Assembly (NCBI RefSeq): GCF_020595125.1
Contig: NZ_JACNMS010000003.1
Span: 248,001-312,000 of the forward strand
Length of the DNA stretch: 64,000 bases
Reading direction: 5' to 3'
Source of the DNA: Jeotgalibacillus aurantiacus
GTDB lineage: Bacteria > Bacillota > Bacilli > Bacillales > Jeotgalibacillaceae
Positions 1 to 64,000 of this stretch are shown here, piece by piece. Position numbers and translations under genes: made by a program. The notes beneath the pieces were generated by a model, which saw only the letters and a list, made by a program, of their open reading frames with translations, searched no databases and was not told where the DNA came from. Each line of letters begins with the position of its first letter. The first letter of the stretch is position 1.

Positions 1-166
1 CTTAATGTATTCGCTTTTTTTACAGCACGCCTGCCGAAATTTGTCGAATGCAGAAATGCTGTGTACTTATAGTATAATAAGAAATAAGAACGGGGACGAT
101 AGGCCTGTCATTTGTTATTCTACAGTTTGGCGTATTTTGTCGAATAAAATAACGGGAGGCGCACTG

Positions 167-802
167 ATGAACAATCTTTATCCGGACAAACGTGTCGTGC
201 GGACACGTCAAAAAATGATGGATGCTCTTTTGCGGACGATGCAGGATCTTACCTTTGATGAACTGACGGTGACGCGTCTGACTAAACTGGCAGGTGTTGA
301 TCGCAGTACGTTTTATCACCATTACGACAGCCTGGACCATCTGATTGAACAGACCCTCTCCTATGAATTGACCCGTTTTGTTAAAGCTTACCGTGAGCCG
401 TATGTGAACCTTCCATCCTTTCAATTAAAGGATTTATCATCTTCAGAAATAACGTTGTTTCGATCAATCTATGAACGTCGGGATTTTTTCACTAACGTTG
501 TTTACTCATCTCTCCTTCCAGTCTTTCAGCAAAAACTCTCAGAAGCTATTCAATCCATGATTTTATCTGATTATCAGCTGCAGGCAATCGACATTGATCA
601 GCAGCTCTATTCCATTTATCATTCAACAGCCATCACAGGACTCATCACACACTGGATCCAAACGAACTATCAGAAAACACCGGCTCAGATGGCTTCTCAA
701 CTCTTAAATATCCTCCGCTTTCAGCCCGACTGCACATACATCGTTAAGCCGCTGCTGCCGCCATCCATGCTTGAAAAAGCGAGATTTATCCCATTTGAAT
801 AA
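167..802 (+). CDS. TetR/AcrR family transcriptional regulator
   Basis: DNA-binding repressor of the TetR family, 211 aa. Residues 10-55 form the typical N-terminal helix-turn-helix (TVTRLTKLAGVDRSTFYHHY), followed by an all-helical ligand-binding domain that resembles the DhaS-like TetR C-terminal type. The ATG at 167 was chosen because GGGAGG lies about 8 nt upstream and the homology begins here; the open frame upstream contains no domain. TATAAT at 73-78 is a candidate -10. TTGTCGAAT occurs at 41-49 and again at 137-145, which could be autoregulatory sites (inference). The target is unknown; the operator-like palindromes at 3328-3371 are candidates. Family assignment is secure, ligand unknown. 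Confidence 0.9.
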   Translation: MNNLYPDKRVVRTRQKMMDALLRTMQDLTFDELTVTRLTKLAGVDRSTFYHHYDSLDHLIEQTLSYELTRFVKAYREPYVNLPSFQLKDLSSSEITLFRSIYERRDFFTNVVYSSLLPVFQQKLSEAIQSMILSDYQLQAIDIDQQLYSIYHSTAITGLITHWIQTNYQKTPAQMASQLLNILRFQPDCTYIVKPLLPPSMLEKARFIPFE

Positions 803-821
803 CTGAGAAAGGAAAGAAAAT

Positions 822-871
822 GGTCTGTCTATAAGTCTCCCGTAGACTTTAGGGACAGACCCTTTTTCTAC
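822..871. repeat. REP-like palindrome acting as terminator
   Basis: Outer arms GGTCTGTC and GACAGACC enclose inner arms AAGTCT and AGACTT, followed by CCTTTTTC. It belongs to the same dispersed family (GTAGACTT / GGGTCTGTCCC / AAGTCTAC) seen at 6603, 8214, 8797 and 11379. Its position after the TetR stop and its T-run suggest it serves as that gene's terminator. Confidence 0.75.
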
Positions 872-936
872 ATAGGAAAAAAGCCTATTTTTAGAATTGT
901 GCGGCATTTTCCTTTCGCTCTCCTAAAAAATACTGT

Positions 937-965
937 TATAATGCATAATTATGAAAGCGCTTTAA
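937..965 (+). promoter_or_regulatory. -10 element and cre box upstream of SLC13 transporter
   Basis: TATAAT at 937-942 is followed by TGAAAGCGCTTTAA at 952-965, which matches the cre consensus TGWAANCGNTNWCA at 13 of 14 positions. A CcpA site at or just after the transcription start would block transcription in rich carbon (established for cre boxes; inferred here). No convincing -35 was seen. Confidence 0.7.
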
Positions 966-982
966 TAAAGGGGAGTGAGGAT

Positions 983-2653
983 TTGGATACGGTTAAGAGA
1001 TTGTGGGAAAGGTCATGGGATAGTCATGACCGGATTAAAGAACTGCTTTTATTTAGAATGAATATGAACCCGGGTGGTCCGAAAAGTGATGATCCGGATC
1101 GTATGGCGAAGGCGTCAGGTAAGCTGACTGGTACCTTTAGACAGCCATCACCTGAGGGAAGGGATTATTCAGCGAAACAGAAAGTCGGTCTATTTCTTGG
1201 ACCTGCCTTGTTTATTATTTTGTTGCTGTTTTTCCGGGCGGAAGGGTTATCAGCTGAAGCACTTGGTGTTCTGGCCGCAACAGTATGGATCGCGACTTGG
1301 TGGATCACAGAAGCGATTCCCATTCCGGCAACGTCATTGCTGCCGATTATTCTGTTTCCGCTGGTCGCGGGTGTTGGTGTTGGTGATGTAACCCCAAGCT
1401 ATGGAGATCCGCTTGTATTTTTATTCCTTGGTGGATTTATTATTGCTTTGGCTCTGGAGCGTTGGAATCTGCATAAACGAATTGCGCTCGGCATTATCTC
1501 ATTTGTCGGGACAAGCACAAGCGGCATCATGCTTGGCTTCATGGCTGCAACAGGCTTTTTGTCTATGTGGATTTCAAACACGGCAACAGCGATGATGATG
1601 GTGCCGATTGGAACGGCCATCATTTTTCAAATGTCATCCCTAATTGATGATGGTTCTGTGAAGGATGCAGAACATCAAAAAAGCCTTTTTGCTAAAGGAC
1701 TTATGATCGCAATTGCTTTTTCCGCTTCGATCGGGGGAATTGCAACCATAATCGGAACGCCGCCAAATACGATCCTGGCAGCCCAGCTCCGTGCCATTTA
1801 CGGCATTGACCTGTCATTTGCCCAGTGGATGCTGTTTGGGGTTCCATTTGCCGTCATTATGATTTTGTTTGCATGGGTGTATTTAGTGAAATTTGCTTTC
1901 CCAATGACGCTGAAGAACATTCCTGGTGGAAAAGAAGTCATTAAAAGAGAGCGTGAAGCACTGGGGAAAATGAGTGCGGATGAAAAGATGGTCGCGGTTG
2001 TGTTCAGTGCGACTGCCCTTTCGTGGATCTTACGTTCGTTTGTGTTACAGGAGTACATCAGTCCGGCGATTGATGATACGATGATCGCCATTGCCGGAGC
2101 CCTTGTCCTGTTTTTAATTCCTTCTTTTCAATATCAGGGAGTCAAACTGATGAACTGGGATACCGCCAAAAATGTACCGTGGGGCATTCTGCTGTTATTC
2201 GGGGGAGGTCTAGCGATTGCAGGCGGATTCGGTTCATCAGGTCTGGATGTGTGGATCGGGGAACGCTTAACGGTCCTTGATGGCGTCCAGTTTATTGTGA
2301 TTATTACTGTTGTATCGCTGGTTGTTGTATTCTTAACTGAAATTACGTCCAACACGGCTTCTGCCACGATGCTGATGCCGATTATGGCTGCATTGGCGCT
2401 CGCTGTTGATGTGCATCCATTTGCCGTCATGGTTCCAGCTGCCGTTGCCGCATCATGTGCATTTATGCTGCCAGTAGCCACGCCGCCAAATGCCGTGGTG
2501 TTTGGATCAGGCTATTTGAAGATGATGGATATGGTCAAAGCCGGGTTATGGATGAATCTTTTCGCGACAATCGCACTCGTTGGCTTTGTAACACTGCTGC
2601 TTCCGCTAGTGTTTGGCATAGATCTTACGTCGTTCCCGGATTCGTTGAGGTAG
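983..2653 (+). CDS. SLC13/DASS family sodium:dicarboxylate symporter
   Basis: Membrane transporter, likely Na+-coupled uptake of C4-dicarboxylates such as succinate, fumarate or malate (SdcS-like). Two SNT signatures are visible: SNTATAMMMVPI near residue 190 and TSNTASATMLMPI near residue 455, each followed by a TPPN loop (IGTPPN, VATPPN), as in the two repeats of the family. About 11 membrane segments follow a hydrophilic N-terminus of about 60 residues that is longer than usual. TTG at 983 is taken as start because GGGAG lies 7 nt upstream; an upstream in-frame ATG would place the cre box inside the gene. Carbon catabolite control is suggested by that box. Substrate is inferred from family only. 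Confidence 0.9.
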   Translation: MDTVKRLWERSWDSHDRIKELLLFRMNMNPGGPKSDDPDRMAKASGKLTGTFRQPSPEGRDYSAKQKVGLFLGPALFIILLLFFRAEGLSAEALGVLAATVWIATWWITEAIPIPATSLLPIILFPLVAGVGVGDVTPSYGDPLVFLFLGGFIIALALERWNLHKRIALGIISFVGTSTSGIMLGFMAATGFLSMWISNTATAMMMVPIGTAIIFQMSSLIDDGSVKDAEHQKSLFAKGLMIAIAFSASIGGIATIIGTPPNTILAAQLRAIYGIDLSFAQWMLFGVPFAVIMILFAWVYLVKFAFPMTLKNIPGGKEVIKREREALGKMSADEKMVAVVFSATALSWILRSFVLQEYISPAIDDTMIAIAGALVLFLIPSFQYQGVKLMNWDTAKNVPWGILLLFGGGLAIAGGFGSSGLDVWIGERLTVLDGVQFIVIITVVSLVVVFLTEITSNTASATMLMPIMAALALAVDVHPFAVMVPAAVAASCAFMLPVATPPNAVVFGSGYLKMMDMVKAGLWMNLFATIALVGFVTLLLPLVFGIDLTSFPDSLR

Positions 2654-2665
2654 AGTGCGGGAGTG

Positions 2666-2791
2666 TTTCACCGAATTTTGCTGCTGGTTCGTAAAGTGTT
2701 AAGTGTGTTTCACAAAATGATAGCTATGGTTCGCAAGATTATGTACTCGGTTCGAAAAATATTAAGATTGGTTCGCGGGATTGTGAAAATA
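2666..2791 (+). repeat. Six-unit 21-bp array, GTTCGCAAGATT type
   Basis: Units begin at 2666, 2687, 2708, 2729, 2750 and 2771, a step of exactly 21 bp each time. About 12 nt (G/T-TTCGCAAGATT) are conserved and about 9 nt vary. The array begins 13 bp after the transporter stop and before the terminator at 3032. It is noncoding as far as can be seen. Confidence 0.85.
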
Positions 2792-2852
2792 GACCTATGC
2801 GGGATGCGCTATGAATAACCAGCACAGCTTGCAAAATACTTGCGGCCGATTT

Positions 2853-2977
2853 CGATGTGAGGTTGGAATGAGAATTTGTGAGTTAGCGGGTAAAGTTCAT
2901 GAGGTTAGCTGCCGGGTTTGTGAGTTCCGGTCACGATTTCGTGAGCTTCTCGCAGAATTTGTGAGTTCAGTGTCAAA
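2853..2977 (+). repeat. Six-unit 21-bp array, ATTCGTGAGGTT type
   Basis: The TGAG core falls at 2858, 2879, 2900, 2921, 2942 and 2962, with steps of 21, 21, 21, 21 and 20 bp. The unit ATTCGTGAGGTT is a sequence variant of the preceding array's GTTCGCAAGATT. An open frame crosses it only because 21 is a multiple of 3. The 2654-3414 gap otherwise holds the terminator, promoter and operators listed next. Confidence 0.8.
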
Positions 2978-3031
2978 TGGACTATACGGGGCCGACAGTT
3001 TTCTGTCTATAAACAACACAACCCATCTAAC

Positions 3032-3060
3032 AAAGCCATCCTGCTAAAGGGTGGCTTTTA
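3032..3060 (+). terminator. Rho-independent terminator
   Basis: AAAGCCATCC and GGGTGGCTTT form a 10-bp stem (one T-G pair) with a 7-nt loop, ending in TTTTA. It lies almost 380 nt past the SLC13 stop, beyond both arrays, so the arrays may be transcribed as a long 3' UTR here. Confidence 0.7.
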
Positions 3061-3251
3061 CATTGGCCATAAAATCCTTTTGAATAAAAGATTTCCAGCA
3101 TAATGAAAATGGGGATTATAAAGAACGGACTTTTGTTGCATGAGACATATAACAAGCAGACTGGTCAGACCAATTTCTGAACGCAGAAGCAAGATGATAT
3201 TTTATTGAAATAACATCCAAAAATAAGTTTTCGGAAAATTTAAAAATATTG

Positions 3252-3281
3252 TTGACGCAAAAATATGGTAGCGCTTACAAT
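3252..3281 (+). promoter_or_regulatory. SigA-type promoter overlapped by a cre box
   Basis: TTGACG at 3252-3257 and TACAAT at 3276-3281 are separated by 18 bp. TGGTAGCGCTTACA at 3266-3279 matches the cre consensus at 12 of 14 positions and covers the spacer and -10. This predicts CcpA repression of the symporter operon. Confidence 0.75.
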
Positions 3282-3327
3282 CAACTTGTTACAGAAATGT
3301 GAAGGAGGGTTGTTTGTATTTAAAAAA

Positions 3328-3371
3328 TGAGCGAACGCTCGGTCGCAAGAATTGAACGAACGCTCAGTCGT
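3328..3371. promoter_or_regulatory. Tandem TetR-type operators
   Basis: TGAGCGAACGCTCGGTCG at 3328 and TGAACGAACGCTCAGTCG at 3353 are near-identical sites set 25 bp apart, each centred on a G-CGAACG-C type palindrome. They resemble operators of TetR-family fatty-acid or efflux regulators. They lie in the 5' leader of the symporter operon, so binding would repress it. The cognate regulator is not identified; the TetR gene at 167 is only a candidate. Confidence 0.65.
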
Positions 3372-3414
3372 CAAACGAACACAATGGGAGAAATTTTTAC
3401 AACGGAGGGATGAC

Positions 3415-3684
3415 ATGAAAGCTTACAAAAAAGAAGTTCAGTTTACGATCTGGATGACAGCGGCATTTGTCCTCGTGGGGAATGTTGGATTGATCTTTTC
3501 GATTTTTCCAACAGAGGCAATGATGTTCGGTTTTCCTGTGAAATACATCGTGCCGATTCTGATGGGGTGGTTCGGCGTGTTTTTCTTAACGATTGTAGCC
3601 GGGAAGATTGGCAACCGGATTGATGATGAGATTGAGCAGGAGAATGAAGCAGCAGAGTCATCAAAGGAAGCAAAGGGGGCGTAA
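3415..3684 (+). CDS. Small membrane partner of sodium:solute symporter (YhdT/DUF997-like)
   Basis: 89-aa protein with two membrane helices (about residues 10-32 and 44-66) and an acidic C-terminal tail. Proteins of this size and layout are co-encoded with SSS symporters, as with YhdT and PanF in E. coli, and are thought to be accessory subunits. ATG at 3415 has CGGAGGGA 7 nt upstream. Its stop is 3 nt before the symporter ATG, so the two are surely co-transcribed. Transcription is expected from the cre-overlapped promoter at 3252. Function beyond partnership is unknown. Confidence 0.75.
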   Translation: MKAYKKEVQFTIWMTAAFVLVGNVGLIFSIFPTEAMMFGFPVKYIVPILMGWFGVFFLTIVAGKIGNRIDDEIEQENEAAESSKEAKGA

Positions 3685-3687
3685 AGG

Positions 3688-5328
3688 ATGCAATGGCAGC
3701 TATCTAATCCAGTCATGGGTATTATCGTTGTAGTGGCAACGTTCGTCATGTTTTATGCGGTCAGTTACATATCAAACAGAAAAAGCGCGTCTGCTCAGGA
3801 ATTGTACGTTGGTAAATCCAATGTAGGGCCGATTACAAACGGGCTTGCAATGGCTTCAACGTATATGAGTTTAGCTACGTTCTTAGGCATTACTGCACTT
3901 ATCTTAAATCTTCAGGCACCATTTATTTTATTGTGGATTCAGCTGATCCTGGCGATTCCGCTGATTACGATTATTTATGGAACGAGTCTCCGCCGGATGG
4001 GCGCTTTTTCGCCAACGCATTTCATCCGTAATCGTTATGGTGTAAAGGCGTCAATTATTGCCGCGTTGTTCATGATTCTTGTGTCGATCATGTATGCGCT
4101 TGGTCAGATGATTGGGATTGCGGTGACGTTTGAGACGCTGCTTGGTATTCCGTATATGACGGGTCTGATTGTCGGTGGATTGATTATTGTCGGTTACGTG
4201 ACCATTGGGGGAATGGCCGGAGCGACGAATAATGCAGCGATTCAGATGGTGATCATGGCGCTGATGTTTATCGTTCCGCTTGCTGCGATTATGAAGGCTG
4301 TTGGTGGTAACGGATGGTATTTCCCGCCGCTACTGTATGCGGATATGGTGCCGGCAATGCTTGAAGCCGTGCCGACGTTTTTTGACTATCAATTTTCACC
4401 TAAATGGTACTTTGCCATTATTCCGGCACTGACAATCGGTGCGCTTGGGCTGCCTCACCTGGCAATGCGTGTTTACACGGCTTCAAGTCTGAAAAGTGCG
4501 CGCTCTGCGATGGTCTGGTTTGCATTTATTCTTGGACTTGTATTCTCAGCGACTTACGCGATGGGCTTTGTTGGTGTTTTTGCAACAGCCACGCAGGGAC
4601 TTGAGGTGTCAGCTGCGGATGCGGATAAGCTGACGATTATTTTAAATCTTGTGTATAACCCTGAGTGGGTGACGGCACTTGTGATTGCAGGTGCGATTTC
4701 TGCCGGGTTATCTACGCTCAGCGGAAACCTGCTTGCGATTGGCGCTCTTCTTTCTCAGGATATCGTGGCTACGTTAAAGCCGAATATTTCTCAGAAAGCG
4801 AGTCTTCGTTTAGGCTATATCGCGATTTTTGTTGGCGGTGTGATCAGTATTATTTTAGCGATTGAACCTCCGGCATTTCTTGTTGTCAGTATTTTGTGGG
4901 CGTTTGGTCTTGCCGGTGTAACGAATGCACCGCTGATCATTGTGGGTGTATGGTGGAAGGAAGCGAATAAGTATGGGGCGATGGCTGCTGCTGTAGTGGG
5001 TGGTGCCATTTACATTATCGTATCGCCGTTTGTCTTCCCGAATATCGTGCTGACAGGCCACAGCGTCACGGATGGAATGGGGATTTCAGGTGCCCTGCTT
5101 GCGGTTCCGGTCAGCTTCATTCTGCTGATTGTCGTGTCTTATATCACGAATCGTATTCCGTCGCTTGAAAACCGTTTAACGAAAAAGCAGGACAGCGAGC
5201 TGATCGAACAGATTCATGGCTGGAAGGATGTTCAGCCTTACCGTTATAACAGCAAAATCGGTGCAGGTGTCACTGTAGTGGTGTGCTTTGCGGTTGCGGT
5301 GTGGGCATTGATGCCTTGGGGTATGTAA
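3688..5328 (+). CDS. Sodium:solute symporter (SSS family)
   Basis: 546-aa integral membrane protein with about 13 predicted helices. The SSS signature region is visible: LAMASTYMSLATFLGI near residue 52, GGMAGATNNAAIQ near residue 170 and GALGLPHLAMRVYT near residue 250. The layout is closest to acetate/monocarboxylate or pantothenate carriers (ActP, PanF). Na+-driven import is the family activity; substrate cannot be assigned. A cre box in the promoter favours a carbon source over a vitamin (inference). Start ATG follows the RBS in GGGGGCGTAAAGG inside the upstream gene's end. Confidence 0.9.
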   Translation: MQWQLSNPVMGIIVVVATFVMFYAVSYISNRKSASAQELYVGKSNVGPITNGLAMASTYMSLATFLGITALILNLQAPFILLWIQLILAIPLITIIYGTSLRRMGAFSPTHFIRNRYGVKASIIAALFMILVSIMYALGQMIGIAVTFETLLGIPYMTGLIVGGLIIVGYVTIGGMAGATNNAAIQMVIMALMFIVPLAAIMKAVGGNGWYFPPLLYADMVPAMLEAVPTFFDYQFSPKWYFAIIPALTIGALGLPHLAMRVYTASSLKSARSAMVWFAFILGLVFSATYAMGFVGVFATATQGLEVSAADADKLTIILNLVYNPEWVTALVIAGAISAGLSTLSGNLLAIGALLSQDIVATLKPNISQKASLRLGYIAIFVGGVISIILAIEPPAFLVVSILWAFGLAGVTNAPLIIVGVWWKEANKYGAMAAAVVGGAIYIIVSPFVFPNIVLTGHSVTDGMGISGALLAVPVSFILLIVVSYITNRIPSLENRLTKKQDSELIEQIHGWKDVQPYRYNSKIGAGVTVVVCFAVAVWALMPWGM

Positions 5329-5344
5329 CGTGTAAATAAAAAAG

Positions 5345-5366
5345 GGCTGGTGCGAACGCATCAGCC
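5345..5366 (-). terminator. Hairpin oriented as minus-strand terminator
   Basis: GGCTGGTGC and GCATCAGCC with a GAAC loop. The A-run lies on the left (AATAAAAAAG), so the T-tract follows the hairpin only on the minus strand. No minus-strand gene lies immediately to the right, so it may block antisense transcription or simply mark the 3' end of the symporter message. Confidence 0.45.
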
Positions 5367-5388
5367 TGATTGTATGGGGGATGAAAAA

Positions 5389-5925
5389 GTGGTCGCAAGA
5401 ATGATGATGTTAGATGAGGCAGCGTTTAAGACCTTTTTGCAGTCTCCGAAAGTAACGGTATGGAGCCGGCTGCTTTTGATTGCAGTTGGTCTCGGGTATG
5501 GGTTGATTTCGATTGCAGCAAACTGGGGCTACGTCAGTGACTTTGACTCGCAGGCGCTCAGGTGGGTGGTTGTGCCGGGGATCTTTTTATTGTTCGGATT
5601 GCTGATGGCGATTTTGACAAGGTTCGGTTTATCACTGTTGTTATGGGCATCCTCACGGGGACTCGGCGGCAAGGGAGTGCTCCGGGAGATCAGCAAAGCG
5701 ACTTCTGTGTCACTGCTTCCGGGTATTTTAAGTGTTCCTTTTTTAACAGGCACGGCAAACGGACTGATGATCGTACTTTTAGTGGCAGGCCTGATCTGGA
5801 TGTACTTAATGAGTGTCCAGGTCGTTAAGGCAACGCAGGGATTTGACGCGAAAAAATCTTACCTTGCCGTTGCGCTGGCCTTTGTATTCTTAGCGAGTAT
5901 TTACTATATTGTGGTGCCTGCATAG
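5389..5925 (+). CDS. Multipass membrane protein, possibly YIP1 family
   Basis: 178-aa protein with about five membrane helices following a short hydrophilic N-terminus that reads EAAFKTFLQSPKVTVW. The pattern of an amphipathic start, five helices and conserved glycine-rich loops resembles bacterial YIP1-domain proteins, whose biochemical role is not known. The start is uncertain: GTG at 5389 has GGGGGA about 7 nt upstream; ATG at 5374 and 5401 are alternatives. It follows the symporter by 60 nt and is closed by its own terminator at 5931, so it may be the last gene of that operon. Confidence 0.6.
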   Translation: MVARMMMLDEAAFKTFLQSPKVTVWSRLLLIAVGLGYGLISIAANWGYVSDFDSQALRWVVVPGIFLLFGLLMAILTRFGLSLLLWASSRGLGGKGVLREISKATSVSLLPGILSVPFLTGTANGLMIVLLVAGLIWMYLMSVQVVKATQGFDAKKSYLAVALAFVFLASIYYIVVPA

Positions 5926-5930
5926 GCGAT

Positions 5931-5960
5931 AAAAGCATCTCATTGAAGAGGTGCTTTTTT
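5931..5960 (+). terminator. Rho-independent terminator
   Basis: AAAGCATCTC and GAGGTGCTTT pair around ATTGA, followed by six T in all. It lies 6 nt after the stop of the membrane protein. Confidence 0.85.
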
Positions 5961-6063
5961 AAATGGTGAGAGAATAGGATTTTAATGAATCTACCTATCC
6001 GTAAATGTGGTCAGTCCGATATAATGAAGTTATTGGAAATACATAGATAAAGAGGATATTCGA

Positions 6064-6606
6064 ATGACAATTTTAATGGCAGTTGTGATTCCTTATTTGT
6101 TGGGGTGCATCAATGGCGCGTATTATTTAACAAAATGGTTGAAAAAGCAGGATATCCGGGAGCTTGAAAGTGGTAATGCGGGCGCGACGAATGCCGGGAG
6201 AGTGATGGGGAAGACGGGGTTTCTGTTGACCTTATTGATTGATGCGGTGAAAACGTGGCTGGCATTATGGCTGGTTACGGTCTGGTTTGACGGGCTGCTG
6301 TGGCCGCAGGTTGTGGCAATTGCTTTCGTATTATTAGGTCACCTATACCCTGCCCACCTGCAATTCAGAGGCGGTAAAGGCATCGTTGTCTTTCTGGCAG
6401 GGGCATGTTGGCTTCAACCGCTCATTCTGGCTGTTCTGGCAGGCACGATGGTCGTCGTCTATGGATTGTCCCGACGCTACACCATCTCAGGTTTCATCGC
6501 CATGGCCGCAGTGCTTGGTTTCCTGTTTTACGTTTTCGGTGTATCAGTCGTATCACTCGGCATGAGCGGCATGTTTATTTATATGCTGCTCGTTTATAAC
6601 AAGTAG
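6064..6606 (+). CDS. plsY: PlsY-family glycerol-3-phosphate acyltransferase paralogue
   Basis: 180-aa membrane protein. PlsY transfers acyl groups from acyl-phosphate to glycerol 3-phosphate, making lysophosphatidate. Motif 1 (SGNAGATNAGRVMG, near residue 36) and motif 2 (HLYPAHLQFRGGKG, near residue 93) are intact, which supports catalysis. The second half has weaker similarity to housekeeping PlsY and the protein is slightly short. TATAAT at 6020-6025 is a likely -10. The gene ends 42 nt before the acyltransferase-aminotransferase fusion with only a REP palindrome between them, which suggests a shared lipid pathway (inference). It could equally be the sole PlsY of the genome; that cannot be told from this window. 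Confidence 0.85.
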   Translation: MTILMAVVIPYLLGCINGAYYLTKWLKKQDIRELESGNAGATNAGRVMGKTGFLLTLLIDAVKTWLALWLVTVWFDGLLWPQVVAIAFVLLGHLYPAHLQFRGGKGIVVFLAGACWLQPLILAVLAGTMVVVYGLSRRYTISGFIAMAAVLGFLFYVFGVSVVSLGMSGMFIYMLLVYNK

Positions 6607-6632
6607 ACTTGGGGTCTGTCCCTGAAGTCTAC
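6603..6632. repeat. REP-like palindrome between plsY and fusion gene
   Basis: Arms GTAGACTT and AAGTCTAC are perfect, with an inner GGG/CCC pair in GGGGTCTGTCCCTG. It overlaps the plsY stop codon (TAG 6604-6606) and is followed directly by the next gene's RBS. Confidence 0.85.
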
Positions 6633-6648
6633 AGTAAGGGGGATTTGG

Positions 6649-8274
6649 ATGGGGACGCTTGTGTATAAGGTGGCAACGGATGTGAATGAGTTGGAGCAGG
6701 TTCATTCGTTGAATTATGAGACGTTTGTGGAGGAGATTCCTCAGCATGATGTGAATGAGCAGAGGGTGCTGGTGGATCGGTTTCATGACGAAAATACATA
6801 TATGATTGCGAAGGAAGGGCAGCAGGTGGTTGGCATGATTGCGGTGCGGTCGAGACGTCCGTTTTCGCTGGATGCGAAGCTTGGGCATCTTGATGCGTAT
6901 TTACCTGAAGGAGCCCGGCCCTGTGAGATTCGTTTGTTGTCGATTCGCAAGGAGTGGAGGAGCACTCAGGTTTTTTACCGTCTTTGTGAACAGCTTTTGG
7001 CGTACTGTCTGGAAAAAGGGTTCACGATTGCCCTGATTTCAGGAACGGTGAGGCAGCTGAAGCTTTATAAAAGAATTGGTTTTGAGCCGTTTGCTGATCT
7101 TGTCGGCACTGAGGAGGCGCTTTATCAGCCGATGTATTTGACGAAAGAGAGCTTTGAACGGTCGACGAAAGCGTTTGAACGGCTGATGATTCGTAAGCAG
7201 AAGGAGTCATATTCTTTGCTTCCGGGCCCCGTTCAGCTCGACCCTGCTGTGGTAAAAGCTTTCAGCCAGACGCCGATTTCTCATCGGAGTACTGAATTCC
7301 GTGCGCAGCTGGGTGAGGTGAAGAAGCTGCTGTGTGACAGAACTCACGCACGTTTTGCCTCTATTGCGGTTGGCACCGGCACACTGGCCAACGATCTGAT
7401 CGCAGCGCAGCTTTCTCTAAAAGAAGGCAAGGGACTCATTCTGTCTAATGGTGAGTTCGGCGAGCGGCTGATGGATCATGCTGCACGTTTTGATTTAAAT
7501 GTGGATTGGGTCCCTGAAGATTGGAATGTGCCTTTTGATATGAAGAAGGTGTCTGAAAAGCTGGCTGATGATCCATCGATTACCTGGCTGTGGACAGTCC
7601 ATTGTGAAACGTCAACCGGCTATGTGACGGATCTTAAAGAGTTAATCAGCGTGTGCAACTCTTTTAACGTAGATGTTTGTCTCGATGCATGTAGCAGTGT
7701 TGGTGTCGTGGAGACGGATTACAGCGATGTGCTTTTTGCATCAACGGTTAGTGGGAAAGGGTTTGGCTCCTATCCGGGTCTCGCGCTTGTATTGCATCGT
7801 GAGGAAATCAAACAGCATACAGGACTGCCGCGTTACCTTGATCTAGGCATGTACAGCGGAAAGGAAACACCTTATACGCATTCTTCAAACCTGGTGAGTG
7901 CTTTACGTACTGCATTAAATCTGGATAGTGCTACTGACTATGACGTCAGAGCTGCGTGGAAGGGGGGTGGCCTGGCTGTTTTAGGGGATGATACGTATTC
8001 ACACGGAATCGTTACTGCACAGCTGCCATCAACCATTTCAAGCAGAGCATTTGGAGACCGCTGCAAACAAAAAGGCGTCCTGATCAGCTATGAGAGTGAG
8101 TACCTGTTGAAACGCAACTGGATTCAGGCAGCAGTCATGGGATCCCATCAGGAAAAAGGATTGAAACAGGCGATCGAAGTGACGGTAAAGGTGTTTAGGG
8201 AGCTGGCAGGGAGTGTAGAGATGGAGTCTGTCCATGAAGTCTACAGTCGAGAAGAGGAACAGGCCCACTTCTAG
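6649..8274 (+). CDS. N-acyltransferase-like (GNAT/FeeM-type) domain fused to class V aminotransferase
   Basis: 541-aa two-domain enzyme. Residues 1-170 have a GNAT fold with features of the LuxI/FeeM group: LNYETFVEEIPQHDV, a DRFHDENTYMIA acidic stretch, GQQVVGMIAVRSR, an E-I-R-LLSIR strand and a YKRIGF end. FeeM-type enzymes acylate amino acids from acyl-ACP. Residues 187-541 are a PLP fold-type I class V aminotransferase (SLLPGPVQLDP, FASIAVGTGT, and the predicted PLP lysine in SGKGFGSYPG at about residue 370). ATG at 6649 has AAGGGGGA upstream. The two halves together suggest making or consuming an N-acylated amine or amino acid, perhaps coupled to the PlsY neighbour; this is inference. 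Plain GNAT acetyltransferase is the alternative for the N-domain. The 3' end contains a REP copy that is translated. Confidence 0.8.
   Translation: MGTLVYKVATDVNELEQVHSLNYETFVEEIPQHDVNEQRVLVDRFHDENTYMIAKEGQQVVGMIAVRSRRPFSLDAKLGHLDAYLPEGARPCEIRLLSIRKEWRSTQVFYRLCEQLLAYCLEKGFTIALISGTVRQLKLYKRIGFEPFADLVGTEEALYQPMYLTKESFERSTKAFERLMIRKQKESYSLLPGPVQLDPAVVKAFSQTPISHRSTEFRAQLGEVKKLLCDRTHARFASIAVGTGTLANDLIAAQLSLKEGKGLILSNGEFGERLMDHAARFDLNVDWVPEDWNVPFDMKKVSEKLADDPSITWLWTVHCETSTGYVTDLKELISVCNSFNVDVCLDACSSVGVVETDYSDVLFASTVSGKGFGSYPGLALVLHREEIKQHTGLPRYLDLGMYSGKETPYTHSSNLVSALRTALNLDSATDYDVRAAWKGGGLAVLGDDTYSHGIVTAQLPSTISSRAFGDRCKQKGVLISYESEYLLKRNWIQAAVMGSHQEKGLKQAIEVTVKVFRELAGSVEMESVHEVYSREEEQAHF
8214..8245. 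repeat. REP-like palindrome inside coding 3' end
   Basis: This 32-bp segment matches the REP at 6602-6633 at about 27 positions, including GTCTGTCC and TGAAGTCTACA. It encodes part of the C-terminal tail (MESVHEVYS) of the aminotransferase fusion, so a mobile palindrome seems to have been absorbed into the gene. Confidence 0.75.
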
Positions 8275-8290
8275 TTGAAGGAGTGATCAT

Positions 8291-8803
8291 ATGAAAATCC
8301 GTATTGTCGGGTCAGTTGGCAGTGGGAAGACGACTTTGGCAAGATGGCTTTCTGAGCTATCCGGGACGCCGTTTGTTGAGCTCGATCAGGTAGTGTGGGA
8401 GCGTAATAAGGAAGGGCTTGAGGATAGAAGGAGAACGGAAGAGGAAAGGGAATTGGTTTTAAGTGAGATTCTGGATCGTTCTTCCTGGATTGTGGAGGGT
8501 GTACATTCTGAAGAATGGACGCACAGCACATTTGAAAAAGCCGATGCCATTGTGTTTCTGGATCCGCCGCGAAATGTGCGTAAATGGAGAATTACAAAAC
8601 GATTTATCAAACAGCGCTTAAAGCTCGAAGCCGTGCATTACGATCCAACCTGGACAATCTATAAAAAAATGTTCAAATGGGACCGCTACTTCGAGGAGAA
8701 CGGGAAGCCGAATGTGATTCGGATTTGCGGGGAACTTCAGTGCTGCTTGATCACTATTAAGAATCAGGGAGACCGAAAACGCCTGGCAAAGAAACTACTG
8801 TAG
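8291..8803 (+). CDS. P-loop kinase of the adenylate kinase/FlaR topology-modulation type
   Basis: 170-aa cytosolic P-loop protein. Walker A is GSVGSGKTT at residues 7-15, followed by the WLSELSGTPFVELDQVVW segment typical of small shikimate/adenylate-kinase-like proteins annotated as DNA topology modulation protein (FlaR). IVEGV (near residue 69) and FLDPP (near residue 93) fit the later Walker B and substrate-binding region. Substrate unknown. ATG at 8291 follows GAAGGAGTGATC. It lies 16 nt after the aminotransferase fusion and may share its transcript. The stop codon lies within the left arm of a REP palindrome, so the C-terminal residues may have been altered by that insertion. Confidence 0.75.
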   Translation: MKIRIVGSVGSGKTTLARWLSELSGTPFVELDQVVWERNKEGLEDRRRTEEERELVLSEILDRSSWIVEGVHSEEWTHSTFEKADAIVFLDPPRNVRKWRITKRFIKQRLKLEAVHYDPTWTIYKKMFKWDRYFEENGKPNVIRICGELQCCLITIKNQGDRKRLAKKLL

Positions 8804-8832
8804 AAATGGGGTCTGCCCCCTATATCTACAGT
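8797..8832. repeat. REP-like palindrome overlapping a stop codon
   Basis: ACTGTAGA and TCTACAGT are perfect arms around an inner GGGG/CCCC pair in ATGGGGTCTGCCCCC. The TAG of the left arm is the stop codon of the P-loop kinase. Confidence 0.8.
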
Positions 8833-8896
8833 ATTGATTTGAAGAATGGCGTTGTGCTATAATTTTGACAACTTATATGAACGGAGGTGAAAAGGA

Positions 8897-9031
8897 ATGA
8901 ATAAGTCTGCTGGATTAGCATGTGAAAAACAGGTTAGTTTCTTATATTTTACACATGCTCAAATTCATGATTTTGCGAACAACGGGACAAGTCTGCCCTT
9001 TTTTAGCAAAATACGAATAAAATCCAGCTGA
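8897..9031 (+). CDS. Putative leader peptide upstream of ABC-F gene
   Basis: 44-codon frame with a very strong RBS (GGAGGTGAAAAGGA) and ATG at 8897, ending 26 nt before the attenuator hairpin at 9058. TATAAT at 8859-8864 is a candidate -10. The peptide (starting MNKSAGLACEKQVS) has no recognisable domain. Its placement matches leader frames that sense ribosome stalling ahead of antibiotic-resistance ABC-F genes. The segment GCCCTTTTTT near its 3' end could pair with AAAAGG of the terminator as an antiterminator (inference). Confidence 0.65.
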   Translation: MNKSAGLACEKQVSFLYFTHAQIHDFANNGTSLPFFSKIRIKSS

Positions 9032-9057
9032 TGAACCATTCTTTTTCGCCGTGCGCA

Positions 9058-9091
9058 AAAGGACTGTCTGTTGATCAGGCAGTCCTTTTTT
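9058..9091 (+). terminator. Transcription attenuator ahead of ABC-F gene
   Basis: AAAGGACTGTCTG and CAGGCAGTCCTTT form a 13-bp stem (one T-G) with loop TTGAT, then a run of T. It lies between the leader peptide and the ABC-F start, 45 nt before its ATG, so it must be read through for expression. This is the arrangement of drug-inducible attenuators such as that of vmlR. Confidence 0.85.
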
Positions 9092-9135
9092 GTCTTGAAA
9101 AGATTGTTCTTTCAGCTGTACTGGAGGAACCGGGT

Positions 9136-10989
9136 ATGTATATGAAAGCAGAACAAATCGCCAAAATGATGGGCGGTACAAAAATATTTGAATCATTGAC
9201 AATTGAAGTGAAAGAGAACGAGGTCGTGGGGCTTGTCGGTCCGAATGGCTGTGGCAAAACAACGTTATTAAAGCTGATGGCTGAACATGAGCCGGTCGAT
9301 GCAGGCCGTATCATCCGGAAAAAAGGGCTGTCAGTTGGCTACCTCAATCAGATTCCTTCCTTTCCGTCACACTGGACCGGTCAGGCTGTGTTATTAACCG
9401 CGTTCGAACAAGTTGTCTCGATGGAAAAGCAGATGAAGGAGCTGGAGCGGGAAATGGGTCAGGCAGATCCTGTTCAACTTGAACGGTTGCTTGTGAAATA
9501 CGGTGATTTGCAGGAACAATTCACCGCTCTAGGCGGATATGAACGTGATGCCAAGATTCAGGCTGTTATCCAGGGACTAAAGCTGAGCCGCTTTATTGAC
9601 CAGCCATTTTGTCAGTTAAGCGGCGGGGAGCAGACGAAGGTCATGCTTGGCTTCCTTTTATTGAAAAACCCGGATTTACTGCTGCTTGATGAGCCGACCA
9701 ACCATCTGGATATGGACGCAATTGAATGGCTCGAGGGATTTGTGAAGGCACATCATGGAGCCATCCTGATGGTCTCGCATGACCGCCATTTTCTCAATCA
9801 GACAGCGACACGCATCGTTGAAATTGAGGATGGTGAAACCTACAGCTACAAAGGAAATTATGATGCCTATGTAAAAGAGAAGGAAGCGCGCATCATGCAG
9901 GAGTTCCACGAGTATGAGGAGCAGCAGAAAAAAATCAAGAAAATGAAAGAGGCGATCCGTCGTCTGCGTCAGTGGGCGAACGAAGCGAATCCGCCAAATC
10001 CTAAGCTGTTTAAAAAAGCAAAATCAATGGAGAAGGCACTTGAGCGGATGGAGCGTGTTAAGAAGCCGGTGACGGTTAAAAAGATGAATCTTTCGCTCGA
10101 TGCAGGTGATCGCAGCGGGAAAGACGTTGTGACCTTTGAGCATGTTGGGAAGCGATATGAGCACTGGCTTTTCCGTGACGTAAATCTGTCTGTTAAATGG
10201 CAGGATCATATCGGCATCGTTGGTGGGAATGGGACAGGGAAGTCGACGCTGATCAAAATGATTACAGGTGATGTCCAGCCGGATGAAGGGCGCTGCCGGA
10301 TTGGCAGTAATGTAAAAGTCGGTTATCTTTCACAGCTATTCTCCTATCGAGATCCATCCATGCGCGTTATTGACGTTTTCAGAGAACATGTATCGATGAC
10401 AGAAGGGGACGCGCGCCACGTTCTGGCCAGGTTTTTATTCTACGGCTATGACGTCTTTAAAAAAGTTGAGAGTTTGAGTGGTGGCGAACGCATGAGGCTG
10501 CGACTTGCCCAGCTGATGCATGATGAAATCAACTTGCTTGTGCTGGATGAACCCACGAATCATCTGGATATTGAATCACGTGAGGTGCTTGAGGATACGC
10601 TTCAGCAGTTTGAAGGCACCATTTTAGCGATCTCACACGACCGGTATTTTTTAAATGCGCTATTCCACAAAACTGCCTGGTTGGAAAATGGAGAACTGAC
10701 TTTATACGACGGTCACTACGACTGGGCGAAGTCCAAGCGGCCTGAGCTCAGAGATGAACCTTCAGTTGAGAAAAAACCTGCTCAGGAAAAGCCCAGACAG
10801 CAGGAAAAGCAAGAGATAGACATTGAAGCGAGCATTCAGGCGCTTGAAAAAGACATTCAGAACCTGGAGGCCGAAATCCTGGCTATTCAGGATGCCTGGG
10901 AGGCATATGAGCAGCTTTTAAATGATAAACAGCATGCGGAGCGTGAGTTGGAAGCGTTATATGATCAGTGGCTGCAGAGTCAGGAATAA
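9136..10989 (+). CDS. ABC-F family ribosome-protection-type ATPase
   Basis: 617-aa soluble protein with two ABC domains and no membrane part. Domain 1: Walker A GPNGCGKTT (about residue 38), signature LSGGEQTK, Walker B LLLLDEPTNHLD. A charged linker of about 80 residues with RRLRQWANEANPPNP follows. Domain 2: GGNGTGKST, LSGGERMRLRLAQ, LLVLDEPTNHLD. The C-terminus is a Glu/Lys-rich coiled coil. ABC-F proteins bind the ribosomal E site and dislodge antibiotics or rescue stalls. ATG at 9136 is preceded by TGGAGG; the in-frame upstream codons run through the attenuator hairpin and are not coding. The leader and attenuator favour a resistance-type member over a housekeeping EttA-like one. The drug spectrum cannot be read from sequence. 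Confidence 0.9.
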   Translation: MYMKAEQIAKMMGGTKIFESLTIEVKENEVVGLVGPNGCGKTTLLKLMAEHEPVDAGRIIRKKGLSVGYLNQIPSFPSHWTGQAVLLTAFEQVVSMEKQMKELEREMGQADPVQLERLLVKYGDLQEQFTALGGYERDAKIQAVIQGLKLSRFIDQPFCQLSGGEQTKVMLGFLLLKNPDLLLLDEPTNHLDMDAIEWLEGFVKAHHGAILMVSHDRHFLNQTATRIVEIEDGETYSYKGNYDAYVKEKEARIMQEFHEYEEQQKKIKKMKEAIRRLRQWANEANPPNPKLFKKAKSMEKALERMERVKKPVTVKKMNLSLDAGDRSGKDVVTFEHVGKRYEHWLFRDVNLSVKWQDHIGIVGGNGTGKSTLIKMITGDVQPDEGRCRIGSNVKVGYLSQLFSYRDPSMRVIDVFREHVSMTEGDARHVLARFLFYGYDVFKKVESLSGGERMRLRLAQLMHDEINLLVLDEPTNHLDIESREVLEDTLQQFEGTILAISHDRYFLNALFHKTAWLENGELTLYDGHYDWAKSKRPELRDEPSVEKKPAQEKPRQQEKQEIDIEASIQALEKDIQNLEAEILAIQDAWEAYEQLLNDKQHAERELEALYDQWLQSQE

Positions 10990-11029
10990 ACAGATTCAGG
11001 TTGCTGTAACTCAAAGGGAGATGGAGCGT

Positions 11030-11377
11030 ATGAATGAATTAAAACAAAAGATATTATTTCACGAAAAAGAGCTGTTAAACAACGAAATTCGAACATCTCT
11101 TGAGGATCTCGACCGGCTGATTCACGAAGACTTTCTGGAATTCGGCAAGTCAGGCGGGACCTGGAGAAAAGAAGATCTGATGGGAGAAGAAGGAGCCGGG
11201 CATATTGACGTGACAGTAGAAGGCTTTGATATCCGGGTCCTTACTTCTGATACCGTGCAGGCAATCTATCAATCAAAAAATAACCAAACAAACGAAAAAG
11301 CCAACCGCTGCTCCATCTGGAAAAAAGAAAAAGATCAATGGCAGATGATTTTTCATCAGGGTACGGTTGCAAGGTAG
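11030..11377 (+). CDS. NTF2-like protein (DUF4440 type)
   Basis: 115-aa cytosolic protein. It opens with a helix (MNELKQKILFHEKELLNNEIR) and has DLDRLIHEDFLEFGKSGG, then strands ending in WKKEKDQWQMIFHQGT, the usual pattern of small SnoaL/NTF2-like DUF4440 proteins. No catalytic function is established for this group. ATG at 11030 is preferred, with GGGAGATGGAG upstream; ATG at 11021 is possible. It starts 41 nt after the ABC-F gene and may be co-transcribed with it. It is followed at once by a double REP element. Confidence 0.7.
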   Translation: MNELKQKILFHEKELLNNEIRTSLEDLDRLIHEDFLEFGKSGGTWRKEDLMGEEGAGHIDVTVEGFDIRVLTSDTVQAIYQSKNNQTNEKANRCSIWKKEKDQWQMIFHQGTVAR

Positions 11378-11378
11378 T

Positions 11379-11439
11379 GTAGAGGCAGGGTCTGTCCCCA
11401 GGTCTACTGAAGACTTTAGGGACAGCCCCCCCTGTCTAC
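11379..11439. repeat. Tandem pair of REP-like palindromes
   Basis: Copy 1 runs 11379-11407 (GTAGAGG, GGGTCTGTCCCC, GGTCTAC). Copy 2 runs 11410-11439 (AAGACTTTAGGGACAGCCCC, then CTGTCTAC) in opposite orientation. They fill the gap between the DUF4440 stop and the RBS of the GrpB gene. Confidence 0.75.
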
Positions 11440-11456
11440 AAAAGGAGGATTATGAC

Positions 11457-11981
11457 GTGAGGAAAACAACGATTATGCCTTATACGGAGTCATGGGCTGA
11501 GGAGTTTGAGCGGGAGGCTGCCGCCATTAGGAATATATTTAATAGCGCAATTCTTTATCATATAGGTAGCACCTCAGTTCCGGCGATTGGTTATGCGAAG
11601 CCTGTCATTGACATTTTAGGTGAGCTGGAGGATATTTCAGAAGCAGACCGGCTGAGTGCTGACATGGAGAGGCTTGGCTATGAGGTCTGTGGGGAGAACG
11701 GGATCCCGGGACGCCGTTTTTTTACGAAGGGTGGAAATGAGCGGACGCACCATGTGCACCTTTATGAAAAGGGCAATGAACAAATTGATATTCACCTGAA
11801 TTTTAAGCGGTACCTGTTGGAGCATCCAACTGACGCGAAAGCATATGGTGAGTTGAAACTTCAATTGCTACAAGAGTTCCCGGATCAGCACGAGGAATAT
11901 CAAACCAGAAAGCAGCCTTTTGTAAGTGAACTGGCGAAAAAAGCGAATGAGTGGGCATTAAAGGAGAGATCTAAGGCTTAA
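11457..11981 (+). CDS. GrpB/UPF0157 family nucleotidyltransferase-like protein
   Basis: 174-aa cytosolic protein. The GrpB hallmarks are visible: YHIGSTSVPAIGYAKPVIDI at residues 35-54, RRFFTKGGNERTHHVHLY near residue 87, and FKRYLLEHPTDAKAYGELK. The family has a nucleotidyltransferase fold, but some members are linked to coenzyme A or antibiotic modification and the reaction here is unknown. GTG at 11457 has AAAGGAGGA 8 nt upstream; upstream codons overlap REP sequence. It has no clear promoter beyond the REP pair. Confidence 0.85.
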   Translation: MRKTTIMPYTESWAEEFEREAAAIRNIFNSAILYHIGSTSVPAIGYAKPVIDILGELEDISEADRLSADMERLGYEVCGENGIPGRRFFTKGGNERTHHVHLYEKGNEQIDIHLNFKRYLLEHPTDAKAYGELKLQLLQEFPDQHEEYQTRKQPFVSELAKKANEWALKERSKA

Positions 11982-12073
11982 GGCTGATCTTAATTTACAG
12001 CTTGAGCTACTTATATTTTGATACAACTGGGATTACACTTTTTTACGTGAACGAAAGTAAAGGAGTGTAAGTC

Positions 12074-13150
12074 ATGAAAAAGGTCTTCATTGCTATATCA
12101 GGAATTACGTTGTTGATTGGTTTGTTTCTGTGGTTGAGGAGTGGACAAGCAGAAGTGATTTATCAGGAAAATGTGCCTGAAATTCCTTTGCCTAATGAAG
12201 TCAGTTCAAAGATCGTATGGCCTCGCGAAGCAGATGATGTGGAAGATGCAGGTGAAGCAAGCGCGGTTGCTGTAAATTCAGATGGTGATCTTTATTACCT
12301 CCATCGGTCAGCTGCTGGTTTTGCGGATGATCAAATCATTGAAGATCCGGTTGTAGTCGTAATTGATGGAGAGACAGGTAAGGTAAAAGATAAGTGGGGA
12401 ACGGGTATTTTTAAGTCCCCACATGGAATGGAAATCGATCATGAGAATCGAGTATGGGTGACTGATATTTCATTAAATAAAGTATTTACATTCTCATCAG
12501 ATGGACAGCTGCTTCAAAGCTTTGGTGATGACTATCCGTTTTATCTTGAGCCTATATTGCAAATGCGAAATGAATTACCTCAAACTCCGGTTTCGATGAG
12601 TGAAACGACTTTTGCGAGGCCTACAGATATTACAGTATTTGAAGACGGATCTTTTGCGGTAAGTGATGGATACCGCAATAGTCGTGTAGTGAAGTTTACT
12701 GAAAATGGAGAAGTTGAGTGGGAGCATGACCGCCTGGGAAATAATCTTCAATCTTTTTATCTGCCACATGGAATTACGCACGATAAGGAAGGGAACATTT
12801 ATGTTGCTGATAGAAGTAACGCACGGATTCAAGTGCTAAACAAGGAAGGTAAGATTATTGACACTTGGGATCAGCCAGAACTCGGTCGTCCCTTTGGTTT
12901 AGAGGTCAGTCATGATCAGGAGCTATATGTAGTGTCTGGTGGCAACACGCTTTATCCTGAGGGAGGAGATGGACTCCATCAGCTTGTTAAAATGGATTTA
13001 TCGGGACAAATAGTAGAACGATTTGGTGTTCATGGTGAGGGTGCCGGAGAACTTGGTCTGCCCCACGATGTTGCTGTTGGAGTAAAGGGAGAAGTTTATA
13101 TAGCGGAGCTTAGAAATAAGCGTGTTCAAGCTTTTGTATTTGAAGACTGA
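12074..13150 (+). CDS. Secreted NHL-repeat protein, peptidyl-alpha-hydroxyglycine amidating lyase-like
   Basis: 358-aa protein with an N-terminal signal or anchor (MKKVFIAISGITLLIGLFLW) and a beta-propeller on the outer side. NHL blades are visible: HGMEIDHENRVWVTDISLNK, FARPTDITVFEDGSFAVSDG, LPHGITHDKEGNIYVADRSN and LPHDVAVGVKGEVYIAELRN. The spacing of His, Tyr and Asp residues (HG, VSDGYRNSR, LPHG, LPHD) is that of the PAL half of animal peptide-amidating enzyme, where they bind Zn/Ca and substrate. Bacterial members have no proven substrate. AAAGGAG precedes the ATG. It appears monocistronic, with its own promoter region (TATATT near 12011) and terminator. Confidence 0.8.
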   Translation: MKKVFIAISGITLLIGLFLWLRSGQAEVIYQENVPEIPLPNEVSSKIVWPREADDVEDAGEASAVAVNSDGDLYYLHRSAAGFADDQIIEDPVVVVIDGETGKVKDKWGTGIFKSPHGMEIDHENRVWVTDISLNKVFTFSSDGQLLQSFGDDYPFYLEPILQMRNELPQTPVSMSETTFARPTDITVFEDGSFAVSDGYRNSRVVKFTENGEVEWEHDRLGNNLQSFYLPHGITHDKEGNIYVADRSNARIQVLNKEGKIIDTWDQPELGRPFGLEVSHDQELYVVSGGNTLYPEGGDGLHQLVKMDLSGQIVERFGVHGEGAGELGLPHDVAVGVKGEVYIAELRNKRVQAFVFED

Positions 13151-13172
13151 GGGTCACCCAGTCTTCTTTTTT
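13142..13172 (+). terminator. Rho-independent terminator
   Basis: GAAGACTG and CAGTCTTC pair across a 9-nt loop, followed by TTTTTT. The left arm includes the last codons of the NHL protein. Confidence 0.85.
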
Positions 13173-13250
13173 ATACGTCGTGCAAAAAGAAGTGAATGAA
13201 TTGAAATATGTATCTGTGCTTTTTTATTCAAGGAAGTCACATTATTAATG

Positions 13251-13613
13251 TTACTCTGTCAGTTTCAATTCCCTCTGAATCTCATGCTTATAGTCAACAT
13301 AGCCCTGATCAAACCCTGGACTGATTCCTTCAAATTTGCTCATCTTCTTACCCCACTCTTTAAATTCATAGCTGAAAACACCGCTTATCACTGCGGGATC
13401 ATTTTGAATAAATGTATGTAATTCATTTTTTGATGCAACGTCTATCAGCACTGCTCCACCTGTTTCATCTCCGAATGCCCCTGCCAGAACAACCATTCCG
13501 ACATCAAAATGTTCCTGGACATACACTGCGTGTTCCGGAATAGATAATTGATTGTGTAAGGCGATCTGCTCCATCCATTGGTCGCCCTTTGAATATAAAA
13601 TCAGGAACCTCAT
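13251..13613 (-). CDS. YciI family protein
   Basis: 120-aa cytosolic protein with ferredoxin-like fold. MRFLILYSKG, HFDVGMVVLAGAF, and NDPAVISGVFSYEFKEW correspond to the YciI pattern of a small strand, a G-rich loop and the DP-F motif near the putative active site. Members are possible dehydrochlorinases or hydrolases; no substrate is known. ATG at 13613 has GAGGTG 7 nt upstream on the minus strand. A divergent Nudix gene starts 138 nt away. It stands alone with no obvious partner. Confidence 0.8.
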   Translation of the reverse strand: MRFLILYSKGDQWMEQIALHNQLSIPEHAVYVQEHFDVGMVVLAGAFGDETGGAVLIDVASKNELHTFIQNDPAVISGVFSYEFKEWGKKMSKFEGISPGFDQGYVDYKHEIQRELKLTE

Positions 13614-13750
13614 TGTTATGCACCTCATTAAATATGATTTGTGAATTAATTCACAAATAAATCCTACTATAAATTTACTTATTTAGTAAGATGAATTTTC
13701 AGAAAACTGATATAATGTTAGATATTACCTACTTGGAAATGAGGGTTATG

Positions 13751-14188
13751 ATGAAGAGTTGGCAGGGGGCAGCGGGCGTTTGTGTGAATGAAAAGAATGA
13801 GCTGTTGATGGTATTACAGGCGGCACCAGGTGAGGATAAAAAGTGGACGGTTCCATCTGGTGGAAAAGAGCTAACGGAAACTTTTGAAGAATGCTGTGTA
13901 AGAGAAATTTTCGAAGAAACCGGTTATACGACAAAGATACAATCCTTTCTCCATACAAAAGAGACCAGGTTTGATGATGTTGATGTCCTCGTCCATTATT
14001 ACACTGTCAAATGTACAGGAGGCAGTGCTGTCATTCAGGACCCGGATGAACTCATTTATGACATCGCATGGAAATCAGCAGGTGAAATTGGGCAGCTGAC
14101 ACTGGCATTTCCGGAAGACCGGGAATTTTATTTGCAGATGCTGCAGGGGAAGATTAAACCCGGGACAGACGCTGCTTTTAAAAAATAG
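13751..14188 (+). CDS. Nudix hydrolase
   Basis: 145-aa cytosolic pyrophosphohydrolase of nucleoside-diphosphate-X compounds. The Nudix box is complete in GGKELTETFEECC followed by VREIFEETGY at about residues 37-59. ATG at 13751 follows GAGGG by 5 nt; ATG at 13748 is an alternative. Its stop overlaps the AGGAGGTG RBS of the next small membrane gene, so they form an operon with it and probably with the P-loop gene at 14427. Substrate unknown. Confidence 0.9.
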   Translation: MKSWQGAAGVCVNEKNELLMVLQAAPGEDKKWTVPSGGKELTETFEECCVREIFEETGYTTKIQSFLHTKETRFDDVDVLVHYYTVKCTGGSAVIQDPDELIYDIAWKSAGEIGQLTLAFPEDREFYLQMLQGKIKPGTDAAFKK

Positions 14189-14199
14189 GAGGTGTAACC

Positions 14200-14412
14200 A
14201 TGGAGAATATTTTGAGAAGAGTTTTTCTCATTCTTCAGTTCGGGGCTATTTTCTTTTTGTATTTTTCGGTTATGCAGTTGTCGATCGGCAGGTGGTTTGT
14301 GTTTAGCGGCTTTGCTAATCTTAGTCTATCTATTTTAATCTTAGTGATCCTGGTTTTTCTGACACAGCTGACAACCGCCAAAATTAAAGATATTTATCGA
14401 TCAAATCCGTAA
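14200..14412 (+). CDS. Small membrane protein of unknown function
   Basis: 70-aa protein with two hydrophobic helices (about residues 8-28 and 37-57) and a basic C-terminus ending KIKDIYRSNP. RBS AGGAGGTG is ideal. It sits between the Nudix gene and the P-loop gene with gaps of 11 and 14 nt, so co-expression is likely. No family recognised. Confidence 0.7.
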   Translation: MENILRRVFLILQFGAIFFLYFSVMQLSIGRWFVFSGFANLSLSILILVILVFLTQLTTAKIKDIYRSNP

Positions 14413-14426
14413 AAGGGGTGTGGAAA

Positions 14427-14972
14427 ATGACGAAGATTATTTCGATTGCGGCTGTTTCAGGTGGAGGGAAAACGACATTAACTCAACGTTTGCTTCATGC
14501 ACTTCCTCATTCTGAGGCGATACATTTTGATGATATTGATTTCGAGCAGGCTCCTGAAGATTTAACGAAGTGGGTAGATGACGGAGCTGATCCTCTTGCA
14601 TGGGATGTCAGCCCGCTGTCTGATCAGATTGAACAGGTAATCGCAGGAGATCACCCGCCTTCTTATCTCATTCTTGATTACCCATTCAGTTACCTTCACC
14701 CTGACATCTCAGCCCGCATTGATATCTCGATTTATGTACATACACCACTGGATGTTGCGATGGCCAGAAGGATCATTCGGGATCAGCGGGAAAAGAAGGA
14801 TATCGTAGAAGAGCTTGCGCATTATTTATCAGATAGCCGAAGGGCCTATGTATATATGGAAGAGCAGGTCATACCAACGGCTGATCTTGTGCTTGACGGG
14901 ACAGAGGATCCGGCACTTCTTGTTTCCAGCGTGTTGCGCCATCTTTACTATGGATCTGCTGTTACAAAATAA
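14427..14972 (+). CDS. P-loop NTPase, uridine-kinase-like
   Basis: 181-aa cytosolic protein. Walker A is AVSGGGKTTLTQ at residues 8-19, followed by HFDDIDFEQAP as in uridine kinase-like proteins where the Asp binds substrate. LILDYPFSYLHP near residue 78 is a Walker-B-like strand, and RRIIRDQREKKD near residue 112 fits a lid segment with arginines. ATG at 14427 has AAAGGGGTG upstream. Substrate unknown; a sugar, nucleoside or aminoglycoside is possible. Confidence 0.75.
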   Translation: MTKIISIAAVSGGGKTTLTQRLLHALPHSEAIHFDDIDFEQAPEDLTKWVDDGADPLAWDVSPLSDQIEQVIAGDHPPSYLILDYPFSYLHPDISARIDISIYVHTPLDVAMARRIIRDQREKKDIVEELAHYLSDSRRAYVYMEEQVIPTADLVLDGTEDPALLVSSVLRHLYYGSAVTK

Positions 14973-14976
14973 AACA

Positions 14977-14999
14977 GCCGGCTTTATCGAAAAGCCGGC
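14977..14999. terminator. Hairpin between P-loop gene and membrane gene
   Basis: GCCGGCTTT and AAAGCCGGC form a 9-bp stem with AAAACA on the left and CTCTATT on the right. The T-tract is better on the minus strand, as for the hairpin at 5345. Confidence 0.5.
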
Positions 15000-15026
15000 C
15001 TCTATTAGCAGGGGGGTACAATCATT

Positions 15027-15473
15027 ATGACCGAAACGAAAAGAATTCAAACCAATGCCTGGCTTATGTTGTTATTTATTCCTTTGTTAATTGCGGGCTA
15101 CATGCTGGCCGCTTATGAGGAAAGTCTCTTTGGTCTATTTGAATGGGGATATGGGGGACTAATATCAGCATTGTTTATTTTCGCCGTTTGGAATACGACG
15201 GTTACGAAAGGTCCATCTAAATGGGCTGCGGCGTCTATGGCGGCTTTTTTGTTACAGCTCGCAGTGCTTAGTTTATTTCTGGGCCCGTTCAGTACTTATA
15301 GCATGTTTTTTGTATTTTATGCTGTCACAGCAGCCGTTTTAATCACATTCATATTCGCTTTGAACAAAACAGATCGATTCAGAGGATTGATCGGACTATT
15401 TCTCGGATTGAGTATCGTAATGGTTGTTTATATGGTTTTGATTCAAAGTTTATGGGGTGTGAATTGGATGTAA
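15027..15473 (+). CDS. Multipass membrane protein of unknown function
   Basis: 148-aa protein with four or five membrane helices: LMLLFIPLLIAGYMLAAY, then YGGLISALFIFAVW, AAASMAAFLLQLAVLSLFL, a FFVFYAVTAAVLITFIF segment and LIGLFLGLSIVMVVYMVLI. No conserved motif recognised. AGGGGGG is 12 nt before the ATG, a weakly spaced RBS. It is the last gene of the plus-strand run and ends at a bidirectional terminator. Confidence 0.65.
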   Translation: MTETKRIQTNAWLMLLFIPLLIAGYMLAAYEESLFGLFEWGYGGLISALFIFAVWNTTVTKGPSKWAAASMAAFLLQLAVLSLFLGPFSTYSMFFVFYAVTAAVLITFIFALNKTDRFRGLIGLFLGLSIVMVVYMVLIQSLWGVNWM

Positions 15474-15478
15474 GGACA

Positions 15479-15512
15479 AAGCACCGCGTCCAGTGACGCG
15501 GTGCTTCTTCTA
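15479..15512. terminator. Bidirectional terminator
   Basis: AAGCACCGCGTC and GACGCGGTGCTT form a perfect 12-bp stem with loop CAGT, serving converging genes on both sides. Confidence 0.85.
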
Positions 15513-15513
15513 T

Positions 15514-15987
15514 TTACTGTGCTTTTAGCCGGTCAGCTGCGGTCTCCATCTTCTTTCCCACTGGCTGCACGCCAATCGCTTTCGATAATCCAAAAGCAGG
15601 CATGCGGTTATAGATCGTTTCATAAGTGCCCGGAGCAACGGCATATGTCTCATGGAAAATGCCGACCGCCTCTGATTTGGCAGCCTTCTGATAAAAGTTT
15701 TTCCAGGCTTTCATATGCTCCTGCCCTTTGGCATAGGCGTAAAGCTGATCTTTAGAGTTCCAGTACTGAACAAGCGTGATCGTTCTCCATCCCATTAAGG
15801 TTTCAGTTGATAAAAAGCCGAGCTCCTTATGCGTATAGAGCTCCCGTAGCATTGGACCCATTGTCATAAAAACCGGAAACCATTTATGAACCGCCCAGAA
15901 CTTATTGACCCGCATTCCAATCATAAAAACTGTCATTTCCTGTCCGTGTGTGGCCATAAACCGTCCCTGCTCAAGCTTTTTACCCAT
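15514..15987 (-). CDS. DUF4188 family monooxygenase-like protein
   Basis: 157-aa cytosolic protein of the DUF4188 group, which has an antibiotic-monooxygenase-like fold (MIGMRVNKFW, MGPMLRELYTHKELGFL, TLVQYWNSKDQLYAYAKG). Fungal relatives include phenylacetaldoxime dehydratase-like heme proteins; the bacterial reaction is unknown. ATG at 15987 has AGGAGG 8 nt upstream and starts 2 nt after the PadR gene, so it is in an operon with that regulator and probably repressed by it. Confidence 0.75.
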   Translation of the reverse strand: MGKKLEQGRFMATHGQEMTVFMIGMRVNKFWAVHKWFPVFMTMGPMLRELYTHKELGFLSTETLMGWRTITLVQYWNSKDQLYAYAKGQEHMKAWKNFYQKAAKSEAVGIFHETYAVAPGTYETIYNRMPAFGLSKAIGVQPVGKKMETAADRLKAQ

Positions 15988-15989
15988 TG

Positions 15990-16547
15990 TTATTCCTCCT
16001 CGTTTTGAAGTTCTTCCGTGACTTCCCGGCACCATTCGATGGCAGCATTCGTTGTTTTAAAGCCGTGGCGGAGAGTAAATAACCAGAATTGTTCATCCTC
16101 GGAGCGAATGGAGGAACTTTTAATCATTTGTTCAATCTGACGGTAAACAGAGAGCCTTTCCTGAAGTTGAGCTTCGTACTGCTTAATCTTTGCGATCGCT
16201 GTATGGGCCGGCTCATGACGACTGAAAAACAGTTTGAGCAGCCATTCATTTTTTTGAACAGGAAGCCCGCTGTCAACAGGGGAAACGAGCCATGTTTCAA
16301 GTGCCTGACGTCCTTTATCTGTGATTTCATAAAGAATCTTGTCCGGTTTATCAGCCTGCGGTTCTTTTTTTGAAAGGGCTAAGCCTTCATCTGTCAGCTT
16401 TTTTAATGAAGGATAGATCTGACCGTAGCTGATTTTCCAAAAATGACTCAGGCTGTTATCAATCATCTGTTTCATTGAATAGCCGGTGTTGCAGCCGGTT
16501 GTCATCATACCAAGCAATACATAAGGTGTATGATTTTCTTTTGCCAA
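15990..16547 (-). CDS. PadR family transcriptional regulator
   Basis: 185-aa winged-helix repressor. YVLLGMMTTGCNTGYSMKQM opens the wHTH; SYGQIYPSLKKLTDEGLA is the classic PadR recognition-helix region, and the C-terminal helices (about 100-185) are the long PadR-s2 type dimerisation part. TTG at 16547 is used with AGGTGGTG 5 nt upstream. The palindrome at 16575-16591 is its likely operator. It regulates itself and the DUF4188 gene downstream, and perhaps responds to phenolic compounds as some PadR proteins do. Confidence 0.9.
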   Translation of the reverse strand: MAKENHTPYVLLGMMTTGCNTGYSMKQMIDNSLSHFWKISYGQIYPSLKKLTDEGLALSKKEPQADKPDKILYEITDKGRQALETWLVSPVDSGLPVQKNEWLLKLFFSRHEPAHTAIAKIKQYEAQLQERLSVYRQIEQMIKSSSIRSEDEQFWLFTLRHGFKTTNAAIEWCREVTEELQNEEE

Positions 16548-16574
16548 ATAGACACCACCTATATCTTTTAGTTA

Positions 16575-16591
16575 TATATCTTAAAGATATA
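16575..16591. promoter_or_regulatory. PadR operator palindrome
   Basis: TATATCTTAAAGATATA is a perfect 17-nt palindrome located 27 nt upstream of the PadR start. The size, symmetry and AT content match operators of PadR-family repressors. It lies between divergent genes and could affect both. Confidence 0.75.
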
Positions 16592-16659
16592 ATAAAACCT
16601 TTTGCTTTTAAAGTAAAGTGTTTTTTGAAATAATTTTACAAACGAAAGGGGATCTTAAT

Positions 16660-16851
16660 GTGAGAGAAAAATCTCTTGCACAGACGATCAGCTTTTATAT
16701 CATTGCTTTTATTGCGATTATTCTGGTGCGCGCGATCCTTTCAGAAAAATCGGACATCATGGAGTCGATCTGGTTTTCAATTTATATGATCGCGGCATAC
16801 TTTTTTATAAAGTGGCTGCGAAAACCTCATGTATACAAAAAGAAGGAGTGA
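16660..16851 (+). CDS. Small membrane protein of unknown function
   Basis: 63-aa protein with two helices (ISFYIIAFIAIILVRAIL and SIWFSIYMIAAYFFIKWL) and a basic tail RKPHVYKKKE. GTG at 16660 is preceded by AAAGGGGATC. The gene ends 4 nt before the GTG of the CBS-domain gene, whose RBS lies in its last codons, so the two are coupled. Confidence 0.65.
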   Translation: MREKSLAQTISFYIIAFIAIILVRAILSEKSDIMESIWFSIYMIAAYFFIKWLRKPHVYKKKE

Positions 16852-16855
16852 CGAC

Positions 16856-17554
16856 GTGGATTCTTCAAACTCAAGAGAATTTCTCAAAGACTTTAACGAA
16901 ATTGAAAATTACCTTAAGAACAAGCACAATAAAGGAAATTACATGAGCTTTCATGCACTTGTTGATAAGGCGTCTCAGCGAAATGACAGAATTGTGAAGC
17001 GTTATTTACAGGACTTGAAGGAAATTGCGGAGCTGCGTAACGCGATTGTCCATACATACACAGAGGAAGTGCTTGCTGAGCCGACTGATTATGTGGTCGA
17101 ATTAATTGAAGAAATCCGCAGCCGTCTGGTCGTGCCGCCGACAGTGGAAAGGTTCATAAAAGATGTTGTAACATTTCATGAAGACACGACGTTACGGGAA
17201 GTGCTCCGTAATATGAAAAATAAAGAGTATTCACAGTTTCCGGTGGTCGATCAGCAGAAGCTTGTTAAGACACTGGTCACAGACAGCGGTGTAGCCAACT
17301 GGCTTGCTTCCCATTTAAATGAAGAGTCCATTTCAATTAAAGGTGTTCAGGTGAAAGATCTGCTCCCTTTTGATAAACGAAAACAAAACTACCGTTTTAT
17401 TCCGAAAGAAATGAGTGTATATGAAGCGCAGGATCGATTCGCACAGGCGGCAGAGCGTGGGGAGAAGCTGGTTGCGCTCATTATTACGAAAAACGGAGCC
17501 AGTACCGAACGGATTCTTGGCATCGTTACGCCGTGGGATGTCATGGAAACATAG
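16856..17554 (+). CDS. CBS-domain protein with HEPN-like N-terminal region
   Basis: 232-aa cytosolic protein. Residues 1-95 are helical and contain LRNAIVHTYTEE near residue 60; R-x4-H in RNAIVH is the motif of HEPN domains, many of which are RNases in toxin and defence systems. Residues 100-232 hold two CBS repeats (FIKDVVTFHEDTTLREVL, SQFPVVDQQKLVKTLVT, and a second repeat ending ERILGIVTPWDV), which usually bind adenosine nucleotides. A nucleotide-gated RNase is conceivable but is only inference, because many CBS proteins have helical N-domains. GTG at 16856 follows AAGGAG by 8 nt. Confidence 0.7.
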   Translation: MDSSNSREFLKDFNEIENYLKNKHNKGNYMSFHALVDKASQRNDRIVKRYLQDLKEIAELRNAIVHTYTEEVLAEPTDYVVELIEEIRSRLVVPPTVERFIKDVVTFHEDTTLREVLRNMKNKEYSQFPVVDQQKLVKTLVTDSGVANWLASHLNEESISIKGVQVKDLLPFDKRKQNYRFIPKEMSVYEAQDRFAQAAERGEKLVALIITKNGASTERILGIVTPWDVMET

Positions 17555-17572
17555 AAAGAGGAGTCGATTTTT

Positions 17573-18745
17573 ATGGCAGAAAAACTATTTTATCAAGATG
17601 TCTATGTAAAACAATTTGAGGCTGAAGTTGAAAAAACAAATATAGATGAGCAGGGAAGACATTACGTTGTTCTGAATCAGACGGCCTTTTATCCGACTGG
17701 AGGCGGGCAGCCTTTCGACCAGGGGACACTAAATGGGGTCCGGGTTGAGGACGTGGAAGAAGTCGAAGGTGAAATCCGTCATTACACCGAATCAAAAGTT
17801 ACCGGTCACGTAACTGGCGAGATCGATTGGCAGCGCAGATTTGATCATATGCAGCAGCATGCAGGACAGCATATTTTATCGGCTGTATTTGAAAATCAGT
17901 TTCACGCAAAAACCATCAGTTTTCATTTAGGGCAGGATATCTGCTTCATTGATCTTGAAGTGGATTCACTTCCTGAAGATACCTTGCTGCAGGCCGAAGA
18001 AGACGCGAACCGGGTGATCCTTGATAATCATCCGATTGAAACGAAATGGGTGGCCTATGATGAGCTGAGTCAATACCCGCTTCGCAAAGCGGTATCAGTA
18101 AAAGAAGATATCCGGCTCGTCATCATCCCTGACATTGACTATAACGGCTGCGGAGGCACACATCCCGGTTCAACAGGTGAAGTGGCTGCGCTGAAAATAC
18201 TTCACACCGAAAAGCAAAAGGGGAATATCCGGGTTTATTTCGTATGCGGACAACGTGTGCGAAAGCAGCTTGGTGAAAAGCATACAGTGATGCAAAGTCT
18301 GACGGCAAAATTGAGCGCACCACAGGATCAGCTGCCTCAGGCTGCGGACCGTCTGCTTGAGCAGGTCAGAGACCTTGAAAAGGAAAGGGAAGAGCTGAAG
18401 AAACAGCTTGCAGAAATGCAGGCAGACCGGTATATCTCAACTTCCGATCACGTGATAAAAGAGATCTTTCACGATCAGGCGATTGCCGATCTTCAGCAGC
18501 TGGCAAAAAACATTACAACAAAAGCAGACGACCGGATCGTTCTCTTTGTCAATGAGACTTCAGATAAACTTCAGGTCGTATGCGCCCGGGGAAGCAGCAT
18601 TGATCTGAACATGAATCTTCCGCTGAAAAAAGGGCTGTCTCTCATTAATGGACGAGGCGGCGGAAAGCCTGATTTTGTCCAGGGTGGCGGAGAAAAGCTG
18701 ATGACTGCTGATGAACTGCTCAGCGTCCTGGAGGCTGAAGTGTAG
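17573..18745 (+). CDS. Alanyl-tRNA editing protein (AlaX-L type)
   Basis: 390-aa cytosolic enzyme that hydrolyses mischarged Ser-tRNA(Ala) or Gly-tRNA(Ala). The editing domain has FYPTGGGQPFDQG near residue 40, the metal-binding HAGQH at residues 96-100 and the second metal site CGGTHPGSTGEV near residue 195. A coiled coil (about 255-285) leads into a DHHA1-like C-terminal domain ending in NGRGGGKPDFVQGGG. This is the AlaX-L layout of AlaRS lacking the synthetase part. AGAGGAG precedes the ATG, 18 nt after the CBS gene, so they may share a transcript. Confidence 0.9.
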   Translation: MAEKLFYQDVYVKQFEAEVEKTNIDEQGRHYVVLNQTAFYPTGGGQPFDQGTLNGVRVEDVEEVEGEIRHYTESKVTGHVTGEIDWQRRFDHMQQHAGQHILSAVFENQFHAKTISFHLGQDICFIDLEVDSLPEDTLLQAEEDANRVILDNHPIETKWVAYDELSQYPLRKAVSVKEDIRLVIIPDIDYNGCGGTHPGSTGEVAALKILHTEKQKGNIRVYFVCGQRVRKQLGEKHTVMQSLTAKLSAPQDQLPQAADRLLEQVRDLEKEREELKKQLAEMQADRYISTSDHVIKEIFHDQAIADLQQLAKNITTKADDRIVLFVNETSDKLQVVCARGSSIDLNMNLPLKKGLSLINGRGGGKPDFVQGGGEKLMTADELLSVLEAEV

Positions 18746-18867
18746 AGGTTTGTGTAAGGACTGTTTTGCGCGGAGTGTGGCCCGTTAATCGGGATGGAGG
18801 CTCTTTTCGCGGCAAAAAGTGGGGTTTGGAGGTGGACAGTGGTTTTGCTTGCCTCAAATGTGAACAG

Positions 18868-19065
18868 TACAATTATTTTTTGATTCGATACAATTCCGTT
18901 TCGGATCGTTACAATCCTTTGTTGAAACAGAACAAAAAAGGGACTGTATAACTTGAACAATACAATAAAAAATTGAAACGATTGAATGAAAGCACCATTC
19001 AGTACAATAAAAATCTGAATCGATGAAAAAACTCATTGGAACAGTACAATTCCTCATCCAAGCCA
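18868..19065 (+). repeat. Nine-unit 21-bp array, GTACAAT type (4+5)
   Basis: Anchors TACAAT or degenerate forms fall at 18868, 18889, 18910, 18931, then after a 30-bp step at 18961, 18982, 19003, 19024 and 19045. Six anchors are exact; those at 18931, 18982 and 19024 are weak. First to last anchor is 177 bp. It fills most of the 430-bp gap between the AlaX stop and the terminator at 19145; nothing else was seen there. Confidence 0.75.
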
Positions 19066-19144
19066 CATGCCCGAATGACCATCACAACACTCGCGCGGAG
19101 CCATCCAACATCCACAAACCCTATCTCTCCGCGTCAAACCAAAG

Positions 19145-19176
19145 AAAAAAGCTGTCCACTGCGGACAGCTTTTTTC
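19145..19176. terminator. Bidirectional terminator
   Basis: AAAAAAGCTGTCC and GGACAGCTTTTTT form a 13-bp perfect stem with loop ACTGC. It directly abuts the stop of the minus-strand PAS-STAS gene. Confidence 0.9.
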
Positions 19177-19941
19177 TTATTCATGATCCTGAGAGATAAT
19201 GTACTGAATCCCGTCATAAGTCGTTGTAAATATTCTCACATCGCGATCCAGGTTATTCATCGCCATTGCGAGCTCTGGTGTGACCCCTACGATCATGCAG
19301 TTTGTGCCGATCAGGCGAAGGCAGTCAATCAACTTTTGGAAAAGGTGTGTCGTATGTTCCCTTTCATTGAAGTAAACCTTATTTAAATTAATCAAGACAT
19401 AGTCAATCTGGTTTGATGCACATTCCTCTAACACATTGGTTACGAGAAGGTTAAAGCGCTCACTGTCAAAGGCTCCGATCAGCGGGAGAGCGATGGCATT
19501 GTGCCAGACTTTCATCATTGGAGTGGAAAGTGAGGCGATGAGCTTTTCTTTTTCCTCTTCTTCAGCTGCCTTTGTGGTTACATCCATCAGCATCACAATA
19601 TAGCCGTCAATTTGTTCTTCGTTTGACCGGATGGGTGTGACGACGATATCTGTAACGACCAGATTTTTAATCGTGATTCTTGTTCTGTGCGGGCCTTTGA
19701 GCCGTTTCATCATTTCATTTTGATGGGGAGGAAAGCTATGGAACAGGTCCATATTTTGCCCAATCATTTCGAGACTGCTGTTGAGGCCATAAGCAGCTGC
19801 AACGCCATTTAACAGATTGGCTGCAGATGAATTCATCCAGACAATATTATATTCGTGATCCGCTAATAAAATCGTTTCGCCGATGCTGTCCAGTGCAGCA
19901 AGCGGTGAAATTGCTGCGGGAATAACGCCATATGCTGTCAT
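19177..19941 (-). CDS. PAS-STAS protein, RsbR-like
   Basis: 254-aa cytosolic signalling protein. Residues 10-125 are a PAS domain (ILLADHEYNIVWMNSSAAN, ending GYIVMLMDVT). Residues 145-254 are a STAS domain (VLEECASNQIDYVLINLNKV, NCMIVGVTPELAMAM). The arrangement is that of RsbR-type stressosome paralogues, although the usual N-domain there is a nonheme globin rather than PAS. The segment after ASNQIDYVLINL carries Asn-Lys where RsbR has D-x-T/S phosphosites, so regulation by RsbT may be altered. ATG at 19941 has AGGAGAT upstream. Confidence 0.8.
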   Translation of the reverse strand: MTAYGVIPAAISPLAALDSIGETILLADHEYNIVWMNSSAANLLNGVAAAYGLNSSLEMIGQNMDLFHSFPPHQNEMMKRLKGPHRTRITIKNLVVTDIVVTPIRSNEEQIDGYIVMLMDVTTKAAEEEEKEKLIASLSTPMMKVWHNAIALPLIGAFDSERFNLLVTNVLEECASNQIDYVLINLNKVYFNEREHTTHLFQKLIDCLRLIGTNCMIVGVTPELAMAMNNLDRDVRIFTTTYDGIQYIISQDHE

Positions 19942-20140
19942 GGGGATCTCCTATCCTTTACGTAAAATTAATCAGCCTATATTATACGATATTCTTTCCC
20001 TTTCCACCTAATCGGAGCTGTTAATCCTTTTCAGCTAAAATAATTCAAAAAACAGGGATTTTGTTCACTTCCTTCAAAAGTCTGTTAATTAAAAAATGTC
20101 CACATGGCAGATGACAAAGTTGAATTTTCTATTCATTGTT

Positions 20141-20169
20141 TTGCATAAGTAAGCGCTTTATTATTAAAT
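20141..20169 (+). promoter_or_regulatory. mtl operon promoter with cre-like box
   Basis: TTGCAT at 20141 and TTAAAT at 20164 are spaced 17 bp. AGTAAGCGCTTTAT at 20148-20161 matches the cre consensus at 11 of 14 positions and lies in the spacer. CcpA repression and MtlR activation from upstream sequence are expected by analogy with other Bacillales mtl operons. Confidence 0.6.
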
Positions 20170-20215
20170 TAACAACATTGGAAAGTCAGTGAAAACAACT
20201 AAAGGAGGAACAAAA

Positions 20216-21673
20216 ATGGAAGGGAACAAGTCAGGTGTGAAGGCGAAAATTCAGAAGTTTGGTTCGTACTTGAGCGGCATGATTATGCCAAACATCGGTG
20301 CATTTATCGCTTGGGGACTTATTACTGCTTTATTTATTCCAACAGGATGGGCGCCTAACGAAGATTTGGCAACTGTCGTTGGACCGATGATTACGTACCT
20401 GCTGCCTTTACTGATCGGGTTTACCGGCGGACATATGATTTATGGCATGCGAGGCGGGGTGCTTGGTGCGACGGCCACGATTGGTGCGATTGTCGGAACG
20501 GATATCCCGATGTTTCTCGGTGCGATGATACTCGGACCGCTTGGTGGTTTCCTGATCAAACAGATCGATAAGCTATTTGAAGGAAAAGTAAAGCAAGGCT
20601 TTGAAATGCTGATCAATAACTTTACTGCAGGGATTCTTGGTGGTGCATTAACGCTGATTGCCTACACGGGAATTGGACCGGTTGTGCAGGGATTGAACGA
20701 AGTCATGGCTTCAGGTGTAAGAGTGATCGTGGATGCCAACCTGCTGCCGCTGGCAAGTGTTTTTGTTGAACCAGCGAAAGTACTGTTTTTAAATAATGCG
20801 ATCAACCATGGCATTCTCGGACCGCTTGCACTCGATCAGGCAGCCGATGCAGGTAAGTCGATTCTGTTTATGGTTGAATCCAACCCTGGACCGGGTCTTG
20901 GAATCCTGCTTGCTTATATGGTATTTGGAAAAGGGATGGCACGTCTATCTGCTTCAGGCGCGAGTGTGATCCACTTCCTTGGAGGGATTCACGAAATTTA
21001 CTTCCCTTATATCCTCATGAAGCCTGTGCTGATTGTGGCAGCGATCCTTGGTGGTGCGAGTGGTATTTTGACTTTCACACTATTGGATGTAGGTCTTGTG
21101 GCAACACCATCACCGGGTAGTATCTTTGCTTATCTGGCCATGACGCCGCGTGGTGACTACCTTGGCATGCTGTCCGGTGTGTTCATTTCAGCAGCAGTAT
21201 CATTCGGTTCTGCAGGTTTCTTACTGAAAGTGACGAAGTCTACCGAAGAAGACGATGCGCTGACTGAAGCAACAGAGCGTATGCAGGATATGAAAGGGAA
21301 GAAAAGTGCTGCTGCCGCTCATTTAACAGGCGGAGCGACACAGGAGCCTGTTGCTGCTGACACATCAACGTTTGTTGCCGGACCTGTTAATAAAGTGATC
21401 TTTGCCTGCGATGCCGGTATGGGTTCGAGCGCAATGGGTGCTTCTCTTTTGAAAAACAAATTCAAGAAAGCGGATATTGATATTTTTGTGACAAACACAG
21501 CAATTAATCAGATTCCTGAGGATGCGGATATCGTAATTACGCACAAAGACTTAACGGAACGTGCAATAGCAAAACGTCCGGATGCACGTCATATCTCGGT
21601 TGACAATTTCCTTGGCAGTCCAAAATACGACGAGCTGGTCAATGAATTAAAGCGGAAAGATGAATCTGCATAA
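20216..21673 (+). CDS. mtlA: PTS mannitol transporter EIICB
   Basis: 485-aa membrane permease that imports and phosphorylates D-mannitol. The EIIC part (about 1-340) begins FGSYLSGMIMPNIGAFIAWG and contains NPGPGLGILLAYM and GGIHEIYFPYILMKP, the MtlA substrate-site signature. The EIIB part (about 385-485) carries the phosphorylated Cys in VIFACDAGMGSSAMGASLL. EIIA is absent and is supplied by mtlF downstream, the Gram-positive arrangement. ATG at 20216 follows AAAGGAGGAA. Confidence 0.96.
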   Translation: MEGNKSGVKAKIQKFGSYLSGMIMPNIGAFIAWGLITALFIPTGWAPNEDLATVVGPMITYLLPLLIGFTGGHMIYGMRGGVLGATATIGAIVGTDIPMFLGAMILGPLGGFLIKQIDKLFEGKVKQGFEMLINNFTAGILGGALTLIAYTGIGPVVQGLNEVMASGVRVIVDANLLPLASVFVEPAKVLFLNNAINHGILGPLALDQAADAGKSILFMVESNPGPGLGILLAYMVFGKGMARLSASGASVIHFLGGIHEIYFPYILMKPVLIVAAILGGASGILTFTLLDVGLVATPSPGSIFAYLAMTPRGDYLGMLSGVFISAAVSFGSAGFLLKVTKSTEEDDALTEATERMQDMKGKKSAAAAHLTGGATQEPVAADTSTFVAGPVNKVIFACDAGMGSSAMGASLLKNKFKKADIDIFVTNTAINQIPEDADIVITHKDLTERAIAKRPDARHISVDNFLGSPKYDELVNELKRKDESA

Positions 21674-21682
21674 ACGTTATCG

Positions 21683-21725
21683 GGGAATCCGCTTGTACCC
21701 TCAAGACGGATTCCCTGTGTTTTTG
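21683..21725 (+). terminator. Intra-operon terminator-like hairpin
   Basis: GGGAATCCG and CGGATTCCC with a 15-nt loop, followed by TGTGTTTTTG. Located after mtlA, it may lower expression of mtlR, mtlF and mtlD relative to the permease. Confidence 0.65.
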
Positions 21726-21786
21726 TTCAGGGAGGATATAGCAGGTTGAACGGGGAAAAGAATAAATGAAAAGGAGGTGCTGATGT

Positions 21787-23886
21787 GTGTACGTAACAGG
21801 ACGTGAAAGAAAGATGCTTCATATACTGCTGACCGCTCAGCACCAGTTTACGACACTTGGTGAGCTTGCGGATCATTTACAGGTCAGTCAGCGCACGGTT
21901 CAGCGTGAATTAAATAAGCTGGATGATGTGCTGCAGCAATTTCATTTAAACATGGACAAACAGGCTGGAAGAGGCATCAGGCTGGCAGGGCCGTCGGACG
22001 GTTTCGAAAGGCTTGAGTCTGCCTTACTGCAGGTGCCCACCGCTGAACTCGATGCAGGGGAAAGAAAAATTCTCCTGCTGCATTATTTAATGAAACAAAA
22101 CACGGTTGTGAAGCTGGTGGAGCTGGCGAATGAGTTTCAGATGCCGACTGCTGCGCTCAGTCAGGCACTTGATGAATTGGAGGATTTTCTGAGACCTTAT
22201 GCAGTATCCATCATCAGGCGCAGGGGTTACGGAATCGAACTGTCGGGGGATGAAAAAGCAAAGCGCAGGTCTCTTGCTAACCTGATGATGGAAGAGCTTG
22301 AGAGTTCCTCCATTTATTCGATTCATGGAGGGCAGCTGTTTAACCAGCGGACACTCGATCATCAGGTATTCACGATCGTGAACCGGGAAGAGTTTGATCA
22401 GGTTGATCAGCTGATCAAACCTTTTATTGAGGAGCTGCCATATCCTTTGACGGATAGTGCATACGTTTCATTGTTATTGCATATTTGTCTGTCGCTTCAA
22501 AGAATTCGGGATGGAGCGACAGTGGAGCATCATGATCAGCTGCTGGAGGAATTACAGGCACTGCCGGAATATAGGATTGCCGATCAAATTATACATGCAT
22601 TGTCGAAAGCCTTCGATATGAAGATTGAAGAACAGGAAACGGGTTATATCACAATTCATTTAAAAACAGCCAAAAGACGTTTTCAGGAGCAGTTTGTGGA
22701 CCAGCTCATTAATCCTGAGCTGGCCGTGACAGTCCATCAGCTTGTCCGGGCTATTTCTGACCGGCTGAATGTGAACCTGCTGGATGATCCGGATTTAATT
22801 GAGGGACTGATTGCACACATTGAGCCTGGTATTCAGCGGGCAAAGGAGAGAAATTTCACTTACAATCCTCTGACAAACCGTATTAAGAGAGAGTATCCCG
22901 AGCTGTTTGAGGCGGTTCGCTCAAGTGTGGCGGAAGTGCTTCCGGGCTATGACTTTCCGGATGGTGAGCTTGCCTTTCTCGCTCTGCATTTCGGCTCGGC
23001 TTTAGAAGGACAGGCTGAACCTGGACATCTGTCTGTCCTCGTTGTGTGTGCAAGCGGAATCGGCACTTCAAAAATGATTGCCAGCCGTCTGCACAAGGAA
23101 TTTGATGAGATGAAATCAATTACGCTATCATCCATTCGTGAAGTGGAAAAACATTTAGAGGAAAGTCACTTTGACCTGATTGTTTCAACAGTGGGATTAA
23201 GTGGACTCACGGAGGATTACCTGCTGGTGAATCCGCTGCTTCCCCAATCGGATGCTGAAAAAATCCGAAAGGCCATTCAGGACATCAAACCAATGAAAAA
23301 ACCTTCTGCCTTGAAGCAGAAGCCGAGTGATGAGACGCCATTTCTCCATCGCTTAAAGCAGATGAATCAATATGCCAATGCGGTAGAGCAGGTATTGAAA
23401 CAATTTAGACTCGAACGAATTGAGGAAGGCATAAGCTTTTCAGACGTGCTGAAAAAGATTGATCTCACGCTTTTTGAGGAAAAGCTGATTGACGAATCAG
23501 GTTCCGTATACAAGAATCTGATGGAACGTGAATCCATTGGTGGTATGGGTATTCCGGATACGGGACTCGCGCTTTACCATTGCCGGGATGACATGATCCG
23601 GCAGCCGGTTTTCAGATTGTATGACCTGGCGGTGCCTTATGAGCTGAAGGGGATGGATGGTGATTTCATGCCTGTCAGCCGCCTGATTCTGATGGTGTCA
23701 CCTGATGATCAGGAAAGCCGGGGGGCAGAGGTGTTGAGCACGATCAGCGGGAGCCTTGTAGAAGAAGAGTCAACCATGCGTCTGATTCGGAACGGTTCAG
23801 AAAAAGAAATTTTTCAGTTTTTACAAAAAACCTTACATGATTTTTATACCGAAAAGTCAAAGAATTTAATGGAGGGAACATCATGA
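21787..23886 (+). CDS. mtlR: Mannitol operon activator, BglG/MtlR family with PRDs
   Basis: 699-aa transcription activator. Order of domains: HTH (LADHLQVSQRTVQRELNKL, residues 27-45), second HTH region (VELANEFQMPTAALSQAL), PRD1 and PRD2 (about 190-400, with histidines such as LLLHICLSL and IEGLIAHIEPGIQRAK, FLALHFGSAL), an EIIB-Gat-like domain with VVCASGIGTSKMIASRL near residue 420, and a C-terminal EIIA-Mtl-like domain (about 550-699, GIPDTGLALYHC). Its activity is set by PTS phosphorylation of these domains. GTG at 21787 has AAAGGAGGTG 6 nt upstream. Its stop overlaps mtlF ATG. Confidence 0.95.
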   Translation: MYVTGRERKMLHILLTAQHQFTTLGELADHLQVSQRTVQRELNKLDDVLQQFHLNMDKQAGRGIRLAGPSDGFERLESALLQVPTAELDAGERKILLLHYLMKQNTVVKLVELANEFQMPTAALSQALDELEDFLRPYAVSIIRRRGYGIELSGDEKAKRRSLANLMMEELESSSIYSIHGGQLFNQRTLDHQVFTIVNREEFDQVDQLIKPFIEELPYPLTDSAYVSLLLHICLSLQRIRDGATVEHHDQLLEELQALPEYRIADQIIHALSKAFDMKIEEQETGYITIHLKTAKRRFQEQFVDQLINPELAVTVHQLVRAISDRLNVNLLDDPDLIEGLIAHIEPGIQRAKERNFTYNPLTNRIKREYPELFEAVRSSVAEVLPGYDFPDGELAFLALHFGSALEGQAEPGHLSVLVVCASGIGTSKMIASRLHKEFDEMKSITLSSIREVEKHLEESHFDLIVSTVGLSGLTEDYLLVNPLLPQSDAEKIRKAIQDIKPMKKPSALKQKPSDETPFLHRLKQMNQYANAVEQVLKQFRLERIEEGISFSDVLKKIDLTLFEEKLIDESGSVYKNLMERESIGGMGIPDTGLALYHCRDDMIRQPVFRLYDLAVPYELKGMDGDFMPVSRLILMVSPDDQESRGAEVLSTISGSLVEEESTMRLIRNGSEKEIFQFLQKTLHDFYTEKSKNLMEGTS

Positions 23887-24314
23887 GCGACATCTTTAAA
23901 AAGGAAAACATTTATCTAAACGAATCAGCAGGAACGAAGAAGGAGGCGATTGAAAAGGCAGGGGCTGTCCTTGCTGAAAAGGGCTATGTGGACGAGGATT
24001 ATATAACAAGCATGCTTGAGCGTGAGGAAATCTCCACGACCTATATCGGAAACAAAATTGCGATCCCGCACGGCACGGAGGATTCGAAAAAGCTTGTGAA
24101 GAAGTCAGGCATTTCGGTTCTTCAGCTGCCAGAAGGGGTGATGTTTGATGACAATGAAGTAAACATTGTGGTCGGCATTGCCGGAAAAGACGGAGAGCAT
24201 TTGGAGATCTTATCAAAAATTGCGATCGCCTGCTCCGAAGAAGAAAACGTTGAGCGGCTAATCCAGGCAAAATCGGAAGAGGAGATCATCGCGATTTTTG
24301 AGGAGGCTGAATAA
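23883..24314 (+). CDS. mtlF: PTS mannitol EIIA component
   Basis: 143-aa cytosolic phosphocarrier that passes phosphate from HPr to the EIIB of MtlA. TYIGNKIAIPHGTEDSKKL around residue 54-72 carries the phosphorylated His in AIPHG. ATG overlaps the mtlR stop by 4 nt (ATGA), showing translational coupling. The gene in turn overlaps mtlD by 1 nt. Confidence 0.95.
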   Translation: MSDIFKKENIYLNESAGTKKEAIEKAGAVLAEKGYVDEDYITSMLEREEISTTYIGNKIAIPHGTEDSKKLVKKSGISVLQLPEGVMFDDNEVNIVVGIAGKDGEHLEILSKIAIACSEEENVERLIQAKSEEEIIAIFEEAE

Positions 24315-25453
24315 TGAAGGCTGTTCATTTTGGGGCTGGTAATATCGGGCGTGGATTTATCGGAGCGATTTTGCAGCAATCGGGCTATGATGTCATCTTT
24401 ATTGATGTTAATGCAGAACTGATCAACCGTATGAATCAGGACCGTCAGTATGAAGTGGTATTGGCTGATGAAACGAAGGAATCTTTTACGGTTAGGGGCG
24501 TCAGCGGAATTAATAGTCAGGAGAATCCTGAAGCAGCCGCCGCAGCTGTTGCAGATGCGGCGATGGTGACGGCCTCAGTCGGGCCTGGCGTGCTGCCGTT
24601 TATTGCGCCAGTGATTGCGAAAGGGCTGGCTGCACGACCAGAAGGAGCAGCAATCAATGTCATTGCCTGTGAAAATATGATTGGCGGCAGTGATAAATTG
24701 AAAAGTGAAGTGGAGAAACATCTATCTAAAAAAGAAGCTGAACACGTTTTTGCTCAAAGCGGCTTTCCGAATTCAGCAGTGGACCGGATCGTGCCAATTC
24801 AAAAGCATGATAATCCACTGAAGATTGAAGTAGAGCGCTATTTTGAATGGGTGATAGAAACGAAGGATCTGAGAGGGGAGCATCCAGCCCTTGAGGGTGC
24901 AATCTTCGTTGATGATCTCGTCCCTTTTATCGAGCGTAAGCTGTTAACGGTTAACACAGGACACGCGTCCATCGCCTATAACGGTTTATTAATGGGCTAT
25001 CAAACAGTAAAAGAAGCGATGGGCGATCAGCGTGTTGTCGATCTGCTAAAAGGGGTACTTCATGAAACGAGTCTATTTTTAACGGATAAGTTTGGTTTTG
25101 ATCAGGAGGACCACCAGGAATATGTACGCAAAATCATTGAGCGTTATCAAAATCCGTACATCTCAGATGGACTTGACCGCGTGGGGCGTGCACCGCTCCG
25201 TAAGCTGTCAGCAGGTGACCGTCTAACCTATCCAGCTGTCGAATTGAATAAGCACGGCATTGAACCGGTCAATCTTGAGCGGACCATTGCAGCGGCTCTT
25301 CATTTTGATCTGCAGGATGACCCTGAGGCGGTTGAACTGCAGGGATGGATCCGTGAATACGGTGTGGAAGCAGCCTATGAAAAAGCTTCGGGTGTTGCGG
25401 TTAGCAGCGAGATGAATCTTCGGATAAAGGATTATTATGAGACGGCACGTTGA
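24314..25453 (+). CDS. mtlD: Mannitol-1-phosphate 5-dehydrogenase
   Basis: 379-aa NAD-dependent enzyme converting mannitol 1-phosphate to fructose 6-phosphate. The N-terminal Rossmann motif is MKAVHFGAGNIGRGFIG. The catalytic region of the long-chain polyol dehydrogenases is visible as YNGLLMGYQTVKEAM, preceded by KLLTVNTGHASIAY. ATG overlaps the stop of mtlF in TAATG. Length and start agree with known MtlD. It closes the operon before a strong terminator. Confidence 0.96.
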   Translation: MKAVHFGAGNIGRGFIGAILQQSGYDVIFIDVNAELINRMNQDRQYEVVLADETKESFTVRGVSGINSQENPEAAAAAVADAAMVTASVGPGVLPFIAPVIAKGLAARPEGAAINVIACENMIGGSDKLKSEVEKHLSKKEAEHVFAQSGFPNSAVDRIVPIQKHDNPLKIEVERYFEWVIETKDLRGEHPALEGAIFVDDLVPFIERKLLTVNTGHASIAYNGLLMGYQTVKEAMGDQRVVDLLKGVLHETSLFLTDKFGFDQEDHQEYVRKIIERYQNPYISDGLDRVGRAPLRKLSAGDRLTYPAVELNKHGIEPVNLERTIAAALHFDLQDDPEAVELQGWIREYGVEAAYEKASGVAVSSEMNLRIKDYYETAR

Positions 25454-25462
25454 GGTCGTTTG

Positions 25463-25491
25463 AAACCACAGCTTTCGGGCTGTGGTTTTTC
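25463..25491 (+). terminator. mtl operon terminator
   Basis: AAACCACAGC and GCTGTGGTTT pair around TTTCGG, ending in TTTTT. Confidence 0.9.
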
Positions 25492-25500
25492 TAATGGGGA

Positions 25501-25812
25501 GGAGTCTGGCGGTTCGCAGGGTTTTGGTTGAGTTTCGCAGAATGCAGGTGGGTGTTCGCAGGATTCCTGTGAAGTTTCGCAAAATGTTGCCTGGGTTTCG
25601 CAAGATTATCCTTGAGTTTCGCAGAATCATGCCAAAGTACCCATCATACTCTGCAAGGCCGTCTGCTTCTATTTGGGAGTCTGGCGGTTCGCAGGGTTTT
25701 GGTTGAGTTTCGCAAAATGTTGGCTTATGTTCGCGGAATTCAGCTGGTGGTTCACAGAATGCAGACCGTGTTTCATGAGATTTTGTCCATGTTTCGCAAG
25801 ATCGTGCCAAAT
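25501..25812 (+). repeat. Duplicated six-unit 21-bp arrays, GTTCGCAAGATT type
   Basis: First block: units at 25512, 25533, 25554, 25575, 25596, 25617. Second block: 25687, 25708, 25729, 25750, 25771, 25792. All internal steps are 21 bp. About 39 bp beginning GGAGTCTGGCGGTTCGCAGG at 25501 recur identically at 25676, and each block ends with a related GCCAAA-ACCCA segment, so the whole block was duplicated with a 175-bp offset. Peptides of 7-residue period read from it are by-products of the 21-bp period. The gap 25454-25915 holds only this and the mtl terminator. Confidence 0.85.
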
Positions 25813-25915
25813 GACCCAGCCCAGCTTCCTCATCAGTTCAGTTGCCAAAAGAAGGTGTCCACTTTCAAATAAAGGTATAATAGTACCAACATAAAATGAT
25901 CCAAGGAGGCGTCTT

Positions 25916-26632
25916 ATGAGAATCACAACAAAAGGAATGGTACACCAGATTTCGTTTTTGCCAAGTGCTTTCCCCGTTAATATGTATCTTGTCGAAGAGG
26001 AAGAAGACCTGACACTCGTCGATACCGGAGTGAAAATGTGTCATAAAGGCATTTTAAAAACAGCCGAAGAAATCGGAAAGCCGATTAAACGAATCATTGT
26101 CACGCATGCCCACTCTGATCATGCCGGCGGGATCGATGAATTAAAGAAAGCCATTCCCGGCGTTGAGTTTCTTTTGCCTGAACGTGAGTTGAAGCTCTGG
26201 CAGGGTGATAAGTCGCTTGAATCAGGAGAAGGTTCGCGCAAGGTGAAGGGCGGGATTCCGAAGGGGCTGAAGTCGAAGCCAGATTTTCTGTTGAAGGATG
26301 GAGACAAGGTTGGCTCTCTTCTTGCCATCAGCTCGCCTGGTCACACACCTGGACATATGGCTTTGTTTGATGAACGTTCACGAACGCTTTTAGCCGGAGA
26401 TGCGTTTCAGGTAAAAGGCGGGCTTGCTGTGGCCGGTGATACGCGACGGTCATTTCCATTTCCGGCGATGGCGACTTGGGATTTTGGCAGGGCCATTAAG
26501 TCTGCTGAAAAGCTGACAGCCTTAAAGCCTTACGTGCTTGGGGTAGGACACGGTGATTTTCTGGAGGATCCGGTTGAAGACATGAGACAGGTGATTGAAC
26601 GCGCGAAACAGGTGAAGCGGAAGCGGTCTTAA
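25916..26632 (+). CDS. MBL-fold metallo-hydrolase
   Basis: 238-aa cytosolic metallo-beta-lactamase-fold hydrolase. The metal motif HAHSDHAGG is at about residues 63-71; GHTPGHMALFD near residue 142 and LLAGDAFQVKGG near residue 159 supply the third His and the Asp; GVGHGD near residue 213 gives the last His. This is the YflN/glyoxalase-II-like group. Substrate unknown. CAAGGAGG lies 7 nt before the ATG. A promoter-like TATAAT is at 25875-25880. Confidence 0.88.
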   Translation: MRITTKGMVHQISFLPSAFPVNMYLVEEEEDLTLVDTGVKMCHKGILKTAEEIGKPIKRIIVTHAHSDHAGGIDELKKAIPGVEFLLPERELKLWQGDKSLESGEGSRKVKGGIPKGLKSKPDFLLKDGDKVGSLLAISSPGHTPGHMALFDERSRTLLAGDAFQVKGGLAVAGDTRRSFPFPAMATWDFGRAIKSAEKLTALKPYVLGVGHGDFLEDPVEDMRQVIERAKQVKRKRS

Positions 26633-26703
26633 TCGCTGTGGATGTGCTGGGCAACCCGGTCCGTGCGATACAATAAAACCATGAAAAATCAGGAGCTGAT
26701 ACC

Positions 26704-28206
26704 ATGGTCAACGTTGTTTGGTTAAAAAGAGACCTGCGTCTGCATGATCATGCAGCCCTCAGCAACGCACTGGAGAGCGGGGAGCAGATTGTGCTGATGT
26801 ACGTGGCTGAGCCTTCTGTCTGGCAGGGGACCGAGCTGTCGTCACGGCACTTCCAGTTTGTAAAAGAGAGTCTGGCTGATCTCGAAGAACAGGTCATACA
26901 AAAAGGTGGTTATCTTACATATGCCATTGGCGAAATGGAGGAAGTGCTCGCCAGTTGTCTTAAAGCCTTTGGTCCTTTTACGCTCTATGCGCATGAAGAA
27001 CATGGAACCCCCCACACATTCGCAAGGGATTTGCGCGTTCACAAGTGGATGAAGGAAAGAGGGCTTGTTTTCAATGAGTATCCGCAGTTTGGTGTCGTTC
27101 GCCGGCTGAAATCACGAGAGCAGTTTCAGGAGAAATGGGCGTCATTTATGTCTGCCCCTGTGCACCCGATTCCCACATCCATTAACTGCGTAGAGCAGGA
27201 GCGTCTGCCTGAGGATTTAACTCCTGATCTGAAAAGCCTTCATTCTTTTGAAACGGGAGACGATCTTCCGGCTGCTTCTCAAAAAGGAGGAGAGCGGACC
27301 GGTATTGAGGTCTTTAAAGATTTTTTAAATGGACGATATCAGCGCTATCAGTTCCAGATTTCCAAACCGATGGCGTCTGCAGTGTCATGCAGCCGGATTT
27401 CTCCTTACCTTGCCTGGGGGAATCTGTCCATGAGGGCAGTTGTGCAGAAGACGCGAAAAGTGATGGCATTACTGGATTCTGATCAGCAGCGACAGCATCT
27501 TGAATACTTTATGTCCCGCCTCCACTGGCACTGTCATTTTATTCAGCGGCTTGAAGATGATCCGGAGATTGCCATTCAAACGATGAATCCTGCTTTTGAT
27601 CAGGTGCGCAGTGAGTGGAATGAAGAGTGGTTTACTGCATGGGAGAATGGTCACACAGGCGTTCCAATGATTGATGCAGCGATGAGAGCTTTACTTGAGA
27701 CGGGGTGGGTCAATTTCCGCTCACGTGCGATGCTTATCTCGTTTATCTGTAATACGCTTCTGCAGGATTGGCGTCAGCCGGCAGAGCATCTCGCAAAATT
27801 ATTCACCGATTATGAGCCCGGTATCCATTACAGTCAGGTTCAGATGCAATCCGCCTCTACAGGCTTTAATACGATCCGGATTTATCACCCTGTCAAACAG
27901 GGGTTTGACCACGATCCAAAGGGTGCGTTTATCCGGCGGTTTATTCCTGAACTGAGGGGTGTTCCGAATGAATATATACATGAACCGTGGAAATGGGGTC
28001 GCTTTGATGAGCTGGATTATCCAGCGCCGATCGTGAATGTTGATGAAGCGAACCGGTATGCAAGAGCCGTATTATGGGGTGTGAAAAATTCAGCTGAGTC
28101 GAAGAAAACCGCAGCTGAAAAATTAAAGAAGCACGGCAGCCGCAGGGATCGCAAGGCATCCTCGGAGCAGCTGTCTTTATCACTGTTTGACGGGGAGGAA
28201 GAATGA
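26704..28206 (+). CDS. phr: Deoxyribodipyrimidine photolyase (cryptochrome/photolyase class I type)
   Basis: 500-aa flavoprotein for light-driven repair of UV pyrimidine dimers. N-terminal antenna-binding domain begins VNVVWLKRDLRLHDHAALS. The C-terminal FAD domain shows SCSRISPYLAWGNLSMRAV near residue 223, WVNFRSRAMLISFI near residue 338 and DYEPGIHYSQVQMQSASTG near residue 371. The C-terminus is Lys/Arg-rich. It may be a cryptochrome-like paralogue, so dimer specificity is inferred. It overlaps the DinB gene by 4 nt. A second, distinct photolyase is at 34013. Confidence 0.85.
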   Translation: MVNVVWLKRDLRLHDHAALSNALESGEQIVLMYVAEPSVWQGTELSSRHFQFVKESLADLEEQVIQKGGYLTYAIGEMEEVLASCLKAFGPFTLYAHEEHGTPHTFARDLRVHKWMKERGLVFNEYPQFGVVRRLKSREQFQEKWASFMSAPVHPIPTSINCVEQERLPEDLTPDLKSLHSFETGDDLPAASQKGGERTGIEVFKDFLNGRYQRYQFQISKPMASAVSCSRISPYLAWGNLSMRAVVQKTRKVMALLDSDQQRQHLEYFMSRLHWHCHFIQRLEDDPEIAIQTMNPAFDQVRSEWNEEWFTAWENGHTGVPMIDAAMRALLETGWVNFRSRAMLISFICNTLLQDWRQPAEHLAKLFTDYEPGIHYSQVQMQSASTGFNTIRIYHPVKQGFDHDPKGAFIRRFIPELRGVPNEYIHEPWKWGRFDELDYPAPIVNVDEANRYARAVLWGVKNSAESKKTAAEKLKKHGSRRDRKASSEQLSLSLFDGEEE

Positions 28207-28667
28207 AGGTAGAAGAAGTGTTGCACCAGATAGACATAATGAAAGACTCATTGCTGCAAATCATGGAGCAGATCACAGAGGAAGAATGGGTGTACCGGCC
28301 TCATCCGGATAAATTTTCAGTTGGAGAGCTTGTTGAACACATCGCGGTTCTTCCTGCTGCTGATCTGAGGATTGCAGAGGAGACAAACCTGCAAGGAATG
28401 AACGATTTTTATCAACAGCATGAGGTTCACGGGCTGAATCGATCAATGGAAAAACTGACAGTCACTATTGATAAAGTGCGAACTGATTATTTATCATTTA
28501 CAGAAACACAGTTATCTGAGCGTAAAACTGCTTATTGGGGTGTCACCTACAGCCGTTTTGAATGGCTGCTTGAAATTCTTGTGCATCTGACTCATCACAG
28601 AGGTCAATTGTATGCCATGCTCGTATTCGGACTTGGAAAGGAGTTAAAGGTACGTCTTTTTGAATAA
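28203..28667 (+). CDS. DinB family protein
   Basis: 154-aa four-helix-bundle protein of the DinB/YfiT type, a metal-dependent transferase-like fold often associated with bacillithiol or stress. The metal-binding histidines are in SVGELVEHIAVL near residue 41 and LVHLTHHRGQLYAML near residue 128. The translation start overlaps the photolyase stop (ATGA), which suggests a common DNA-damage or oxidative-stress role (inference). Confidence 0.85.
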   Translation: MKVEEVLHQIDIMKDSLLQIMEQITEEEWVYRPHPDKFSVGELVEHIAVLPAADLRIAEETNLQGMNDFYQQHEVHGLNRSMEKLTVTIDKVRTDYLSFTETQLSERKTAYWGVTYSRFEWLLEILVHLTHHRGQLYAMLVFGLGKELKVRLFE

Positions 28668-28778
28668 TCAGCTGTTAAACATCGGAAAACACATCGAAAA
28701 TAGTAAAGGAAATTTTGGGAAGTTATACTTATCTGCAGGTGCATATCTCGAATTCAAAACATTTGCAGAGGAGAATGG

Positions 28779-29015
28779 ATGATGAACGAAGCCAACGTTC
28801 GGACAATATTAGAAACAATGAAACAGTATAAAGAAAGTGGCATCACACAATCGTTTAACGCAGGGCAGGGAGTGATGCTTCTTGTCAGCTATGCACCGGA
28901 AGAGGATTTATTCGTGTTTGCGAACCCTCAAATCGAGCTGCAGCAAAAGATTGCAACCATCACAGATGCAGTAACAGAGATCATCGCATTTACCAAAGAC
29001 AGTTTCCGTTCATAA
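28779..29015 (+). CDS. Small cytosolic protein of unknown function
   Basis: 78-aa protein with no membrane segment: NVRTILETMKQYKESG, then GQGVMLLVSYAPEEDLFVFAN strands and a C-terminal helix ATITDAVTEIIAFT. GCAGAGGAG precedes the ATG; ATG at 28782 is equally good. Not recognised. It has its own terminator. Confidence 0.6.
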   Translation: MMNEANVRTILETMKQYKESGITQSFNAGQGVMLLVSYAPEEDLFVFANPQIELQQKIATITDAVTEIIAFTKDSFRS

Positions 29016-29026
29016 TACATATATGC

Positions 29027-29059
29027 AAGCCGTCCAGTTTATTGATGGAGGGCTTTTTT
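29027..29059 (+). terminator. Rho-independent terminator
   Basis: AAGCCGTCCA and TGGAGGGCTT pair with one G-G mismatch, followed by TTTTTA. Confidence 0.75.
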
Positions 29060-29132
29060 ATTTACTAAAAGGAATTTTTGTGGCGGTTAGAGAAATAGTA
29101 ATTATCACTAGTTCGCATAGGGAGGTGCTGTT

Positions 29133-29573
29133 TTGACTTCATATAAACCGATTACGGCTGAAAATGTCCGGCAGGCTGCGCAGGTATATTGTGATGTTTT
29201 CACAGGTGATCCGTGGTACGAGGACTGGTCTTTAGAGGATGCTGAACAGCGGCTGAAAGAGATTTCTGAAACGCCGCGATTTACGGGGTTTATCGTATTT
29301 GAAAAAGAAGCGCCAGCAGGTCTTATTGCAGGAAATGCCCGTCATTCTTATCAGGGACCGGCCTATTACCTGGCTGAATTCTGTATTCATCCGGATTTTC
29401 AGGGGCAGGGGCTTGGAGCAGGTATGCTTCAGCATTTAGAAAAAGAATTGAAGAAACAGGGGATCGTCTCCATCTTTCTATTAACGGCTGATAACAGCGG
29501 AGCAGAGCGCTTTTATAAAAGGCAGGGCTATGAGGTGAATGAGAAGAGGATTGTGATGCGGAAAGGGATTTGA
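29133..29573 (+). CDS. GNAT family N-acetyltransferase
   Basis: 146-aa acetyl-CoA-dependent acyltransferase. Motif A is LAEFCIHPDFQGQGLGAGML near residue 80 (Q-x-x-G-x-G/A), with LLTADNSGAERFYKRQGYEV at the end. TTG at 29133 is the start, with GGGAGGTG 5 nt upstream. Substrate unknown. It lacks a terminator of its own; the nine-unit array follows at once. Confidence 0.85.
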   Translation: MTSYKPITAENVRQAAQVYCDVFTGDPWYEDWSLEDAEQRLKEISETPRFTGFIVFEKEAPAGLIAGNARHSYQGPAYYLAEFCIHPDFQGQGLGAGMLQHLEKELKKQGIVSIFLLTADNSGAERFYKRQGYEVNEKRIVMRKGI

Positions 29574-29597
29574 ATGTGGGGGCTTTGGGCAGGGTGA

Positions 29598-29795
29598 TAT
29601 TCACATAAAACCGTGTTCTATCCACATAAATGGTCGTGCGATGATCAGTTGATTGTCGTCTATCAACAGAAAACAGCATCTAATTAACAGATTCAGGTGG
29701 ATATGTTAAGTTATCAACATCAATGGGGCTGCTATCAACAGTTACAGACGTTCGATCAACGACAAATCGAAACTTATCAACAGTTGCGCCCAGGC
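29598..29795 (+). repeat. Nine-unit 21-bp array, TATCAACAG type (5+4)
   Basis: Anchors fall at 29598, 29619, 29640 (degenerate), 29661 and 29682, then after a 30-bp step at 29712, 29733, 29754 and 29775. First to last is 177 bp, as in the arrays at 18868 and 46758. Several 9-mers (CTATCCACA at 29618, TTATCAACA at 29711 and 29774) differ by one base from a DnaA box. The array lies between convergent genes. Confidence 0.75.
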
Positions 29796-29842
29796 CAATC
29801 AGTCTGAAATCAATCTCGCGTAACATGCACGTATGTATGCAA

Positions 29843-29878
29843 AAAAGCTGATCGCTAAAAATAGCGGTCAGCTTTTGT
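29843..29878. terminator. Bidirectional terminator
   Basis: AAAAGCTGATCGCTA and TAGCGGTCAGCTTTT form a 15-bp stem (one T-G) with loop AAAA. It serves the minus-strand SDR gene and probably the GNAT transcript. Confidence 0.88.
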
Positions 29879-29882
29879 TCAA

Positions 29883-30533
29883 TTATTCGCGGTCAAAATT
29901 CCACTCCGCGCCATCACGTTTTTGCGCCATCTCATACATGCGCTCAGCGATATTATCCGGTGAAAAATGCGTATCTTTTTTTACAAATCCATTAATCGTC
30001 AGTGTGCCAACATAAATCCCTTTTGACTTAAGTTCCTGATGAAGAGTCATCGCAAGAATCCGCATCGCTGCTTTTCCGACAGAGACGGAAGCGAAGTTTT
30101 TCATCGGTTTGACGCCAAGCACGCCGCCTGTCAGAAGGATAGTGCTGCCTTCTTCTAAATGTGGAAGGGCAGCCTGAACACTTGCTAATGCACCAACAGC
30201 ATCTACCTGCAGATCAGCAGCCAGATCATTCGGGTCGAGCTCCGACGGTGGACCCTGACGGAAGGTGTAGGCATTGTACATTAAAATGTCAATGCGGCCG
30301 TAAACTTCTTTTGCATAATGAATCGCTGTCTTCAGGCTTTCATTTGAATGAGCATTGGCATGGAACGCCTCTGCTTCAATGTCCAATTCTTCTAACTCAT
30401 CCACGTATTCAAGCAGTTTATCTTCATTTCTCGCAACAAGGGCAATCGCATACCCTTCTTTTCCGAATTTTTTTGCTGTGCTCAGGCCGATGCCGGGACC
30501 GGCGCCGACAATTACCATTACTTTTTCAGCCAT
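29883..30533 (-). CDS. SDR family oxidoreductase lacking the catalytic tyrosine
   Basis: 216-aa Rossmann-fold protein. The cofactor loop is VGAGPGIGLSTAKKF (TGxxxGxG-like) at residues 8-22, and VARNEDKL suggests NADP binding. The NNAG motif is replaced by MYNAYTF. The active-site YxxxK is replaced: in FASVSVGKAAMRIL the position four before Lys is Val. TLTINGFV follows as usual. The enzyme may therefore be non-catalytic or use another residue. ATG at 30533 follows GGAGATGACCTCAA. No partner gene. Confidence 0.85.
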   Translation of the reverse strand: MAEKVMVIVGAGPGIGLSTAKKFGKEGYAIALVARNEDKLLEYVDELEELDIEAEAFHANAHSNESLKTAIHYAKEVYGRIDILMYNAYTFRQGPPSELDPNDLAADLQVDAVGALASVQAALPHLEEGSTILLTGGVLGVKPMKNFASVSVGKAAMRILAMTLHQELKSKGIYVGTLTINGFVKKDTHFSPDNIAERMYEMAQKRDGAEWNFDRE

Positions 30534-30790
30534 TTGAGGTCATCTCCTTTAGATGTCAGATCAAAAAAGAAATGCTGACATTTCCTCTTTGTTTCAAGCT
30601 ATCACGCCGTTTGAATAAGGGTCAATTTTCAATCTTCTGGGAGTGTTTGATTTGATTACTGACACGGAGACAGGTGCTTCCTGAAAAAATGTATTAAACA
30701 TCGCCTATTATGCGCGAAAGATGTAAAATCATGTTAAGAACCTCTTTTGTCACTCAGTCGATGGTACGCTCTTCAAAAGGAGGAATTCAT

Positions 30791-31198
30791 ATGGCAAGTG
30801 AAGGTAAGCTTTACACAGGTGAGGAAATTGATGTTCGCTTTTATCCGGAGCGGTGTATTCATGCGGGCAGATGTGTTAAAAATCTTCCGACTGTTTTTGA
30901 TACGAAAAAGCGTCCATGGGTGGAGCCGGATCAGGCTGAAGCGTCAGATGTAGCCTATACGGTAGAGCAGTGTCCAAGCGGTGCATTGGAGTATGTCCGT
31001 AAGGATGGTGGCTTGAGCGAACAGCCGCCAGATCATACTGTAATCGAAGTTCAGCCGGACGGTGTGTATTTTGTTCGTGGTGATTTAACGATTCGCCATG
31101 GAGATGAAACGATTCACTGCACAAGGGCTTCACTATGCAGCTGTGGATTGTCTGGCAACAAACCGTTCTGTGATTTAAGCCATGCAAAGAAATCCTGA
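30791..31198 (+). CDS. YjdI-like [4Fe-4S] mono-cluster domain fused to CDGSH iron-sulfur domain
   Basis: 135-aa cytosolic iron-sulfur protein. Residues 10-78 match the divergent Fer4_19 ferredoxin type (CIHAGRCVKNLPTVFD and VEQCPSGAL). Residues 85-135 contain the CDGSH signature, seen as CSCGLSGNKPFCDLSH at the C-terminus: three Cys and one His for a [2Fe-2S] cluster. In E. coli the YjdI protein has only the first part. The following gene is YjdJ-like, matching the yjdI-yjdJ pair. ATG at 30791 has AAAGGAGG upstream. Confidence 0.88.
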   Translation: MASEGKLYTGEEIDVRFYPERCIHAGRCVKNLPTVFDTKKRPWVEPDQAEASDVAYTVEQCPSGALEYVRKDGGLSEQPPDHTVIEVQPDGVYFVRGDLTIRHGDETIHCTRASLCSCGLSGNKPFCDLSHAKKS

Positions 31199-31215
31199 TT
31201 GGAATGGGTGATGAA

Positions 31216-31488
31216 ATGGAGATTAAGCAGACTGTGAATAAGTTTTATGTCGGAGAAGAGACTCAACCGTCAGCTGAGATTACCTTTGTGCCGGCAGGTG
31301 AACAGCGTTTTATTATTGACCATACTTTTGTTTCTGATGATTTAAGAGGACAGGGTATGGGTCTTCAACTGGTGGAACGCGTGGTGGAGTATGCAAGAGA
31401 GCAGGGGAAAATGATCGTACCACTCTGTCCGTTTGCGAAAAAGACGATTGATCAGCATCAGCATTTACAAGACGTGCTGGTGAAATAA
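31216..31488 (+). CDS. GNAT-like acetyltransferase, YjdJ type
   Basis: 90-aa minimal acetyltransferase (COG2388-like). ITFVPAGEQRFIIDHTFVSD leads into LRGQGMGLQLVERVVEYA, the acetyl-CoA-binding turn, and VPLCPFAKKTIDQH is the conserved C-terminal CPF motif of the family. ATG at 31216 is chosen with GGGTG upstream; ATG at 31204 is possible. It lies 17 nt behind the YjdI-CDGSH gene, repeating the pair known from other bacteria. Confidence 0.85.
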   Translation: MEIKQTVNKFYVGEETQPSAEITFVPAGEQRFIIDHTFVSDDLRGQGMGLQLVERVVEYAREQGKMIVPLCPFAKKTIDQHQHLQDVLVK

Positions 31489-31496
31489 GTGCTGAG

Positions 31497-31527
31497 AAGT
31501 GCCGGGGCGTGATTCCGGTGCTTTTTT
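31497..31527 (+). terminator. Rho-independent terminator
   Basis: AAGTGCCGG and CCGGTGCTT form the stem (G-T pairs inside) with TTTTTTG after it. Confidence 0.75.
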
Positions 31528-31666
31528 GTTGGAGCGGGAGAATTCCTTCATAAAAGGGTAACATTTCCTCACAACTGGACATTATTCCGTCATACACGCG
31601 CGGGTAAATGCTGCTTACTAATATTGTCATTAAGTGGTAGTATCAATATATTGGAGGGGGATTGTC

Positions 31667-32086
31667 ATGACGTTTTTAAAAAGAGTAGGTACGATTTATA
31701 TTCCAGTCCAGCATGTTCGAAACGCAGCCGTCTGGTATGAGGAATTACTTGGCGCAACGATCAATCATGAGGATGAAGAAAAAGCCATTGTAGATCTGGC
31801 GGACCAGAGTTTTTTTCTCGTTAAAAGCCTGCCGGGTGAAACGTCGAATTTCAAGGATCATCAGAGTCAAAGCCGTTTTTCAATGACCTTTGAAGTGGAC
31901 GGTCTTAAGCGGCTGGAGGAATTCAGGGACCATTTGCTGAAAAAAGGGGTTACGGTTGGTCATGTCGAAAACAGAGGTCATGCAGGGCGTAATGTTGTGT
32001 TTGAGGATCCGGACGGTAATCGCTTTGACGTCTGGAGTGAACTAAGTCCTGATTTTAAAAGGAGAGGAAGTCGTGAAAGTTTTTAG
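31667..32086 (+). CDS. VOC family protein (glyoxalase/bleomycin-resistance fold)
   Basis: 139-aa cytosolic protein with paired beta-alpha-beta-beta-beta modules: VGTIYIPVQHVRNAAVWYEELLG in the first, then FSMTFEVDGLKRLEEF and NVVFEDPDGNRFDVWSE in the second. Substrate unknown. GGAGGGGG lies 8 nt before the ATG. It overlaps the next membrane gene by 14 nt. Confidence 0.85.
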   Translation: MTFLKRVGTIYIPVQHVRNAAVWYEELLGATINHEDEEKAIVDLADQSFFLVKSLPGETSNFKDHQSQSRFSMTFEVDGLKRLEEFRDHLLKKGVTVGHVENRGHAGRNVVFEDPDGNRFDVWSELSPDFKRRGSRESF

Positions 32087-32351
32087 TACGGGATTTTTAG
32101 TGATCGTACATATTGTTATTTTTCTTATCTGGCTGACTGAGTGGGAGTGGCTGGTTACCTTACCCGGGATGATCGTTTGGGGATCCGCAACCATTGGTGG
32201 TGTCCTGTATTTTGCCATCCTTTACAGACAGGAACTGAAAGGGATCAAGCATCCGATGCAAAAAACATTGTTATTTATATCAACCGCAGGAATGCTGGCG
32301 CTCGTCTTTCTTTCTCTGATGATCGAGGGAATTCAGCATTCAATGCCATAG
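32073..32351 (+). CDS. Small membrane protein of unknown function
   Basis: 92-aa protein with three helices: TGFLVIVHIVIFLIWLTEW, LVTLPGMIVWGSATIGGVLYF and LLFISTAGMLALVFLSLMI. GTG at 32073 follows AAAGGAGAGGAAG in the end of the VOC gene. No family recognised. Confidence 0.65.
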   Translation: MKVFSTGFLVIVHIVIFLIWLTEWEWLVTLPGMIVWGSATIGGVLYFAILYRQELKGIKHPMQKTLLFISTAGMLALVFLSLMIEGIQHSMP

Positions 32352-32368
32352 CATAAAGGAGTATCACA

Positions 32369-32794
32369 ATGATGGAGATGAAAGAGTTATCCACAGTAGA
32401 AGAATTAAAAGAAGCGTATCCAGTCATGAAAGAGCTTCGCACCCATTTATCAGAAGCGGAATTCATCGAACTTGTTCAGCACATGCAGCATGAGGATTAT
32501 CAGCTGTTTGGCTGCTATGATCACGGTGAGCTGACATCTCTGGCAGGCGTAGCGGTGAAAACGAATTTATATTTAAATAAACACGTATTTGTCTACGATC
32601 TTGTCACAGCAGACCGGCATCGTTCGAAAGGGTATGGGGAAAAGCTTTTAACATATCTTGAAAACTGGGGTCAACAGCGTGGTGCGCATTGTATCGCACT
32701 GGAATCGGGTGTTCAGCGCACGGATGCTCACCGTTTTTATGAGCAAAAGATGGATTTCAGCCGGGTAAGTTATTCGTTTCGAAAGAGTCTGTAA
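32369..32794 (+). CDS. GNAT family N-acetyltransferase
   Basis: 141-aa acyltransferase. HVFVYDLVTADRHRSKGYGE near residue 70-90 is motif A (R-x-x-G-x-G-like), and ALESGVQRTDAHRFYEQKMD the C-terminal part. AAAGGAG is 7 nt before the ATG. It starts 17 nt after the small membrane gene and probably belongs to the same three-gene operon with the VOC protein. Confidence 0.87.
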   Translation: MMEMKELSTVEELKEAYPVMKELRTHLSEAEFIELVQHMQHEDYQLFGCYDHGELTSLAGVAVKTNLYLNKHVFVYDLVTADRHRSKGYGEKLLTYLENWGQQRGAHCIALESGVQRTDAHRFYEQKMDFSRVSYSFRKSL

Positions 32795-32854
32795 TGAACC
32801 CTTTTTCTGAAACGTGCTAAAATACGTGTACAGAAGAAGTAGGGGGCATTTGAC

Positions 32855-33457
32855 ATGACGATTTTATGTATGATCAGACATGGAGAAACAGATTGGAATG
32901 CAGAGCGCAGGCTTCAGGGGCAGACGGATATTCCACTCAATGAAAAAGGAAGACGGCAGGCGCGGATCACAGCCGCCCATCTGAAAAAGGACCAATGGGA
33001 TGTGATCTTATCAAGTCCATTAAGCAGGGCGCGTGAAACAGCGGATCTGATAGCAAAAGAAGTTCAATTGCCGGTTATTGAAATGGAGGAGTTTGTTGAG
33101 CGTTCATTTGGTGATGCAGAGGGAATGACGCAGGATGAGCGGGCCAATACGTTTCCGGAACGTAAATATCCAAATGAAGAAACAATTGCGGTTTTTCATG
33201 AACGATTGAAACAAGGACTCAAACAGGTCACGGATCAATATCCTGCTCAGCGGGTGATTCTGGTGGCGCACGGCGCAGTGATTAATGCGATTCTGTCGAT
33301 ATTATCAGAAGGTGAAATCGGTTCAGGGAAAACGAGGCTTGAAAATGCGGGCATTTCCCATTTTCATTTTAAAGATCAGAAATGGGAGATTGGGGATTAT
33401 AATCTGATTGACCACTTGACCGAGGTTACAAACAGGGAAACTTCAGAATCATCGTAA
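32855..33457 (+). CDS. Histidine phosphatase family protein
   Basis: 200-aa cytosolic phosphatase of the phosphoglycerate-mutase-like fold. Catalytic MIRHGETDWN at residues 6-15, with SSPLSRARETADL near residue 50, EMEEFVERSFGDAEG near residue 78 and VAHGAVINAILSIL near residue 142 giving the second His. Likely a cofactor-independent phosphatase such as PhoE/YhfR; substrate unknown. AGGGGGCATTTGAC precedes the ATG. Confidence 0.9.
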   Translation: MTILCMIRHGETDWNAERRLQGQTDIPLNEKGRRQARITAAHLKKDQWDVILSSPLSRARETADLIAKEVQLPVIEMEEFVERSFGDAEGMTQDERANTFPERKYPNEETIAVFHERLKQGLKQVTDQYPAQRVILVAHGAVINAILSILSEGEIGSGKTRLENAGISHFHFKDQKWEIGDYNLIDHLTEVTNRETSESS

Positions 33458-33598
33458 ATTATTTATGAACTTTCCGGGAAATTCGTTTCAAAGAACGAAA
33501 AAACAGGTATAGAATATGATCCGCCCCGTTTAAATAGACGTAAGCTCTTTAACCGTTATCAGGCCGTCTGGTGAAACTGAACCGAGGGGGGTTCATCG

Positions 33599-33988
33599 TT
33601 GGTGAGTGACATTGAAAGAAAGCTTAATATTACCCTCCCGCCTGAGTATGTCAACAGTTATCCCGAAATTGTAGAGCATAGCGCGCTTTATTTTTATCAG
33701 GATGATACCTCCGTGCCGATCGCACAGTTTTATCCCGCCATTGAAACAGAGGCCATTAATCTGTACTCAATGTATGAAACAGCCCTTTCCGAAGCACTGC
33801 AGGAAGGGATGTATCCTTTTGCAGAAACCGTAGATGGGGACTGGCTGTGTTTTTATTTTGACCGGGGCAGGCTGGAAGAACCACAAATTATCTTTGTTTC
33901 AAGAGATCAGGTGTATGAAGACCAGGAAGAGGCGATCTTCCCGGTGGCCGCACGATTCGTTGATTTTTTGTACATGCTTAGAAAATGA
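33599..33988 (+). CDS. SMI1/KNR4 (SUKH) family protein
   Basis: 129-aa cytosolic protein. IERKLNITLPPEYVNSYPEI at residues 5-24 and FAETVDGDWLCFYFDRGRLE near residue 79 match the SUKH fold; the latter carries the W/G pattern of the family. Bacterial SUKH proteins are often immunity factors for polymorphic toxins, but no toxin gene is adjacent, so it is an orphan. TTG at 33599 lies 8 nt after GAGGGGG; GTG at 33602 is an alternative. Confidence 0.75.
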   Translation: MVSDIERKLNITLPPEYVNSYPEIVEHSALYFYQDDTSVPIAQFYPAIETEAINLYSMYETALSEALQEGMYPFAETVDGDWLCFYFDRGRLEEPQIIFVSRDQVYEDQEEAIFPVAARFVDFLYMLRK

Positions 33989-33995
33989 ATCAGGA

Positions 33996-34026
33996 GGAGA
34001 GACCGTGCAGGGTCACTCCTTTTTTT
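33996..34026. terminator. Terminator between convergent genes
   Basis: GGAGAGACC and GGTCACTCC pair with one A-A mismatch around GTGCAG, then TTTTTTT. The minus-strand photolyase stop codon (34013) is inside the stem. Confidence 0.75.
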
Positions 34027-35548
34027 CATGGAATCGTCCATTTGCAAGCTCCTGTTTTAAAGCAGCTGCCTTTTTCCGAATGGCTGTTTTCTGAGACTCT
34101 TCTTTTTTACTCCACTGACTATAAATTAATCCCATTCGCGGATTACGGCTCAGCTTTTCCGCATGACGGTCGAGAAAGTTCCAGTACAGCGCGTTAAATG
34201 GACAGGCATCTTCCTCAAGCTGGTGATTGACGTTATAGGGACAGGATGTACAGTAATTGCTCATCTTGTGAATGTATTTACCTGATGACACATACGGCTT
34301 GGTAGAGAGTTTACCTCCATCTGCGTACAGTGCCATCCCAAGTACATTCGGCAATACAACCCAGTCATAGGCATCAATATACATTTCATTAAACCAGTCT
34401 GCTGTCTGCTGTGGCGAGATCCCAAACAGGTTAGCGAAATTTCCAAGTACCATCAGACGCTGTATATGGTGATTATATCCTGACGCAACAACCGGCTTAA
34501 GCGACTGCTCCATGCATGTCATGTTGGACTGTCCATCCCAGAAAAACGAAGGCAGATCCACCTGATGATTCAGCTCATTAACTTTCTTATATTCCGGCAT
34601 CGTTTTCAGATACACAGCCCTTATATATTCCCGCCAGCCGAGGATCTGACGGATGAAACCTTCGACAGAATTAAGCGGTGCACCGTTCGTTTTTGCGTCC
34701 TCCACCTTTTGAATGACCTCAAGAGGTGTGATCAGACCAATGTTAATAGATGACGACAATAAAGAGTGAGACATATACGGGTTATCAATCAGCATTGCAT
34801 CCTGATAGGTGCCAAATGTTTCAAGGCGTTCTTTGCAAAAGTGATTTAATGCCTGAAGTGCCTCTTTCCTTGTGACCGGCCATCTGAATGGTTCGAGGTC
34901 TCCGGGGGTGTCACCGAATAATTCAGCGACTTTCTTCATGACCTCTTTTGTGATGTCGTCAGGTCGGAAAGACTTTTCTTTTGGAAATGAAGTTCCTGAC
35001 TTTGCAGACTTTCTGTTATCCTGATCAAACGACCATTTACCGCCAACCGGCTTATCATCCTCAACCAGAACGCTGTAACGCTTCCTCAGCTTTCTGTAAA
35101 ACGGATCCATCTTCCATGGACCGTCCCCTTTCAGCTCCTGCTGTGCTTCTTCAGCCGTTAAAAGAAAGAGAGGCTGATCAGAAAGTACGGTTACTTCTAT
35201 ATTTTCAGGCAGAGAATCCTGCCACTTTTCCATCGCCTTTTTCATCCGGTAATCAGTGTGTGCCGTGTAATAAATTTGATCAGGCTTATATTCATTCCGG
35301 TGGTTTTCCCAGGCATCTTGAAACGAGTCCGCTTCACGGTAATCAACTGTATACCCTTTTTCTTTCAGCTCTTCTGCAAAATGACGCATGGCCGAGAAGA
35401 TGAGTACCAGCTTCTGCTTATGATAAGACTGCCAGGTGGAGCGTGAATGGGCTTCCACAAATAAAAAGACATCCTTGTCCTGATCGGCATCTTTCACGAT
35501 CGGCAGCTGATGATTTAACTGACTGCCAAAAATCCAACGAGTTGCCAT
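34013..35548 (-). CDS. Cryptochrome/photolyase of the FeS-BCP (PhrB-like, 6-4) type
   Basis: 511-aa flavoprotein unlike the enzyme at 26704. It starts MATRWIFGSQLNHQLPI, typical of the prokaryotic (6-4) photolyase/CryB lineage, which repairs 6-4 photoproducts and has a lumazine antenna and [4Fe-4S] cluster. YCTSCPYN and DACPF give C-x2-C-x12-C, matching three of four cluster ligands; the fourth is probably in NMTCMEQ. RQILGWREYIRAVYL and GMALYADGGKLSTKPYV are further signature segments. ATG at 35548 follows GGAGGTGACGAG. Confidence 0.88.
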   Translation of the reverse strand: MATRWIFGSQLNHQLPIVKDADQDKDVFLFVEAHSRSTWQSYHKQKLVLIFSAMRHFAEELKEKGYTVDYREADSFQDAWENHRNEYKPDQIYYTAHTDYRMKKAMEKWQDSLPENIEVTVLSDQPLFLLTAEEAQQELKGDGPWKMDPFYRKLRKRYSVLVEDDKPVGGKWSFDQDNRKSAKSGTSFPKEKSFRPDDITKEVMKKVAELFGDTPGDLEPFRWPVTRKEALQALNHFCKERLETFGTYQDAMLIDNPYMSHSLLSSSINIGLITPLEVIQKVEDAKTNGAPLNSVEGFIRQILGWREYIRAVYLKTMPEYKKVNELNHQVDLPSFFWDGQSNMTCMEQSLKPVVASGYNHHIQRLMVLGNFANLFGISPQQTADWFNEMYIDAYDWVVLPNVLGMALYADGGKLSTKPYVSSGKYIHKMSNYCTSCPYNVNHQLEEDACPFNALYWNFLDRHAEKLSRNPRMGLIYSQWSKKEESQKTAIRKKAAALKQELANGRFHEKKE

Positions 35549-35627
35549 CTCGTCACCTCCACTCTTTTCGAGTATACCCAAACAAATCTTTTTACAAGCG
35601 TGTGAATGTGCTGGTCTGAAAAGCAGA

Positions 35628-35656
35628 TTGACGAGCTTTGTCGAACGGCTTATAAT
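35628..35656 (+). promoter_or_regulatory. SigA promoter
   Basis: TTGACG at 35628-35633 and TATAAT at 35651-35656 with a 17-bp spacer, close to the ideal vegetative promoter. It drives the DUF4870-like gene at 35728. Confidence 0.85.
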
Positions 35657-35727
35657 AAATTTACAGAATATTTAGTTATTTAAGTTGCGACGTTCATCCT
35701 GAGCCCAAAACAAAAGGAGGGAAAGCT

Positions 35728-36090
35728 GTGGTACAGGGCAATCCAGGTACAGGCATGAAGAAATCATCCACCGGTCTGCAGGAAAACACAGGAGGATTAC
35801 TGGCTTACCTATTCGGATTTGTCAGTGGCATCGTACTTCTTCTTATCGAAAAGGAAAATCAGTATATCCGTTTTCACGCCATGCAGTCCACCATCGTGTT
35901 CGGGTCCATTTTCGTCATCAGTCTGATCGCAGGCTTCATTCCCATTATCGGATGGATACTGACACTGCTGCTCGGTCCGGTCGCACTCGTATTGTGGATT
36001 CTGCTGATGGTTAAAGCCTATCAGGGTGAACGTTACCACTTGCCGATGGCTGGTAAAATGGCCGAGGATCAGCTTCGGAAAATGCATTAA
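35728..36090 (+). CDS. DUF4870-like (Tic20-related) membrane protein
   Basis: 120-aa protein with three helices after a polar N-terminus: NTGGLLAYLFGFVSGIVLLL, TIVFGSIFVISLIAGFIPII and ILTLLLGPVALVLWILLMV. The HAMQST following FEKENQYIRF-like text (ENQYIRFHAMQS) is a conserved family stretch. Function unknown. GTG at 35728 has AGGAGGG 9 nt upstream. Confidence 0.8.
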   Translation: MVQGNPGTGMKKSSTGLQENTGGLLAYLFGFVSGIVLLLIEKENQYIRFHAMQSTIVFGSIFVISLIAGFIPIIGWILTLLLGPVALVLWILLMVKAYQGERYHLPMAGKMAEDQLRKMH

Positions 36091-36098
36091 CATTTGAG

Positions 36099-36126
36099 AG
36101 GACGCTGATGGTCAGCGTTCTTTTTT
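36099..36126 (+). terminator. Rho-independent terminator
   Basis: AGGACGCTGA and TCAGCGTTCT pair around TGG, followed by TTTTT. Confidence 0.88.
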
Positions 36127-36147
36127 ATGGGAGTTGGCAAGGAAGGT

Positions 36148-36273
36148 GTTCGCAGGATTATGGTTGAGGTTCGCAAGATTTAACGGCGGGTTCGCAGGAT
36201 TCTGGCAGAGGTTCAAAAGATTATGCAGCAGGTTCACAAGATTATGCCCTTGTTTCTCCGGATTGTGATATAA
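36148..36273 (+). repeat. Six-unit 21-bp array, GTTCGCAAGATT type
   Basis: Units at 36148, 36169, 36190, 36211, 36232 and 36253, exactly 21 bp apart. It lies between a plus-strand terminator at 36099 and a minus-strand terminator at 36293, so it is insulated from both neighbouring transcripts. Confidence 0.88.
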
Positions 36274-36292
36274 GAACTATTTCGCTCTTCAA

Positions 36293-36328
36293 AGGCTGTC
36301 GATGAATCTATAAGTCCATCGACAGCCT
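36293..36328 (-). terminator. Terminator for minus-strand GNAT gene
   Basis: AGGCTGTCGATG and CATCGACAGCCT form a perfect 12-bp stem with a 12-nt loop. The GNAT stop codon at 36308 is in the loop. The T-tract is short (TTT). Confidence 0.6.
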
Positions 36329-36760
36329 AATCATATCCCTGCACTGGATGCCATTTTCATAAATTGGCTCTGCATAGTGGCGTGTGAAGAAATCGTGATC
36401 AATGCCTGTGATCCTGAAACCGCATTTTTGATAAAGACCTAACTGAGACAGGCTGGAGTTGCCTGTTCCGATTTCAATGGTATGGTATCGAAGCTTCCGA
36501 GACTCATCAATGGCATGTAAAACGAGCTTCTTCCCAATGCCCTGACCCTGGCATTTTTCATCTACAGCAATGTTAACGAGTTCGATCGTCTGAGGTCTTG
36601 TTGGCAGCAATATGTAAATGCCTGTTAATGATTCATCAAGGTAAGCCGCATAACAAAAACCTCTATGTACATAGCTATGAATGACGTCTTCTGATGGATC
36701 TGCCAACAGCAGGATGTTCATTGCGTCAGGTGAAATGGAGTGCAAACGTTCAATGTTCAT
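36308..36760 (-). CDS. GNAT family N-acetyltransferase
   Basis: 150-aa acyltransferase. ELVNIAVDEKCQGQGIGKKL near residue 73-92 is motif A (Q-G-Q-G-I-G), and LSQLGLYQKCGFRITGIDHD the conserved C-terminal part. ATG at 36760 is chosen for the AAAGGA 10 nt upstream. Substrate unknown; the pattern is like YvbK-type acetyltransferases. Confidence 0.85.
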   Translation of the reverse strand: MNIERLHSISPDAMNILLLADPSEDVIHSYVHRGFCYAAYLDESLTGIYILLPTRPQTIELVNIAVDEKCQGQGIGKKLVLHAIDESRKLRYHTIEIGTGNSSLSQLGLYQKCGFRITGIDHDFFTRHYAEPIYENGIQCRDMIRLSMDL

Positions 36761-36852
36761 ATCAATCATTCCTTTCATTTACAGTGTAGCAGGAAATAAG
36801 CAGGGTCTGGAAGAATAGTATGGAAAAGAGAGTGAGAATGGGGGGAGTCATG

Positions 36853-37065
36853 ATGAGCGAAAATATCCGCCTTGCACGTTTGGTGTCGTGGAGTGTCCTG
36901 CTTGGCATGCCAATATTCTTCTTGCTGGTCTCAATCCTTACAAACGGATGGCTTTACTTATGGATCAGCTTTATACCAGCTTTTTTGGCAGGGTATGTGG
37001 GGTTGATTGTGACGAGAAAAAAGATTTCGCAATTAGAGGAAGAAACCCTTAGGACTCCTAAATAA
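36853..37065 (+). CDS. Small membrane protein of unknown function
   Basis: 70-aa protein with two helices (LVSWSVLLGMPIFFLLVSIL and LYLWISFIPAFLAGYVGLIV) and a charged C-terminus. ATG at 36853 is 5 nt after GGGGGAG; ATG at 36850 is possible. No family recognised. Confidence 0.6.
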   Translation: MSENIRLARLVSWSVLLGMPIFFLLVSILTNGWLYLWISFIPAFLAGYVGLIVTRKKISQLEEETLRTPK

Positions 37066-37143
37066 CCATCTAATTCCTTATTTTTATGAACTTATTTCCA
37101 TAATTAAAGGTTTATATGTGTCTAAAATGTGTCTGGAAACCCA

Positions 37144-37157
37144 TGGAAGCGCTTCCT
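37144..37157. promoter_or_regulatory. cre-like box before M14 peptidase
   Basis: TGGAAGCGCTTCCT matches cre at 11 of 14 positions and contains a perfect GGAAGCGCTTCC palindrome. It is 48 nt upstream of the peptidase ATG and could place the gene under CcpA. Confidence 0.5.
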
Positions 37158-37204
37158 TATCATTTGATATGCTGAAAAGGTATTAAATGATGAGGAGGCA
37201 GATG

Positions 37205-38251
37205 ATGAAAAAACAGATGATTGCTTTATCCGTAGCAGGCGCTTTAGCATTTAGTGGAACAGCTTTTACAGCACCATCAGCACAGGCGGTCGGTGAAGGA
37301 CCGGGCTATGGTGGAAATGAAACGATTAACACATCTATTCTTCATACGTACTCCGAAATGACTGAATTCCTGAAGACACAGGACGCCAAGCAGGCTGATC
37401 TCGAAGTGGAAGTAATCGGTCAGTCCGTTAAAGGCAGGGATCTTTACGTAGCAAAATACATAAAAAATCCGGAAAACCCGACCATTCTTTTCCTGACTCA
37501 GCAGCACGGTAATGAGCAGCTGACAACAGAAGGAGCGCTTGAATTCATCAAACATATGGGAACCGGTAAAATGAAAGGCGTGCTGGATGGCGTTAACATT
37601 CTGATCGTTCCAATGTTAAATCCGGATGGTGCAATGGGAGACGTAGACTTTTCGCTAGATGATTACATTGCTAGCGGCGATCGTAACCTGACACGCTATA
37701 ATGCACTTGAGGTAGATTTAAACCGAGATCACGTAGATAAAATCCAGCCGGAAACAAAAGCGCTTCACGAGAATGTCATGCAGAAATATAATATAGACTA
37801 TATGATTGACCTTCATCACCAGGGTGCACAGAGTGAGCGGGATGGAAAGCTTGTTTCAGGTTCAATTCTTTATCCAACGACACCAAATGTGGATGAAGAT
37901 GTTTTGCTGAAATCAAAGCAGCTTGGCGCAGTTGTGTTTGACGCTGTTGACTCCACTGGCTGGGGGCATCTCGGCAAATACAATGGAGGATCAGCTGAGA
38001 CGATCAGCCGAAACGGCATTGCTGTAGAATATGGTATTTCTACGCTGTTGTTTGAAATGAGAGGCATGTCTGATCATTTCTATGATTCCTATGTATTAGG
38101 ACAGAAGAGTAACGGTTATCTCATAAAACAAACGGTAACAACACTGGATGCAACGGTTCGGGCGATTTCAGATGGATCGATTGCTGATGCAGACATCTCA
38201 TTCTGGGACACGTTGGCTACGCAGACAACAAGACCTTATGAAAGTGAATAA
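37205..38251 (+). CDS. Secreted M14 family zinc carboxypeptidase
   Basis: 348-aa extracellular peptidase. Signal peptide MKKQMIALSVAGALAFSGTA followed by a likely cleavage after SAQA. Zinc ligands are visible in TQQHGNEQLTTEG (H and E) and YMIDLHHQGAQ (second His); VPMLNPDGA and VDLNRDHVDK supply substrate-binding Asn/Arg; LLFEMRGMSDH near residue 280 holds the catalytic Glu. It would trim C-terminal residues from peptides outside the cell. GAGGAGG is 7 nt before the ATG at 37205. A cre-like box upstream suggests nutrient control. Confidence 0.88.
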   Translation: MKKQMIALSVAGALAFSGTAFTAPSAQAVGEGPGYGGNETINTSILHTYSEMTEFLKTQDAKQADLEVEVIGQSVKGRDLYVAKYIKNPENPTILFLTQQHGNEQLTTEGALEFIKHMGTGKMKGVLDGVNILIVPMLNPDGAMGDVDFSLDDYIASGDRNLTRYNALEVDLNRDHVDKIQPETKALHENVMQKYNIDYMIDLHHQGAQSERDGKLVSGSILYPTTPNVDEDVLLKSKQLGAVVFDAVDSTGWGHLGKYNGGSAETISRNGIAVEYGISTLLFEMRGMSDHFYDSYVLGQKSNGYLIKQTVTTLDATVRAISDGSIADADISFWDTLATQTTRPYESE

Positions 38252-38258
38252 TTGAGAG

Positions 38259-38289
38259 AAACACCGCTGACTGAGTCGGCGGTGTTTTT
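38259..38289 (+). terminator. Rho-independent terminator
   Basis: AAACACCGCTGAC and GTCGGCGGTGTTT pair (one A-G mismatch) around TGA, with TTTTT at the end. Confidence 0.8.
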
Positions 38290-38312
38290 AAATGTGAAAA
38301 GCTGTTAATCGA

Positions 38313-38437
38313 GTTTGTCAGGTTATCCATGGAATTCGTGAGGTTAGACAGTGAGAATGTGAGTTCGTGGGAGGAATTCGTGAGTTTCTAACCGGAGTTC
38401 GTGAGGTTAAAAAATAATTTGCAAGGTTAGTGTAAAA
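38313..38437 (+). repeat. Six-unit 21-bp array, ATTCGTGAGGTT type
   Basis: TGAG cores (or TCAG, CAAG) at 38318, 38339, 38360, 38381, 38402 and 38422. Steps are 21, 21, 21, 21 and 20, the same as in the array at 2853. It follows the peptidase terminator. The 38252-38574 gap contains nothing else but the promoter of the leader. Confidence 0.8.
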
Positions 38438-38574
38438 AGTCCTGGATTAAATTTTGCATTTTCCGTGTTTAATAAACTGTAAAATCCCTTCTATATAAAA
38501 AACCTTTTGTTAAACTCTTACTCCTCTTTTACTTCAATAAATTGTATAATAAAAGAAAAAAGGAGTGGATTCGT

Positions 38575-38604
38575 ATGAACCGTTTTGCACGTCCTCCTTG
38601 TTAA
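38575..38604 (+). CDS. Nine-residue leader peptide MNRFARPPC upstream of MFS gene
   Basis: ATG is preceded by AAAAGGAGTGG, an excellent RBS, and TATAAT lies at 38545-38550. The peptide MNRFARPPC ends 70 nt before the MFS start. ACCACCACCC downstream of its stop is complementary to the MFS RBS AGGTGGAGG, and CTCTCTT pairs with AAGAGAG, so translation may be attenuated until a ribosome stalls on the leader (inference). Too short for homology-based checking. Confidence 0.6.
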   Translation: MNRFARPPC

Positions 38605-38673
38605 TCGAATGCCCGTGAACCACCACCCGTGCTCTCTTGATTGATTTCTAAAAAAGAGAGAGGTGGAGGAACG

Positions 38674-39837
38674 GTGGAATTAAAACGAAATATTTGGTTG
38701 TTATATGGCATCAGCTTCTTTTTTGCGCTGATCCCGGCTTATGTAATTGAGCGTCTTTTCTGGGAAATGCGCGGGATGAGTGTGCTGGATGTTGTGCTGA
38801 CAGAGATTATTTTTGGTGCGGTAATGCTGACGTTAGAGGTGCCGGCTGGGCTTGTGGCTGACCGGATTGGGAAAAAGCCGGTCATAATGGCAGGCATTTT
38901 TCTTGAAGGTATCATGTTTGTCATCCTGCTGTCAGCGGACTCGTTTTGGCAGTTTGGTGTGGCGATCGCCTTTTCGGCTGCTGGAGGTGCTTTATTGAGT
39001 GGTGCTGAAAATGCATTACTGTACGATTCTCTTGCTTCAATCAGACAGGAGCATCGATTCGACTGGCATTTAGGAAGGATGCAGGCAGTGAGGATTGTGT
39101 CGCTCATGATTGCCGCTTTGTCAGGAAGCTTGCTGGCGGAGCAGTATTCTTTTGAGTTAAACTATCTGATTTCCATATTGAGTATTAGTATCGCTTTTAT
39201 CATGTCATTATTTTTAACTGATCGAAGTGTGCCGGAGCATGAAGAGCCCGTTTCGATCATGGAGCAGGTCCGTGAGTCTGTAATGTTTTTCAGGCAGCAT
39301 CCAGCCTTGGTTTATTTGCTGATCCTTGGAATCATGACGGGTCTTGCAGCAGGGTTCACGGAAGAGTTTTGGCAACTGTACTTAAGAGACGCAGGAATCG
39401 GGCTGTCATTTTTCGGGTTGTTTTATGGCGCAGTGCTGCTTGTTCAGATTCCGGGAGGGCTTCTGGCTTTCCGTTTGCGACAGCGCTTTGGCCGTGAGAA
39501 TCTGCTTCACTTTATTGTATTGACTGGCGCTTTAGCACTTATGTTTTCTGCTTTTTTCGTCAATTGGGCGGGTGCTGCAGGATTGATTGTTCTTCTTCTT
39601 GCTTCAGGCATGACGGAACCGTTAGTACTCGGTGCCCTGCATGAAAAGGCAGATGACAGGATGAGAGCCACGCTCGAGTCCTTTCAATCACTGGCGTTTA
39701 ATGCAGTGCTTGTGGGAGTTGGTGTTGGCTTTGGATATGTATCCTCCGCCTATTCATTAACAGCTGGTTTTGCGCTGCTCGGTATCATGTGCCTTGCACC
39801 ATTCATCTATAAAATCATGAAAAAAGAGCCTGCATAA
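38674..39837 (+). CDS. MFS transporter, drug-efflux-like
   Basis: 387-aa inner membrane protein with about 12 helices. The MFS motif between TM2 and TM3 is GLVADRIGKKPVIM near residue 65. The N-terminus LKRNIWLLYGISFFFALIPA and the overall type resemble predicted macrolide/antibiotic efflux pumps with 12 TM. GTG at 38674 follows GGTGGAGGAAC. The preceding leader peptide and pairing stretch suggest translational attenuation, as for inducible resistance genes. Substrate unknown. Confidence 0.85.
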   Translation: MELKRNIWLLYGISFFFALIPAYVIERLFWEMRGMSVLDVVLTEIIFGAVMLTLEVPAGLVADRIGKKPVIMAGIFLEGIMFVILLSADSFWQFGVAIAFSAAGGALLSGAENALLYDSLASIRQEHRFDWHLGRMQAVRIVSLMIAALSGSLLAEQYSFELNYLISILSISIAFIMSLFLTDRSVPEHEEPVSIMEQVRESVMFFRQHPALVYLLILGIMTGLAAGFTEEFWQLYLRDAGIGLSFFGLFYGAVLLVQIPGGLLAFRLRQRFGRENLLHFIVLTGALALMFSAFFVNWAGAAGLIVLLLASGMTEPLVLGALHEKADDRMRATLESFQSLAFNAVLVGVGVGFGYVSSAYSLTAGFALLGIMCLAPFIYKIMKKEPA

Positions 39838-39852
39838 TTGCGGGCTCTTTTC
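39822..39852 (+). terminator. Rho-independent terminator
   Basis: AAAAGAGCCTGC and GCGGGCTCTTTT pair around ATAATT. It includes the MFS stop codon in the loop region. Confidence 0.85.
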
Positions 39853-39906
39853 GTTCGTATAAAAGCAGGAAAAGAATTCTGCTCTTCCGGCTCACTTGTA
39901 TAAGTA

Positions 39907-40020
39907 TTATTTGTTATCCGATTTCTTATTTCCTTTTGCGTGCTTCCCCTGGCGTCCGTATTCCTTGTTCGTTTCTTTATTGCGTTCTTCTCCGCTTTTT
40001 CCACGATTGCTGTCGCTCAT
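39907..40020 (-). CDS. Small hydrophilic protein, 37 aa, unknown
   Basis: Reads MSDSNRGKSGEERNKETN then EYGRQGKHAKGNKKSDNK region: highly charged, Asn/Lys/Gly-rich and without hydrophobic residues, like small acid-soluble or sporulation-linked peptides, though no family is matched. ATG at 40020 has GGAGGTGAGCACC upstream, a strong RBS. It runs opposite to the flanking genes. Confidence comes from the RBS and composition. Confidence 0.55.
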   Translation of the reverse strand: MSDSNRGKSGEERNKETNKEYGRQGKHAKGNKKSDNK

Positions 40021-40174
40021 GGTGCTCACCTCCAAAGAAAGTCATTTAGTAAACGTTTACATTTATGTGTGTACCCGCCATTTTCATTTCGAAACAATGT
40101 TTACCTAAAATTGATGAACTGATTATAATGGCCTGTGCTAAAATGATAAAAAAGACATAGAGCGGTGAGATCGT

Positions 40175-41179
40175 ATGGTGACTGAAAAACTAAAAGAGGA
40201 CGTTGTGCTTTCCAGGGAAAAAGTTGGTCATGCTCAGAAGTTCATTTTGAAAAAGTACCCTGATGCCACGTCCAAGAAGCGGGCAGCGATTTTGGCAGAC
40301 ACCTTACATAAAATGATCGAGCGTTCTCTTCCGAATGGAGAGGAAGAGCGGAAGAAAGCAGCAAGGCAAAGGCTGTTCGAGCATTTGCTGTCTTCAGGGA
40401 ATATGATCATTACACGGTTGGATCTTGCTGAAGAAGGGGCAGCATATGCAGACCCCGAAGAAATGATGAGCTGGAGTACGGGCTTTTTATCCGAGGATGA
40501 GGCGAAAAAGCTGATGGACGTATTTTACCCTCCTGTTAACGTGACCGGGAACGAAATGAAACCAATGAACAGGAAGAGGCTCATACCGGCTCTGTCGGGA
40601 ATATTGATCTCAGGATTGGCGGTCGTGCTTATTCTGACTGTTGACTGGCCGGACAAGACTGAACCTGAACGTATACTGGCGGAGGCCGTTCCTCCACCTG
40701 TTCAGAATGTAGAAGTTTACAAAGGACCTGTTAATGAGCTTCCGGAACATCTGAAATTTACGTTTGTTGAAAAGGAAGCTGTGCAGGTCTGGCTGGGTGA
40801 AAGGGGCTCGATTTTAGCGGACGACCGGAATGTGGATGCGATTTTTCAGGCTGCTCATGACTTTAATATTCACCCTCTGCTGCTTTTTGCGATTACAGGT
40901 CAGGAGCAGGCATTTGTTCCAAGAACGCATGAAAATGCAGAGGAAATTTCCAATAATCCTTTTAATGTGTTTCATAGCTGGCAGGATTTTAATACGAACA
41001 TTGAAGAATCATCTGAAATTGCGGCGAGAACGGTCGTCAACCTGAGTGACGGCCGTCCGCCAGAGGCGAATCCGATCCAGTGGATCAACCGGAAATACGC
41101 AGAAGATCCGAACTGGTGGCAGGGTGTAGAGGCCATTTTTGAACAGATGGAGAGGGAGATTGTGGCGAAACCGTCTTGA
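40175..41179 (+). CDS. Membrane-anchored protein with lysozyme/glucosaminidase-like domain
   Basis: 334-aa protein. Residues 1-130 are cytosolic and helical, with KRAAILADTLHKMIER; a single helix (RLIPALSGILISGLAVVLIL) spans about 132-155; the rest is extracellular. The C-terminal part, with VDAIFQAAHDFNIHPLLLFA and AITGQEQAF near residue 245, then NNPFNVFHSW, is like lytic transglycosylase or glucosaminidase domains, with Glu in GQEQ as the possible acid. It may cleave cell-wall glycan. Not matched to a named gene. ATG start has a weak RBS (GCGGTGAG). Confidence 0.65.
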   Translation: MVTEKLKEDVVLSREKVGHAQKFILKKYPDATSKKRAAILADTLHKMIERSLPNGEEERKKAARQRLFEHLLSSGNMIITRLDLAEEGAAYADPEEMMSWSTGFLSEDEAKKLMDVFYPPVNVTGNEMKPMNRKRLIPALSGILISGLAVVLILTVDWPDKTEPERILAEAVPPPVQNVEVYKGPVNELPEHLKFTFVEKEAVQVWLGERGSILADDRNVDAIFQAAHDFNIHPLLLFAITGQEQAFVPRTHENAEEISNNPFNVFHSWQDFNTNIEESSEIAARTVVNLSDGRPPEANPIQWINRKYAEDPNWWQGVEAIFEQMEREIVAKPS

Positions 41180-41256
41180 TCTGAAGGTGGTTTGAGTAAA
41201 TGGGGTGGGTTATTCTGATCTTTTGGTGCTTGTCCAGCCTGGAAACCTGGATTGAG

Positions 41257-41455
41257 GGAATCTTCTCGGGTAGTGATGGAATTCAGGTGTTGAAGTGATG
41301 GAATCTGTTTGCTGAATGAAGGGAATAAGCCGGACTGAAGCCATAGTGAGGGAATACATTTTTTAAACGACTGAATTATTTTCCAGAAAGAAGGCATTAT
41401 AAACTCAATAGAAGGAATAAGTGACAGTTGTGAAGGAATCCATAAAGGCCCACGC
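41257..41455 (+). repeat. Nine-unit 21-bp array, GAAGGAATAA type (4+5)
   Basis: GGAAT anchors at 41257, 41278, 41300 and 41322, then after a 29-bp step at 41351, 41372 (TGAAT), 41393 (GGCAT), 41414 and 41435. First to last is 178 bp. The enlarged step shares CCGG and TAGTGA with the inverted copy at 46758. TTCCAGAAAGAAGG occurs in both arrays. The gap 41180-41568 holds this array and the terminator for the minus-strand gene. Confidence 0.8.
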
Positions 41456-41524
41456 TTATAGACCCGTTTCAGAATTAAAAAAGTCCTTGAAGTTCAACAT
41501 TCATCTCAAATAACTTTTCAATAA

Positions 41525-41561
41525 AAACAGCTGAGACACATAAATGGTCTCAGCTGTTTCC
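41525..41561 (-). terminator. Terminator of LVIVD gene
   Basis: AAACAGCTGAGAC and GTCTCAGCTGTTT form a 13-bp perfect stem with a 9-nt loop; on the minus strand it ends in TTTTTATT. Confidence 0.88.
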
Positions 41562-41568
41562 GTTCATT

Positions 41569-42972
41569 TTAGTTATCTGTAGTTGGTGCTCCGCCTTTTC
41601 CACGCGTCAACACTTTTAGTCCCTGTCCCATATCAGAGGCAAGTACGTAGTTGCGGTCAACGAAGACGCCCCATACGTCTGCCTGGTCAGGTTTATACTG
41701 ACCAATTTGTTTTGGCTCAGAAGGATTTGAGATGTCTACCATATAGACACCACCTGCATAGTGGCTCAGGTAAAGGGTGTTACCGTGAACTTTTGGATCA
41801 TGAACAGTATTTCCGAATGTCACGCCGTCTTCAACATTATCTGTCAGGTCGGTTTTAAATTCGCTTAACAGTTTTGGATTTGTTTTATCTTTGATATCAA
41901 AAATTCGCGTATAGCCGTATGACTCTTCATAGCCCGGTTTCGTCGGGTTATACACTTCACGTGTCTCAATCAGAATGTTACCGCCTTTGGCAAGTGTTGC
42001 GGAATGGGCAGAACCCTGCTGTTCAGATGCAAAGTCAGTGCGGCCAAGGTATTTCGGGTTTTCAGGATCTTTTACGTCAAAGATGATTGTGCCAAGGTCC
42101 CACATAGAAACAAATGCGTAATCGCCGTTATCATCTGTTACGACAGAGTGGTTAAATACTGGGCGTGTTTTGCCGTCCGGAGAAGCCCAGTTGTATCCAT
42201 CAAAGTCCTCGGATACTTCAGGAAGGGTTCTTGGATCGAATTGCCATACTGTTTCAGGGTTTTTAGGGTCTGTGACATCAACGATTTGGAAGTCACGCTG
42301 TTCGCCGTGGCTGTAGTAATCAGCGTATGGATTGGCAGTGTAAACGTAAGCTTTTCCGTTTTTCGCAGATAGGTAAAGTTCGTGAGTACCTGCAGTGCGG
42401 TCATACACTTCCCAGAACCCGAGTTTTTCAGGATTAGTCGGATCCGTTACATCATAAAGCAGGAAGCCGCCTGATGTATCTTCACGGGTGCGGTTACGCT
42501 GCTGCACACTGACAACGGCAAGATCTCCCTTGAATTCAGGTGTGTTTACACTCTTTACAATGACTTTTTCCTGCCATGTTCCAGGAACATCATCATGAGC
42601 AAATACTGCGACTTCTTCAGGGTTATTTGGATCCTGAAGGTCGAATACGCGGACCCCGCCATTACCTCCATTAGCCGTGTGTGTACCGACGTAGGCATAC
42701 CCTTTATGCGCGTAGACGTCTGCTGTATTATTCTGTACCCCATTCAGTTCTTTGATCTGTTTAGCTGCTGACTCAGTAAGAGTAGATACATTTTTTGATC
42801 CTTCTAAATAGGCATCACTCAGGTTTTTAATTTCATCATTTGAGAATACACCGCGTTCTCCTTTTACAGCCCCACTGTCATCAAGTGAGTCGTGAGCAAG
42901 TGCTGGAGAAATTGCGCCAAATGCGAGTGCACCGGCGATAGAAGTCGTAAATAAAGCTTTTTTGAATTTCAT
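41569..42972 (-). CDS. Secreted LVIVD-repeat protein
   Basis: 467-aa exported protein. Signal peptide MKFKKALFTTSIAGALAFGA with cleavage near ALA-HDS. Several LVIVD-type repeats form a beta-propeller: GGVRVFDLQDPNNPEEV, FLLYDVTDPTNPEKLGFW, FQIVDVTDPKNPETVW, TIIFDVKDPENPKYLG, TRIFDIKDKTNPKLLSEF and VYMVDISNPSEPKQIG. This family has no known enzyme function and is often surface-located. ATG at 42972 has GGAGGG 6 nt upstream. Confidence 0.88.
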   Translation of the reverse strand: MKFKKALFTTSIAGALAFGAISPALAHDSLDDSGAVKGERGVFSNDEIKNLSDAYLEGSKNVSTLTESAAKQIKELNGVQNNTADVYAHKGYAYVGTHTANGGNGGVRVFDLQDPNNPEEVAVFAHDDVPGTWQEKVIVKSVNTPEFKGDLAVVSVQQRNRTREDTSGGFLLYDVTDPTNPEKLGFWEVYDRTAGTHELYLSAKNGKAYVYTANPYADYYSHGEQRDFQIVDVTDPKNPETVWQFDPRTLPEVSEDFDGYNWASPDGKTRPVFNHSVVTDDNGDYAFVSMWDLGTIIFDVKDPENPKYLGRTDFASEQQGSAHSATLAKGGNILIETREVYNPTKPGYEESYGYTRIFDIKDKTNPKLLSEFKTDLTDNVEDGVTFGNTVHDPKVHGNTLYLSHYAGGVYMVDISNPSEPKQIGQYKPDQADVWGVFVDRNYVLASDMGQGLKVLTRGKGGAPTTDN

Positions 42973-43183
42973 ATGAACCCTCCTGTATGTATGTTGTATA
43001 GAACATAATAACAAATATAGAAAAATTTAAATATTACAATATTATTATATGTTTATGACAAACCGGCCGATTTGTTTCTATACAATTCGAGTAAGAGGAA
43101 TATGTTTTGGGGGTCGAAAGAATTCTTTATAGATAAATTTTCTTTCAGTTATAATAAATAAAAATGTTAACGAGGTGATTCAA

Positions 43184-43891
43184 GTGAAAAATACTCCTGA
43201 AGAATCGTTCGATCAGCTTGCTCAGGCCTACGATCAGGAGGTGGACCATGCGAGCCCGTTTAATACCCATTATGAAAGACCCGCCATGATGAAAGAGCTG
43301 CCGGATGATTTAACCGGACTCAGTGTCTTAGATGCAGGATGTTCGGCGGGCTGGTATGCAGAGCAGCTTGTTGAACGGGGAGCTGAAGTTACGGGAATTG
43401 ATGTTAGCAGTGAAATGGTAAAGGCTGCTAAAAATCGTTTGAAGGACCATGCATCTTTTCTTCAGCATGATCTGACACAGCCGTTGCCGTTTGAAGATGA
43501 ATCTTATGATGTCGTGATCAGTTCATTGACACTTCATTATCTTGAAGACTGGAATCGTATAATGGGTGAAGTAAGAAGGGTGTTGAAGCCTGGCGGAACG
43601 TTTTTATTTTCTACCCACCATCCATTTATGGATTTCATTCAAATGAATGAAGAAAACTATTTTAAAAAGAAATTACTCCATGACGAGTGGACAAAAGGTG
43701 GGAAAACGGTTGAGGTGTCTTTTTACAGAAGGTCTTTGCAGGAAATCGTTCAGCAGACAATCAGGTATTTTGATCTGCTGGATCTGATTGAGCCTCAGCC
43801 ATTAAAAGAAATGGAGCAGATAAAGGCTGATCGATATGAATATTTAACAAAAAATCCTCATTTTCTCATGATAAAAGCAGGAAAAAGATGA
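43184..43891 (+). CDS. Class I SAM-dependent methyltransferase
   Basis: 235-aa cytosolic enzyme of the UbiE/Methyltransf_11 type. SVLDAGCSAGWYAEQLVERG at about residues 47-66 is motif I for S-adenosylmethionine; VTGIDVSSEMVKAAK motif II; YDVVISSLTLHYLEDW motif III; LKPGGTFLFSTHHP follows. Small-molecule acceptor unknown. GTG at 43184 follows GAGGTG by 6 nt; GTG at 43175 is part of that RBS. Confidence 0.9.
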   Translation: MKNTPEESFDQLAQAYDQEVDHASPFNTHYERPAMMKELPDDLTGLSVLDAGCSAGWYAEQLVERGAEVTGIDVSSEMVKAAKNRLKDHASFLQHDLTQPLPFEDESYDVVISSLTLHYLEDWNRIMGEVRRVLKPGGTFLFSTHHPFMDFIQMNEENYFKKKLLHDEWTKGGKTVEVSFYRRSLQEIVQQTIRYFDLLDLIEPQPLKEMEQIKADRYEYLTKNPHFLMIKAGKR

Positions 43892-43946
43892 ATAAATCCT
43901 TAATAATAGGTATAAAGAGTAAATGAAGGCAAAAGGGGAGTCACAG

Positions 43947-44738
43947 ATGAATGTTCTGTCGAGAAATCACATAACGGTTAGAGGGAAGGGAACGCAGCCT
44001 CTGGTTTTTGCACATGGGTTTGGCAGCAGTCAAGAGGCGTGGAGTCAGGTCAGCCCTGCATTTGAAAACGACTATAAGGTTATTTTATTTGATTATGTCG
44101 GATCTGGACGATCTGATAAAAAAGCGTATTCTGAAGAACGATATCAAAGCTTAAATGGTTATGCCGATGACCTGATTGAAGTGTGTGAGTCGTTAAATTT
44201 ATCTGATGTTACTGTGATCGGCCATTCCGTCAGTGGGATGATCAGTACACTTGCTTCGTTAAAGAGACCGGATCTTTTTAAGCAGCTGTTTATGATTGCC
44301 CCATCTCCGCGTTATTTAAATGAACCGGGTTACCACGGAGGGTTTACCAGGGATGAGATTTCAGGCTTACTGGATATGATGGAGAAAAACTTTAAGGAAT
44401 GGGCAAAATATCTGGCGCCGGTTGCTGCGAAAAATGCAAACCGTCCTCATTTGGCGGAAAACTTTGAACATCAGCTATTATCGAACGATCAAAAAATTGC
44501 CCGGCAATTTGCTGAAGCAACATTTTTAGTGGATATGAGGGACGTGTTAAAGGATGTAACACTTCCTGTCACCATTCTCCAGCCGAGTGATGACACGATT
44601 GTTCCTCATGAAGTTGCGGTGTTTCTTGATCAGCAGTTTCAGGACAGCCGACTCATTATTTTAAAGGCGACTGGACACAATCCGCATATCAGTCACCCGG
44701 AAGAAGTGGTAAAATATATTCATCAAACAATGATATAA
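43947..44738 (+). CDS. RsbQ-like alpha/beta hydrolase
   Basis: 263-aa cytosolic hydrolase. LVFAHGFGSSQEAWSQV (oxyanion hole), nucleophile Ser94 in VIGHSVSGMIS, Asp in LQPSDDTIVP near residue 217 and His in KATGHNPHISHP near residue 245 give the full catalytic triad. The sequence pattern, including FDYVGSGRSD, is that of B. subtilis RsbQ, which is needed for energy-stress signalling by its PAS partner RsbP. Here the next gene, 15 nt on, encodes PAS-GGDEF instead of a PAS phosphatase. ATG at 43947 follows AAAAGGGGAG. Natural substrate unknown. Confidence 0.88.
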   Translation: MNVLSRNHITVRGKGTQPLVFAHGFGSSQEAWSQVSPAFENDYKVILFDYVGSGRSDKKAYSEERYQSLNGYADDLIEVCESLNLSDVTVIGHSVSGMISTLASLKRPDLFKQLFMIAPSPRYLNEPGYHGGFTRDEISGLLDMMEKNFKEWAKYLAPVAAKNANRPHLAENFEHQLLSNDQKIARQFAEATFLVDMRDVLKDVTLPVTILQPSDDTIVPHEVAVFLDQQFQDSRLIILKATGHNPHISHPEEVVKYIHQTMI

Positions 44739-44753
44739 GTTGGGGGGGATTGC

Positions 44754-45716
44754 ATGGATAGCCAGCTGTATCATGCACCATGTGCTTTTGCTATTCTGGA
44801 ATTGGACGGAAGGATCATAGAAGCGAATAAAATGCTGGGAGAATTTACGGGACAAGCAACGGATGGTCTTGCTCAAAAACACATGAGTTCATTGCTGACA
44901 CTGCCTTCCCGCCTATATTTTCAAACCTATTTTATGCCTGTCCTGTCGTCTCAGGGAAGAGTAGAGGAGATGTACTTGACACTGAAAACAGATGGTGAGC
45001 CACTGCCGGTTCTGATTAATGCACAGCAACGCGACGGGCAGATTGAATGTGTGCTCGTTAAAATGAAAACCCGTGACGACTTTGAAAATGAACTGATCCG
45101 TTCGAAGCGTAATGTGGAAAAAGTACTTGAAAATACGGATCAGGCATATTCAGAACTGCAAAATCTCATTAATGAACTCGAAGGAAAACGGGAAGAAATT
45201 ACAGCTGCCAACGCTCGACTCGAAAATCTGGCTATGATTGATCCGTTAACGAATTTAAAAAACAGACGCTTTTTTGAAGATGCTGTTCAATCATTTATTC
45301 AGTGGGCTGATACAAAAAGGTTCGAATTCACTTTTGTGATATTAGATATTGATCATTTTAAACGGGTTAATGATCAATATGGACATCCTGTAGGCGATCA
45401 GGTGCTGCAGGAGCTTTCATGGAAGCTTGAGCAGGAAATCCGTGAAGGAGATGTACTTGCACGCTTAGGCGGCGAGGAGTTTGTAATTCTACTAGCCAAT
45501 GTCGGATCAGACAAGGCGCAGAAGGTTGCAGAAAGAATCCGTGCCAATGTGGAGTCTCACATGTGGTCGCACACACCTGTCACGATCAGTATTGGCATCA
45601 CGGACTATCAGGAAGGTGATCAGCGTAAGGACCTATTTTTACGTGCTGACCAGGCATTGTATCATTCTAAACAAAATGGACGAAATCAGGTCACCGTCAT
45701 CCCGGGCAAGCAGTAA
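44754..45716 (+). CDS. PAS-GGDEF diguanylate cyclase
   Basis: 320-aa cytosolic sensor. Residues 5-105 are PAS-like (CAFAILELDGRIIEANKMLG). A coiled coil follows (about 108-155, RSKRNVEKVLENTDQAYSEL). Residues 160-320 are GGDEF: MIDPLTNLKNRRFFED, VILDIDHFKRVNDQYGH and active-site GGEEF in ARLGGEEFVILL. RxxD (REGD) five residues ahead is an inhibitory I-site. It should make cyclic di-GMP. The neighbouring RsbQ-like hydrolase probably produces the ligand for the PAS domain (known for RsbQ/RsbP; inferred here). GGGGGGGA precedes the ATG. Confidence 0.92.
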   Translation: MDSQLYHAPCAFAILELDGRIIEANKMLGEFTGQATDGLAQKHMSSLLTLPSRLYFQTYFMPVLSSQGRVEEMYLTLKTDGEPLPVLINAQQRDGQIECVLVKMKTRDDFENELIRSKRNVEKVLENTDQAYSELQNLINELEGKREEITAANARLENLAMIDPLTNLKNRRFFEDAVQSFIQWADTKRFEFTFVILDIDHFKRVNDQYGHPVGDQVLQELSWKLEQEIREGDVLARLGGEEFVILLANVGSDKAQKVAERIRANVESHMWSHTPVTISIGITDYQEGDQRKDLFLRADQALYHSKQNGRNQVTVIPGKQ

Positions 45717-45735
45717 ATCTGCTTGCTTTCTTTTT
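45706..45735 (+). terminator. Rho-independent terminator
   Basis: GCAAGCAG and CTGCTTGC around TAAAT, followed by TTTCTTTTTG. It overlaps the stop codon of the cyclase. Confidence 0.85.
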
Positions 45736-45745
45736 GTTACTAAAA

Positions 45746-45770
45746 TATAATTAGTTACATAAAGTAACTA
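45746..45770 (+). promoter_or_regulatory. -10 and operator of CatE-like gene
   Basis: TATAAT at 45746-45751 is followed directly by TAGTTAC-ATAAA-GTAACTA (45752-45770), a perfect 7-bp inverted repeat. It resembles sites of MarR/DUF24 quinone sensors (YodB, CatR) that control catE in B. subtilis; the regulator here is not in the window. Confidence 0.7.
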
Positions 45771-45785
45771 GAAGGAGGGCTTGAC

Positions 45786-46619
45786 ATGATGTTTCATGAT
45801 CGACCGGCTGTCTATGTGGGTGAGGTTGTTTTGCTTGTAACAAATCTGGATCAGTCACTGGCATTTTATCAGAACGTCATCGGTTTTCGTCTTCTCAATC
45901 GGCAGGGTTCGCAGGTGACATTAACAGCAAATGGTGAAACGCCGCTGCTTACATTGATTCAGCCTGATGGCGTGCTGCCAAAACAATCGAAGAAAACCGG
46001 TTTATATCATTTTGCTATTTTACTTCCATCGAGAGCTGATCTGGCAGCCATCATCGAACATCTTGCTGAACATCAGATAAGACTTGGTGCCTCCGATCAC
46101 CTGGTCAGTGAAGCACTGTATTTTTCAGACCCGGATGGTAACGGTATTGAGATCTACCGCGACCGCGAGCCTGGTGAATGGAGCTGGAATCGCGATCAGG
46201 TTCGTATGACAGTGGATCCGCTGGATTTTGAAGACGTGCTTGAGACGGAACATCAAAAATGGACCGGCTTACCTGTCGAAACCAAAATGGGCCATATTCA
46301 TCTTCACGTATCGTCTATTTCAGATGCAGAGGAATTTTATACACAACTTCTTGGGTTCGAACCTGTATCCCGATATGGCAGTCAGGCATTGTTCCTGTCG
46401 ACTGAAAAATACCATCATCATATAGCAGTTAATACATGGAATGGCACCGGAATTCCTGCACCTGATCACAACACTGCGGGCCTGGCTCATTACACGCTTG
46501 TCTATCCTGATTCAGAGCAGCTTCTGGCAGCAGTACATAAGACGGGTGCTGTTGAGAAAGAAAAAGGGTACTACGTGAAGGATCCGTCCGGGAACGGGAT
46601 TATAATGATTACGAAATGA
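45786..46619 (+). CDS. catE: CatE-like catechol-2,3-dioxygenase (two-module VOC protein)
   Basis: 277-aa cytosolic extradiol-dioxygenase-fold enzyme with two VOC modules. Module 1: AVYVGEVVLLVTNLDQSLAF and LYFSDPDGNGIEIYRDR near residue 117, with W-S-W following; module 2: MGHIHLHVSSISDAEEFYTQ near residue 168 and KDPSGNGIIMI at the C-terminus. This is the organisation of B. subtilis CatE, which removes toxic catechols and quinones. Metal ligands are taken to be the His in GHIHLHV and others not individually assigned. AGAAGGAGGG lies 6 nt before the ATG. Confidence 0.85.
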   Translation: MMFHDRPAVYVGEVVLLVTNLDQSLAFYQNVIGFRLLNRQGSQVTLTANGETPLLTLIQPDGVLPKQSKKTGLYHFAILLPSRADLAAIIEHLAEHQIRLGASDHLVSEALYFSDPDGNGIEIYRDREPGEWSWNRDQVRMTVDPLDFEDVLETEHQKWTGLPVETKMGHIHLHVSSISDAEEFYTQLLGFEPVSRYGSQALFLSTEKYHHHIAVNTWNGTGIPAPDHNTAGLAHYTLVYPDSEQLLAAVHKTGAVEKEKGYYVKDPSGNGIIMITK

Positions 46620-46624
46620 ATCGG

Positions 46625-46664
46625 GCTGAGGCTGCACTCGTGATGAGTAGCCTTGGCTTTTTAT
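46625..46664 (+). terminator. Rho-independent terminator
   Basis: GCTGAGGCT and AGCCTTGGC pair (two T-G pairs) with an inner CTC/GAG helix, followed by TTTTTATTT. Confidence 0.7.
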
Positions 46665-46757
46665 TTAGGTTGGAGAGTCAGGTAGAGGACCTGCATCACC
46701 CCATACCTGATTGGACGCGGATCGGTTGCGGGAGTAGGAAAGGGGAGGCTTCGCGGG

Positions 46758-46955
46758 ATTCCATCACTGCCGGGACTTATTCGGTCTTTTGAGAAATTTA
46801 TTCCTTCTTTCTGGAATTTAATCCCTTCTTTCTGCGAAATGATTCTATCACTAGTACTCCCCGGTCTTATAATCCCTTCATAGCAGCTTGCGATTCCTTC
46901 ATTTAGTGAGTGGATTCAGTCATTTCAAAAATTAATTCCATTAATCTCAGCAGCT
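46758..46955 (-). repeat. Nine-unit 21-bp array, inverted GAAGGAATAA type
   Basis: ATTCC anchors (reverse of GGAAT) at 46758, 46779, 46800, 46821 and 46842, then after a 30-bp step at 46872, 46893, 46914 and 46935. Read on the minus strand it is 4+5, the same order as the copy at 41257. First to last is 177 bp. Anchors at 46779, 46842 and 46914 are degenerate. It occupies the 46620-47020 gap with the catE terminator; no gene was seen there. Confidence 0.8.
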
Positions 46956-47020
46956 CTATTTAGAAAGTAAATTAAAATCATGTAAAATATATGTACCAAT
47001 TGCAATTTGGAGGGTTAACC

Positions 47021-47536
47021 ATGACGATTTACTGGAATCAGTTTGATGTTAAAGACCGGAGCTATTATATTGCTGTTTCTGCCGAGGGGGTTTGTTATTT
47101 TGGAACTCAATCGGAGGGTTTTGACGGATTGGCGGCCTGGATAAGGAAAGTTTACAAAACGTCAACCCTTGAGTATAGCGCAGAAAGAACGGCTCCTTAT
47201 ATAAGTGAGTTAACGGATTATTTTAATGGTGTTAAACAAACGTTTAATATGAAAGTAGATGTGAAAGGTACACCGTTTCAGGAGGAAGTCTGGCAGGCGT
47301 TGCGTGATATACCTTTTGGTGAAACAAGAAGTTATGCTGATATTGCCGAAGCCATCGGAAGACCAAAGGCGGTCCGTGCAGTGGGAGGAGCAGTTGGTGC
47401 AAATCCGGTGCTCGTGACAATCCCGTGTCACAGAGTGATTGCCAAGGATGGTTCGATTGGCGGTTTCAGCTCAGGGCTTGATTTGAAAAGAGTGCTGATG
47501 AAGATCGAGGGCATCCGGCTGGTGAAAAATGCCTGA
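47021..47536 (+). CDS. ogt: Methylated-DNA--protein-cysteine methyltransferase
   Basis: 171-aa suicide DNA-repair protein that removes alkyl groups from O6-alkylguanine. Active-site PCHRVIAKDGSIGGF with the acceptor Cys at about residue 130-145; the DNA-binding HTH is in ETRSYADIAEAIGRPKAVRAVGGAVGANP-type text of which RAVGGAVGANPV is visible. N-terminal ribonuclease-like domain is present. ATG at 47021 follows TTGGAGGG. Together with two photolyases and DinB it makes up a sizeable repair set in this window. Confidence 0.93.
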   Translation: MTIYWNQFDVKDRSYYIAVSAEGVCYFGTQSEGFDGLAAWIRKVYKTSTLEYSAERTAPYISELTDYFNGVKQTFNMKVDVKGTPFQEEVWQALRDIPFGETRSYADIAEAIGRPKAVRAVGGAVGANPVLVTIPCHRVIAKDGSIGGFSSGLDLKRVLMKIEGIRLVKNA

Positions 47537-47625
47537 CATAAAGGAGCTGTTTCTAGCGCATGGTAAATGGGAGAGCTGTTCTCAGCACTCAATACGGTCC
47601 GTTCATTGGACAAGGGGGAACCATC

Positions 47626-47850
47626 ATGACCAACCATGAAAAATGCAGAAGTAAGCAGCAACGAGCGAAAGTGAACCGTATGGAAGAGATGGTACAAAAT
47701 ACGATTGATAACGCCCGCGATGCCGAATTCGCCCTCGAGCATGCTGATTCAAAACAGCAGGCTGACCAGATCAAAGTCAAAAATGAACACCGTAAAGAAA
47801 GTGTAAAAGCAGCGAAACAAGAAATTCAGGATGAGCGCGAACGCTTCTAA
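47626..47850 (+). CDS. tlp: Small acid-soluble spore protein, Tlp family
   Basis: 74-aa hydrophilic protein. MEEMVQNTIDNARDAEFALE and KVKNEHRKESVKAAKQEIQD are the conserved halves of Tlp, a thioredoxin-like-named SASP present in the spore core. It marks the organism as a spore-former and should be expressed late in the forespore by SigG; a SigG promoter was not identified. ATG at 47626 follows AAGGGGGAA. Confidence 0.85.
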   Translation: MTNHEKCRSKQQRAKVNRMEEMVQNTIDNARDAEFALEHADSKQQADQIKVKNEHRKESVKAAKQEIQDERERF

Positions 47851-47864
47851 TGGATTTCTGTGAA

Positions 47865-47898
47865 AAATGCGCCTGAGTGATCAGGCGTGTTTTTTTTG
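47865..47898 (+). terminator. Rho-independent terminator
   Basis: CGCCTGA and TCAGGCG pair around GTGA, followed by TGTTTTTTTT. Confidence 0.88.
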
Positions 47899-47915
47899 AG
47901 AAGATGGCGTTTGTG

Positions 47916-48041
47916 GTTCGCAGAATGATGCGTGTAGTTCACAAGATGTTAGCGTAGGTTCGCAAAATTTTGCTAATGGTTCGTAAGATAGTAAGAGAGG
48001 TTCACAAGATTCGGACGTTGTTTCGGAGGATAGGGACTTAA
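47916..48041 (+). repeat. Six-unit 21-bp array, GTTCGCAAGATT type
   Basis: Units at 47916, 47937, 47958, 47979, 48000 and 48021, exactly 21 bp apart. It lies between the tlp terminator and the terminator of the minus-strand gene at 48103, thus outside both transcripts. Confidence 0.88.
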
Positions 48042-48060
48042 GACCCTACTACCTAATCAA

Positions 48061-48096
48061 AAGAAAACGCATCCGCCATAAGCGGACACGTTTCTT
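48061..48096 (-). terminator. Terminator of GlsB-like gene
   Basis: AAGAAA-ACG..TCCGC and GCGGA..CGTTTCTT pair around CATAA. It lies directly after the minus-strand stop. Confidence 0.75.
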
Positions 48097-48102
48097 AAAA
48101 CA

Positions 48103-48363
48103 TTATTTATTCTTGGCAGCCTTCAAAATGATGCTAAGGATGAAAACAAAGATAACAGCACCAATTAACGCGGGAATAACATGAATGCCTGCAAGAGAAG
48201 GTCCAAAATCACTAAATGATCCAAGCAGTTCCCCTGCAATCCAGGCCCCGACAATTCCTGCTACGATATTGCCAATACAGCCCATTGGCACGTCTTTTCC
48301 TAAAATTAGTCCTGCAAGCCAGCCGATGAATCCACCGACGATTAAATATAAAATAAGTCCCAT
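48103..48363 (-). CDS. GlsB/YeaQ/YmgE family stress membrane protein
   Basis: 86-aa protein with three Gly-rich helices: LILYLIVGGFIGWLAGLILG, GCIGNIVAGIVGAWIAGELL and IPALIGAVIFVFILSIIL. The G-x-x-x-G spacing and IVAGIVGA are typical of this transglycosylase-associated family, which is stress-induced and of unknown mechanism. ATG at 48363 follows AAAGGAG. Confidence 0.88.
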   Translation of the reverse strand: MGLILYLIVGGFIGWLAGLILGKDVPMGCIGNIVAGIVGAWIAGELLGSFSDFGPSLAGIHVIPALIGAVIFVFILSIILKAAKNK

Positions 48364-48446
48364 AAAGCCGAACTCCTTTCTCACTCATGATGTTCAGACT
48401 TTACCCTTCTTTACATAAGAATATGCGAACAAACATGAACAGATAC

Positions 48447-48881
48447 TTATTCTTTCACCGGCAAATAAATTTCAACTATCTCGTCATCTCCAACGGGGTG
48501 ATAACATTCGATGATCCAGTCATCATCTCGGCTCAGTTCCCGGGATTTCAGCCACTGTACCAGCTCCTGATGAAGGCTTGAGATGGACGCGATGGGTCCG
48601 GCTGTTTTACCGTAGAGCCCGTTTACAGTCAGAAACTCCATATCATCCGGCAATTTTTCCGGCTTATCTTCTACGAGAACGCCAACAAAATATGTACCCT
48701 TTTCCTTTCCCTCTTCAGCAGGTTCGAAAAATGCAGCTTCAGCTGTCATTTTTGCAGGGATTTCATCCAGCCTGCTCATAAAATTTTGTGCGTTCAAAGG
48801 TACTTTTTCTGCAAGTGAATCAAAAGGATCTTCATGCATGACGCCAACAAATAAAAATTCCATTTGAACTTTTTCACTCAT
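48447..48881 (-). CDS. GyrI-like effector-binding domain protein
   Basis: 144-aa stand-alone GyrI-like domain: DSLAEKVPLNAQNFMSRLDE, YFVGVLVEDKPEKLPDDMEF, FLTVNGLYGKTAGPI and the terminal VEIYLPVKE, as in the ligand-binding part of AraC/MerR regulators. No DNA-binding region is fused. It may bind or hydrolyse small hydrophobic compounds. ATG at 48881 follows AAAGGAGTGATT. Confidence 0.8.
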   Translation of the reverse strand: MSEKVQMEFLFVGVMHEDPFDSLAEKVPLNAQNFMSRLDEIPAKMTAEAAFFEPAEEGKEKGTYFVGVLVEDKPEKLPDDMEFLTVNGLYGKTAGPIASISSLHQELVQWLKSRELSRDDDWIIECYHPVGDDEIVEIYLPVKE

Positions 48882-48986
48882 TAGAGAATCACTCCTTTTA
48901 ATATGCAATATTCTGCGCGAATGAAAAAAATCCTTTAATTGTTGTATTATGGTACGATGGTGAAAAGAGATAGGGGAGGGGATGAA

Positions 48987-49832
48987 GTGAAAGAGTTGGC
49001 TAAGCATCAATTCCAACTTTGTGAGCCGCTGCTTCGGAAGCAGGGGTCTATTGAAGTAAGGGCGGTTATTGAGGGCATCAATGAAGGAAGAGTGTTTGTT
49101 GATCAACTGGATTCCCCTTCTTCCGCGGTGGTATGGTTAGGAAACCTTGATGGTTTTTATGTCATTGGGGATGAGAAAAATGAGATGTTTAATAGAAAGC
49201 TGAAGGATTTCATGGACCTGGTCGCAGGGCCGGATGCGTTGGCCCAGGGCATTGGAATCGCAGAAATTCTTTCTTATCATCCCGGCTGGAATGATGTGCT
49301 TGATGAAATCTTTTCAGAGCGTAAAAGTGAGACGTGGGAACAGGCTGTTTATATTTATAATAAAAAGAAAAAACCGAAAAAAGCATTGCTTCCACCTGGC
49401 TATGAAGTGAAATACATGCAGGAAGCGATTCACGTTGCAGACTATACAAGCAGACGGCTGATTCATAATAAAATCAAAGAATTCTGGTCTTCAAAAGAGA
49501 GCTTTTTTGAAAAAGGAATCGGATTTTGTGTGATGAAGGGACAGCAGGTTACGTCTGTATGTATGACGGGATATCGAGCAGGAAATATTCATGCGATCGA
49601 AATTGAAACATTTATGACGTTTGAACAAAAGGGGCTCGCCACAGCGGCGGCAACGGCTTTTGTTGAAGAATGCATCGCTGAAAAAATGATGCCGTACTGG
49701 GATTGCCAGGTTGAAAATCTGCCTTCGGTTAAAACAGCTGAGCGAACAGGTTTTATTCCCGTTTTTACATATCGTGGGATTGAATTTGAATTCAATCCGC
49801 AACGTTCCTTTAAAGTAAATGTGAATCGCTAG
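48987..49832 (+). CDS. GNAT family N-acetyltransferase
   Basis: 281-aa protein, twice the usual length. The C-terminal half (about 130-281) is GNAT: CMTGYRAGNIHAIEIETFMT, FEQKGLATAAATAFVEEC (motif A) and KTAERTGFIPVF near the end. The N-terminal half resembles a degenerate GNAT-like domain (AVVWLGNLDGFYVIGDE). GTG at 48987 follows GGGGAGGGGATGAA. Substrate unknown. Confidence 0.8.
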   Translation: MKELAKHQFQLCEPLLRKQGSIEVRAVIEGINEGRVFVDQLDSPSSAVVWLGNLDGFYVIGDEKNEMFNRKLKDFMDLVAGPDALAQGIGIAEILSYHPGWNDVLDEIFSERKSETWEQAVYIYNKKKKPKKALLPPGYEVKYMQEAIHVADYTSRRLIHNKIKEFWSSKESFFEKGIGFCVMKGQQVTSVCMTGYRAGNIHAIEIETFMTFEQKGLATAAATAFVEECIAEKMMPYWDCQVENLPSVKTAERTGFIPVFTYRGIEFEFNPQRSFKVNVNR

Positions 49833-49836
49833 CATG

Positions 49837-49877
49837 AAAACGGAAACCTCCAAAAAGCGGGGTTTCCGTTGTTTTTG
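49837..49877. terminator. Terminator between convergent genes
   Basis: AACGGAAACC and GGTTTCCGTT pair across a 12-nt loop, then GTTTTTG. It ends just before the stop of the minus-strand gene. Confidence 0.85.
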
Positions 49878-49879
49878 AT

Positions 49880-50113
49880 TTACCAGTATGGGTATCCACC
49901 GTACCCGTATCCATATCCGTAAGGAGGGAACAAAGTCGTGGCCAACAGTCCGCCTGCAAGTCCTCCCAGGAATGGAACGCCCCAGTACGGACGAGGTCGG
50001 TAATATGGACGCCAATAAGGTGGCCGGTTGTAGTAAGGGCGTCTAATAGCGTCTTGATCGAATGAGCGGGAGTAATCAACGGGATAGCTGTAAAACGAAT
50101 CATGCTGATTCAT
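49880..50113 (-). CDS. Tyr/Pro/Gly-rich small protein, probable coat or surface protein
   Basis: 77-aa protein, very rich in Tyr, Pro and Arg (RRPYYNRPPYWRPYYRPRPY), then a short hydrophobic GVPFLGGLAGGLLATTLF and a YGYGYGYGGYPYW tail. Such composition is common in spore coat and cell-surface proteins of Bacillales; the role is inferred from composition alone. A GAGGAGGAT RBS precedes the ATG. Confidence 0.7.
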   Translation of the reverse strand: MNQHDSFYSYPVDYSRSFDQDAIRRPYYNRPPYWRPYYRPRPYWGVPFLGGLAGGLLATTLFPPYGYGYGYGGYPYW

Positions 50114-50223
50114 AAATCATCCTCCTCGAATGGAATTCTCTATATCATACGCACAGGTTTGATAAGGGGATGGGTGATTGTCATATGCATATTAAAATAA
50201 AGTGGTTTAAGAGGTACATAATT

Positions 50224-50763
50224 ATGAGGAATCTTTATTTAATCAGACATTGCCAGGCAGTAGGGCAGGAACCTGAAGCCGAATTAACGGCAAAAGGAAA
50301 GGTTCAGGCAAAACAGCTTGCAGACTTTTTTGAACAGATTGAACTGGAGCGTGTGATTTCAAGTCCGTTTGTCAGAGCAGTAGAGACGGCTCAGCCAATT
50401 GCACAGTTGAAAAAGCTGGATGTCGAGCAGGATATCAGGCTGTCAGAGAGAGTGCTTAGTAAGGTGGATTTGCCGGACTGGCTGGATCGACTGAAAGAGT
50501 CATTTGCAGATCCAGATCTCAAAATGCCTGGCGGTGAGTCAGCGTCAGAAGCGATGAGTCGTGGCTGGGAAGTGGTTTGTGAATTAACAGAGGCAAGAGG
50601 GGAAGCAGCCCTTGTGACGCACGGTAATCTTCTGTCACTTATGCTTAAACAAATAGACCCTCAGACAGGTTTTGAGGAATGGAGAGCTTTAACAAACCCG
50701 GATGTATATAAAGTGTCATATCAAAACGATAGCTGGACTTTTTCACGCGTCTGGACAGAATAA
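50224..50763 (+). CDS. Histidine phosphatase family protein
   Basis: 179-aa phosphatase-fold protein. MRNLYLIRHCQAVGQEPEAE has RHCQ in place of the common RHGE, so the glycine after the catalytic His is Cys. SSPFVRAVETAQPIA supplies the second Arg, and LVTHGNLLSLML the second His. ATG at 50224 follows GAGGT. Paralogue of the gene at 32855; substrate unknown. Confidence 0.88.
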   Translation: MRNLYLIRHCQAVGQEPEAELTAKGKVQAKQLADFFEQIELERVISSPFVRAVETAQPIAQLKKLDVEQDIRLSERVLSKVDLPDWLDRLKESFADPDLKMPGGESASEAMSRGWEVVCELTEARGEAALVTHGNLLSLMLKQIDPQTGFEEWRALTNPDVYKVSYQNDSWTFSRVWTE

Positions 50764-50793
50764 GCGGCTGCTGAATATCTCAGCAGCCGCTTT
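50764..50793 (+). terminator. Rho-independent terminator
   Basis: GCGGCTGCTGA and TCAGCAGCCGC form an 11-bp stem around ATATC; only TTTC follows. Confidence 0.75.
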
Positions 50794-50803
50794 CATGTCT
50801 GTA

Positions 50804-51064
50804 TTATGAAGACGTGTAAATAATGCTTAATCCAATGGTTGAGGTGATCAGGAAGCTTGCATAGCCTATCCACTGCATCCATTTGGATGCACCGCTCTTT
50901 TGAATATAGGCGCGAGTAACGTCCGTGGCCAGCCAGAAGAAAAATAAAAATGAAAGAGCAAATATTCTTGGTTTTGGTGTTTCATTTAGTATATAGGTAT
51001 AGCCGAGGACGCCTGCCACGACAAGTGCCGCCTGGATCATGATCAGTTTTCGGTTCATTTTCAT
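50804..51064 (-). CDS. Small membrane protein of unknown function
   Basis: 86-aa protein with three helices: LIMIQAALVVAGVLGYTYIL, IFALSFLFFFWLATDVTRAY and WIGYASFLITSTIGLSIIYT. ATG at 51064 follows AAAGGGA. No motif recognised. Confidence 0.65.
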   Translation of the reverse strand: MKMNRKLIMIQAALVVAGVLGYTYILNETPKPRIFALSFLFFFWLATDVTRAYIQKSGASKWMQWIGYASFLITSTIGLSIIYTSS

Positions 51065-51280
51065 GGTGCGCATCCCTTTCTTTTTCACTCAGTGCCGAAG
51101 TTGTTTTCGTACACCGCTGTACTATTATACTGACACTCTGTCAGGTTATCAATGTGAAAGGCGAACTAAATCGGCTTTCAGGAATCACTGGTGATCATAA
51201 AAAGTGAAGAATCCACTTTTGAGTGTGTTATTATTTTACAATATAACGTTGAAAAATTGAATGTTTTTGGGGGAATAAAA

Positions 51281-52060
51281 ATGGGCGAATTACCGGGAGA
51301 ATTAAAGGGGTTTATGGGTCAGCTGCTGGATCAACTGACACATGAGCTGACGGGTTACATAGAATCGGTTTATGTATATGGTTCAATAGCTACAGGCAGC
51401 TATGTCAAGAACTGCAGTGATATTGATATGGTGTTTGTTGTAAATGATCGTATATCAGTGGATCAGGTGCGTAATGCGCTAAGTCCGAGCCTTAATCTGA
51501 AATTTGGAAAGCAGCTTGACGCTATGTTTATCAGGAAAGAGGATCTCGGAAAAATGAATCATGAACTGGCTCCCTATCCGTATATACATAATGGAAGAGT
51601 GAAGGAGGGACATTGGGATATCAATGCCATTACATGGTGGATGCTAGCTCATCAGGCAATCTGTATGTTTGGCAGTCCTCAGCAAATGAATATCACCTGG
51701 GAAGACGTTGAGAATACATTACGCTACAATCTGGAACATTACTGGACAGGTAAAAGTAAGACGATTTTTTCTTTTATTCGGGACAGCGATTTTGCTTTTG
51801 CGATGGCGACCGTATCGCGAATCGGTTATACATTTGAGACAGGAGAGATTGTGTCAAAAAGAGGTGCGTTAATATGGATGAAAGAACGTTCGGATGTTCA
51901 ATGGGTGCGTTTGCTGAAAGAAGCTGAATCTATTTTAAATAAAAGAAGATCCGGTTACTTCAGCAAAATCTACAGAGCTTACCAGTGTAAAAAGTTTGTG
52001 AAGGAAATCATTCATTACGATTGGAGGAAAAAAGATGATCAATATTCAAATATTTCGTGA
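51281..52060 (+). CDS. ANT(3'')-like nucleotidyltransferase with DUF4111-type C-terminus
   Basis: 259-aa cytosolic protein. SVYVYGSIATGSYVKNCSDI at residues 30-49 followed by DMVFVV gives the G-S-x(10)-S-D-I-D motif of nucleotidyltransferases. The helical C-terminal domain, with NAITWWMLAHQAICMFGSPQ near residue 115 and YWTGKSKTIFSF, is like that of streptomycin adenylyltransferases AadA/ANT(9). Resistance is possible but unproven, since many chromosomal members act on other alcohols. ATG at 51281 follows TGGGGGAATAAA. It overlaps the next gene by 26 nt. Confidence 0.8.
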   Translation: MGELPGELKGFMGQLLDQLTHELTGYIESVYVYGSIATGSYVKNCSDIDMVFVVNDRISVDQVRNALSPSLNLKFGKQLDAMFIRKEDLGKMNHELAPYPYIHNGRVKEGHWDINAITWWMLAHQAICMFGSPQQMNITWEDVENTLRYNLEHYWTGKSKTIFSFIRDSDFAFAMATVSRIGYTFETGEIVSKRGALIWMKERSDVQWVRLLKEAESILNKRRSGYFSKIYRAYQCKKFVKEIIHYDWRKKDDQYSNIS

Positions 52061-52862
52061 TATAGAATCTTTTAGAGAAGAAGCAGTTCCTTTTTTGTTA
52101 AAACAGGAAGCTGAAAACAATCTGATTCTAGGACTGACAATGGCACTTAAAATGGAATCAAAGCCGTACCTCATGGCAAAGATTCAGAAGGACGGGAAAC
52201 CGGCAATGTTTATGCTGCAGACGATTCCTTCCCAGGCGATCCTGTCACTGCATACAGGACTTGATCAAAACGATCTGAATCAGATTGCGGACTGGCTTTT
52301 TGACAACAAGGTACCTGGTCTTGTCGGTGAAAAAGAAACGGTACTGACAATTGCCGACTACATAAAAAATAGAGGAACGGCGTATGACATTAAAATGGAT
52401 CAGCGCATTTACAAGCTGACTGATGTTGTGGATCCGAAAAGTGTATCTGGTGAGCTTGAGCAGGTGGAAATGGTAGATTCAGAGCTCGTTGTTGATTATT
52501 TAACCGATTTTCACAGCCATGTTCCTGAGCCTGCATCCGCTGAAGAAATCCGGCTGGCTGCTTTACGTATGATTAATGAGGGGCGTCTGTACGGCTGGCG
52601 GGATCAGGAAAAACTCGTTTCCGTTGCGGTGATCTCAAGGCCAACTGTTCACAATGCAAACATTGCATTTGTCTACACGCCGCCTGAACTCAGAGGGCGC
52701 GGCTATGCCTCCAACTGTGTAGCGGAGCTCTCTAAAAAAGCGTTGGAGCAATACGATACACTATCGCTCTATACAGACATGGCTAACCCGACATCTAATA
52801 AAATTTATATGGACATCGGTTATGAGCCGGTATGCGATTCAGTGATGGTGTGGTTTCGGTAA
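52035..52862 (+). CDS. GNAT family N-acetyltransferase
   Basis: 275-aa protein with a variable N-terminal half (ETVLTIADYIKNRGTAYDIK) and a C-terminal GNAT: LYGWRDQEKLVSVAVISRPT, IAFVYTPPELRGRGYASNCV (motif A, R-G-R-G-Y-A) and NPTSNKIYMDIGYEPV. This is the type of YncA-like or Zwa-like acyltransferases. ATG at 52035 follows GGAGGAAAAAAG, within the preceding gene, so it is translationally coupled to the ANT-like gene. Confidence 0.85.
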   Translation: MINIQIFRDIESFREEAVPFLLKQEAENNLILGLTMALKMESKPYLMAKIQKDGKPAMFMLQTIPSQAILSLHTGLDQNDLNQIADWLFDNKVPGLVGEKETVLTIADYIKNRGTAYDIKMDQRIYKLTDVVDPKSVSGELEQVEMVDSELVVDYLTDFHSHVPEPASAEEIRLAALRMINEGRLYGWRDQEKLVSVAVISRPTVHNANIAFVYTPPELRGRGYASNCVAELSKKALEQYDTLSLYTDMANPTSNKIYMDIGYEPVCDSVMVWFR

Positions 52863-52986
52863 GGAAATGAACAATAGAATTTCAGACAAACAATAAACAA
52901 TCCCTTAAAGCAGTTGTATAGGTAAGTTTACGTAAGAGGTGTATAATAGACTCCGTGCTTCGTGAATCGAATGATTGAAAGGCAGG

Positions 52987-54204
52987 ATGAAAATGAACAC
53001 CCTTACCGGTTCAAAAAGGACCCGCCTTGCGCTGCTTCTGGGCTCGCTCGGTGCGATGGGTCCGTTAACGATTGATATGTATCTACCTTCCTTTCCGACG
53101 ATTGCATCTGAACTTGGTACCTCTGCTTCGTCTGTTCAACTCAGTCTGACAGCCTGTCTGCTTGGACTCGGAATTGGACAGTTGATCATGGGGCCAATGA
53201 GTGATGTACATGGAAGGAAGCGTCCCTTAGTCATTGCTTTGATTGCTTATGCAATTGCTTCTTTTGCAATTGCGTTTTCACCCAATATTTATTTCCTGAT
53301 TGGTGCCCGTTTTCTCCAGGGATTTGCTGCGTCAGCCGGGATTGTCATTTCACGGGCCATTGTCCGTGACTCATACAGCGGCAGGGAACTGACCAAATTT
53401 TTTGCATTGCTCATGCTGGTCAGTAATCTGGCGCCGATCCTTGCACCAATTGCAGGAAGTACGGTGCTGCTATTCACAAACTGGAACGGTATTTTTGTCG
53501 TTTTAAGTATCATCGGCATACTGTTATTCTTTTTAATTACTTCAAGGCTGGAAGAAACTCTGCCGGAAGAGCGACGTGTTCCGAGTAATATCGGACAGAC
53601 GCTGAAAAACTTTCAGTCTCTTGTGGCGGATCGACAGTTCCTTGGCTACGCATTGGCTCAAGGATTTATGATCGCAGGTGTATTCGCTTATGTGTCAGGA
53701 ACACCTTTCGTTTATCAGAATATTTATGGTGTATCACCGCAGGTATTCAGCTACTTATTTGGATTAAACGGAATCGGACTGATTATCGGAACGCAGTCAG
53801 TCGGACGTCTGTCACATAAGGTATCTGAACGTCAGTTTCTGCTCTATGGCTTAAGTCAGGCAGTTACTGCAGGTGCTGTTCTGACCGTTGCGGTTCTTGT
53901 AAATGGTCCGTTTATCGCGATTGCCATTCCGCTATTTTTCTTCGTCATGTCAATCGGGATGGTGGCTACCGCTTCATTCTCCCTTGCGATGCAAACGCAG
54001 GGGCATATTGCAGGAAGTGCATCTGCATTTCTCGGAATGCTGCCGCTCGTCCTTGGCTCTCTGACAGCGCCGCTTGTCGGGATTGCAGGGGAAGATACAG
54101 CCGTACCAATGGGGCTGATCATTTTCACAGCCAGCCTGTTAGCGCTCGGTGCTTACTTTGGACTGGCAAGACGTGCTGAAAAGAAGACGGATGAATTGGT
54201 TTAA
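52987..54204 (+). CDS. Bcr/CflA family multidrug efflux MFS transporter
   Basis: 405-aa membrane protein with 12 helices. Begins LALLLGSLGAMGPLTIDMYL, the Bcr signature with charged Asp in TM1; motif A is GPMSDVHGRKRPLVIAL near residue 75; motif C-like RFLQGFAASAGIVISRAIVRD near residue 105. Family members export bicyclomycin, chloramphenicol or sulfathiazole; substrate here unknown. ATG at 52987 with AAAGGCAGG upstream; ATG at 52993 is also possible. The 3' end runs DELV. Confidence 0.88.
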   Translation: MKMNTLTGSKRTRLALLLGSLGAMGPLTIDMYLPSFPTIASELGTSASSVQLSLTACLLGLGIGQLIMGPMSDVHGRKRPLVIALIAYAIASFAIAFSPNIYFLIGARFLQGFAASAGIVISRAIVRDSYSGRELTKFFALLMLVSNLAPILAPIAGSTVLLFTNWNGIFVVLSIIGILLFFLITSRLEETLPEERRVPSNIGQTLKNFQSLVADRQFLGYALAQGFMIAGVFAYVSGTPFVYQNIYGVSPQVFSYLFGLNGIGLIIGTQSVGRLSHKVSERQFLLYGLSQAVTAGAVLTVAVLVNGPFIAIAIPLFFFVMSIGMVATASFSLAMQTQGHIAGSASAFLGMLPLVLGSLTAPLVGIAGEDTAVPMGLIIFTASLLALGAYFGLARRAEKKTDELV

Positions 54205-54287
54205 AGATGGGGTTGTATGATGACTTTATTAGTTGTCACAAACCGTCTTTAAAAGAATTCTTGGGTACGTTACAAGTTAAACACGCC

Positions 54288-54323
54288 AAAAACCCCCTGA
54301 ACTAAATAATCAGGGGGTTTTTA
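54288..54323. terminator. Bidirectional terminator
   Basis: AAAAACCCCCTGA and TCAGGGGGTTTTT form a perfect 13-bp stem with a 9-nt loop. The end of the minus-strand VOC gene is within the right arm. Confidence 0.92.
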
Positions 54324-54675
54324 GCAATTCGCATATCTCATGCACATTGCCAAAGGGGTCTACAAAAGCGGCATACTTACTGAAGTTGTTTTGGTTTGGC
54401 TTTGTATGTAAAAAGGTGATGTCTTTCTCAAGCATTTCGTGCATCTTTTGATCAATGTTGTCTACTTCAAAAACAAAAACAGTGCGAGCCTCATTTGAAT
54501 AATCTCCGGGTGAAGTATCTTTTTCAGCCAGGTAGCAGTGAACCTCCGTACCGAAGGCATTAAAGGCCAGATGGTAGTCATCTTGTTCAAGCAGTTTCCA
54601 ATCCAGGAGATCCCGGTAAAATGAGATCGTCTTTTCAAAGTCAGTGACGAAGATGGTCAGCATTTTAAGCTTCAT
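54310..54675 (-). CDS. VOC family protein
   Basis: 121-aa cytosolic glyoxalase-fold protein: MLTIFVTDFEKTISFYRDLL then LLEQDDYHLAFNAFGTEVHC and AAFVDPFGNVHEICELL at the C-terminus, where Glu in HEICEL fits a metal ligand. Substrate unknown. GAAAGGAGCTCAAC precedes ATG. It overlaps the upstream membrane gene by 11 nt. Confidence 0.87.
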   Translation of the reverse strand: MKLKMLTIFVTDFEKTISFYRDLLDWKLLEQDDYHLAFNAFGTEVHCYLAEKDTSPGDYSNEARTVFVFEVDNIDQKMHEMLEKDITFLHTKPNQNNFSKYAAFVDPFGNVHEICELLKTP

Positions 54676-54859
54676 GTTGTTGAGCTCCTTTCCTATGCTC
54701 GTATCTACTATTTACAAAAGCGATCATCGCAAAGAAAAATAGCGTTGAATTGATCCAGAGAACAAAACCTATGTACTCATTATCAAAGAAAGTATGATTA
54801 ATAAGAAAAACAAAGTGCATCGCGGCAGTTATGCTGAAGATTAAAGTTGAATACTTCAC
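54665..54859 (-). CDS. Small membrane protein of unknown function
   Basis: 64-aa protein with two helices (STLIFSITAAMHFVFLINHT and VLWINSTLFFFAMIAFVNSR) and a charged tail (HRKGAQQHEA). GTG at 54859 follows GGAGGTG. It precedes and overlaps the VOC gene, forming a two-gene operon. Confidence 0.65.
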   Translation of the reverse strand: MKYSTLIFSITAAMHFVFLINHTFFDNEYIGFVLWINSTLFFFAMIAFVNSRYEHRKGAQQHEA

Positions 54860-54979
54860 AAAAACACCTCCGTTACGTAGATATTCTATCACAACACTCA
54901 TTGTATAAAGATAAACGAATCCAAAGATGGATGTATCTGTTAATATTAAATCATCTATTTAGAGGGAATGGGGACAAAT

Positions 54980-55546
54980 ATGAGGAAAATGCTGCTGTTT
55001 TTATTTGAAGGGTATTGTGAATTTGAAGTGACTGTTGCGATTTCTATGATCCGGAATGAGGTGGAGGTCGTAACCGTTGCTTCTGACCGTTTACCTATCC
55101 GGTCAGAAGCAGGTCTTGTCACGATACCGGATTTAAGCTTAAATGAAGTCGCTCACAGGGAGTATGAGGGGATCATCATTCCTGGTGGCGATTTAAAACC
55201 TGTTGTGGATATGCAGTCAATCTATGACCTCACGGCTGATCTTTACACAAATAATAAAATTGTCGCCTCCATTTGCAGCGGTGTTTATATCCCGGCAAAG
55301 GCCGGCGTATTAAAAGGACAGACCTACACCGTTACTTTATCAGGAGAACAGCGGGATTTCCTTGGTAGCTTTGAGGAAACCGGCTTTGTATATGAACCGG
55401 TTGTTCAAACGGGGAACCTCCTGACCGCGCAGGGACATGCCTACGCTGAATTCGCTGTTACACTTGCTGAGATGTTGGGAGTCTCTAGTGAAAACAAAGC
55501 CGCATTTTACTCAGGCAAGAGGAATGTGATGATGGAGACAAATTAG
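54980..55546 (+). CDS. DJ-1/PfpI family protein
   Basis: 188-aa cytosolic protein of the class I glutamine-amidotransferase-like fold. LFLFEGYCEFEVTVAISMIR, YEGIIIPGGDLKPV near residue 65, and nucleophile Cys in VASICSGVYIPAKAG near residue 97 are visible. Such proteins act as chaperones, deglycases or isocyanide hydratases; role unknown here. ATG at 54980 with GGGAATGGGG upstream; ATG at 54968 is less likely. Confidence 0.85.
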   Translation: MRKMLLFLFEGYCEFEVTVAISMIRNEVEVVTVASDRLPIRSEAGLVTIPDLSLNEVAHREYEGIIIPGGDLKPVVDMQSIYDLTADLYTNNKIVASICSGVYIPAKAGVLKGQTYTVTLSGEQRDFLGSFEETGFVYEPVVQTGNLLTAQGHAYAEFAVTLAEMLGVSSENKAAFYSGKRNVMMETN

Positions 55547-55557
55547 ATTCTTGCAGA

Positions 55558-56235
55558 CTATCCAAGTAATAATGTTAAGGTAACAGCCAAACCGTTAAAG
55601 CTGGCGTGAACAATCATACTACTGATAATGGATCCGGTACGTTCGTATACCCATGCAAAGATGATTCCGCTGATAAAGTTGATCGGAAGTGTGTTATAGG
55701 TAGGGATATGGACCAGTGTGAAAATGGCTGCACTGATGATCAGAGAAGGGTAAAGTGTCAACCGCTGCCTTAGCCAGGTATAAATAAATCCTCTGTAAAA
55801 GAGCTCTTCATAAATCGGAGAGAGGATCGCGGCTGATAGAAAAGCCAGAACAAACATCGTGATTCCTTCGTTTTGAAGGCTCTCTGTTTTCGTGTTTGAG
55901 CTTCCGATTCCTGTTAGCTCCAATAGAACCACGTAAAGGATTCCTAAGAAAATATTAATCAGTGTCCATTTAAAAACGAACAACCATTGGCTTGTGTGCA
56001 TTTTCTTCAAGCCGAGGCTGGCCCATTGAAGAGATTGTTTTTTTATAACACCAAAGATTAGAAAAAAGATGATTAAGCAGGTAAGAATCAATCCCATTAA
56101 CAGCCCGTGAGACAGATCGTGGTCAACGAACTTTCTCAATGTGTCTGCTGCGTATGTATCAACAAAGAACGGGATGAAGATCAGTGCCAGTATGAGAGCA
56201 TAGGTAAAGGATGAAGCCGTCATTTTCTGTTCCAT
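55558..56235 (-). CDS. CPBP family intramembrane metalloprotease
   Basis: 225-aa protein with about six membrane helices. The abortive-infection/CAAX-protease motifs are present: YEELFYRGFIYTWL (motif 1, EExxxR) near residue 145, FTLVHIPTYN (motif 2, FxxxH) and the HASFNG motif 3 near residue 210. Members cleave membrane or peptide substrates, including bacteriocin precursors. TGGGGG precedes ATG. It is divergent from the MerR gene, which likely controls it. Confidence 0.88.
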   Translation of the reverse strand: MEQKMTASSFTYALILALIFIPFFVDTYAADTLRKFVDHDLSHGLLMGLILTCLIIFFLIFGVIKKQSLQWASLGLKKMHTSQWLFVFKWTLINIFLGILYVVLLELTGIGSSNTKTESLQNEGITMFVLAFLSAAILSPIYEELFYRGFIYTWLRQRLTLYPSLIISAAIFTLVHIPTYNTLPINFISGIIFAWVYERTGSIISSMIVHASFNGLAVTLTLLLG

Positions 56236-56323
56236 GAATGTACCCCCAAAGTTAAGATACCTTCACTATAGAAGATAACGTTACGTCACCTGCAAGAAAT
56301 AATTTCAAGGATAGGGGAAAAAG

Positions 56324-57064
56324 ATGAAAACGACAGGAGAAGTTTCCAAACTGTTTGATCTGACTGTCCGAACACTTCGCTATTACGATCAGATCGGACT
56401 GGTTAAGCCGACATCTACAGATCAAGGGGGGAGAAGGCTTTATGACGATAAGGTTTTGATTGAATTGCAAAAAATATTATTGTTGAAAAGAATGGGGCTG
56501 CCGTTAGATCAGTTAAAAACGATCCTGCAGGAAAAGTCTATTCAATCCATTCTGGCGGCTCACATGTCGATGTTAAGAGAAGAAAATGAAGTAATGAATG
56601 ATAAGATTCGTCACACTCAATCGCTTCTTCACGATTACGAGCTGACTGGGACTGTAGAGTGGCAAAAGCTTTTGAGGCTCGTCAAACAGGAAAATGAAGA
56701 TCGGAAATGGGAAGATTATTTTACGCCTGAGGAATCAGAGATTCTTGAGCATACTCTTCCCAAATTGGAAAACGGAGATCCACTGACAAAAAAGTGGATT
56801 CATATGGTCAAAAGGATTAATTTATACATAGAAGCTGGAGTTGAACCTGAATCTTCGCTTGGCATTCTTCTTGCCGAGGAAGTGGAGTCTTTATCAGCAG
56901 AAACATTTGGTGATAACGAAGCTCTGGCAGAGAAATTCTGGGAAGTGAGAAAATCTGAAGAACGTTCCTCTCAAATGGGGCTTTACCCAATCTCTGCAGA
57001 AACGACCGGATTTTTGGAGAGAGCTTTTCAAGCGCTCGACCATTCATTTCCTGACAACTCTTGA
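56324..57064 (+). CDS. MerR family regulator with TipAS-like C-terminus
   Basis: 246-aa regulator. MKTTGEVSKLFDLTVRTLRY with YYDQIGLVKP is the MerR DNA-binding motif; LQKILLLKRMGLPLDQLKTI the second half. Coiled coil near residues 80-110. The C-terminal 130 residues (EDYFTPEESEILEHTLPKLE, RINLYIEAGVEPESS) resemble the TipAS drug-binding domain. It would respond to a hydrophobic drug and activate divergent or own transcription. RBS GGGGAAAAAG is weak. It overlaps the convergent RDD gene by 21 nt. Confidence 0.85.
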   Translation: MKTTGEVSKLFDLTVRTLRYYDQIGLVKPTSTDQGGRRLYDDKVLIELQKILLLKRMGLPLDQLKTILQEKSIQSILAAHMSMLREENEVMNDKIRHTQSLLHDYELTGTVEWQKLLRLVKQENEDRKWEDYFTPEESEILEHTLPKLENGDPLTKKWIHMVKRINLYIEAGVEPESSLGILLAEEVESLSAETFGDNEALAEKFWEVRKSEERSSQMGLYPISAETTGFLERAFQALDHSFPDNS

Positions 57065-57556
57065 CCGCGTCAAAAGATCATATAATGTCTGCTTTTTTGG
57101 AGTAAATACGGCTGTTAGGATATAAGTAAACATGAGTCCATAAATGGTGATGCCAAGGATAGTATAAGAAACGGGCATTGGTGAATCACCAAGTAACACC
57201 AGGCGGTAAACGAGGAAATGCGAAAGCTCCCACGGTAGGAATTTCAAGAGGACCCTTATAAATGAGTGCAGAAAAGTGAGCGGTTGGCCATGATGGTCAA
57301 CCGCTTGAATGTTTGTTTTTCTCTTTCCGAATGTCTGCCCGACAAGACGGGAGTCAGAGACAGCGAAGTATAGTGATACGGGCAAAGTGACGATCAGAAA
57401 ACCGGCCAGCTGATTACGCCACGGCCCTCCGCTGAATAATGCTTCGATCTGCATAGGGAAAACAAGATACAAACAGAAGATGAGTACCAAATAAAATAGA
57501 ATCAATAGATAATCCAACAAAAACGCTTTTCCTCTAGTCAGTATATTTACCGGCAC
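57044..57556 (-). CDS. RDD family membrane protein
   Basis: 170-aa protein with about four helices. RGKAFLLDYLLILFYLVLIF has the RxxxxxxD-like first motif of the RDD domain, and FGKRKTNIQAVDHHGQPLTF the second with conserved Gly and Arg. TLYDLLTRSRVV closes the domain (D and R). Some members act in Na+/H+ transport; role unknown. GTG at 57556 follows GAGGTGATG. Confidence 0.85.
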   Translation of the reverse strand: MPVNILTRGKAFLLDYLLILFYLVLIFCLYLVFPMQIEALFSGGPWRNQLAGFLIVTLPVSLYFAVSDSRLVGQTFGKRKTNIQAVDHHGQPLTFLHSFIRVLLKFLPWELSHFLVYRLVLLGDSPMPVSYTILGITIYGLMFTYILTAVFTPKKQTLYDLLTRSRVVRK

Positions 57557-57565
57557 ATCATCACC

Positions 57566-58081
57566 TCATTTTTTCATGTAGTGCAGCATCGTAATCTGAT
57601 TAAACTGTTCAACTTTAGTCAGCTTCAGTTCTGTAAAGGCTGTTCCATTTGGAAAAAGGGGAATCCCGCTTCCTAATACAACAGGAATGATGGCGATCTG
57701 AAATTCGTCAATTAATTGATGCTCAAGACAGTGCTTAACGAGTTCTCCGCCGCCGACAATCCAGACATCGCCGTTGTGTTTTTTCTGTAATTCCGGCAGT
57801 AATGTCTTCAATGATTCGGATGTAAAGGTGACATTCGGATCCTCTTGTTGTGTTCGGGAAAGCACATAAGAAGGACGGTCAGGATAAGGGAAATCATCTG
57901 TCATCTCCATCACTTTCCGGTAGGTGCGATTACCCATCACTACGGATGAAATACTATCATAAAACGCCTGATATCCATTGTCACCAAGACCTTCTGCTGC
58001 TTCAAGCCAGTCCAGTGAATCATCCTCCTTTGCAATCATTCCATCCAGACTTATCGCGATATATAATTTGTTTTTATGCAT
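57566..58081 (-). CDS. Dihydrofolate reductase family protein (RibD_C type)
   Basis: 171-aa cytosolic reductase. KLYIAISLDGMIAKEDDSLDW at the N-terminus, SSVVMGNRTYRKVMEM near residue 46, VWIVGGGELVKHCLEH near residue 107 and PVVLGSGIPLFPNG near residue 135 are the features of YyaP/RibD-C-like enzymes, which are not true folate reductases. Substrate unknown. AAAGGAGTGATCA precedes ATG. It lies 9 nt upstream of the RDD gene and is divergent from the WYL regulator. Confidence 0.87.
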   Translation of the reverse strand: MHKNKLYIAISLDGMIAKEDDSLDWLEAAEGLGDNGYQAFYDSISSVVMGNRTYRKVMEMTDDFPYPDRPSYVLSRTQQEDPNVTFTSESLKTLLPELQKKHNGDVWIVGGGELVKHCLEHQLIDEFQIAIIPVVLGSGIPLFPNGTAFTELKLTKVEQFNQITMLHYMKK

Positions 58082-58158
58082 GATTGATCACTCCTTTTGA
58101 TTTTAGTTTATACTTCAATTATGACAAAATGTGTCGTAATTGAATGGAGTTGAATGAA

Positions 58159-59055
58159 ATGAATGAACGTCAATTGACGATGATGAGAATGCTGGATCCA
58201 GGCCGTTCCTTTACAGCCCGTGAGTTGGCAGAGAGATTTGATGTATCTGTCAGAACGGTTCAGCGTGATCTTGATAAACTGCAGGAACTTGGCTATCCAC
58301 TGTACTCGGAGCCTGGCAGGTATGGTGGTTATCGTGTTTTACCAAACCGGATTATGCCCCCTCTGCAATTTAATGAAAACGAGGCGCTCGGTTTATACCT
58401 GATCATGAATACTTTTCAGCAAATACCGGACCTTCCGTTTGGTCAGATCCGTTCTTTTTTAGCAGAAAATTATTTCACTGAGCTTCCCGCATCGACACGT
58501 GAAAAGATTAGAAGAGTTGAGAAAAAGGTCGTGTTTAAAGCGTCCTCGGTAAACAGGGAAAGCAAATGGACGACAGTGATTTTGGAAGCAGCCCTTGAAC
58601 AGCGAGAACTGAAGTTGACCTATGAATCAGCAAAAGGAATCTCAAAACGTTCAGTTTTTCCTATTGGTTTATATTTCGACCAGTCCTGGTATATGCCTGC
58701 TTTTTACCGGGAAAAAGTTTTGCTATTCAGAGTAGATCGCATTATCAGTGCAGAATGGGGAGAGAATCAAAAAGATGATTTGCCGACTTTGGTTGATTGG
58801 CTTACGTTTCCTGAAACACGTGAAGAGGTGAAGGTTGTATTATCTTTTACTGATGAAGGTGAGAGAAGAGCGAAAGCAGATCCTTTTTATCAGGATGTGA
58901 AGGATCGTCGATGGGAAGGGAGTGTGCCTGTGGAGGAGCTGAATTTTACGGCGGGTCATCTGATCTGTTATGGTGGGAATGTAAAAGTAGAGAAGCCACA
59001 GGAGCTTATAGATTTAGTCAAGCGGCGTTTACAGGATGCGTTGAATCAATATTAA
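58159..59055 (+). CDS. WYL-domain HTH regulator (YafY-like)
   Basis: 298-aa transcription regulator. The winged helix is ELAERFDVSVRTVQRDLDKL near residue 23, followed by YGGYRVLPNRIMPPLQF. The WYL domain occupies about 140-220 (WTTVILEAALEQRELKLTYE, FPIGLYFDQSWYMPAFYREK) where the WYL motif reads WYM. WCX-type strands follow. It probably controls the divergent DHFR-like/RDD operon (inference). ATG at 58159 has GGAG 9 nt upstream; ATG at 58144 is possible. Confidence 0.9.
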   Translation: MNERQLTMMRMLDPGRSFTARELAERFDVSVRTVQRDLDKLQELGYPLYSEPGRYGGYRVLPNRIMPPLQFNENEALGLYLIMNTFQQIPDLPFGQIRSFLAENYFTELPASTREKIRRVEKKVVFKASSVNRESKWTTVILEAALEQRELKLTYESAKGISKRSVFPIGLYFDQSWYMPAFYREKVLLFRVDRIISAEWGENQKDDLPTLVDWLTFPETREEVKVVLSFTDEGERRAKADPFYQDVKDRRWEGSVPVEELNFTAGHLICYGGNVKVEKPQELIDLVKRRLQDALNQY

Positions 59056-59078
59056 TATTGCGAGACTTTTCGATAATG

Positions 59079-59117
59079 AAACGTCAGATCAGGCTCTATC
59101 CTGATCCGACGTTTTTT
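59079..59117 (+). terminator. Rho-independent terminator
   Basis: AAACGTC.GATCAGG and CCTGATC.GACGTTT pair with one A-C mismatch around CTCTAT, followed by TTTTTTC. Confidence 0.88.
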
Positions 59118-59169
59118 CTTTTGTGTTTAATTCAATTTTAAGGTTGGTAACTTAACGAAGAGCTCTTTC

Positions 59170-59838
59170 TTACTTTACCCACTCCAATATCCCGCTCAAA
59201 TCTCTATACTCAGCATCAGGCTCAAGCTGCAATTCTTCAACAGGCAGTCCATTACGGTTGATCCATGCTGTGTTGAAGCCGAAGCTTTTGGCACCTGAAA
59301 TATCCCATCCGTTAGATGACATGAATAGCACCTCTTCACGCTTGACCCCGGCTTTTTGAAGAGCATGAAGATAAGCTGCAGGTGAAGGCTTATACTGTTT
59401 GATTTCATCTGCACTGATGACATCTGTAAAAAGCGGACCGAGTCCGGAATAATCAATTAATGGCTGCAGCATGTTGTCTGAGCCGTTTGAAAAAATGATC
59501 AGTTCTTTGCCCTGAAGCTTTTTTAATACATCTGACACTTCATCATAATGAGCAAGCTTACGGTACGCATTCAGCATCTGGTCAAGTGTTTCAGCTGATA
59601 TGTTCTGCCCGTTTTCTTTTACGGCATAAATAAGCGAGTCACGCGTAACATGGTCAAAGGGCTTGTAGCGACCCATGATTTGTCTCATGAAAAAATACTC
59701 TACCTGCTTTTTACGCCAAGTCTGGCTGATCGCCTGGCCTTTTTCAGGAAAATGCTGCTCCAATTCCTCCATCACTGAATGGACATCAAATAATGTTCCG
59801 TACGCATCAAAAATAAACGCTTTAATGGCTGGTTTCAT
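59170..59838 (-). CDS. Haloacid dehalogenase, type II
   Basis: 222-aa cytosolic HAD hydrolase. Motif I FIFDAYGTLFDVHSV near residue 8 has the nucleophile Asp; motif II LIIFSNGSDNML near residue 112 (Ser/Asn of type II dehalogenases); motif III KPSPAAYLHALQ (Lys); motif IV FMSSNGWDISGAKSFGF with WD-G-x-x-G. ATG at 59838 is 8 nt after AAAGGAG; the ATG at 59844 is too close. It could release halide from 2-haloacids or be a more general phosphatase. Confidence 0.87.
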   Translation of the reverse strand: MKPAIKAFIFDAYGTLFDVHSVMEELEQHFPEKGQAISQTWRKKQVEYFFMRQIMGRYKPFDHVTRDSLIYAVKENGQNISAETLDQMLNAYRKLAHYDEVSDVLKKLQGKELIIFSNGSDNMLQPLIDYSGLGPLFTDVISADEIKQYKPSPAAYLHALQKAGVKREEVLFMSSNGWDISGAKSFGFNTAWINRNGLPVEELQLEPDAEYRDLSGILEWVK

Positions 59839-59964
59839 GTTCATCGCTCCTTTATCCGTGTTTTATTCCCGATTTTTTCAAAGATAACCCAATAGTCCCG
59901 AAACTTCTTTTAAATCATAACGTCTATACCTATAAGAGTACAAATGAAGGAGTCTATTATCAGC

Positions 59965-60360
59965 ATGAGAAAACCAGTCATCATTGCCTTCGTCTTGTTT
60001 TTTGGATTAGCAGGAATCATTTTGGCATCAAACACCTTTGAAAAAACTAATACAGCCGTGATCCAGTATTGGGAAGCAGATCAGCAGTCTTACGGGGAAG
60101 AGCTGTCGCTCGAAAATCAAGAGGACATTGAAGAACTGACGGCCATTTTAAATAACGCAGATCATCGAAGCAGACAATCTGAAATGGCTACATTCGCTGA
60201 CGTGAAGGTGACCTTTACATATGAAAATGGCGATCAGGAAAGTGTTTATTTATGGGAAGAAAGCGGACGCTTTACACGATTCACAAGCTCTGAACGAAAC
60301 GGAACGTATACAATAAATGGCTCCAAAGCAAAAGACACATTAAGTGAGATTCTGCGTTAA
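59965..60360 (+). CDS. Exported or anchored small protein of unknown function
   Basis: 131-aa protein with an N-terminal hydrophobic anchor (KPVIIAFVLFFGLAGIILAS) and an extracellular part with paired strands (VKVTFTYENGDQESVYLWEE, FTRFTSSERNGTYTINGS). No Cys for lipidation. The pattern is similar to YhfM-like proteins of Bacillus, weakly. AAGGAG is 12 nt upstream, a long spacing, so the start is uncertain. It is followed 13 nt on by the next membrane gene. Confidence 0.65.
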   Translation: MRKPVIIAFVLFFGLAGIILASNTFEKTNTAVIQYWEADQQSYGEELSLENQEDIEELTAILNNADHRSRQSEMATFADVKVTFTYENGDQESVYLWEESGRFTRFTSSERNGTYTINGSKAKDTLSEILR

Positions 60361-60373
60361 AGGAGGAATCGGC

Positions 60374-60664
60374 ATGTCTGTTAGGAAGCGTGGAATGGCA
60401 AGTATCTGGTTGGGAATTTTGTCGGGGTTACTGGCTTTAAAGGGATATCTGGTTATGCAGACGCTTAAAACAGTAGACGGAGCAGGGATTGGTATTACCT
60501 TTTTAGGATTTGAAGTGAACGATCGTGTTCTCACATCCGAGATCATGAGTTATGCTTATGGTTTCTGGATTGTGAGCGGAGCCGTTCTGCTGGTTGCCAT
60601 GATCCTTGCGGGAAGCATCAAACCGCAAAAGCTTAAAGGAATAAAAACGCCAGAGTCTGTTTGA
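60374..60664 (+). CDS. Small membrane protein of unknown function
   Basis: 96-aa protein with two helices (WLGILSGLLALKGYLVMQTL and YAYGFWIVSGAVLLVAMILA) and a GIGITFLGFEVNDRVLT middle. AAAGGAGGAATC precedes ATG at 60374. Co-transcribed with the preceding gene. No family recognised. Confidence 0.65.
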   Translation: MSVRKRGMASIWLGILSGLLALKGYLVMQTLKTVDGAGIGITFLGFEVNDRVLTSEIMSYAYGFWIVSGAVLLVAMILAGSIKPQKLKGIKTPESV

Positions 60665-60728
60665 TTTCATTTTGTTTTTTTTCCCTATTTTCCATTTGAA
60701 GTAACGATCTTGGAAATTAACAACAAGA

Positions 60729-60843
60729 GTGCCGGGAACATCCGAAGACTCCTGCGGCAGAGAAGCGACAGGTGAGACAACGTAGCGCGAAGCGCAAGTT
60801 GGCTCACCGCGCGGCCGCGGAAAGCGTAGGATGTTCCCGGCAC
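60729..60843. repeat. 115-bp inverted-repeat element
   Basis: GTGCCGGGAACATCC (60729-60743) and its exact reverse complement GGATGTTCCCGGCAC (60829-60843) bound a GC-rich core with an internal stem (GGTGAGACAAC and GTTGGCTCACC). GACTCCTGCGGCAG near the left arm and GCGGCCGCGGAAAGCG near the right arm match a dispersed Bacillales intergenic element that I know from other genomes by sequence only. No coding capacity. Confidence 0.85.
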
Positions 60844-60871
60844 GGTTTATGTCCAAACCATGAATTAATCA

Positions 60872-60905
60872 AAAACGCCGGAGTTCCGTTCAACTCCGGC
60901 GTTTC
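60872..60905. terminator. Terminator, best on minus strand
   Basis: AACGCCGGAGTT and AACTCCGGCGTT form a 12-bp stem with loop CCGTTC. T-runs flank both sides (TTTTTGATT on the minus strand), so it likely ends the minus-strand transcript from 61198. Confidence 0.85.
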
Positions 60906-60906
60906 T

Positions 60907-60984
60907 TCATTTATCCTTCATTTTCATATACGAAGCAGCAATTGCAGCCATTATATCTCCGACAAATGTGAATAAAACTGCCAA
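60907..60984 (-). CDS. Putative 25-residue membrane peptide
   Basis: TTG start at 60984 with GGGGG 7 nt upstream; the peptide MAVLFTFVGDIMAAIAASYM ends KMKDK. One hydrophobic helix with a basic tail, as in small membrane or holin-like toxins, but no family is assigned. It sits 25 nt after the gene ending at 61010 and directly before the terminator at 60872, so it fits as the last cistron of that transcript. Support is RBS, composition and position only. Confidence 0.4.
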   Translation of the reverse strand: MAVLFTFVGDIMAAIAASYMKMKDK

Positions 60985-61009
60985 TTCATAACCCCCATTT
61001 TAAAATGAT

Positions 61010-61198
61010 TTAAACCGGTTCTTCATCATCTTTTGATTTACTGGCGTATTGCCAGAGAAAATACACGATCCATGCGCCGATCACTGGAGACATCGCTAAT
61101 AAGCTCCGGTTTTCGGGCAGAATATACAGCAGAATAATACTTAATATAAACGTCGGGAGTACGAGCATTAGATATTTCACTTTGGGATCCATCATCAT
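61010..61198 (-). CDS. Small membrane protein of unknown function
   Basis: 62-aa protein with two helices (YLMLVLPTFILSIILLYILP and LLAMSPVIGAWIVYFLWQYA) and an acidic tail ending KDDEEPV. ATG at 61198 follows GAGGAGG; two further ATG codons follow at once. A cre-like box lies 60 nt upstream. Confidence 0.65.
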   Translation of the reverse strand: MMMDPKVKYLMLVLPTFILSIILLYILPENRSLLAMSPVIGAWIVYFLWQYASKSKDDEEPV

Positions 61199-61258
61199 GT
61201 TTCCTCCTCTTATATAAATTATTATAACATTTTGACAATGAGTTTGCGAACGTTGAAA

Positions 61259-61272
61259 AGTAAGCGTTTTCA
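61259..61272. promoter_or_regulatory. cre box between divergent genes
   Basis: AGTAAGCGTTTTCA matches TGWAANCGNTNWCA at 13 of 14 positions. It lies between the minus-strand small membrane gene (61198) and the plus-strand DUF2306 gene (61371), so CcpA may act on either. Confidence 0.65.
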
Positions 61273-61370
61273 CGGAAAGTAATCTGTTATGAAAAAATTC
61301 ACACATAATTACCACAAAATACATATTGATATGTTCGGATTAGATTATAATGGTAAATAGAGGTGGTTTA

Positions 61371-62063
61371 ATGTTTGATATGATAAAGCTTTTACATATT
61401 ATCGGGGGATTTCTTGCGCTGTTTACGTTTCTGATTCCTGTTGTGACGCGTAAAGGTGGGAAGGTACATCGTCTCGCAGGCTGGGTCTATACAGCCGGAA
61501 TGGGGATTGTAGCTATAAGTGCTTTCTATATGGGCGCTGCGAGGTTAGTGGATCCTGAGAGCTCACCGGAATTGATCTCATTTTCTGTTTTTCTATTATT
61601 TATTGCTGTGCTGAGCAGCTCAACAGCCTGGTATGGATTGCGGGTTCTCAAATTTAAAAAGAGATTGGTCGTACATCGTCATGCTGTGGACTTAGGTTTT
61701 TCTTTTGCGCTTCTTTTATCTGCAGCAGCTACTTCTATCTATGGCTTTATGATCGGTTCGTCCCTATTATCGTGGTTTCCTGTCGTCGGGATTGCATTGG
61801 CGTTTGTACAGTTGAACTACTGGCTGAGAAAACCGGATGAGCGGATGCACTGGTGGTATGAGCATCTTGGCGGGATGCTGGGCTGCTCGATCTCCACGAT
61901 TACGGCTTTTACTGTGTTTGGCGCACCGCGTCTGTTAAATATTGAATCTGTCAGCCTTATGTTATGGTTTTTACCTACCATTTTGCTGACGCCTGTTATT
62001 ATTGGGATGACGGTATACTATAAAAAGAAATTTTCTGCACGATCAGTATCCAGTGCAGCTTGA
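61371..62063 (+). CDS. DUF2306 family membrane protein
   Basis: 230-aa protein with seven or so helices. MFDMIKLLHIIGGFLALFTF, then TRKGGKVHRLAGWVYTAGMG near residue 27 and VVHRHAVDLGFSFALLLS near residue 103 carry the conserved His residues of the DUF2306 family, which may bind heme or metal. Role unknown. ATG at 61371 follows AGAGGTGGT. Confidence 0.85.
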   Translation: MFDMIKLLHIIGGFLALFTFLIPVVTRKGGKVHRLAGWVYTAGMGIVAISAFYMGAARLVDPESSPELISFSVFLLFIAVLSSSTAWYGLRVLKFKKRLVVHRHAVDLGFSFALLLSAAATSIYGFMIGSSLLSWFPVVGIALAFVQLNYWLRKPDERMHWWYEHLGGMLGCSISTITAFTVFGAPRLLNIESVSLMLWFLPTILLTPVIIGMTVYYKKKFSARSVSSAA

Positions 62064-62079
62064 AATGGAGGTCTTTTAA

Positions 62080-63105
62080 ATGGAAAAGGAAGTTGAACGT
62101 TTATTTTCAATGGCGCTTTTAGAAGAGGCGGCACAGCGATATGGGGCAACGGCTGCTGATGCGAAAAACCTGAATGGCTTTGAAAATTATGTGTATGAAG
62201 TGAAGGTGGGGGATGAAAGTAAAGTGCTCAGACTGACCCATTCCACTCACCGGACGAAAGCACAAGTGGAAAGTGAGCTTCGCTGGATTAACTATCTGCA
62301 TGAACAGGGAATCAATGTCTCGCTTGTCCATCAGTCATTACATGGTCAGCTGGTTGAAGAGTTTGAGGTCGAAGGGTCCTACTTTTATGCATGCTTATTT
62401 GATAAAGCGCCTGGAAGCTCAGTCAAATTGAACAGTCCGGAGCTGGGTACACCTTTGTTCGAAAAATGGGGTGAGATTACGGCTGAACTGCATCTGGCTG
62501 CGGAGAACTTTAATACGTCAGAAATTGACCGTCCGCACTGGTATGAAGATGATCTGATTAAGCTTGAAAAGTATCTGGATGCATCAAGGGATCAAAAAAT
62601 TATTGATGAAGGTCGTGAACTGGTGCAGGAGATTCTGAAGCTGCCGTCAGCACCTGACGCTTATGGACTGATTCATTCAGATATACATATAGGAAACTTC
62701 TTCTATCATGAAGGAGACATTCATTTGTTTGACTTTGATGATACGATGTATTTTCACTATGTGAGTGACATTGCGATTCCGCTGTATTATATGATTCTCT
62801 GGAAATACAATGATCTATCTTTAGATGACCGTTCAGCACATGGAAGAGCCTTTTTAAAGGACTTTTTAAGAGGCTATGAGCGAAAAAGAAAGGCTGAACC
62901 AGAATGGATTGAGCAGCTGCCGCTGTTTCTTAAAATGAGAGACTATACATTGTATGGCGTTTTTCATAAGAAAGTGGATCTTGAACATGCGGGTGAGCGT
63001 GAAAGAGCACTTGTAAGCAGTCTTCGTAACCGTCTGATGAAAAATGAGCTAATTGTGGAATTGGATTATCAGGAGATTTTATTAAATTGTAATCAGGCCC
63101 TTTAA
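62080..63105 (+). CDS. Phosphotransferase, APH/choline-kinase-like
   Basis: 341-aa cytosolic kinase. N-lobe: NLNGFENYVYEVKVGDESKV and LRLTHSTHRTKAQVESELRW with the ATP-site lysine region; catalytic loop YGLIHSDIHIGNFFYHEG (H-x-D-x-x-x-x-N) near residue 198; metal-binding LFDFDDTMYFHYVSDIA near residue 218. Acceptor unknown: aminoglycoside, homoserine or choline-like. TGGAGG precedes ATG, 17 nt after the DUF2306 gene, so an operon is likely. Confidence 0.88.
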   Translation: MEKEVERLFSMALLEEAAQRYGATAADAKNLNGFENYVYEVKVGDESKVLRLTHSTHRTKAQVESELRWINYLHEQGINVSLVHQSLHGQLVEEFEVEGSYFYACLFDKAPGSSVKLNSPELGTPLFEKWGEITAELHLAAENFNTSEIDRPHWYEDDLIKLEKYLDASRDQKIIDEGRELVQEILKLPSAPDAYGLIHSDIHIGNFFYHEGDIHLFDFDDTMYFHYVSDIAIPLYYMILWKYNDLSLDDRSAHGRAFLKDFLRGYERKRKAEPEWIEQLPLFLKMRDYTLYGVFHKKVDLEHAGERERALVSSLRNRLMKNELIVELDYQEILLNCNQAL

Positions 63106-63121
63106 AACAGGGTCTTTTTTA
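63095..63121 (+). terminator. Rho-independent terminator
   Basis: AGGCCCT and AGGGTCT pair around TTAAAAC, with TTTTTT. It starts inside the last codons of the kinase gene. Confidence 0.8.
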
Positions 63122-63169
63122 TTGTGAATTAATAGCATAAATTTCTTTTAATATGTGACTATTTTCTTA

Positions 63170-63216
63170 CATAATGTTAAAGATCATTTACATTATGCAA
63201 ACGATCCTTTACATTT
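63170..63216. promoter_or_regulatory. Probable operator of XRE regulator
   Basis: CATAATG and CATTATG form an inverted repeat (63170-63197), and GATCATTTACATTA (63182) recurs as GATCCTTTACATTT (63203) 21 bp on. These sites lie 34 nt before the XRE start and are likely autoregulatory. Confidence 0.55.
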
Positions 63217-63249
63217 ACAATAAGTAGAAAAAATAAAAGGAGAAGGAAC

Positions 63250-63459
63250 ATGCTGAAAAATTCTGTGAAGGAATGGCGTATGCGCAACGGATTGACTCAG
63301 CAGGAACTGGCTGATCGGATGGGGATCACAAGGCAGACGATCGGCTTGATTGAAAAAGGGGATTATGCACCTTCAGTCCTGCTGGCGCTGAGAATGGCTG
63401 CAGTAATGGGGGTTCGTGTAGAAGATTTATTCAGAGTAGAGGAGGATAAAAATGCTTAA
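63250..63459 (+). CDS. XRE/Cro family HTH regulator
   Basis: 69-aa single-domain regulator: EWRMRNGLTQQELADRMGIT then RQTIGLIEKGDYAPSVLLAL, as in the YvaO/YgzD-like minimal regulators. No effector domain. AAAGGAGAAGGAAC is the RBS. It overlaps the membrane gene by 8 nt, an arrangement common for XRE/DUF regulator-membrane pairs that sense membrane conditions. Confidence 0.9.
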   Translation: MLKNSVKEWRMRNGLTQQELADRMGITRQTIGLIEKGDYAPSVLLALRMAAVMGVRVEDLFRVEEDKNA

Positions 63460-63877
63460 AAGAATTTTTCAGTCACCATTATTTAATGTGATGCTCGTAG
63501 CTGGACTCGGGTTGGTCATGCTGAGTGAACAGTATAGTGATCAAATGCCTGTCTGGTTTAAAGTAGACTCCATGGTGCTTGGGGTCCCTATTCTTATTCT
63601 GCTTGGATTGATACCAATCTATAACTGGCGCAATCCGCAAAATAAAATCAAACCTCAAATTTTGCCCATGGAGTTAAGGGAAGAGGACGAGGGGATGCAA
63701 TGGCTTACGTTTAAAGCAACCCGCAGCGTGTACGTGTTTTATGCACTGGCTATTCCGCCATCCATTGCGATAACTGCTTATTTTCATGAAATCATCTATA
63801 TTCCAGTGCTGATTCTAATGCTGCTTGGAACTGTACAATACCTTATTTACTGGGGATTTATGAGGCGTCATATTTAG
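63452..63877 (+). CDS. Membrane protein in operon with XRE regulator
   Basis: 141-aa protein with four helices (NVMLVAGLGLVMLSEQYS, VLGVPILILLGLIPIYNW, YVFYALAIPPSIAITAYFHE and YIPVLILMLLGTVQYLIYWG). Its ATG overlaps the XRE gene. It likely modulates the regulator's activity (inference from context). Not matched to a named family. Confidence 0.7.
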   Translation: MLKRIFQSPLFNVMLVAGLGLVMLSEQYSDQMPVWFKVDSMVLGVPILILLGLIPIYNWRNPQNKIKPQILPMELREEDEGMQWLTFKATRSVYVFYALAIPPSIAITAYFHEIIYIPVLILMLLGTVQYLIYWGFMRRHI

Positions 63878-63896
63878 ACGAAGAGGGGGATGGATT

Positions 63897-64000
63897 ATGA
63901 GCAGGGATTTAATGATTTCTCTCATCATTTTTGCTGTATTACTCGAAGCGGCATTAATTGCATGGGTGGTTCTCCATAAGCAGGGTAAGCTTCAGGAGAA
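63897..64000 (+). CDS. Partial membrane protein at window edge
   Basis: ATG at 63897 follows GAGGGGGA; residues LMISLIIFAVLLEAALIAWV form one helix, then LHKQGKLQE. Truncated at the window end at about 34 codons. Third gene of the XRE operon, 19 nt after the preceding stop. Confidence 0.6.
   Translation, partial: MSRDLMISLIIFAVLLEAALIAWVVLHKQGKLQE

Follow-up and report, generated by a model that had tools for sequence, protein, structure and literature searches.

Arrays of in-phase 21-bp direct repeats with a fixed layout form a genome-wide class in Jeotgalibacillus

Why should repeat arrays of differing sequence be built to the same geometry? The question is raised by a 64-kb stretch of DNA (the window; C3:248001-312000 of the 3.5-Mb genome G000), whose relatives are Jeotgalibacillus. 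A sequence-only reading of the window had reported four arrays of nine units each, spaced 21 bp apart, with one step of about 30 bp always separating four units from five, and had assigned them to three unrelated sequence families. We confirm the arrays at these places: each has nine units at 21-bp steps and one step of 29-31 bp between a 4-block and a 5-block (A1-A4, Table 1). A nine-tooth 4+5 comb scores 108-166 at A1-A4, and its maximum in about 190 kb of Markov-shuffled window (three window lengths) is 94. The 4+5 split applies to all four arrays, but not in a strand-free reading, because A2 and A4 are 4+5 only on the minus strand.

Elsewhere in the window, a 21-bp direct repeat (TTACATTATGCAAACGATCAT, about 2.3 copies, 63164-63226) lies directly upstream of a small XRE-like HTH gene (63248 on). 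It is perhaps the operator of that adjoining gene.

Table 1. Arrays and associated features in the window, and loci of a second array class in other genomes.
Feature	Position	Strand	Layout and context
F4 array (GTTCGCAAGATTA)	2665..2796	+	six units, GACCTATG at end
F5 array (TTCGTGAGGTTA)	2853..2985	+	five to six units
Left arm, GTTTTGCGCGGAG/CTCCGCGTCAAAC inverted repeat	18763..18775	+	flanks A1 on both sides, with the right arm
A1, F1 array (GAAACGATACAAT)	18855..19056	+	nine units, 4+5, 30-bp step
Right arm, GTTTTGCGCGGAG/CTCCGCGTCAAAC inverted repeat	19127..19139	-	flanks A1 on both sides, with the left arm
Terminator hairpin	19142..19178	-	of converging minus-strand gene, beside A1
F4 array	25511..25643	+	six units, first of tandem pair (single array in sister species)
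F4 array	25686..25815	+	six units, second of tandem pair
A2, F3 array (TGTCGATAG/TGTTGATAG)	29594..29782	-	nine units, 4+5 on minus strand
F4 array	36147..36275	+	six units, past a terminator
F5 array	38313..38437	+	six units, past a terminator
A3, F2 array (GTGAAGGAAT)	41246..41454	+	nine units, 4+5; unit 4 is GAAGGGAA, 1-bp shift
A4, F2 array	46748..46953	-	nine units, 4+5 on minus strand
F4 array	47915..48043	+	six units, past a terminator, GACCC at end
26-bp half-unit array	L173:7323-7635		
26-bp half-unit array	L193:13393-13653		
26-bp half-unit array	L201:11641-11979		
26-bp half-unit array	L214:14435-14747		
26-bp half-unit array	L239:5407-5667		

A1-A4 belong to a class that spans the genome in Jeotgalibacillus. 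Across this halophilic relative of Bacillus and some related species, the class comprises hundreds of arrays, laid out as six units or as 4+5 units of 21 bp. Used as a DNA query, A1 finds dozens of places in the genome, several of them gapless over the whole of about 193 bp at 66-71% identity. When laid out, these places have nine units each and the long step at the same position. The exact 21-mer AAAATTGAAACGATTGAATAA has no match in the genome contigs.

Nine units are found in three families. F1 (GATACAAT) has about 35-40 arrays in the genome (36 profile-search matches), F2 (GAAGGAAT) has about 40 full-length arrays out of 51 matches, and F3 (TGTCGATAG) is the family that contains A2. They are not mutually unrelated, as had been thought: F1 and F2 are related, both with TTGAAACGATTGAAT-type units at position 8. 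Other families lack the long step. F4 (GTTCGCAAGATTA, 52 profile-search matches) has six 21-bp units, F5 (TTCGTGAGGTTA) has five to six, and F6 and F7 are two rarer six-unit families. F4 and F5 arrays often close, about 22 bp past the last anchor, with a GACCTAT-like motif that different species have in common. F6 (ACTTGGTCACA) and F7 (AGTGGTTAAATA) adjoin each other between an AraC-type gene and argC on contig C1 (L036:17860-18200), one of few divergent contexts. At least four families besides F1-F3, two of them in the window, thus have six units without a 30-bp step, and they are equally common. Hence nine units in 4+5 are not a general rule but one of two layouts.

Within the nine-unit families the geometry is fixed. 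We fitted layouts genome-wide with split and step both left free. For F1, 28 of 38 fits give 4+5 with a step of 29-30 bp, and a further nine give the same layout with one extra base in the 4-block. For F2 the count is 37 of 38, and all 14 F3 fits are compatible with 4+5. Apparent exceptions in F1-F3 are mostly an extra base in the 4-block, or ties. Free variation of unit number and step, which would have spoken against a shared layout, is therefore not what the genome contains: practically all F1-F3 arrays are 4+5. Motif-to-motif distances are 21, 30, 42, 51, 63 and 72 bp with 1-bp variants, and almost no others. None of the arrays sampled has an additional unit ahead of the first or past the ninth.

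The 21-bp period also appears when no motif is given. A blind scan of periods from 15 to 30 bp finds 30 arrays in 864 kb of G000, all at 21 bp and none at another period. It finds 20 in the sister species G004, again all at 21 bp, and in G007 it finds 16 at 21 bp and two at 16 bp. The control, 1.5 Mb of shuffled noncoding DNA, yields zero arrays.

Each 21-bp period consists of a conserved core of 9-12 bp and a variable part of 9-12 bp. Tandem periodicity of this kind could come from replication slippage, which would make the arrays ordinary minisatellites. Unit loss has indeed been seen once: L342 lacks exactly one 21-bp unit of the orthologous L340 (five vs six), so the count can change. Slippage, however, leaves the opposite pattern to what we find, namely unrelated spacers, a nearly fixed unit number and a 30-bp step in three families; this origin has next to no probability. 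Peptide coding was rejected too: both 21 and 30 can be divided by three, but stop codons fall inside the units. The unit consensus is position-specific within an array, beyond shuffles (the F2 score is inflated by the 1-bp shift). Position-specific units could reflect module-by-module reading, or else the descent of all arrays from a single ancestor.

Selection maintains the layout of the arrays even as their sequence diverges. Between G000 and G004, orthologous arrays mismatch at 8.0% of anchor positions, 13.8% of spacer positions and 11.5% of flank positions. With one swapped site left out, arrays have 3 indels over about 3.9 kb and flanks have 70 over 7.1 kb. Indels within arrays are thus very rare, even though spacers change no more slowly than flanks. 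Nearly all array sites are occupied in both species; where the two differ, it is mostly by tandem duplication of a whole element or by a large insertion next to an array. The geometry shared by arrays of differing sequence, the core of the original observation, is far beyond chance and kept between species. Arrays whose layout is protected while the sequence changes look like docking sites for a putative DNA-binding system.

Alternatively, the arrays could be non-autonomous mobile repeats (MITE- or REP/BIME-like), mainly selfish. An enzyme encoded by the element would have spread an ancestral copy, and with it the geometry. The dozens of dispersed copies per family, the whole-element duplications and the differing sites between species all fit such an origin. 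So does a noncoding inverted-repeat motif, GTTTGNCGCGG, which in 464 kb occurs exclusively beside arrays: 13 of 13 lie within 100 bp of one, and 23% of noncoding DNA lies within 200 bp of an array. The motif is near 11 of 57 arrays only. Some arrays are bracketed by it, for example A1 (arms in Table 1) and C3:215960-216290 of G000. But selfish copies would decay. The exact spacing persists even in copies with spacers that no longer resemble one another, and indels are rejected between species; both speak against mobile repeats. Target-site duplications were not seen; at sites that are empty in other species, divergence is too great for element ends to be placed. Plasmid and phage collections contain no array match. 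We consider mobile repeats unlikely. Y1/RAYT transposases as a source were rejected: their genes show no correlation with the arrays (G007, with its 46 arrays, lacks such a gene, and several array-less species have one), and no arrays lie beside them.

The purity of arrays suggests that their units are read as sequence. We searched four Mesobacillus/Cytobacillus-type genomes for the pattern TAGWGATT, with A or T at one position. At this position 40 of 40 adjacent-unit pairs agree, several pairs coming from one array and hence not being fully independent, and the spacers are unrelated. The two kinds of array differ by one base (TAGAGATT vs TAGTGATT). Three of the four genomes carry both kinds, yet no single array mixes them. 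Homogeneous units between heterogeneous spacers suggest a trans-acting, sequence-specific reader rather than unit duplication.

Families are also exchanged in place. At C3:216019 an F1 array in G000 corresponds to an F2 array in G004 with the same flanks on either side, and at two orthologous sites in Cytobacillus/Mesobacillus some species have the A kind and others the T kind, which makes three exchanged sites in all. In a check for concerted base change within the array at orthologous swapped sites, spacer identity was at random level at site 1 and slightly above random at site 2.

Where do the arrays lie? Their contexts are 40 convergent, 40 co-directional and 6 divergent, compared with 32, 79 and 37 among all gaps no shorter than 250 bp. 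Arrays thus favour gene 3' ends and avoid divergent promoters. They are also depleted around the terminus. On contig C2, the terminus contig that carries the GC-skew switch, 2 of 135 gene-end gaps hold an array vs 54 of 472 in the arms. G007 has a closed chromosome of 3.52 Mb in which dnaA lies at 0.5 kb; none of its 46 F4 arrays falls within 1.06-2.35 Mb. Genes in sampled stretches of C2 are almost wholly co-directional (for example, 17 kb plus and 0 kb minus), and those in the arms are mixed.

A position downstream of genes would suit a structured or regulatory RNA, such as a 3' UTR element, an attenuator or an RNA-protein binding array, and one of eight strands does fold better than its shuffles (z -2.7). 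The remaining seven strands, however, have z from -1.6 to +1.4, Rfam gives no match, many arrays are separated from the upstream gene by its terminator, and unit orientation is mixed relative to co-directional genes. An RNA function is highly improbable.

Positive supercoils gather at convergent gene ends, which the arrays prefer, and their period is two helical turns. On these grounds the arrays could be places of phased bending or of supercoil absorption, used by a general protein (gyrase, for instance) with no sequence-specific reading. Such a protein would not account for units that are specific to one base and differ between families within one cell, which leaves this explanation very unlikely.

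We regard it as probable, if far from certain, that sequence-specific factors use the arrays as composite sites and occupy a set number of in-phase direct repeats, probably to organise the chromosome. Each array would be one composite site for a polar DNA-binding factor that touches one motif of about 12 bp per two helical turns on a single face of the helix. The assembled complex would have a fixed size, making either six contacts or four plus five shifted by nearly one extra turn. The 30-bp step adds 9 bp to 21, nearly a full turn, which would keep both blocks roughly on one face. Each family would have its own factor or factor variant; these would probably be paralogues and would tell sites apart down to one base. 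A complex with a fixed number of DNA contacts would call for what the arrays have: polar units at two-turn intervals, a constant number of them, discrimination to one base and kept spacing. From this we infer protein binding, with one complex per array. As to the role, placement at gene 3' ends and away from the terminus makes chromosome organisation or insulation, comparable to that by nucleoid-occlusion, domain or roadblock sites, the most likely one, rather than regulation of single promoters.

Which protein could do this? Against this reading, no gene convincingly recurs beside arrays across genera, and internal-repeat scans covering about a third of G000 found no protein with six or nine DNA-binding modules. 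The helicase-associated (HA) repeat domain was rejected as a multi-module binder, since none scores over the family cut-off in the genus and G000 has none at all. A more specific proposal, which we hold to be rather doubtful, is a protein family with six or 4+5 tandem DNA-binding modules in one polypeptide that would read arrays module by module and mark the chromosome outside the terminus. Its specificity would shift among paralogues and lineages while the module count stays fixed.

Any such function would be dispensable, which also speaks against this reading, since array positions mostly differ between distant Jeotgalibacillus species and some members of the genus are seemingly array-less. 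F4 is found in about 30-55 copies in seven species, and its motif drifts from GTTCGCAAGATTA in G000 to GTTCGTAGAAAATA in G007 and G008. The F4 search gave no match in five species of the genus, and the blind scan found no 21-bp array in sampled DNA of G010, G003, G002 and G005. These four and G001 are taken as the members without arrays.

Arrays of six 21-bp units, built on other motifs, are found in Metabacillus malikii, Bacillus sp. ISL-55, Mesobacillus, Cytobacillus, Neobacillus, Sporosarcina and Lysinibacillus; Sporosarcina luteola additionally has one nine-unit array with 19- and 21-bp steps. A second array class consists of 26-bp half-units alternating in pairs (a 52-bp repeat) and is found in Metabacillus, Cytobacillus, Neobacillus and a Paenibacillus-labelled genome (Table 1). 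In other families of the order, units of about 20-21 bp (GTGCCGTTCC, TTGACCGATAGAA, CCAGATTCAAGTGATTTTTGT) run to at least 10 copies (L044, L051, L055, L058, L064 and L067 of G019; L043 of G027). These longer runs may be a relaxed relative of the array class.

The arrays point to a putative DNA-binding system with a counted architecture across several Bacillaceae genera, in which the recognition sequence shifts by lineage and family and the geometry is kept. The binder, if found, would be a new class of chromosome-organising protein and would offer a natural series of specificity switches for studying the evolution of DNA recognition. In the open-access text searched, we found no published description of such arrays, though an earlier report may exist elsewhere.

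Known systems resemble the arrays in part. REP/BIME elements are also dispersed, extragenic, located at gene 3' ends and sometimes accompanied by palindromes, but their unit is a GC-rich palindrome, whereas the array core consists of polar direct repeats. CRISPR arrays combine near-identical repeats of more than 20 bp with spacers of similar length; the arrays here have a core of 9-12 bp in a 21-bp period.

Plasmid iterons are direct repeats of 19-22 bp at replication origins, bound by Rep with one protomer per repeat. The arrays share with them the clustering of direct repeats near 21-22 bp, inside the 17-22 bp range that defines plasmid-type iterons, on one DNA face. Unlike iterons, hundreds of arrays lie at chromosomal gene ends, dispersed over both arms, in several sequence families per genome and with counts fixed at six or 4+5; they are not at the replication origin, and no rep gene recurs alongside. 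Of the iteron-like binding first suggested for the window, protein on one DNA face thus stays plausible as the best explanation, with no protein found, while the setting of origin and rep gene does not carry over. In parC-type plasmid centromeres, two blocks of direct repeats are separated by a wider gap. The 4+5 arrays appear to have the same two-block plan, but they exist in many chromosomal copies with no partner gene alongside.

Noc and SlmA sites serve nucleoid occlusion and are bound by a division inhibitor. They are tens of dispersed chromosomal sites, scarcer around the terminus, and the Noc consensus is a 14-bp palindrome (PMC4726725). The arrays are likewise many, dispersed and terminus-depleted, but they are polar, non-palindromic direct repeats, and Noc-like motif matches in the window lie outside them. 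A tandem-module reader, in turn, would compare in principle with TALE proteins.
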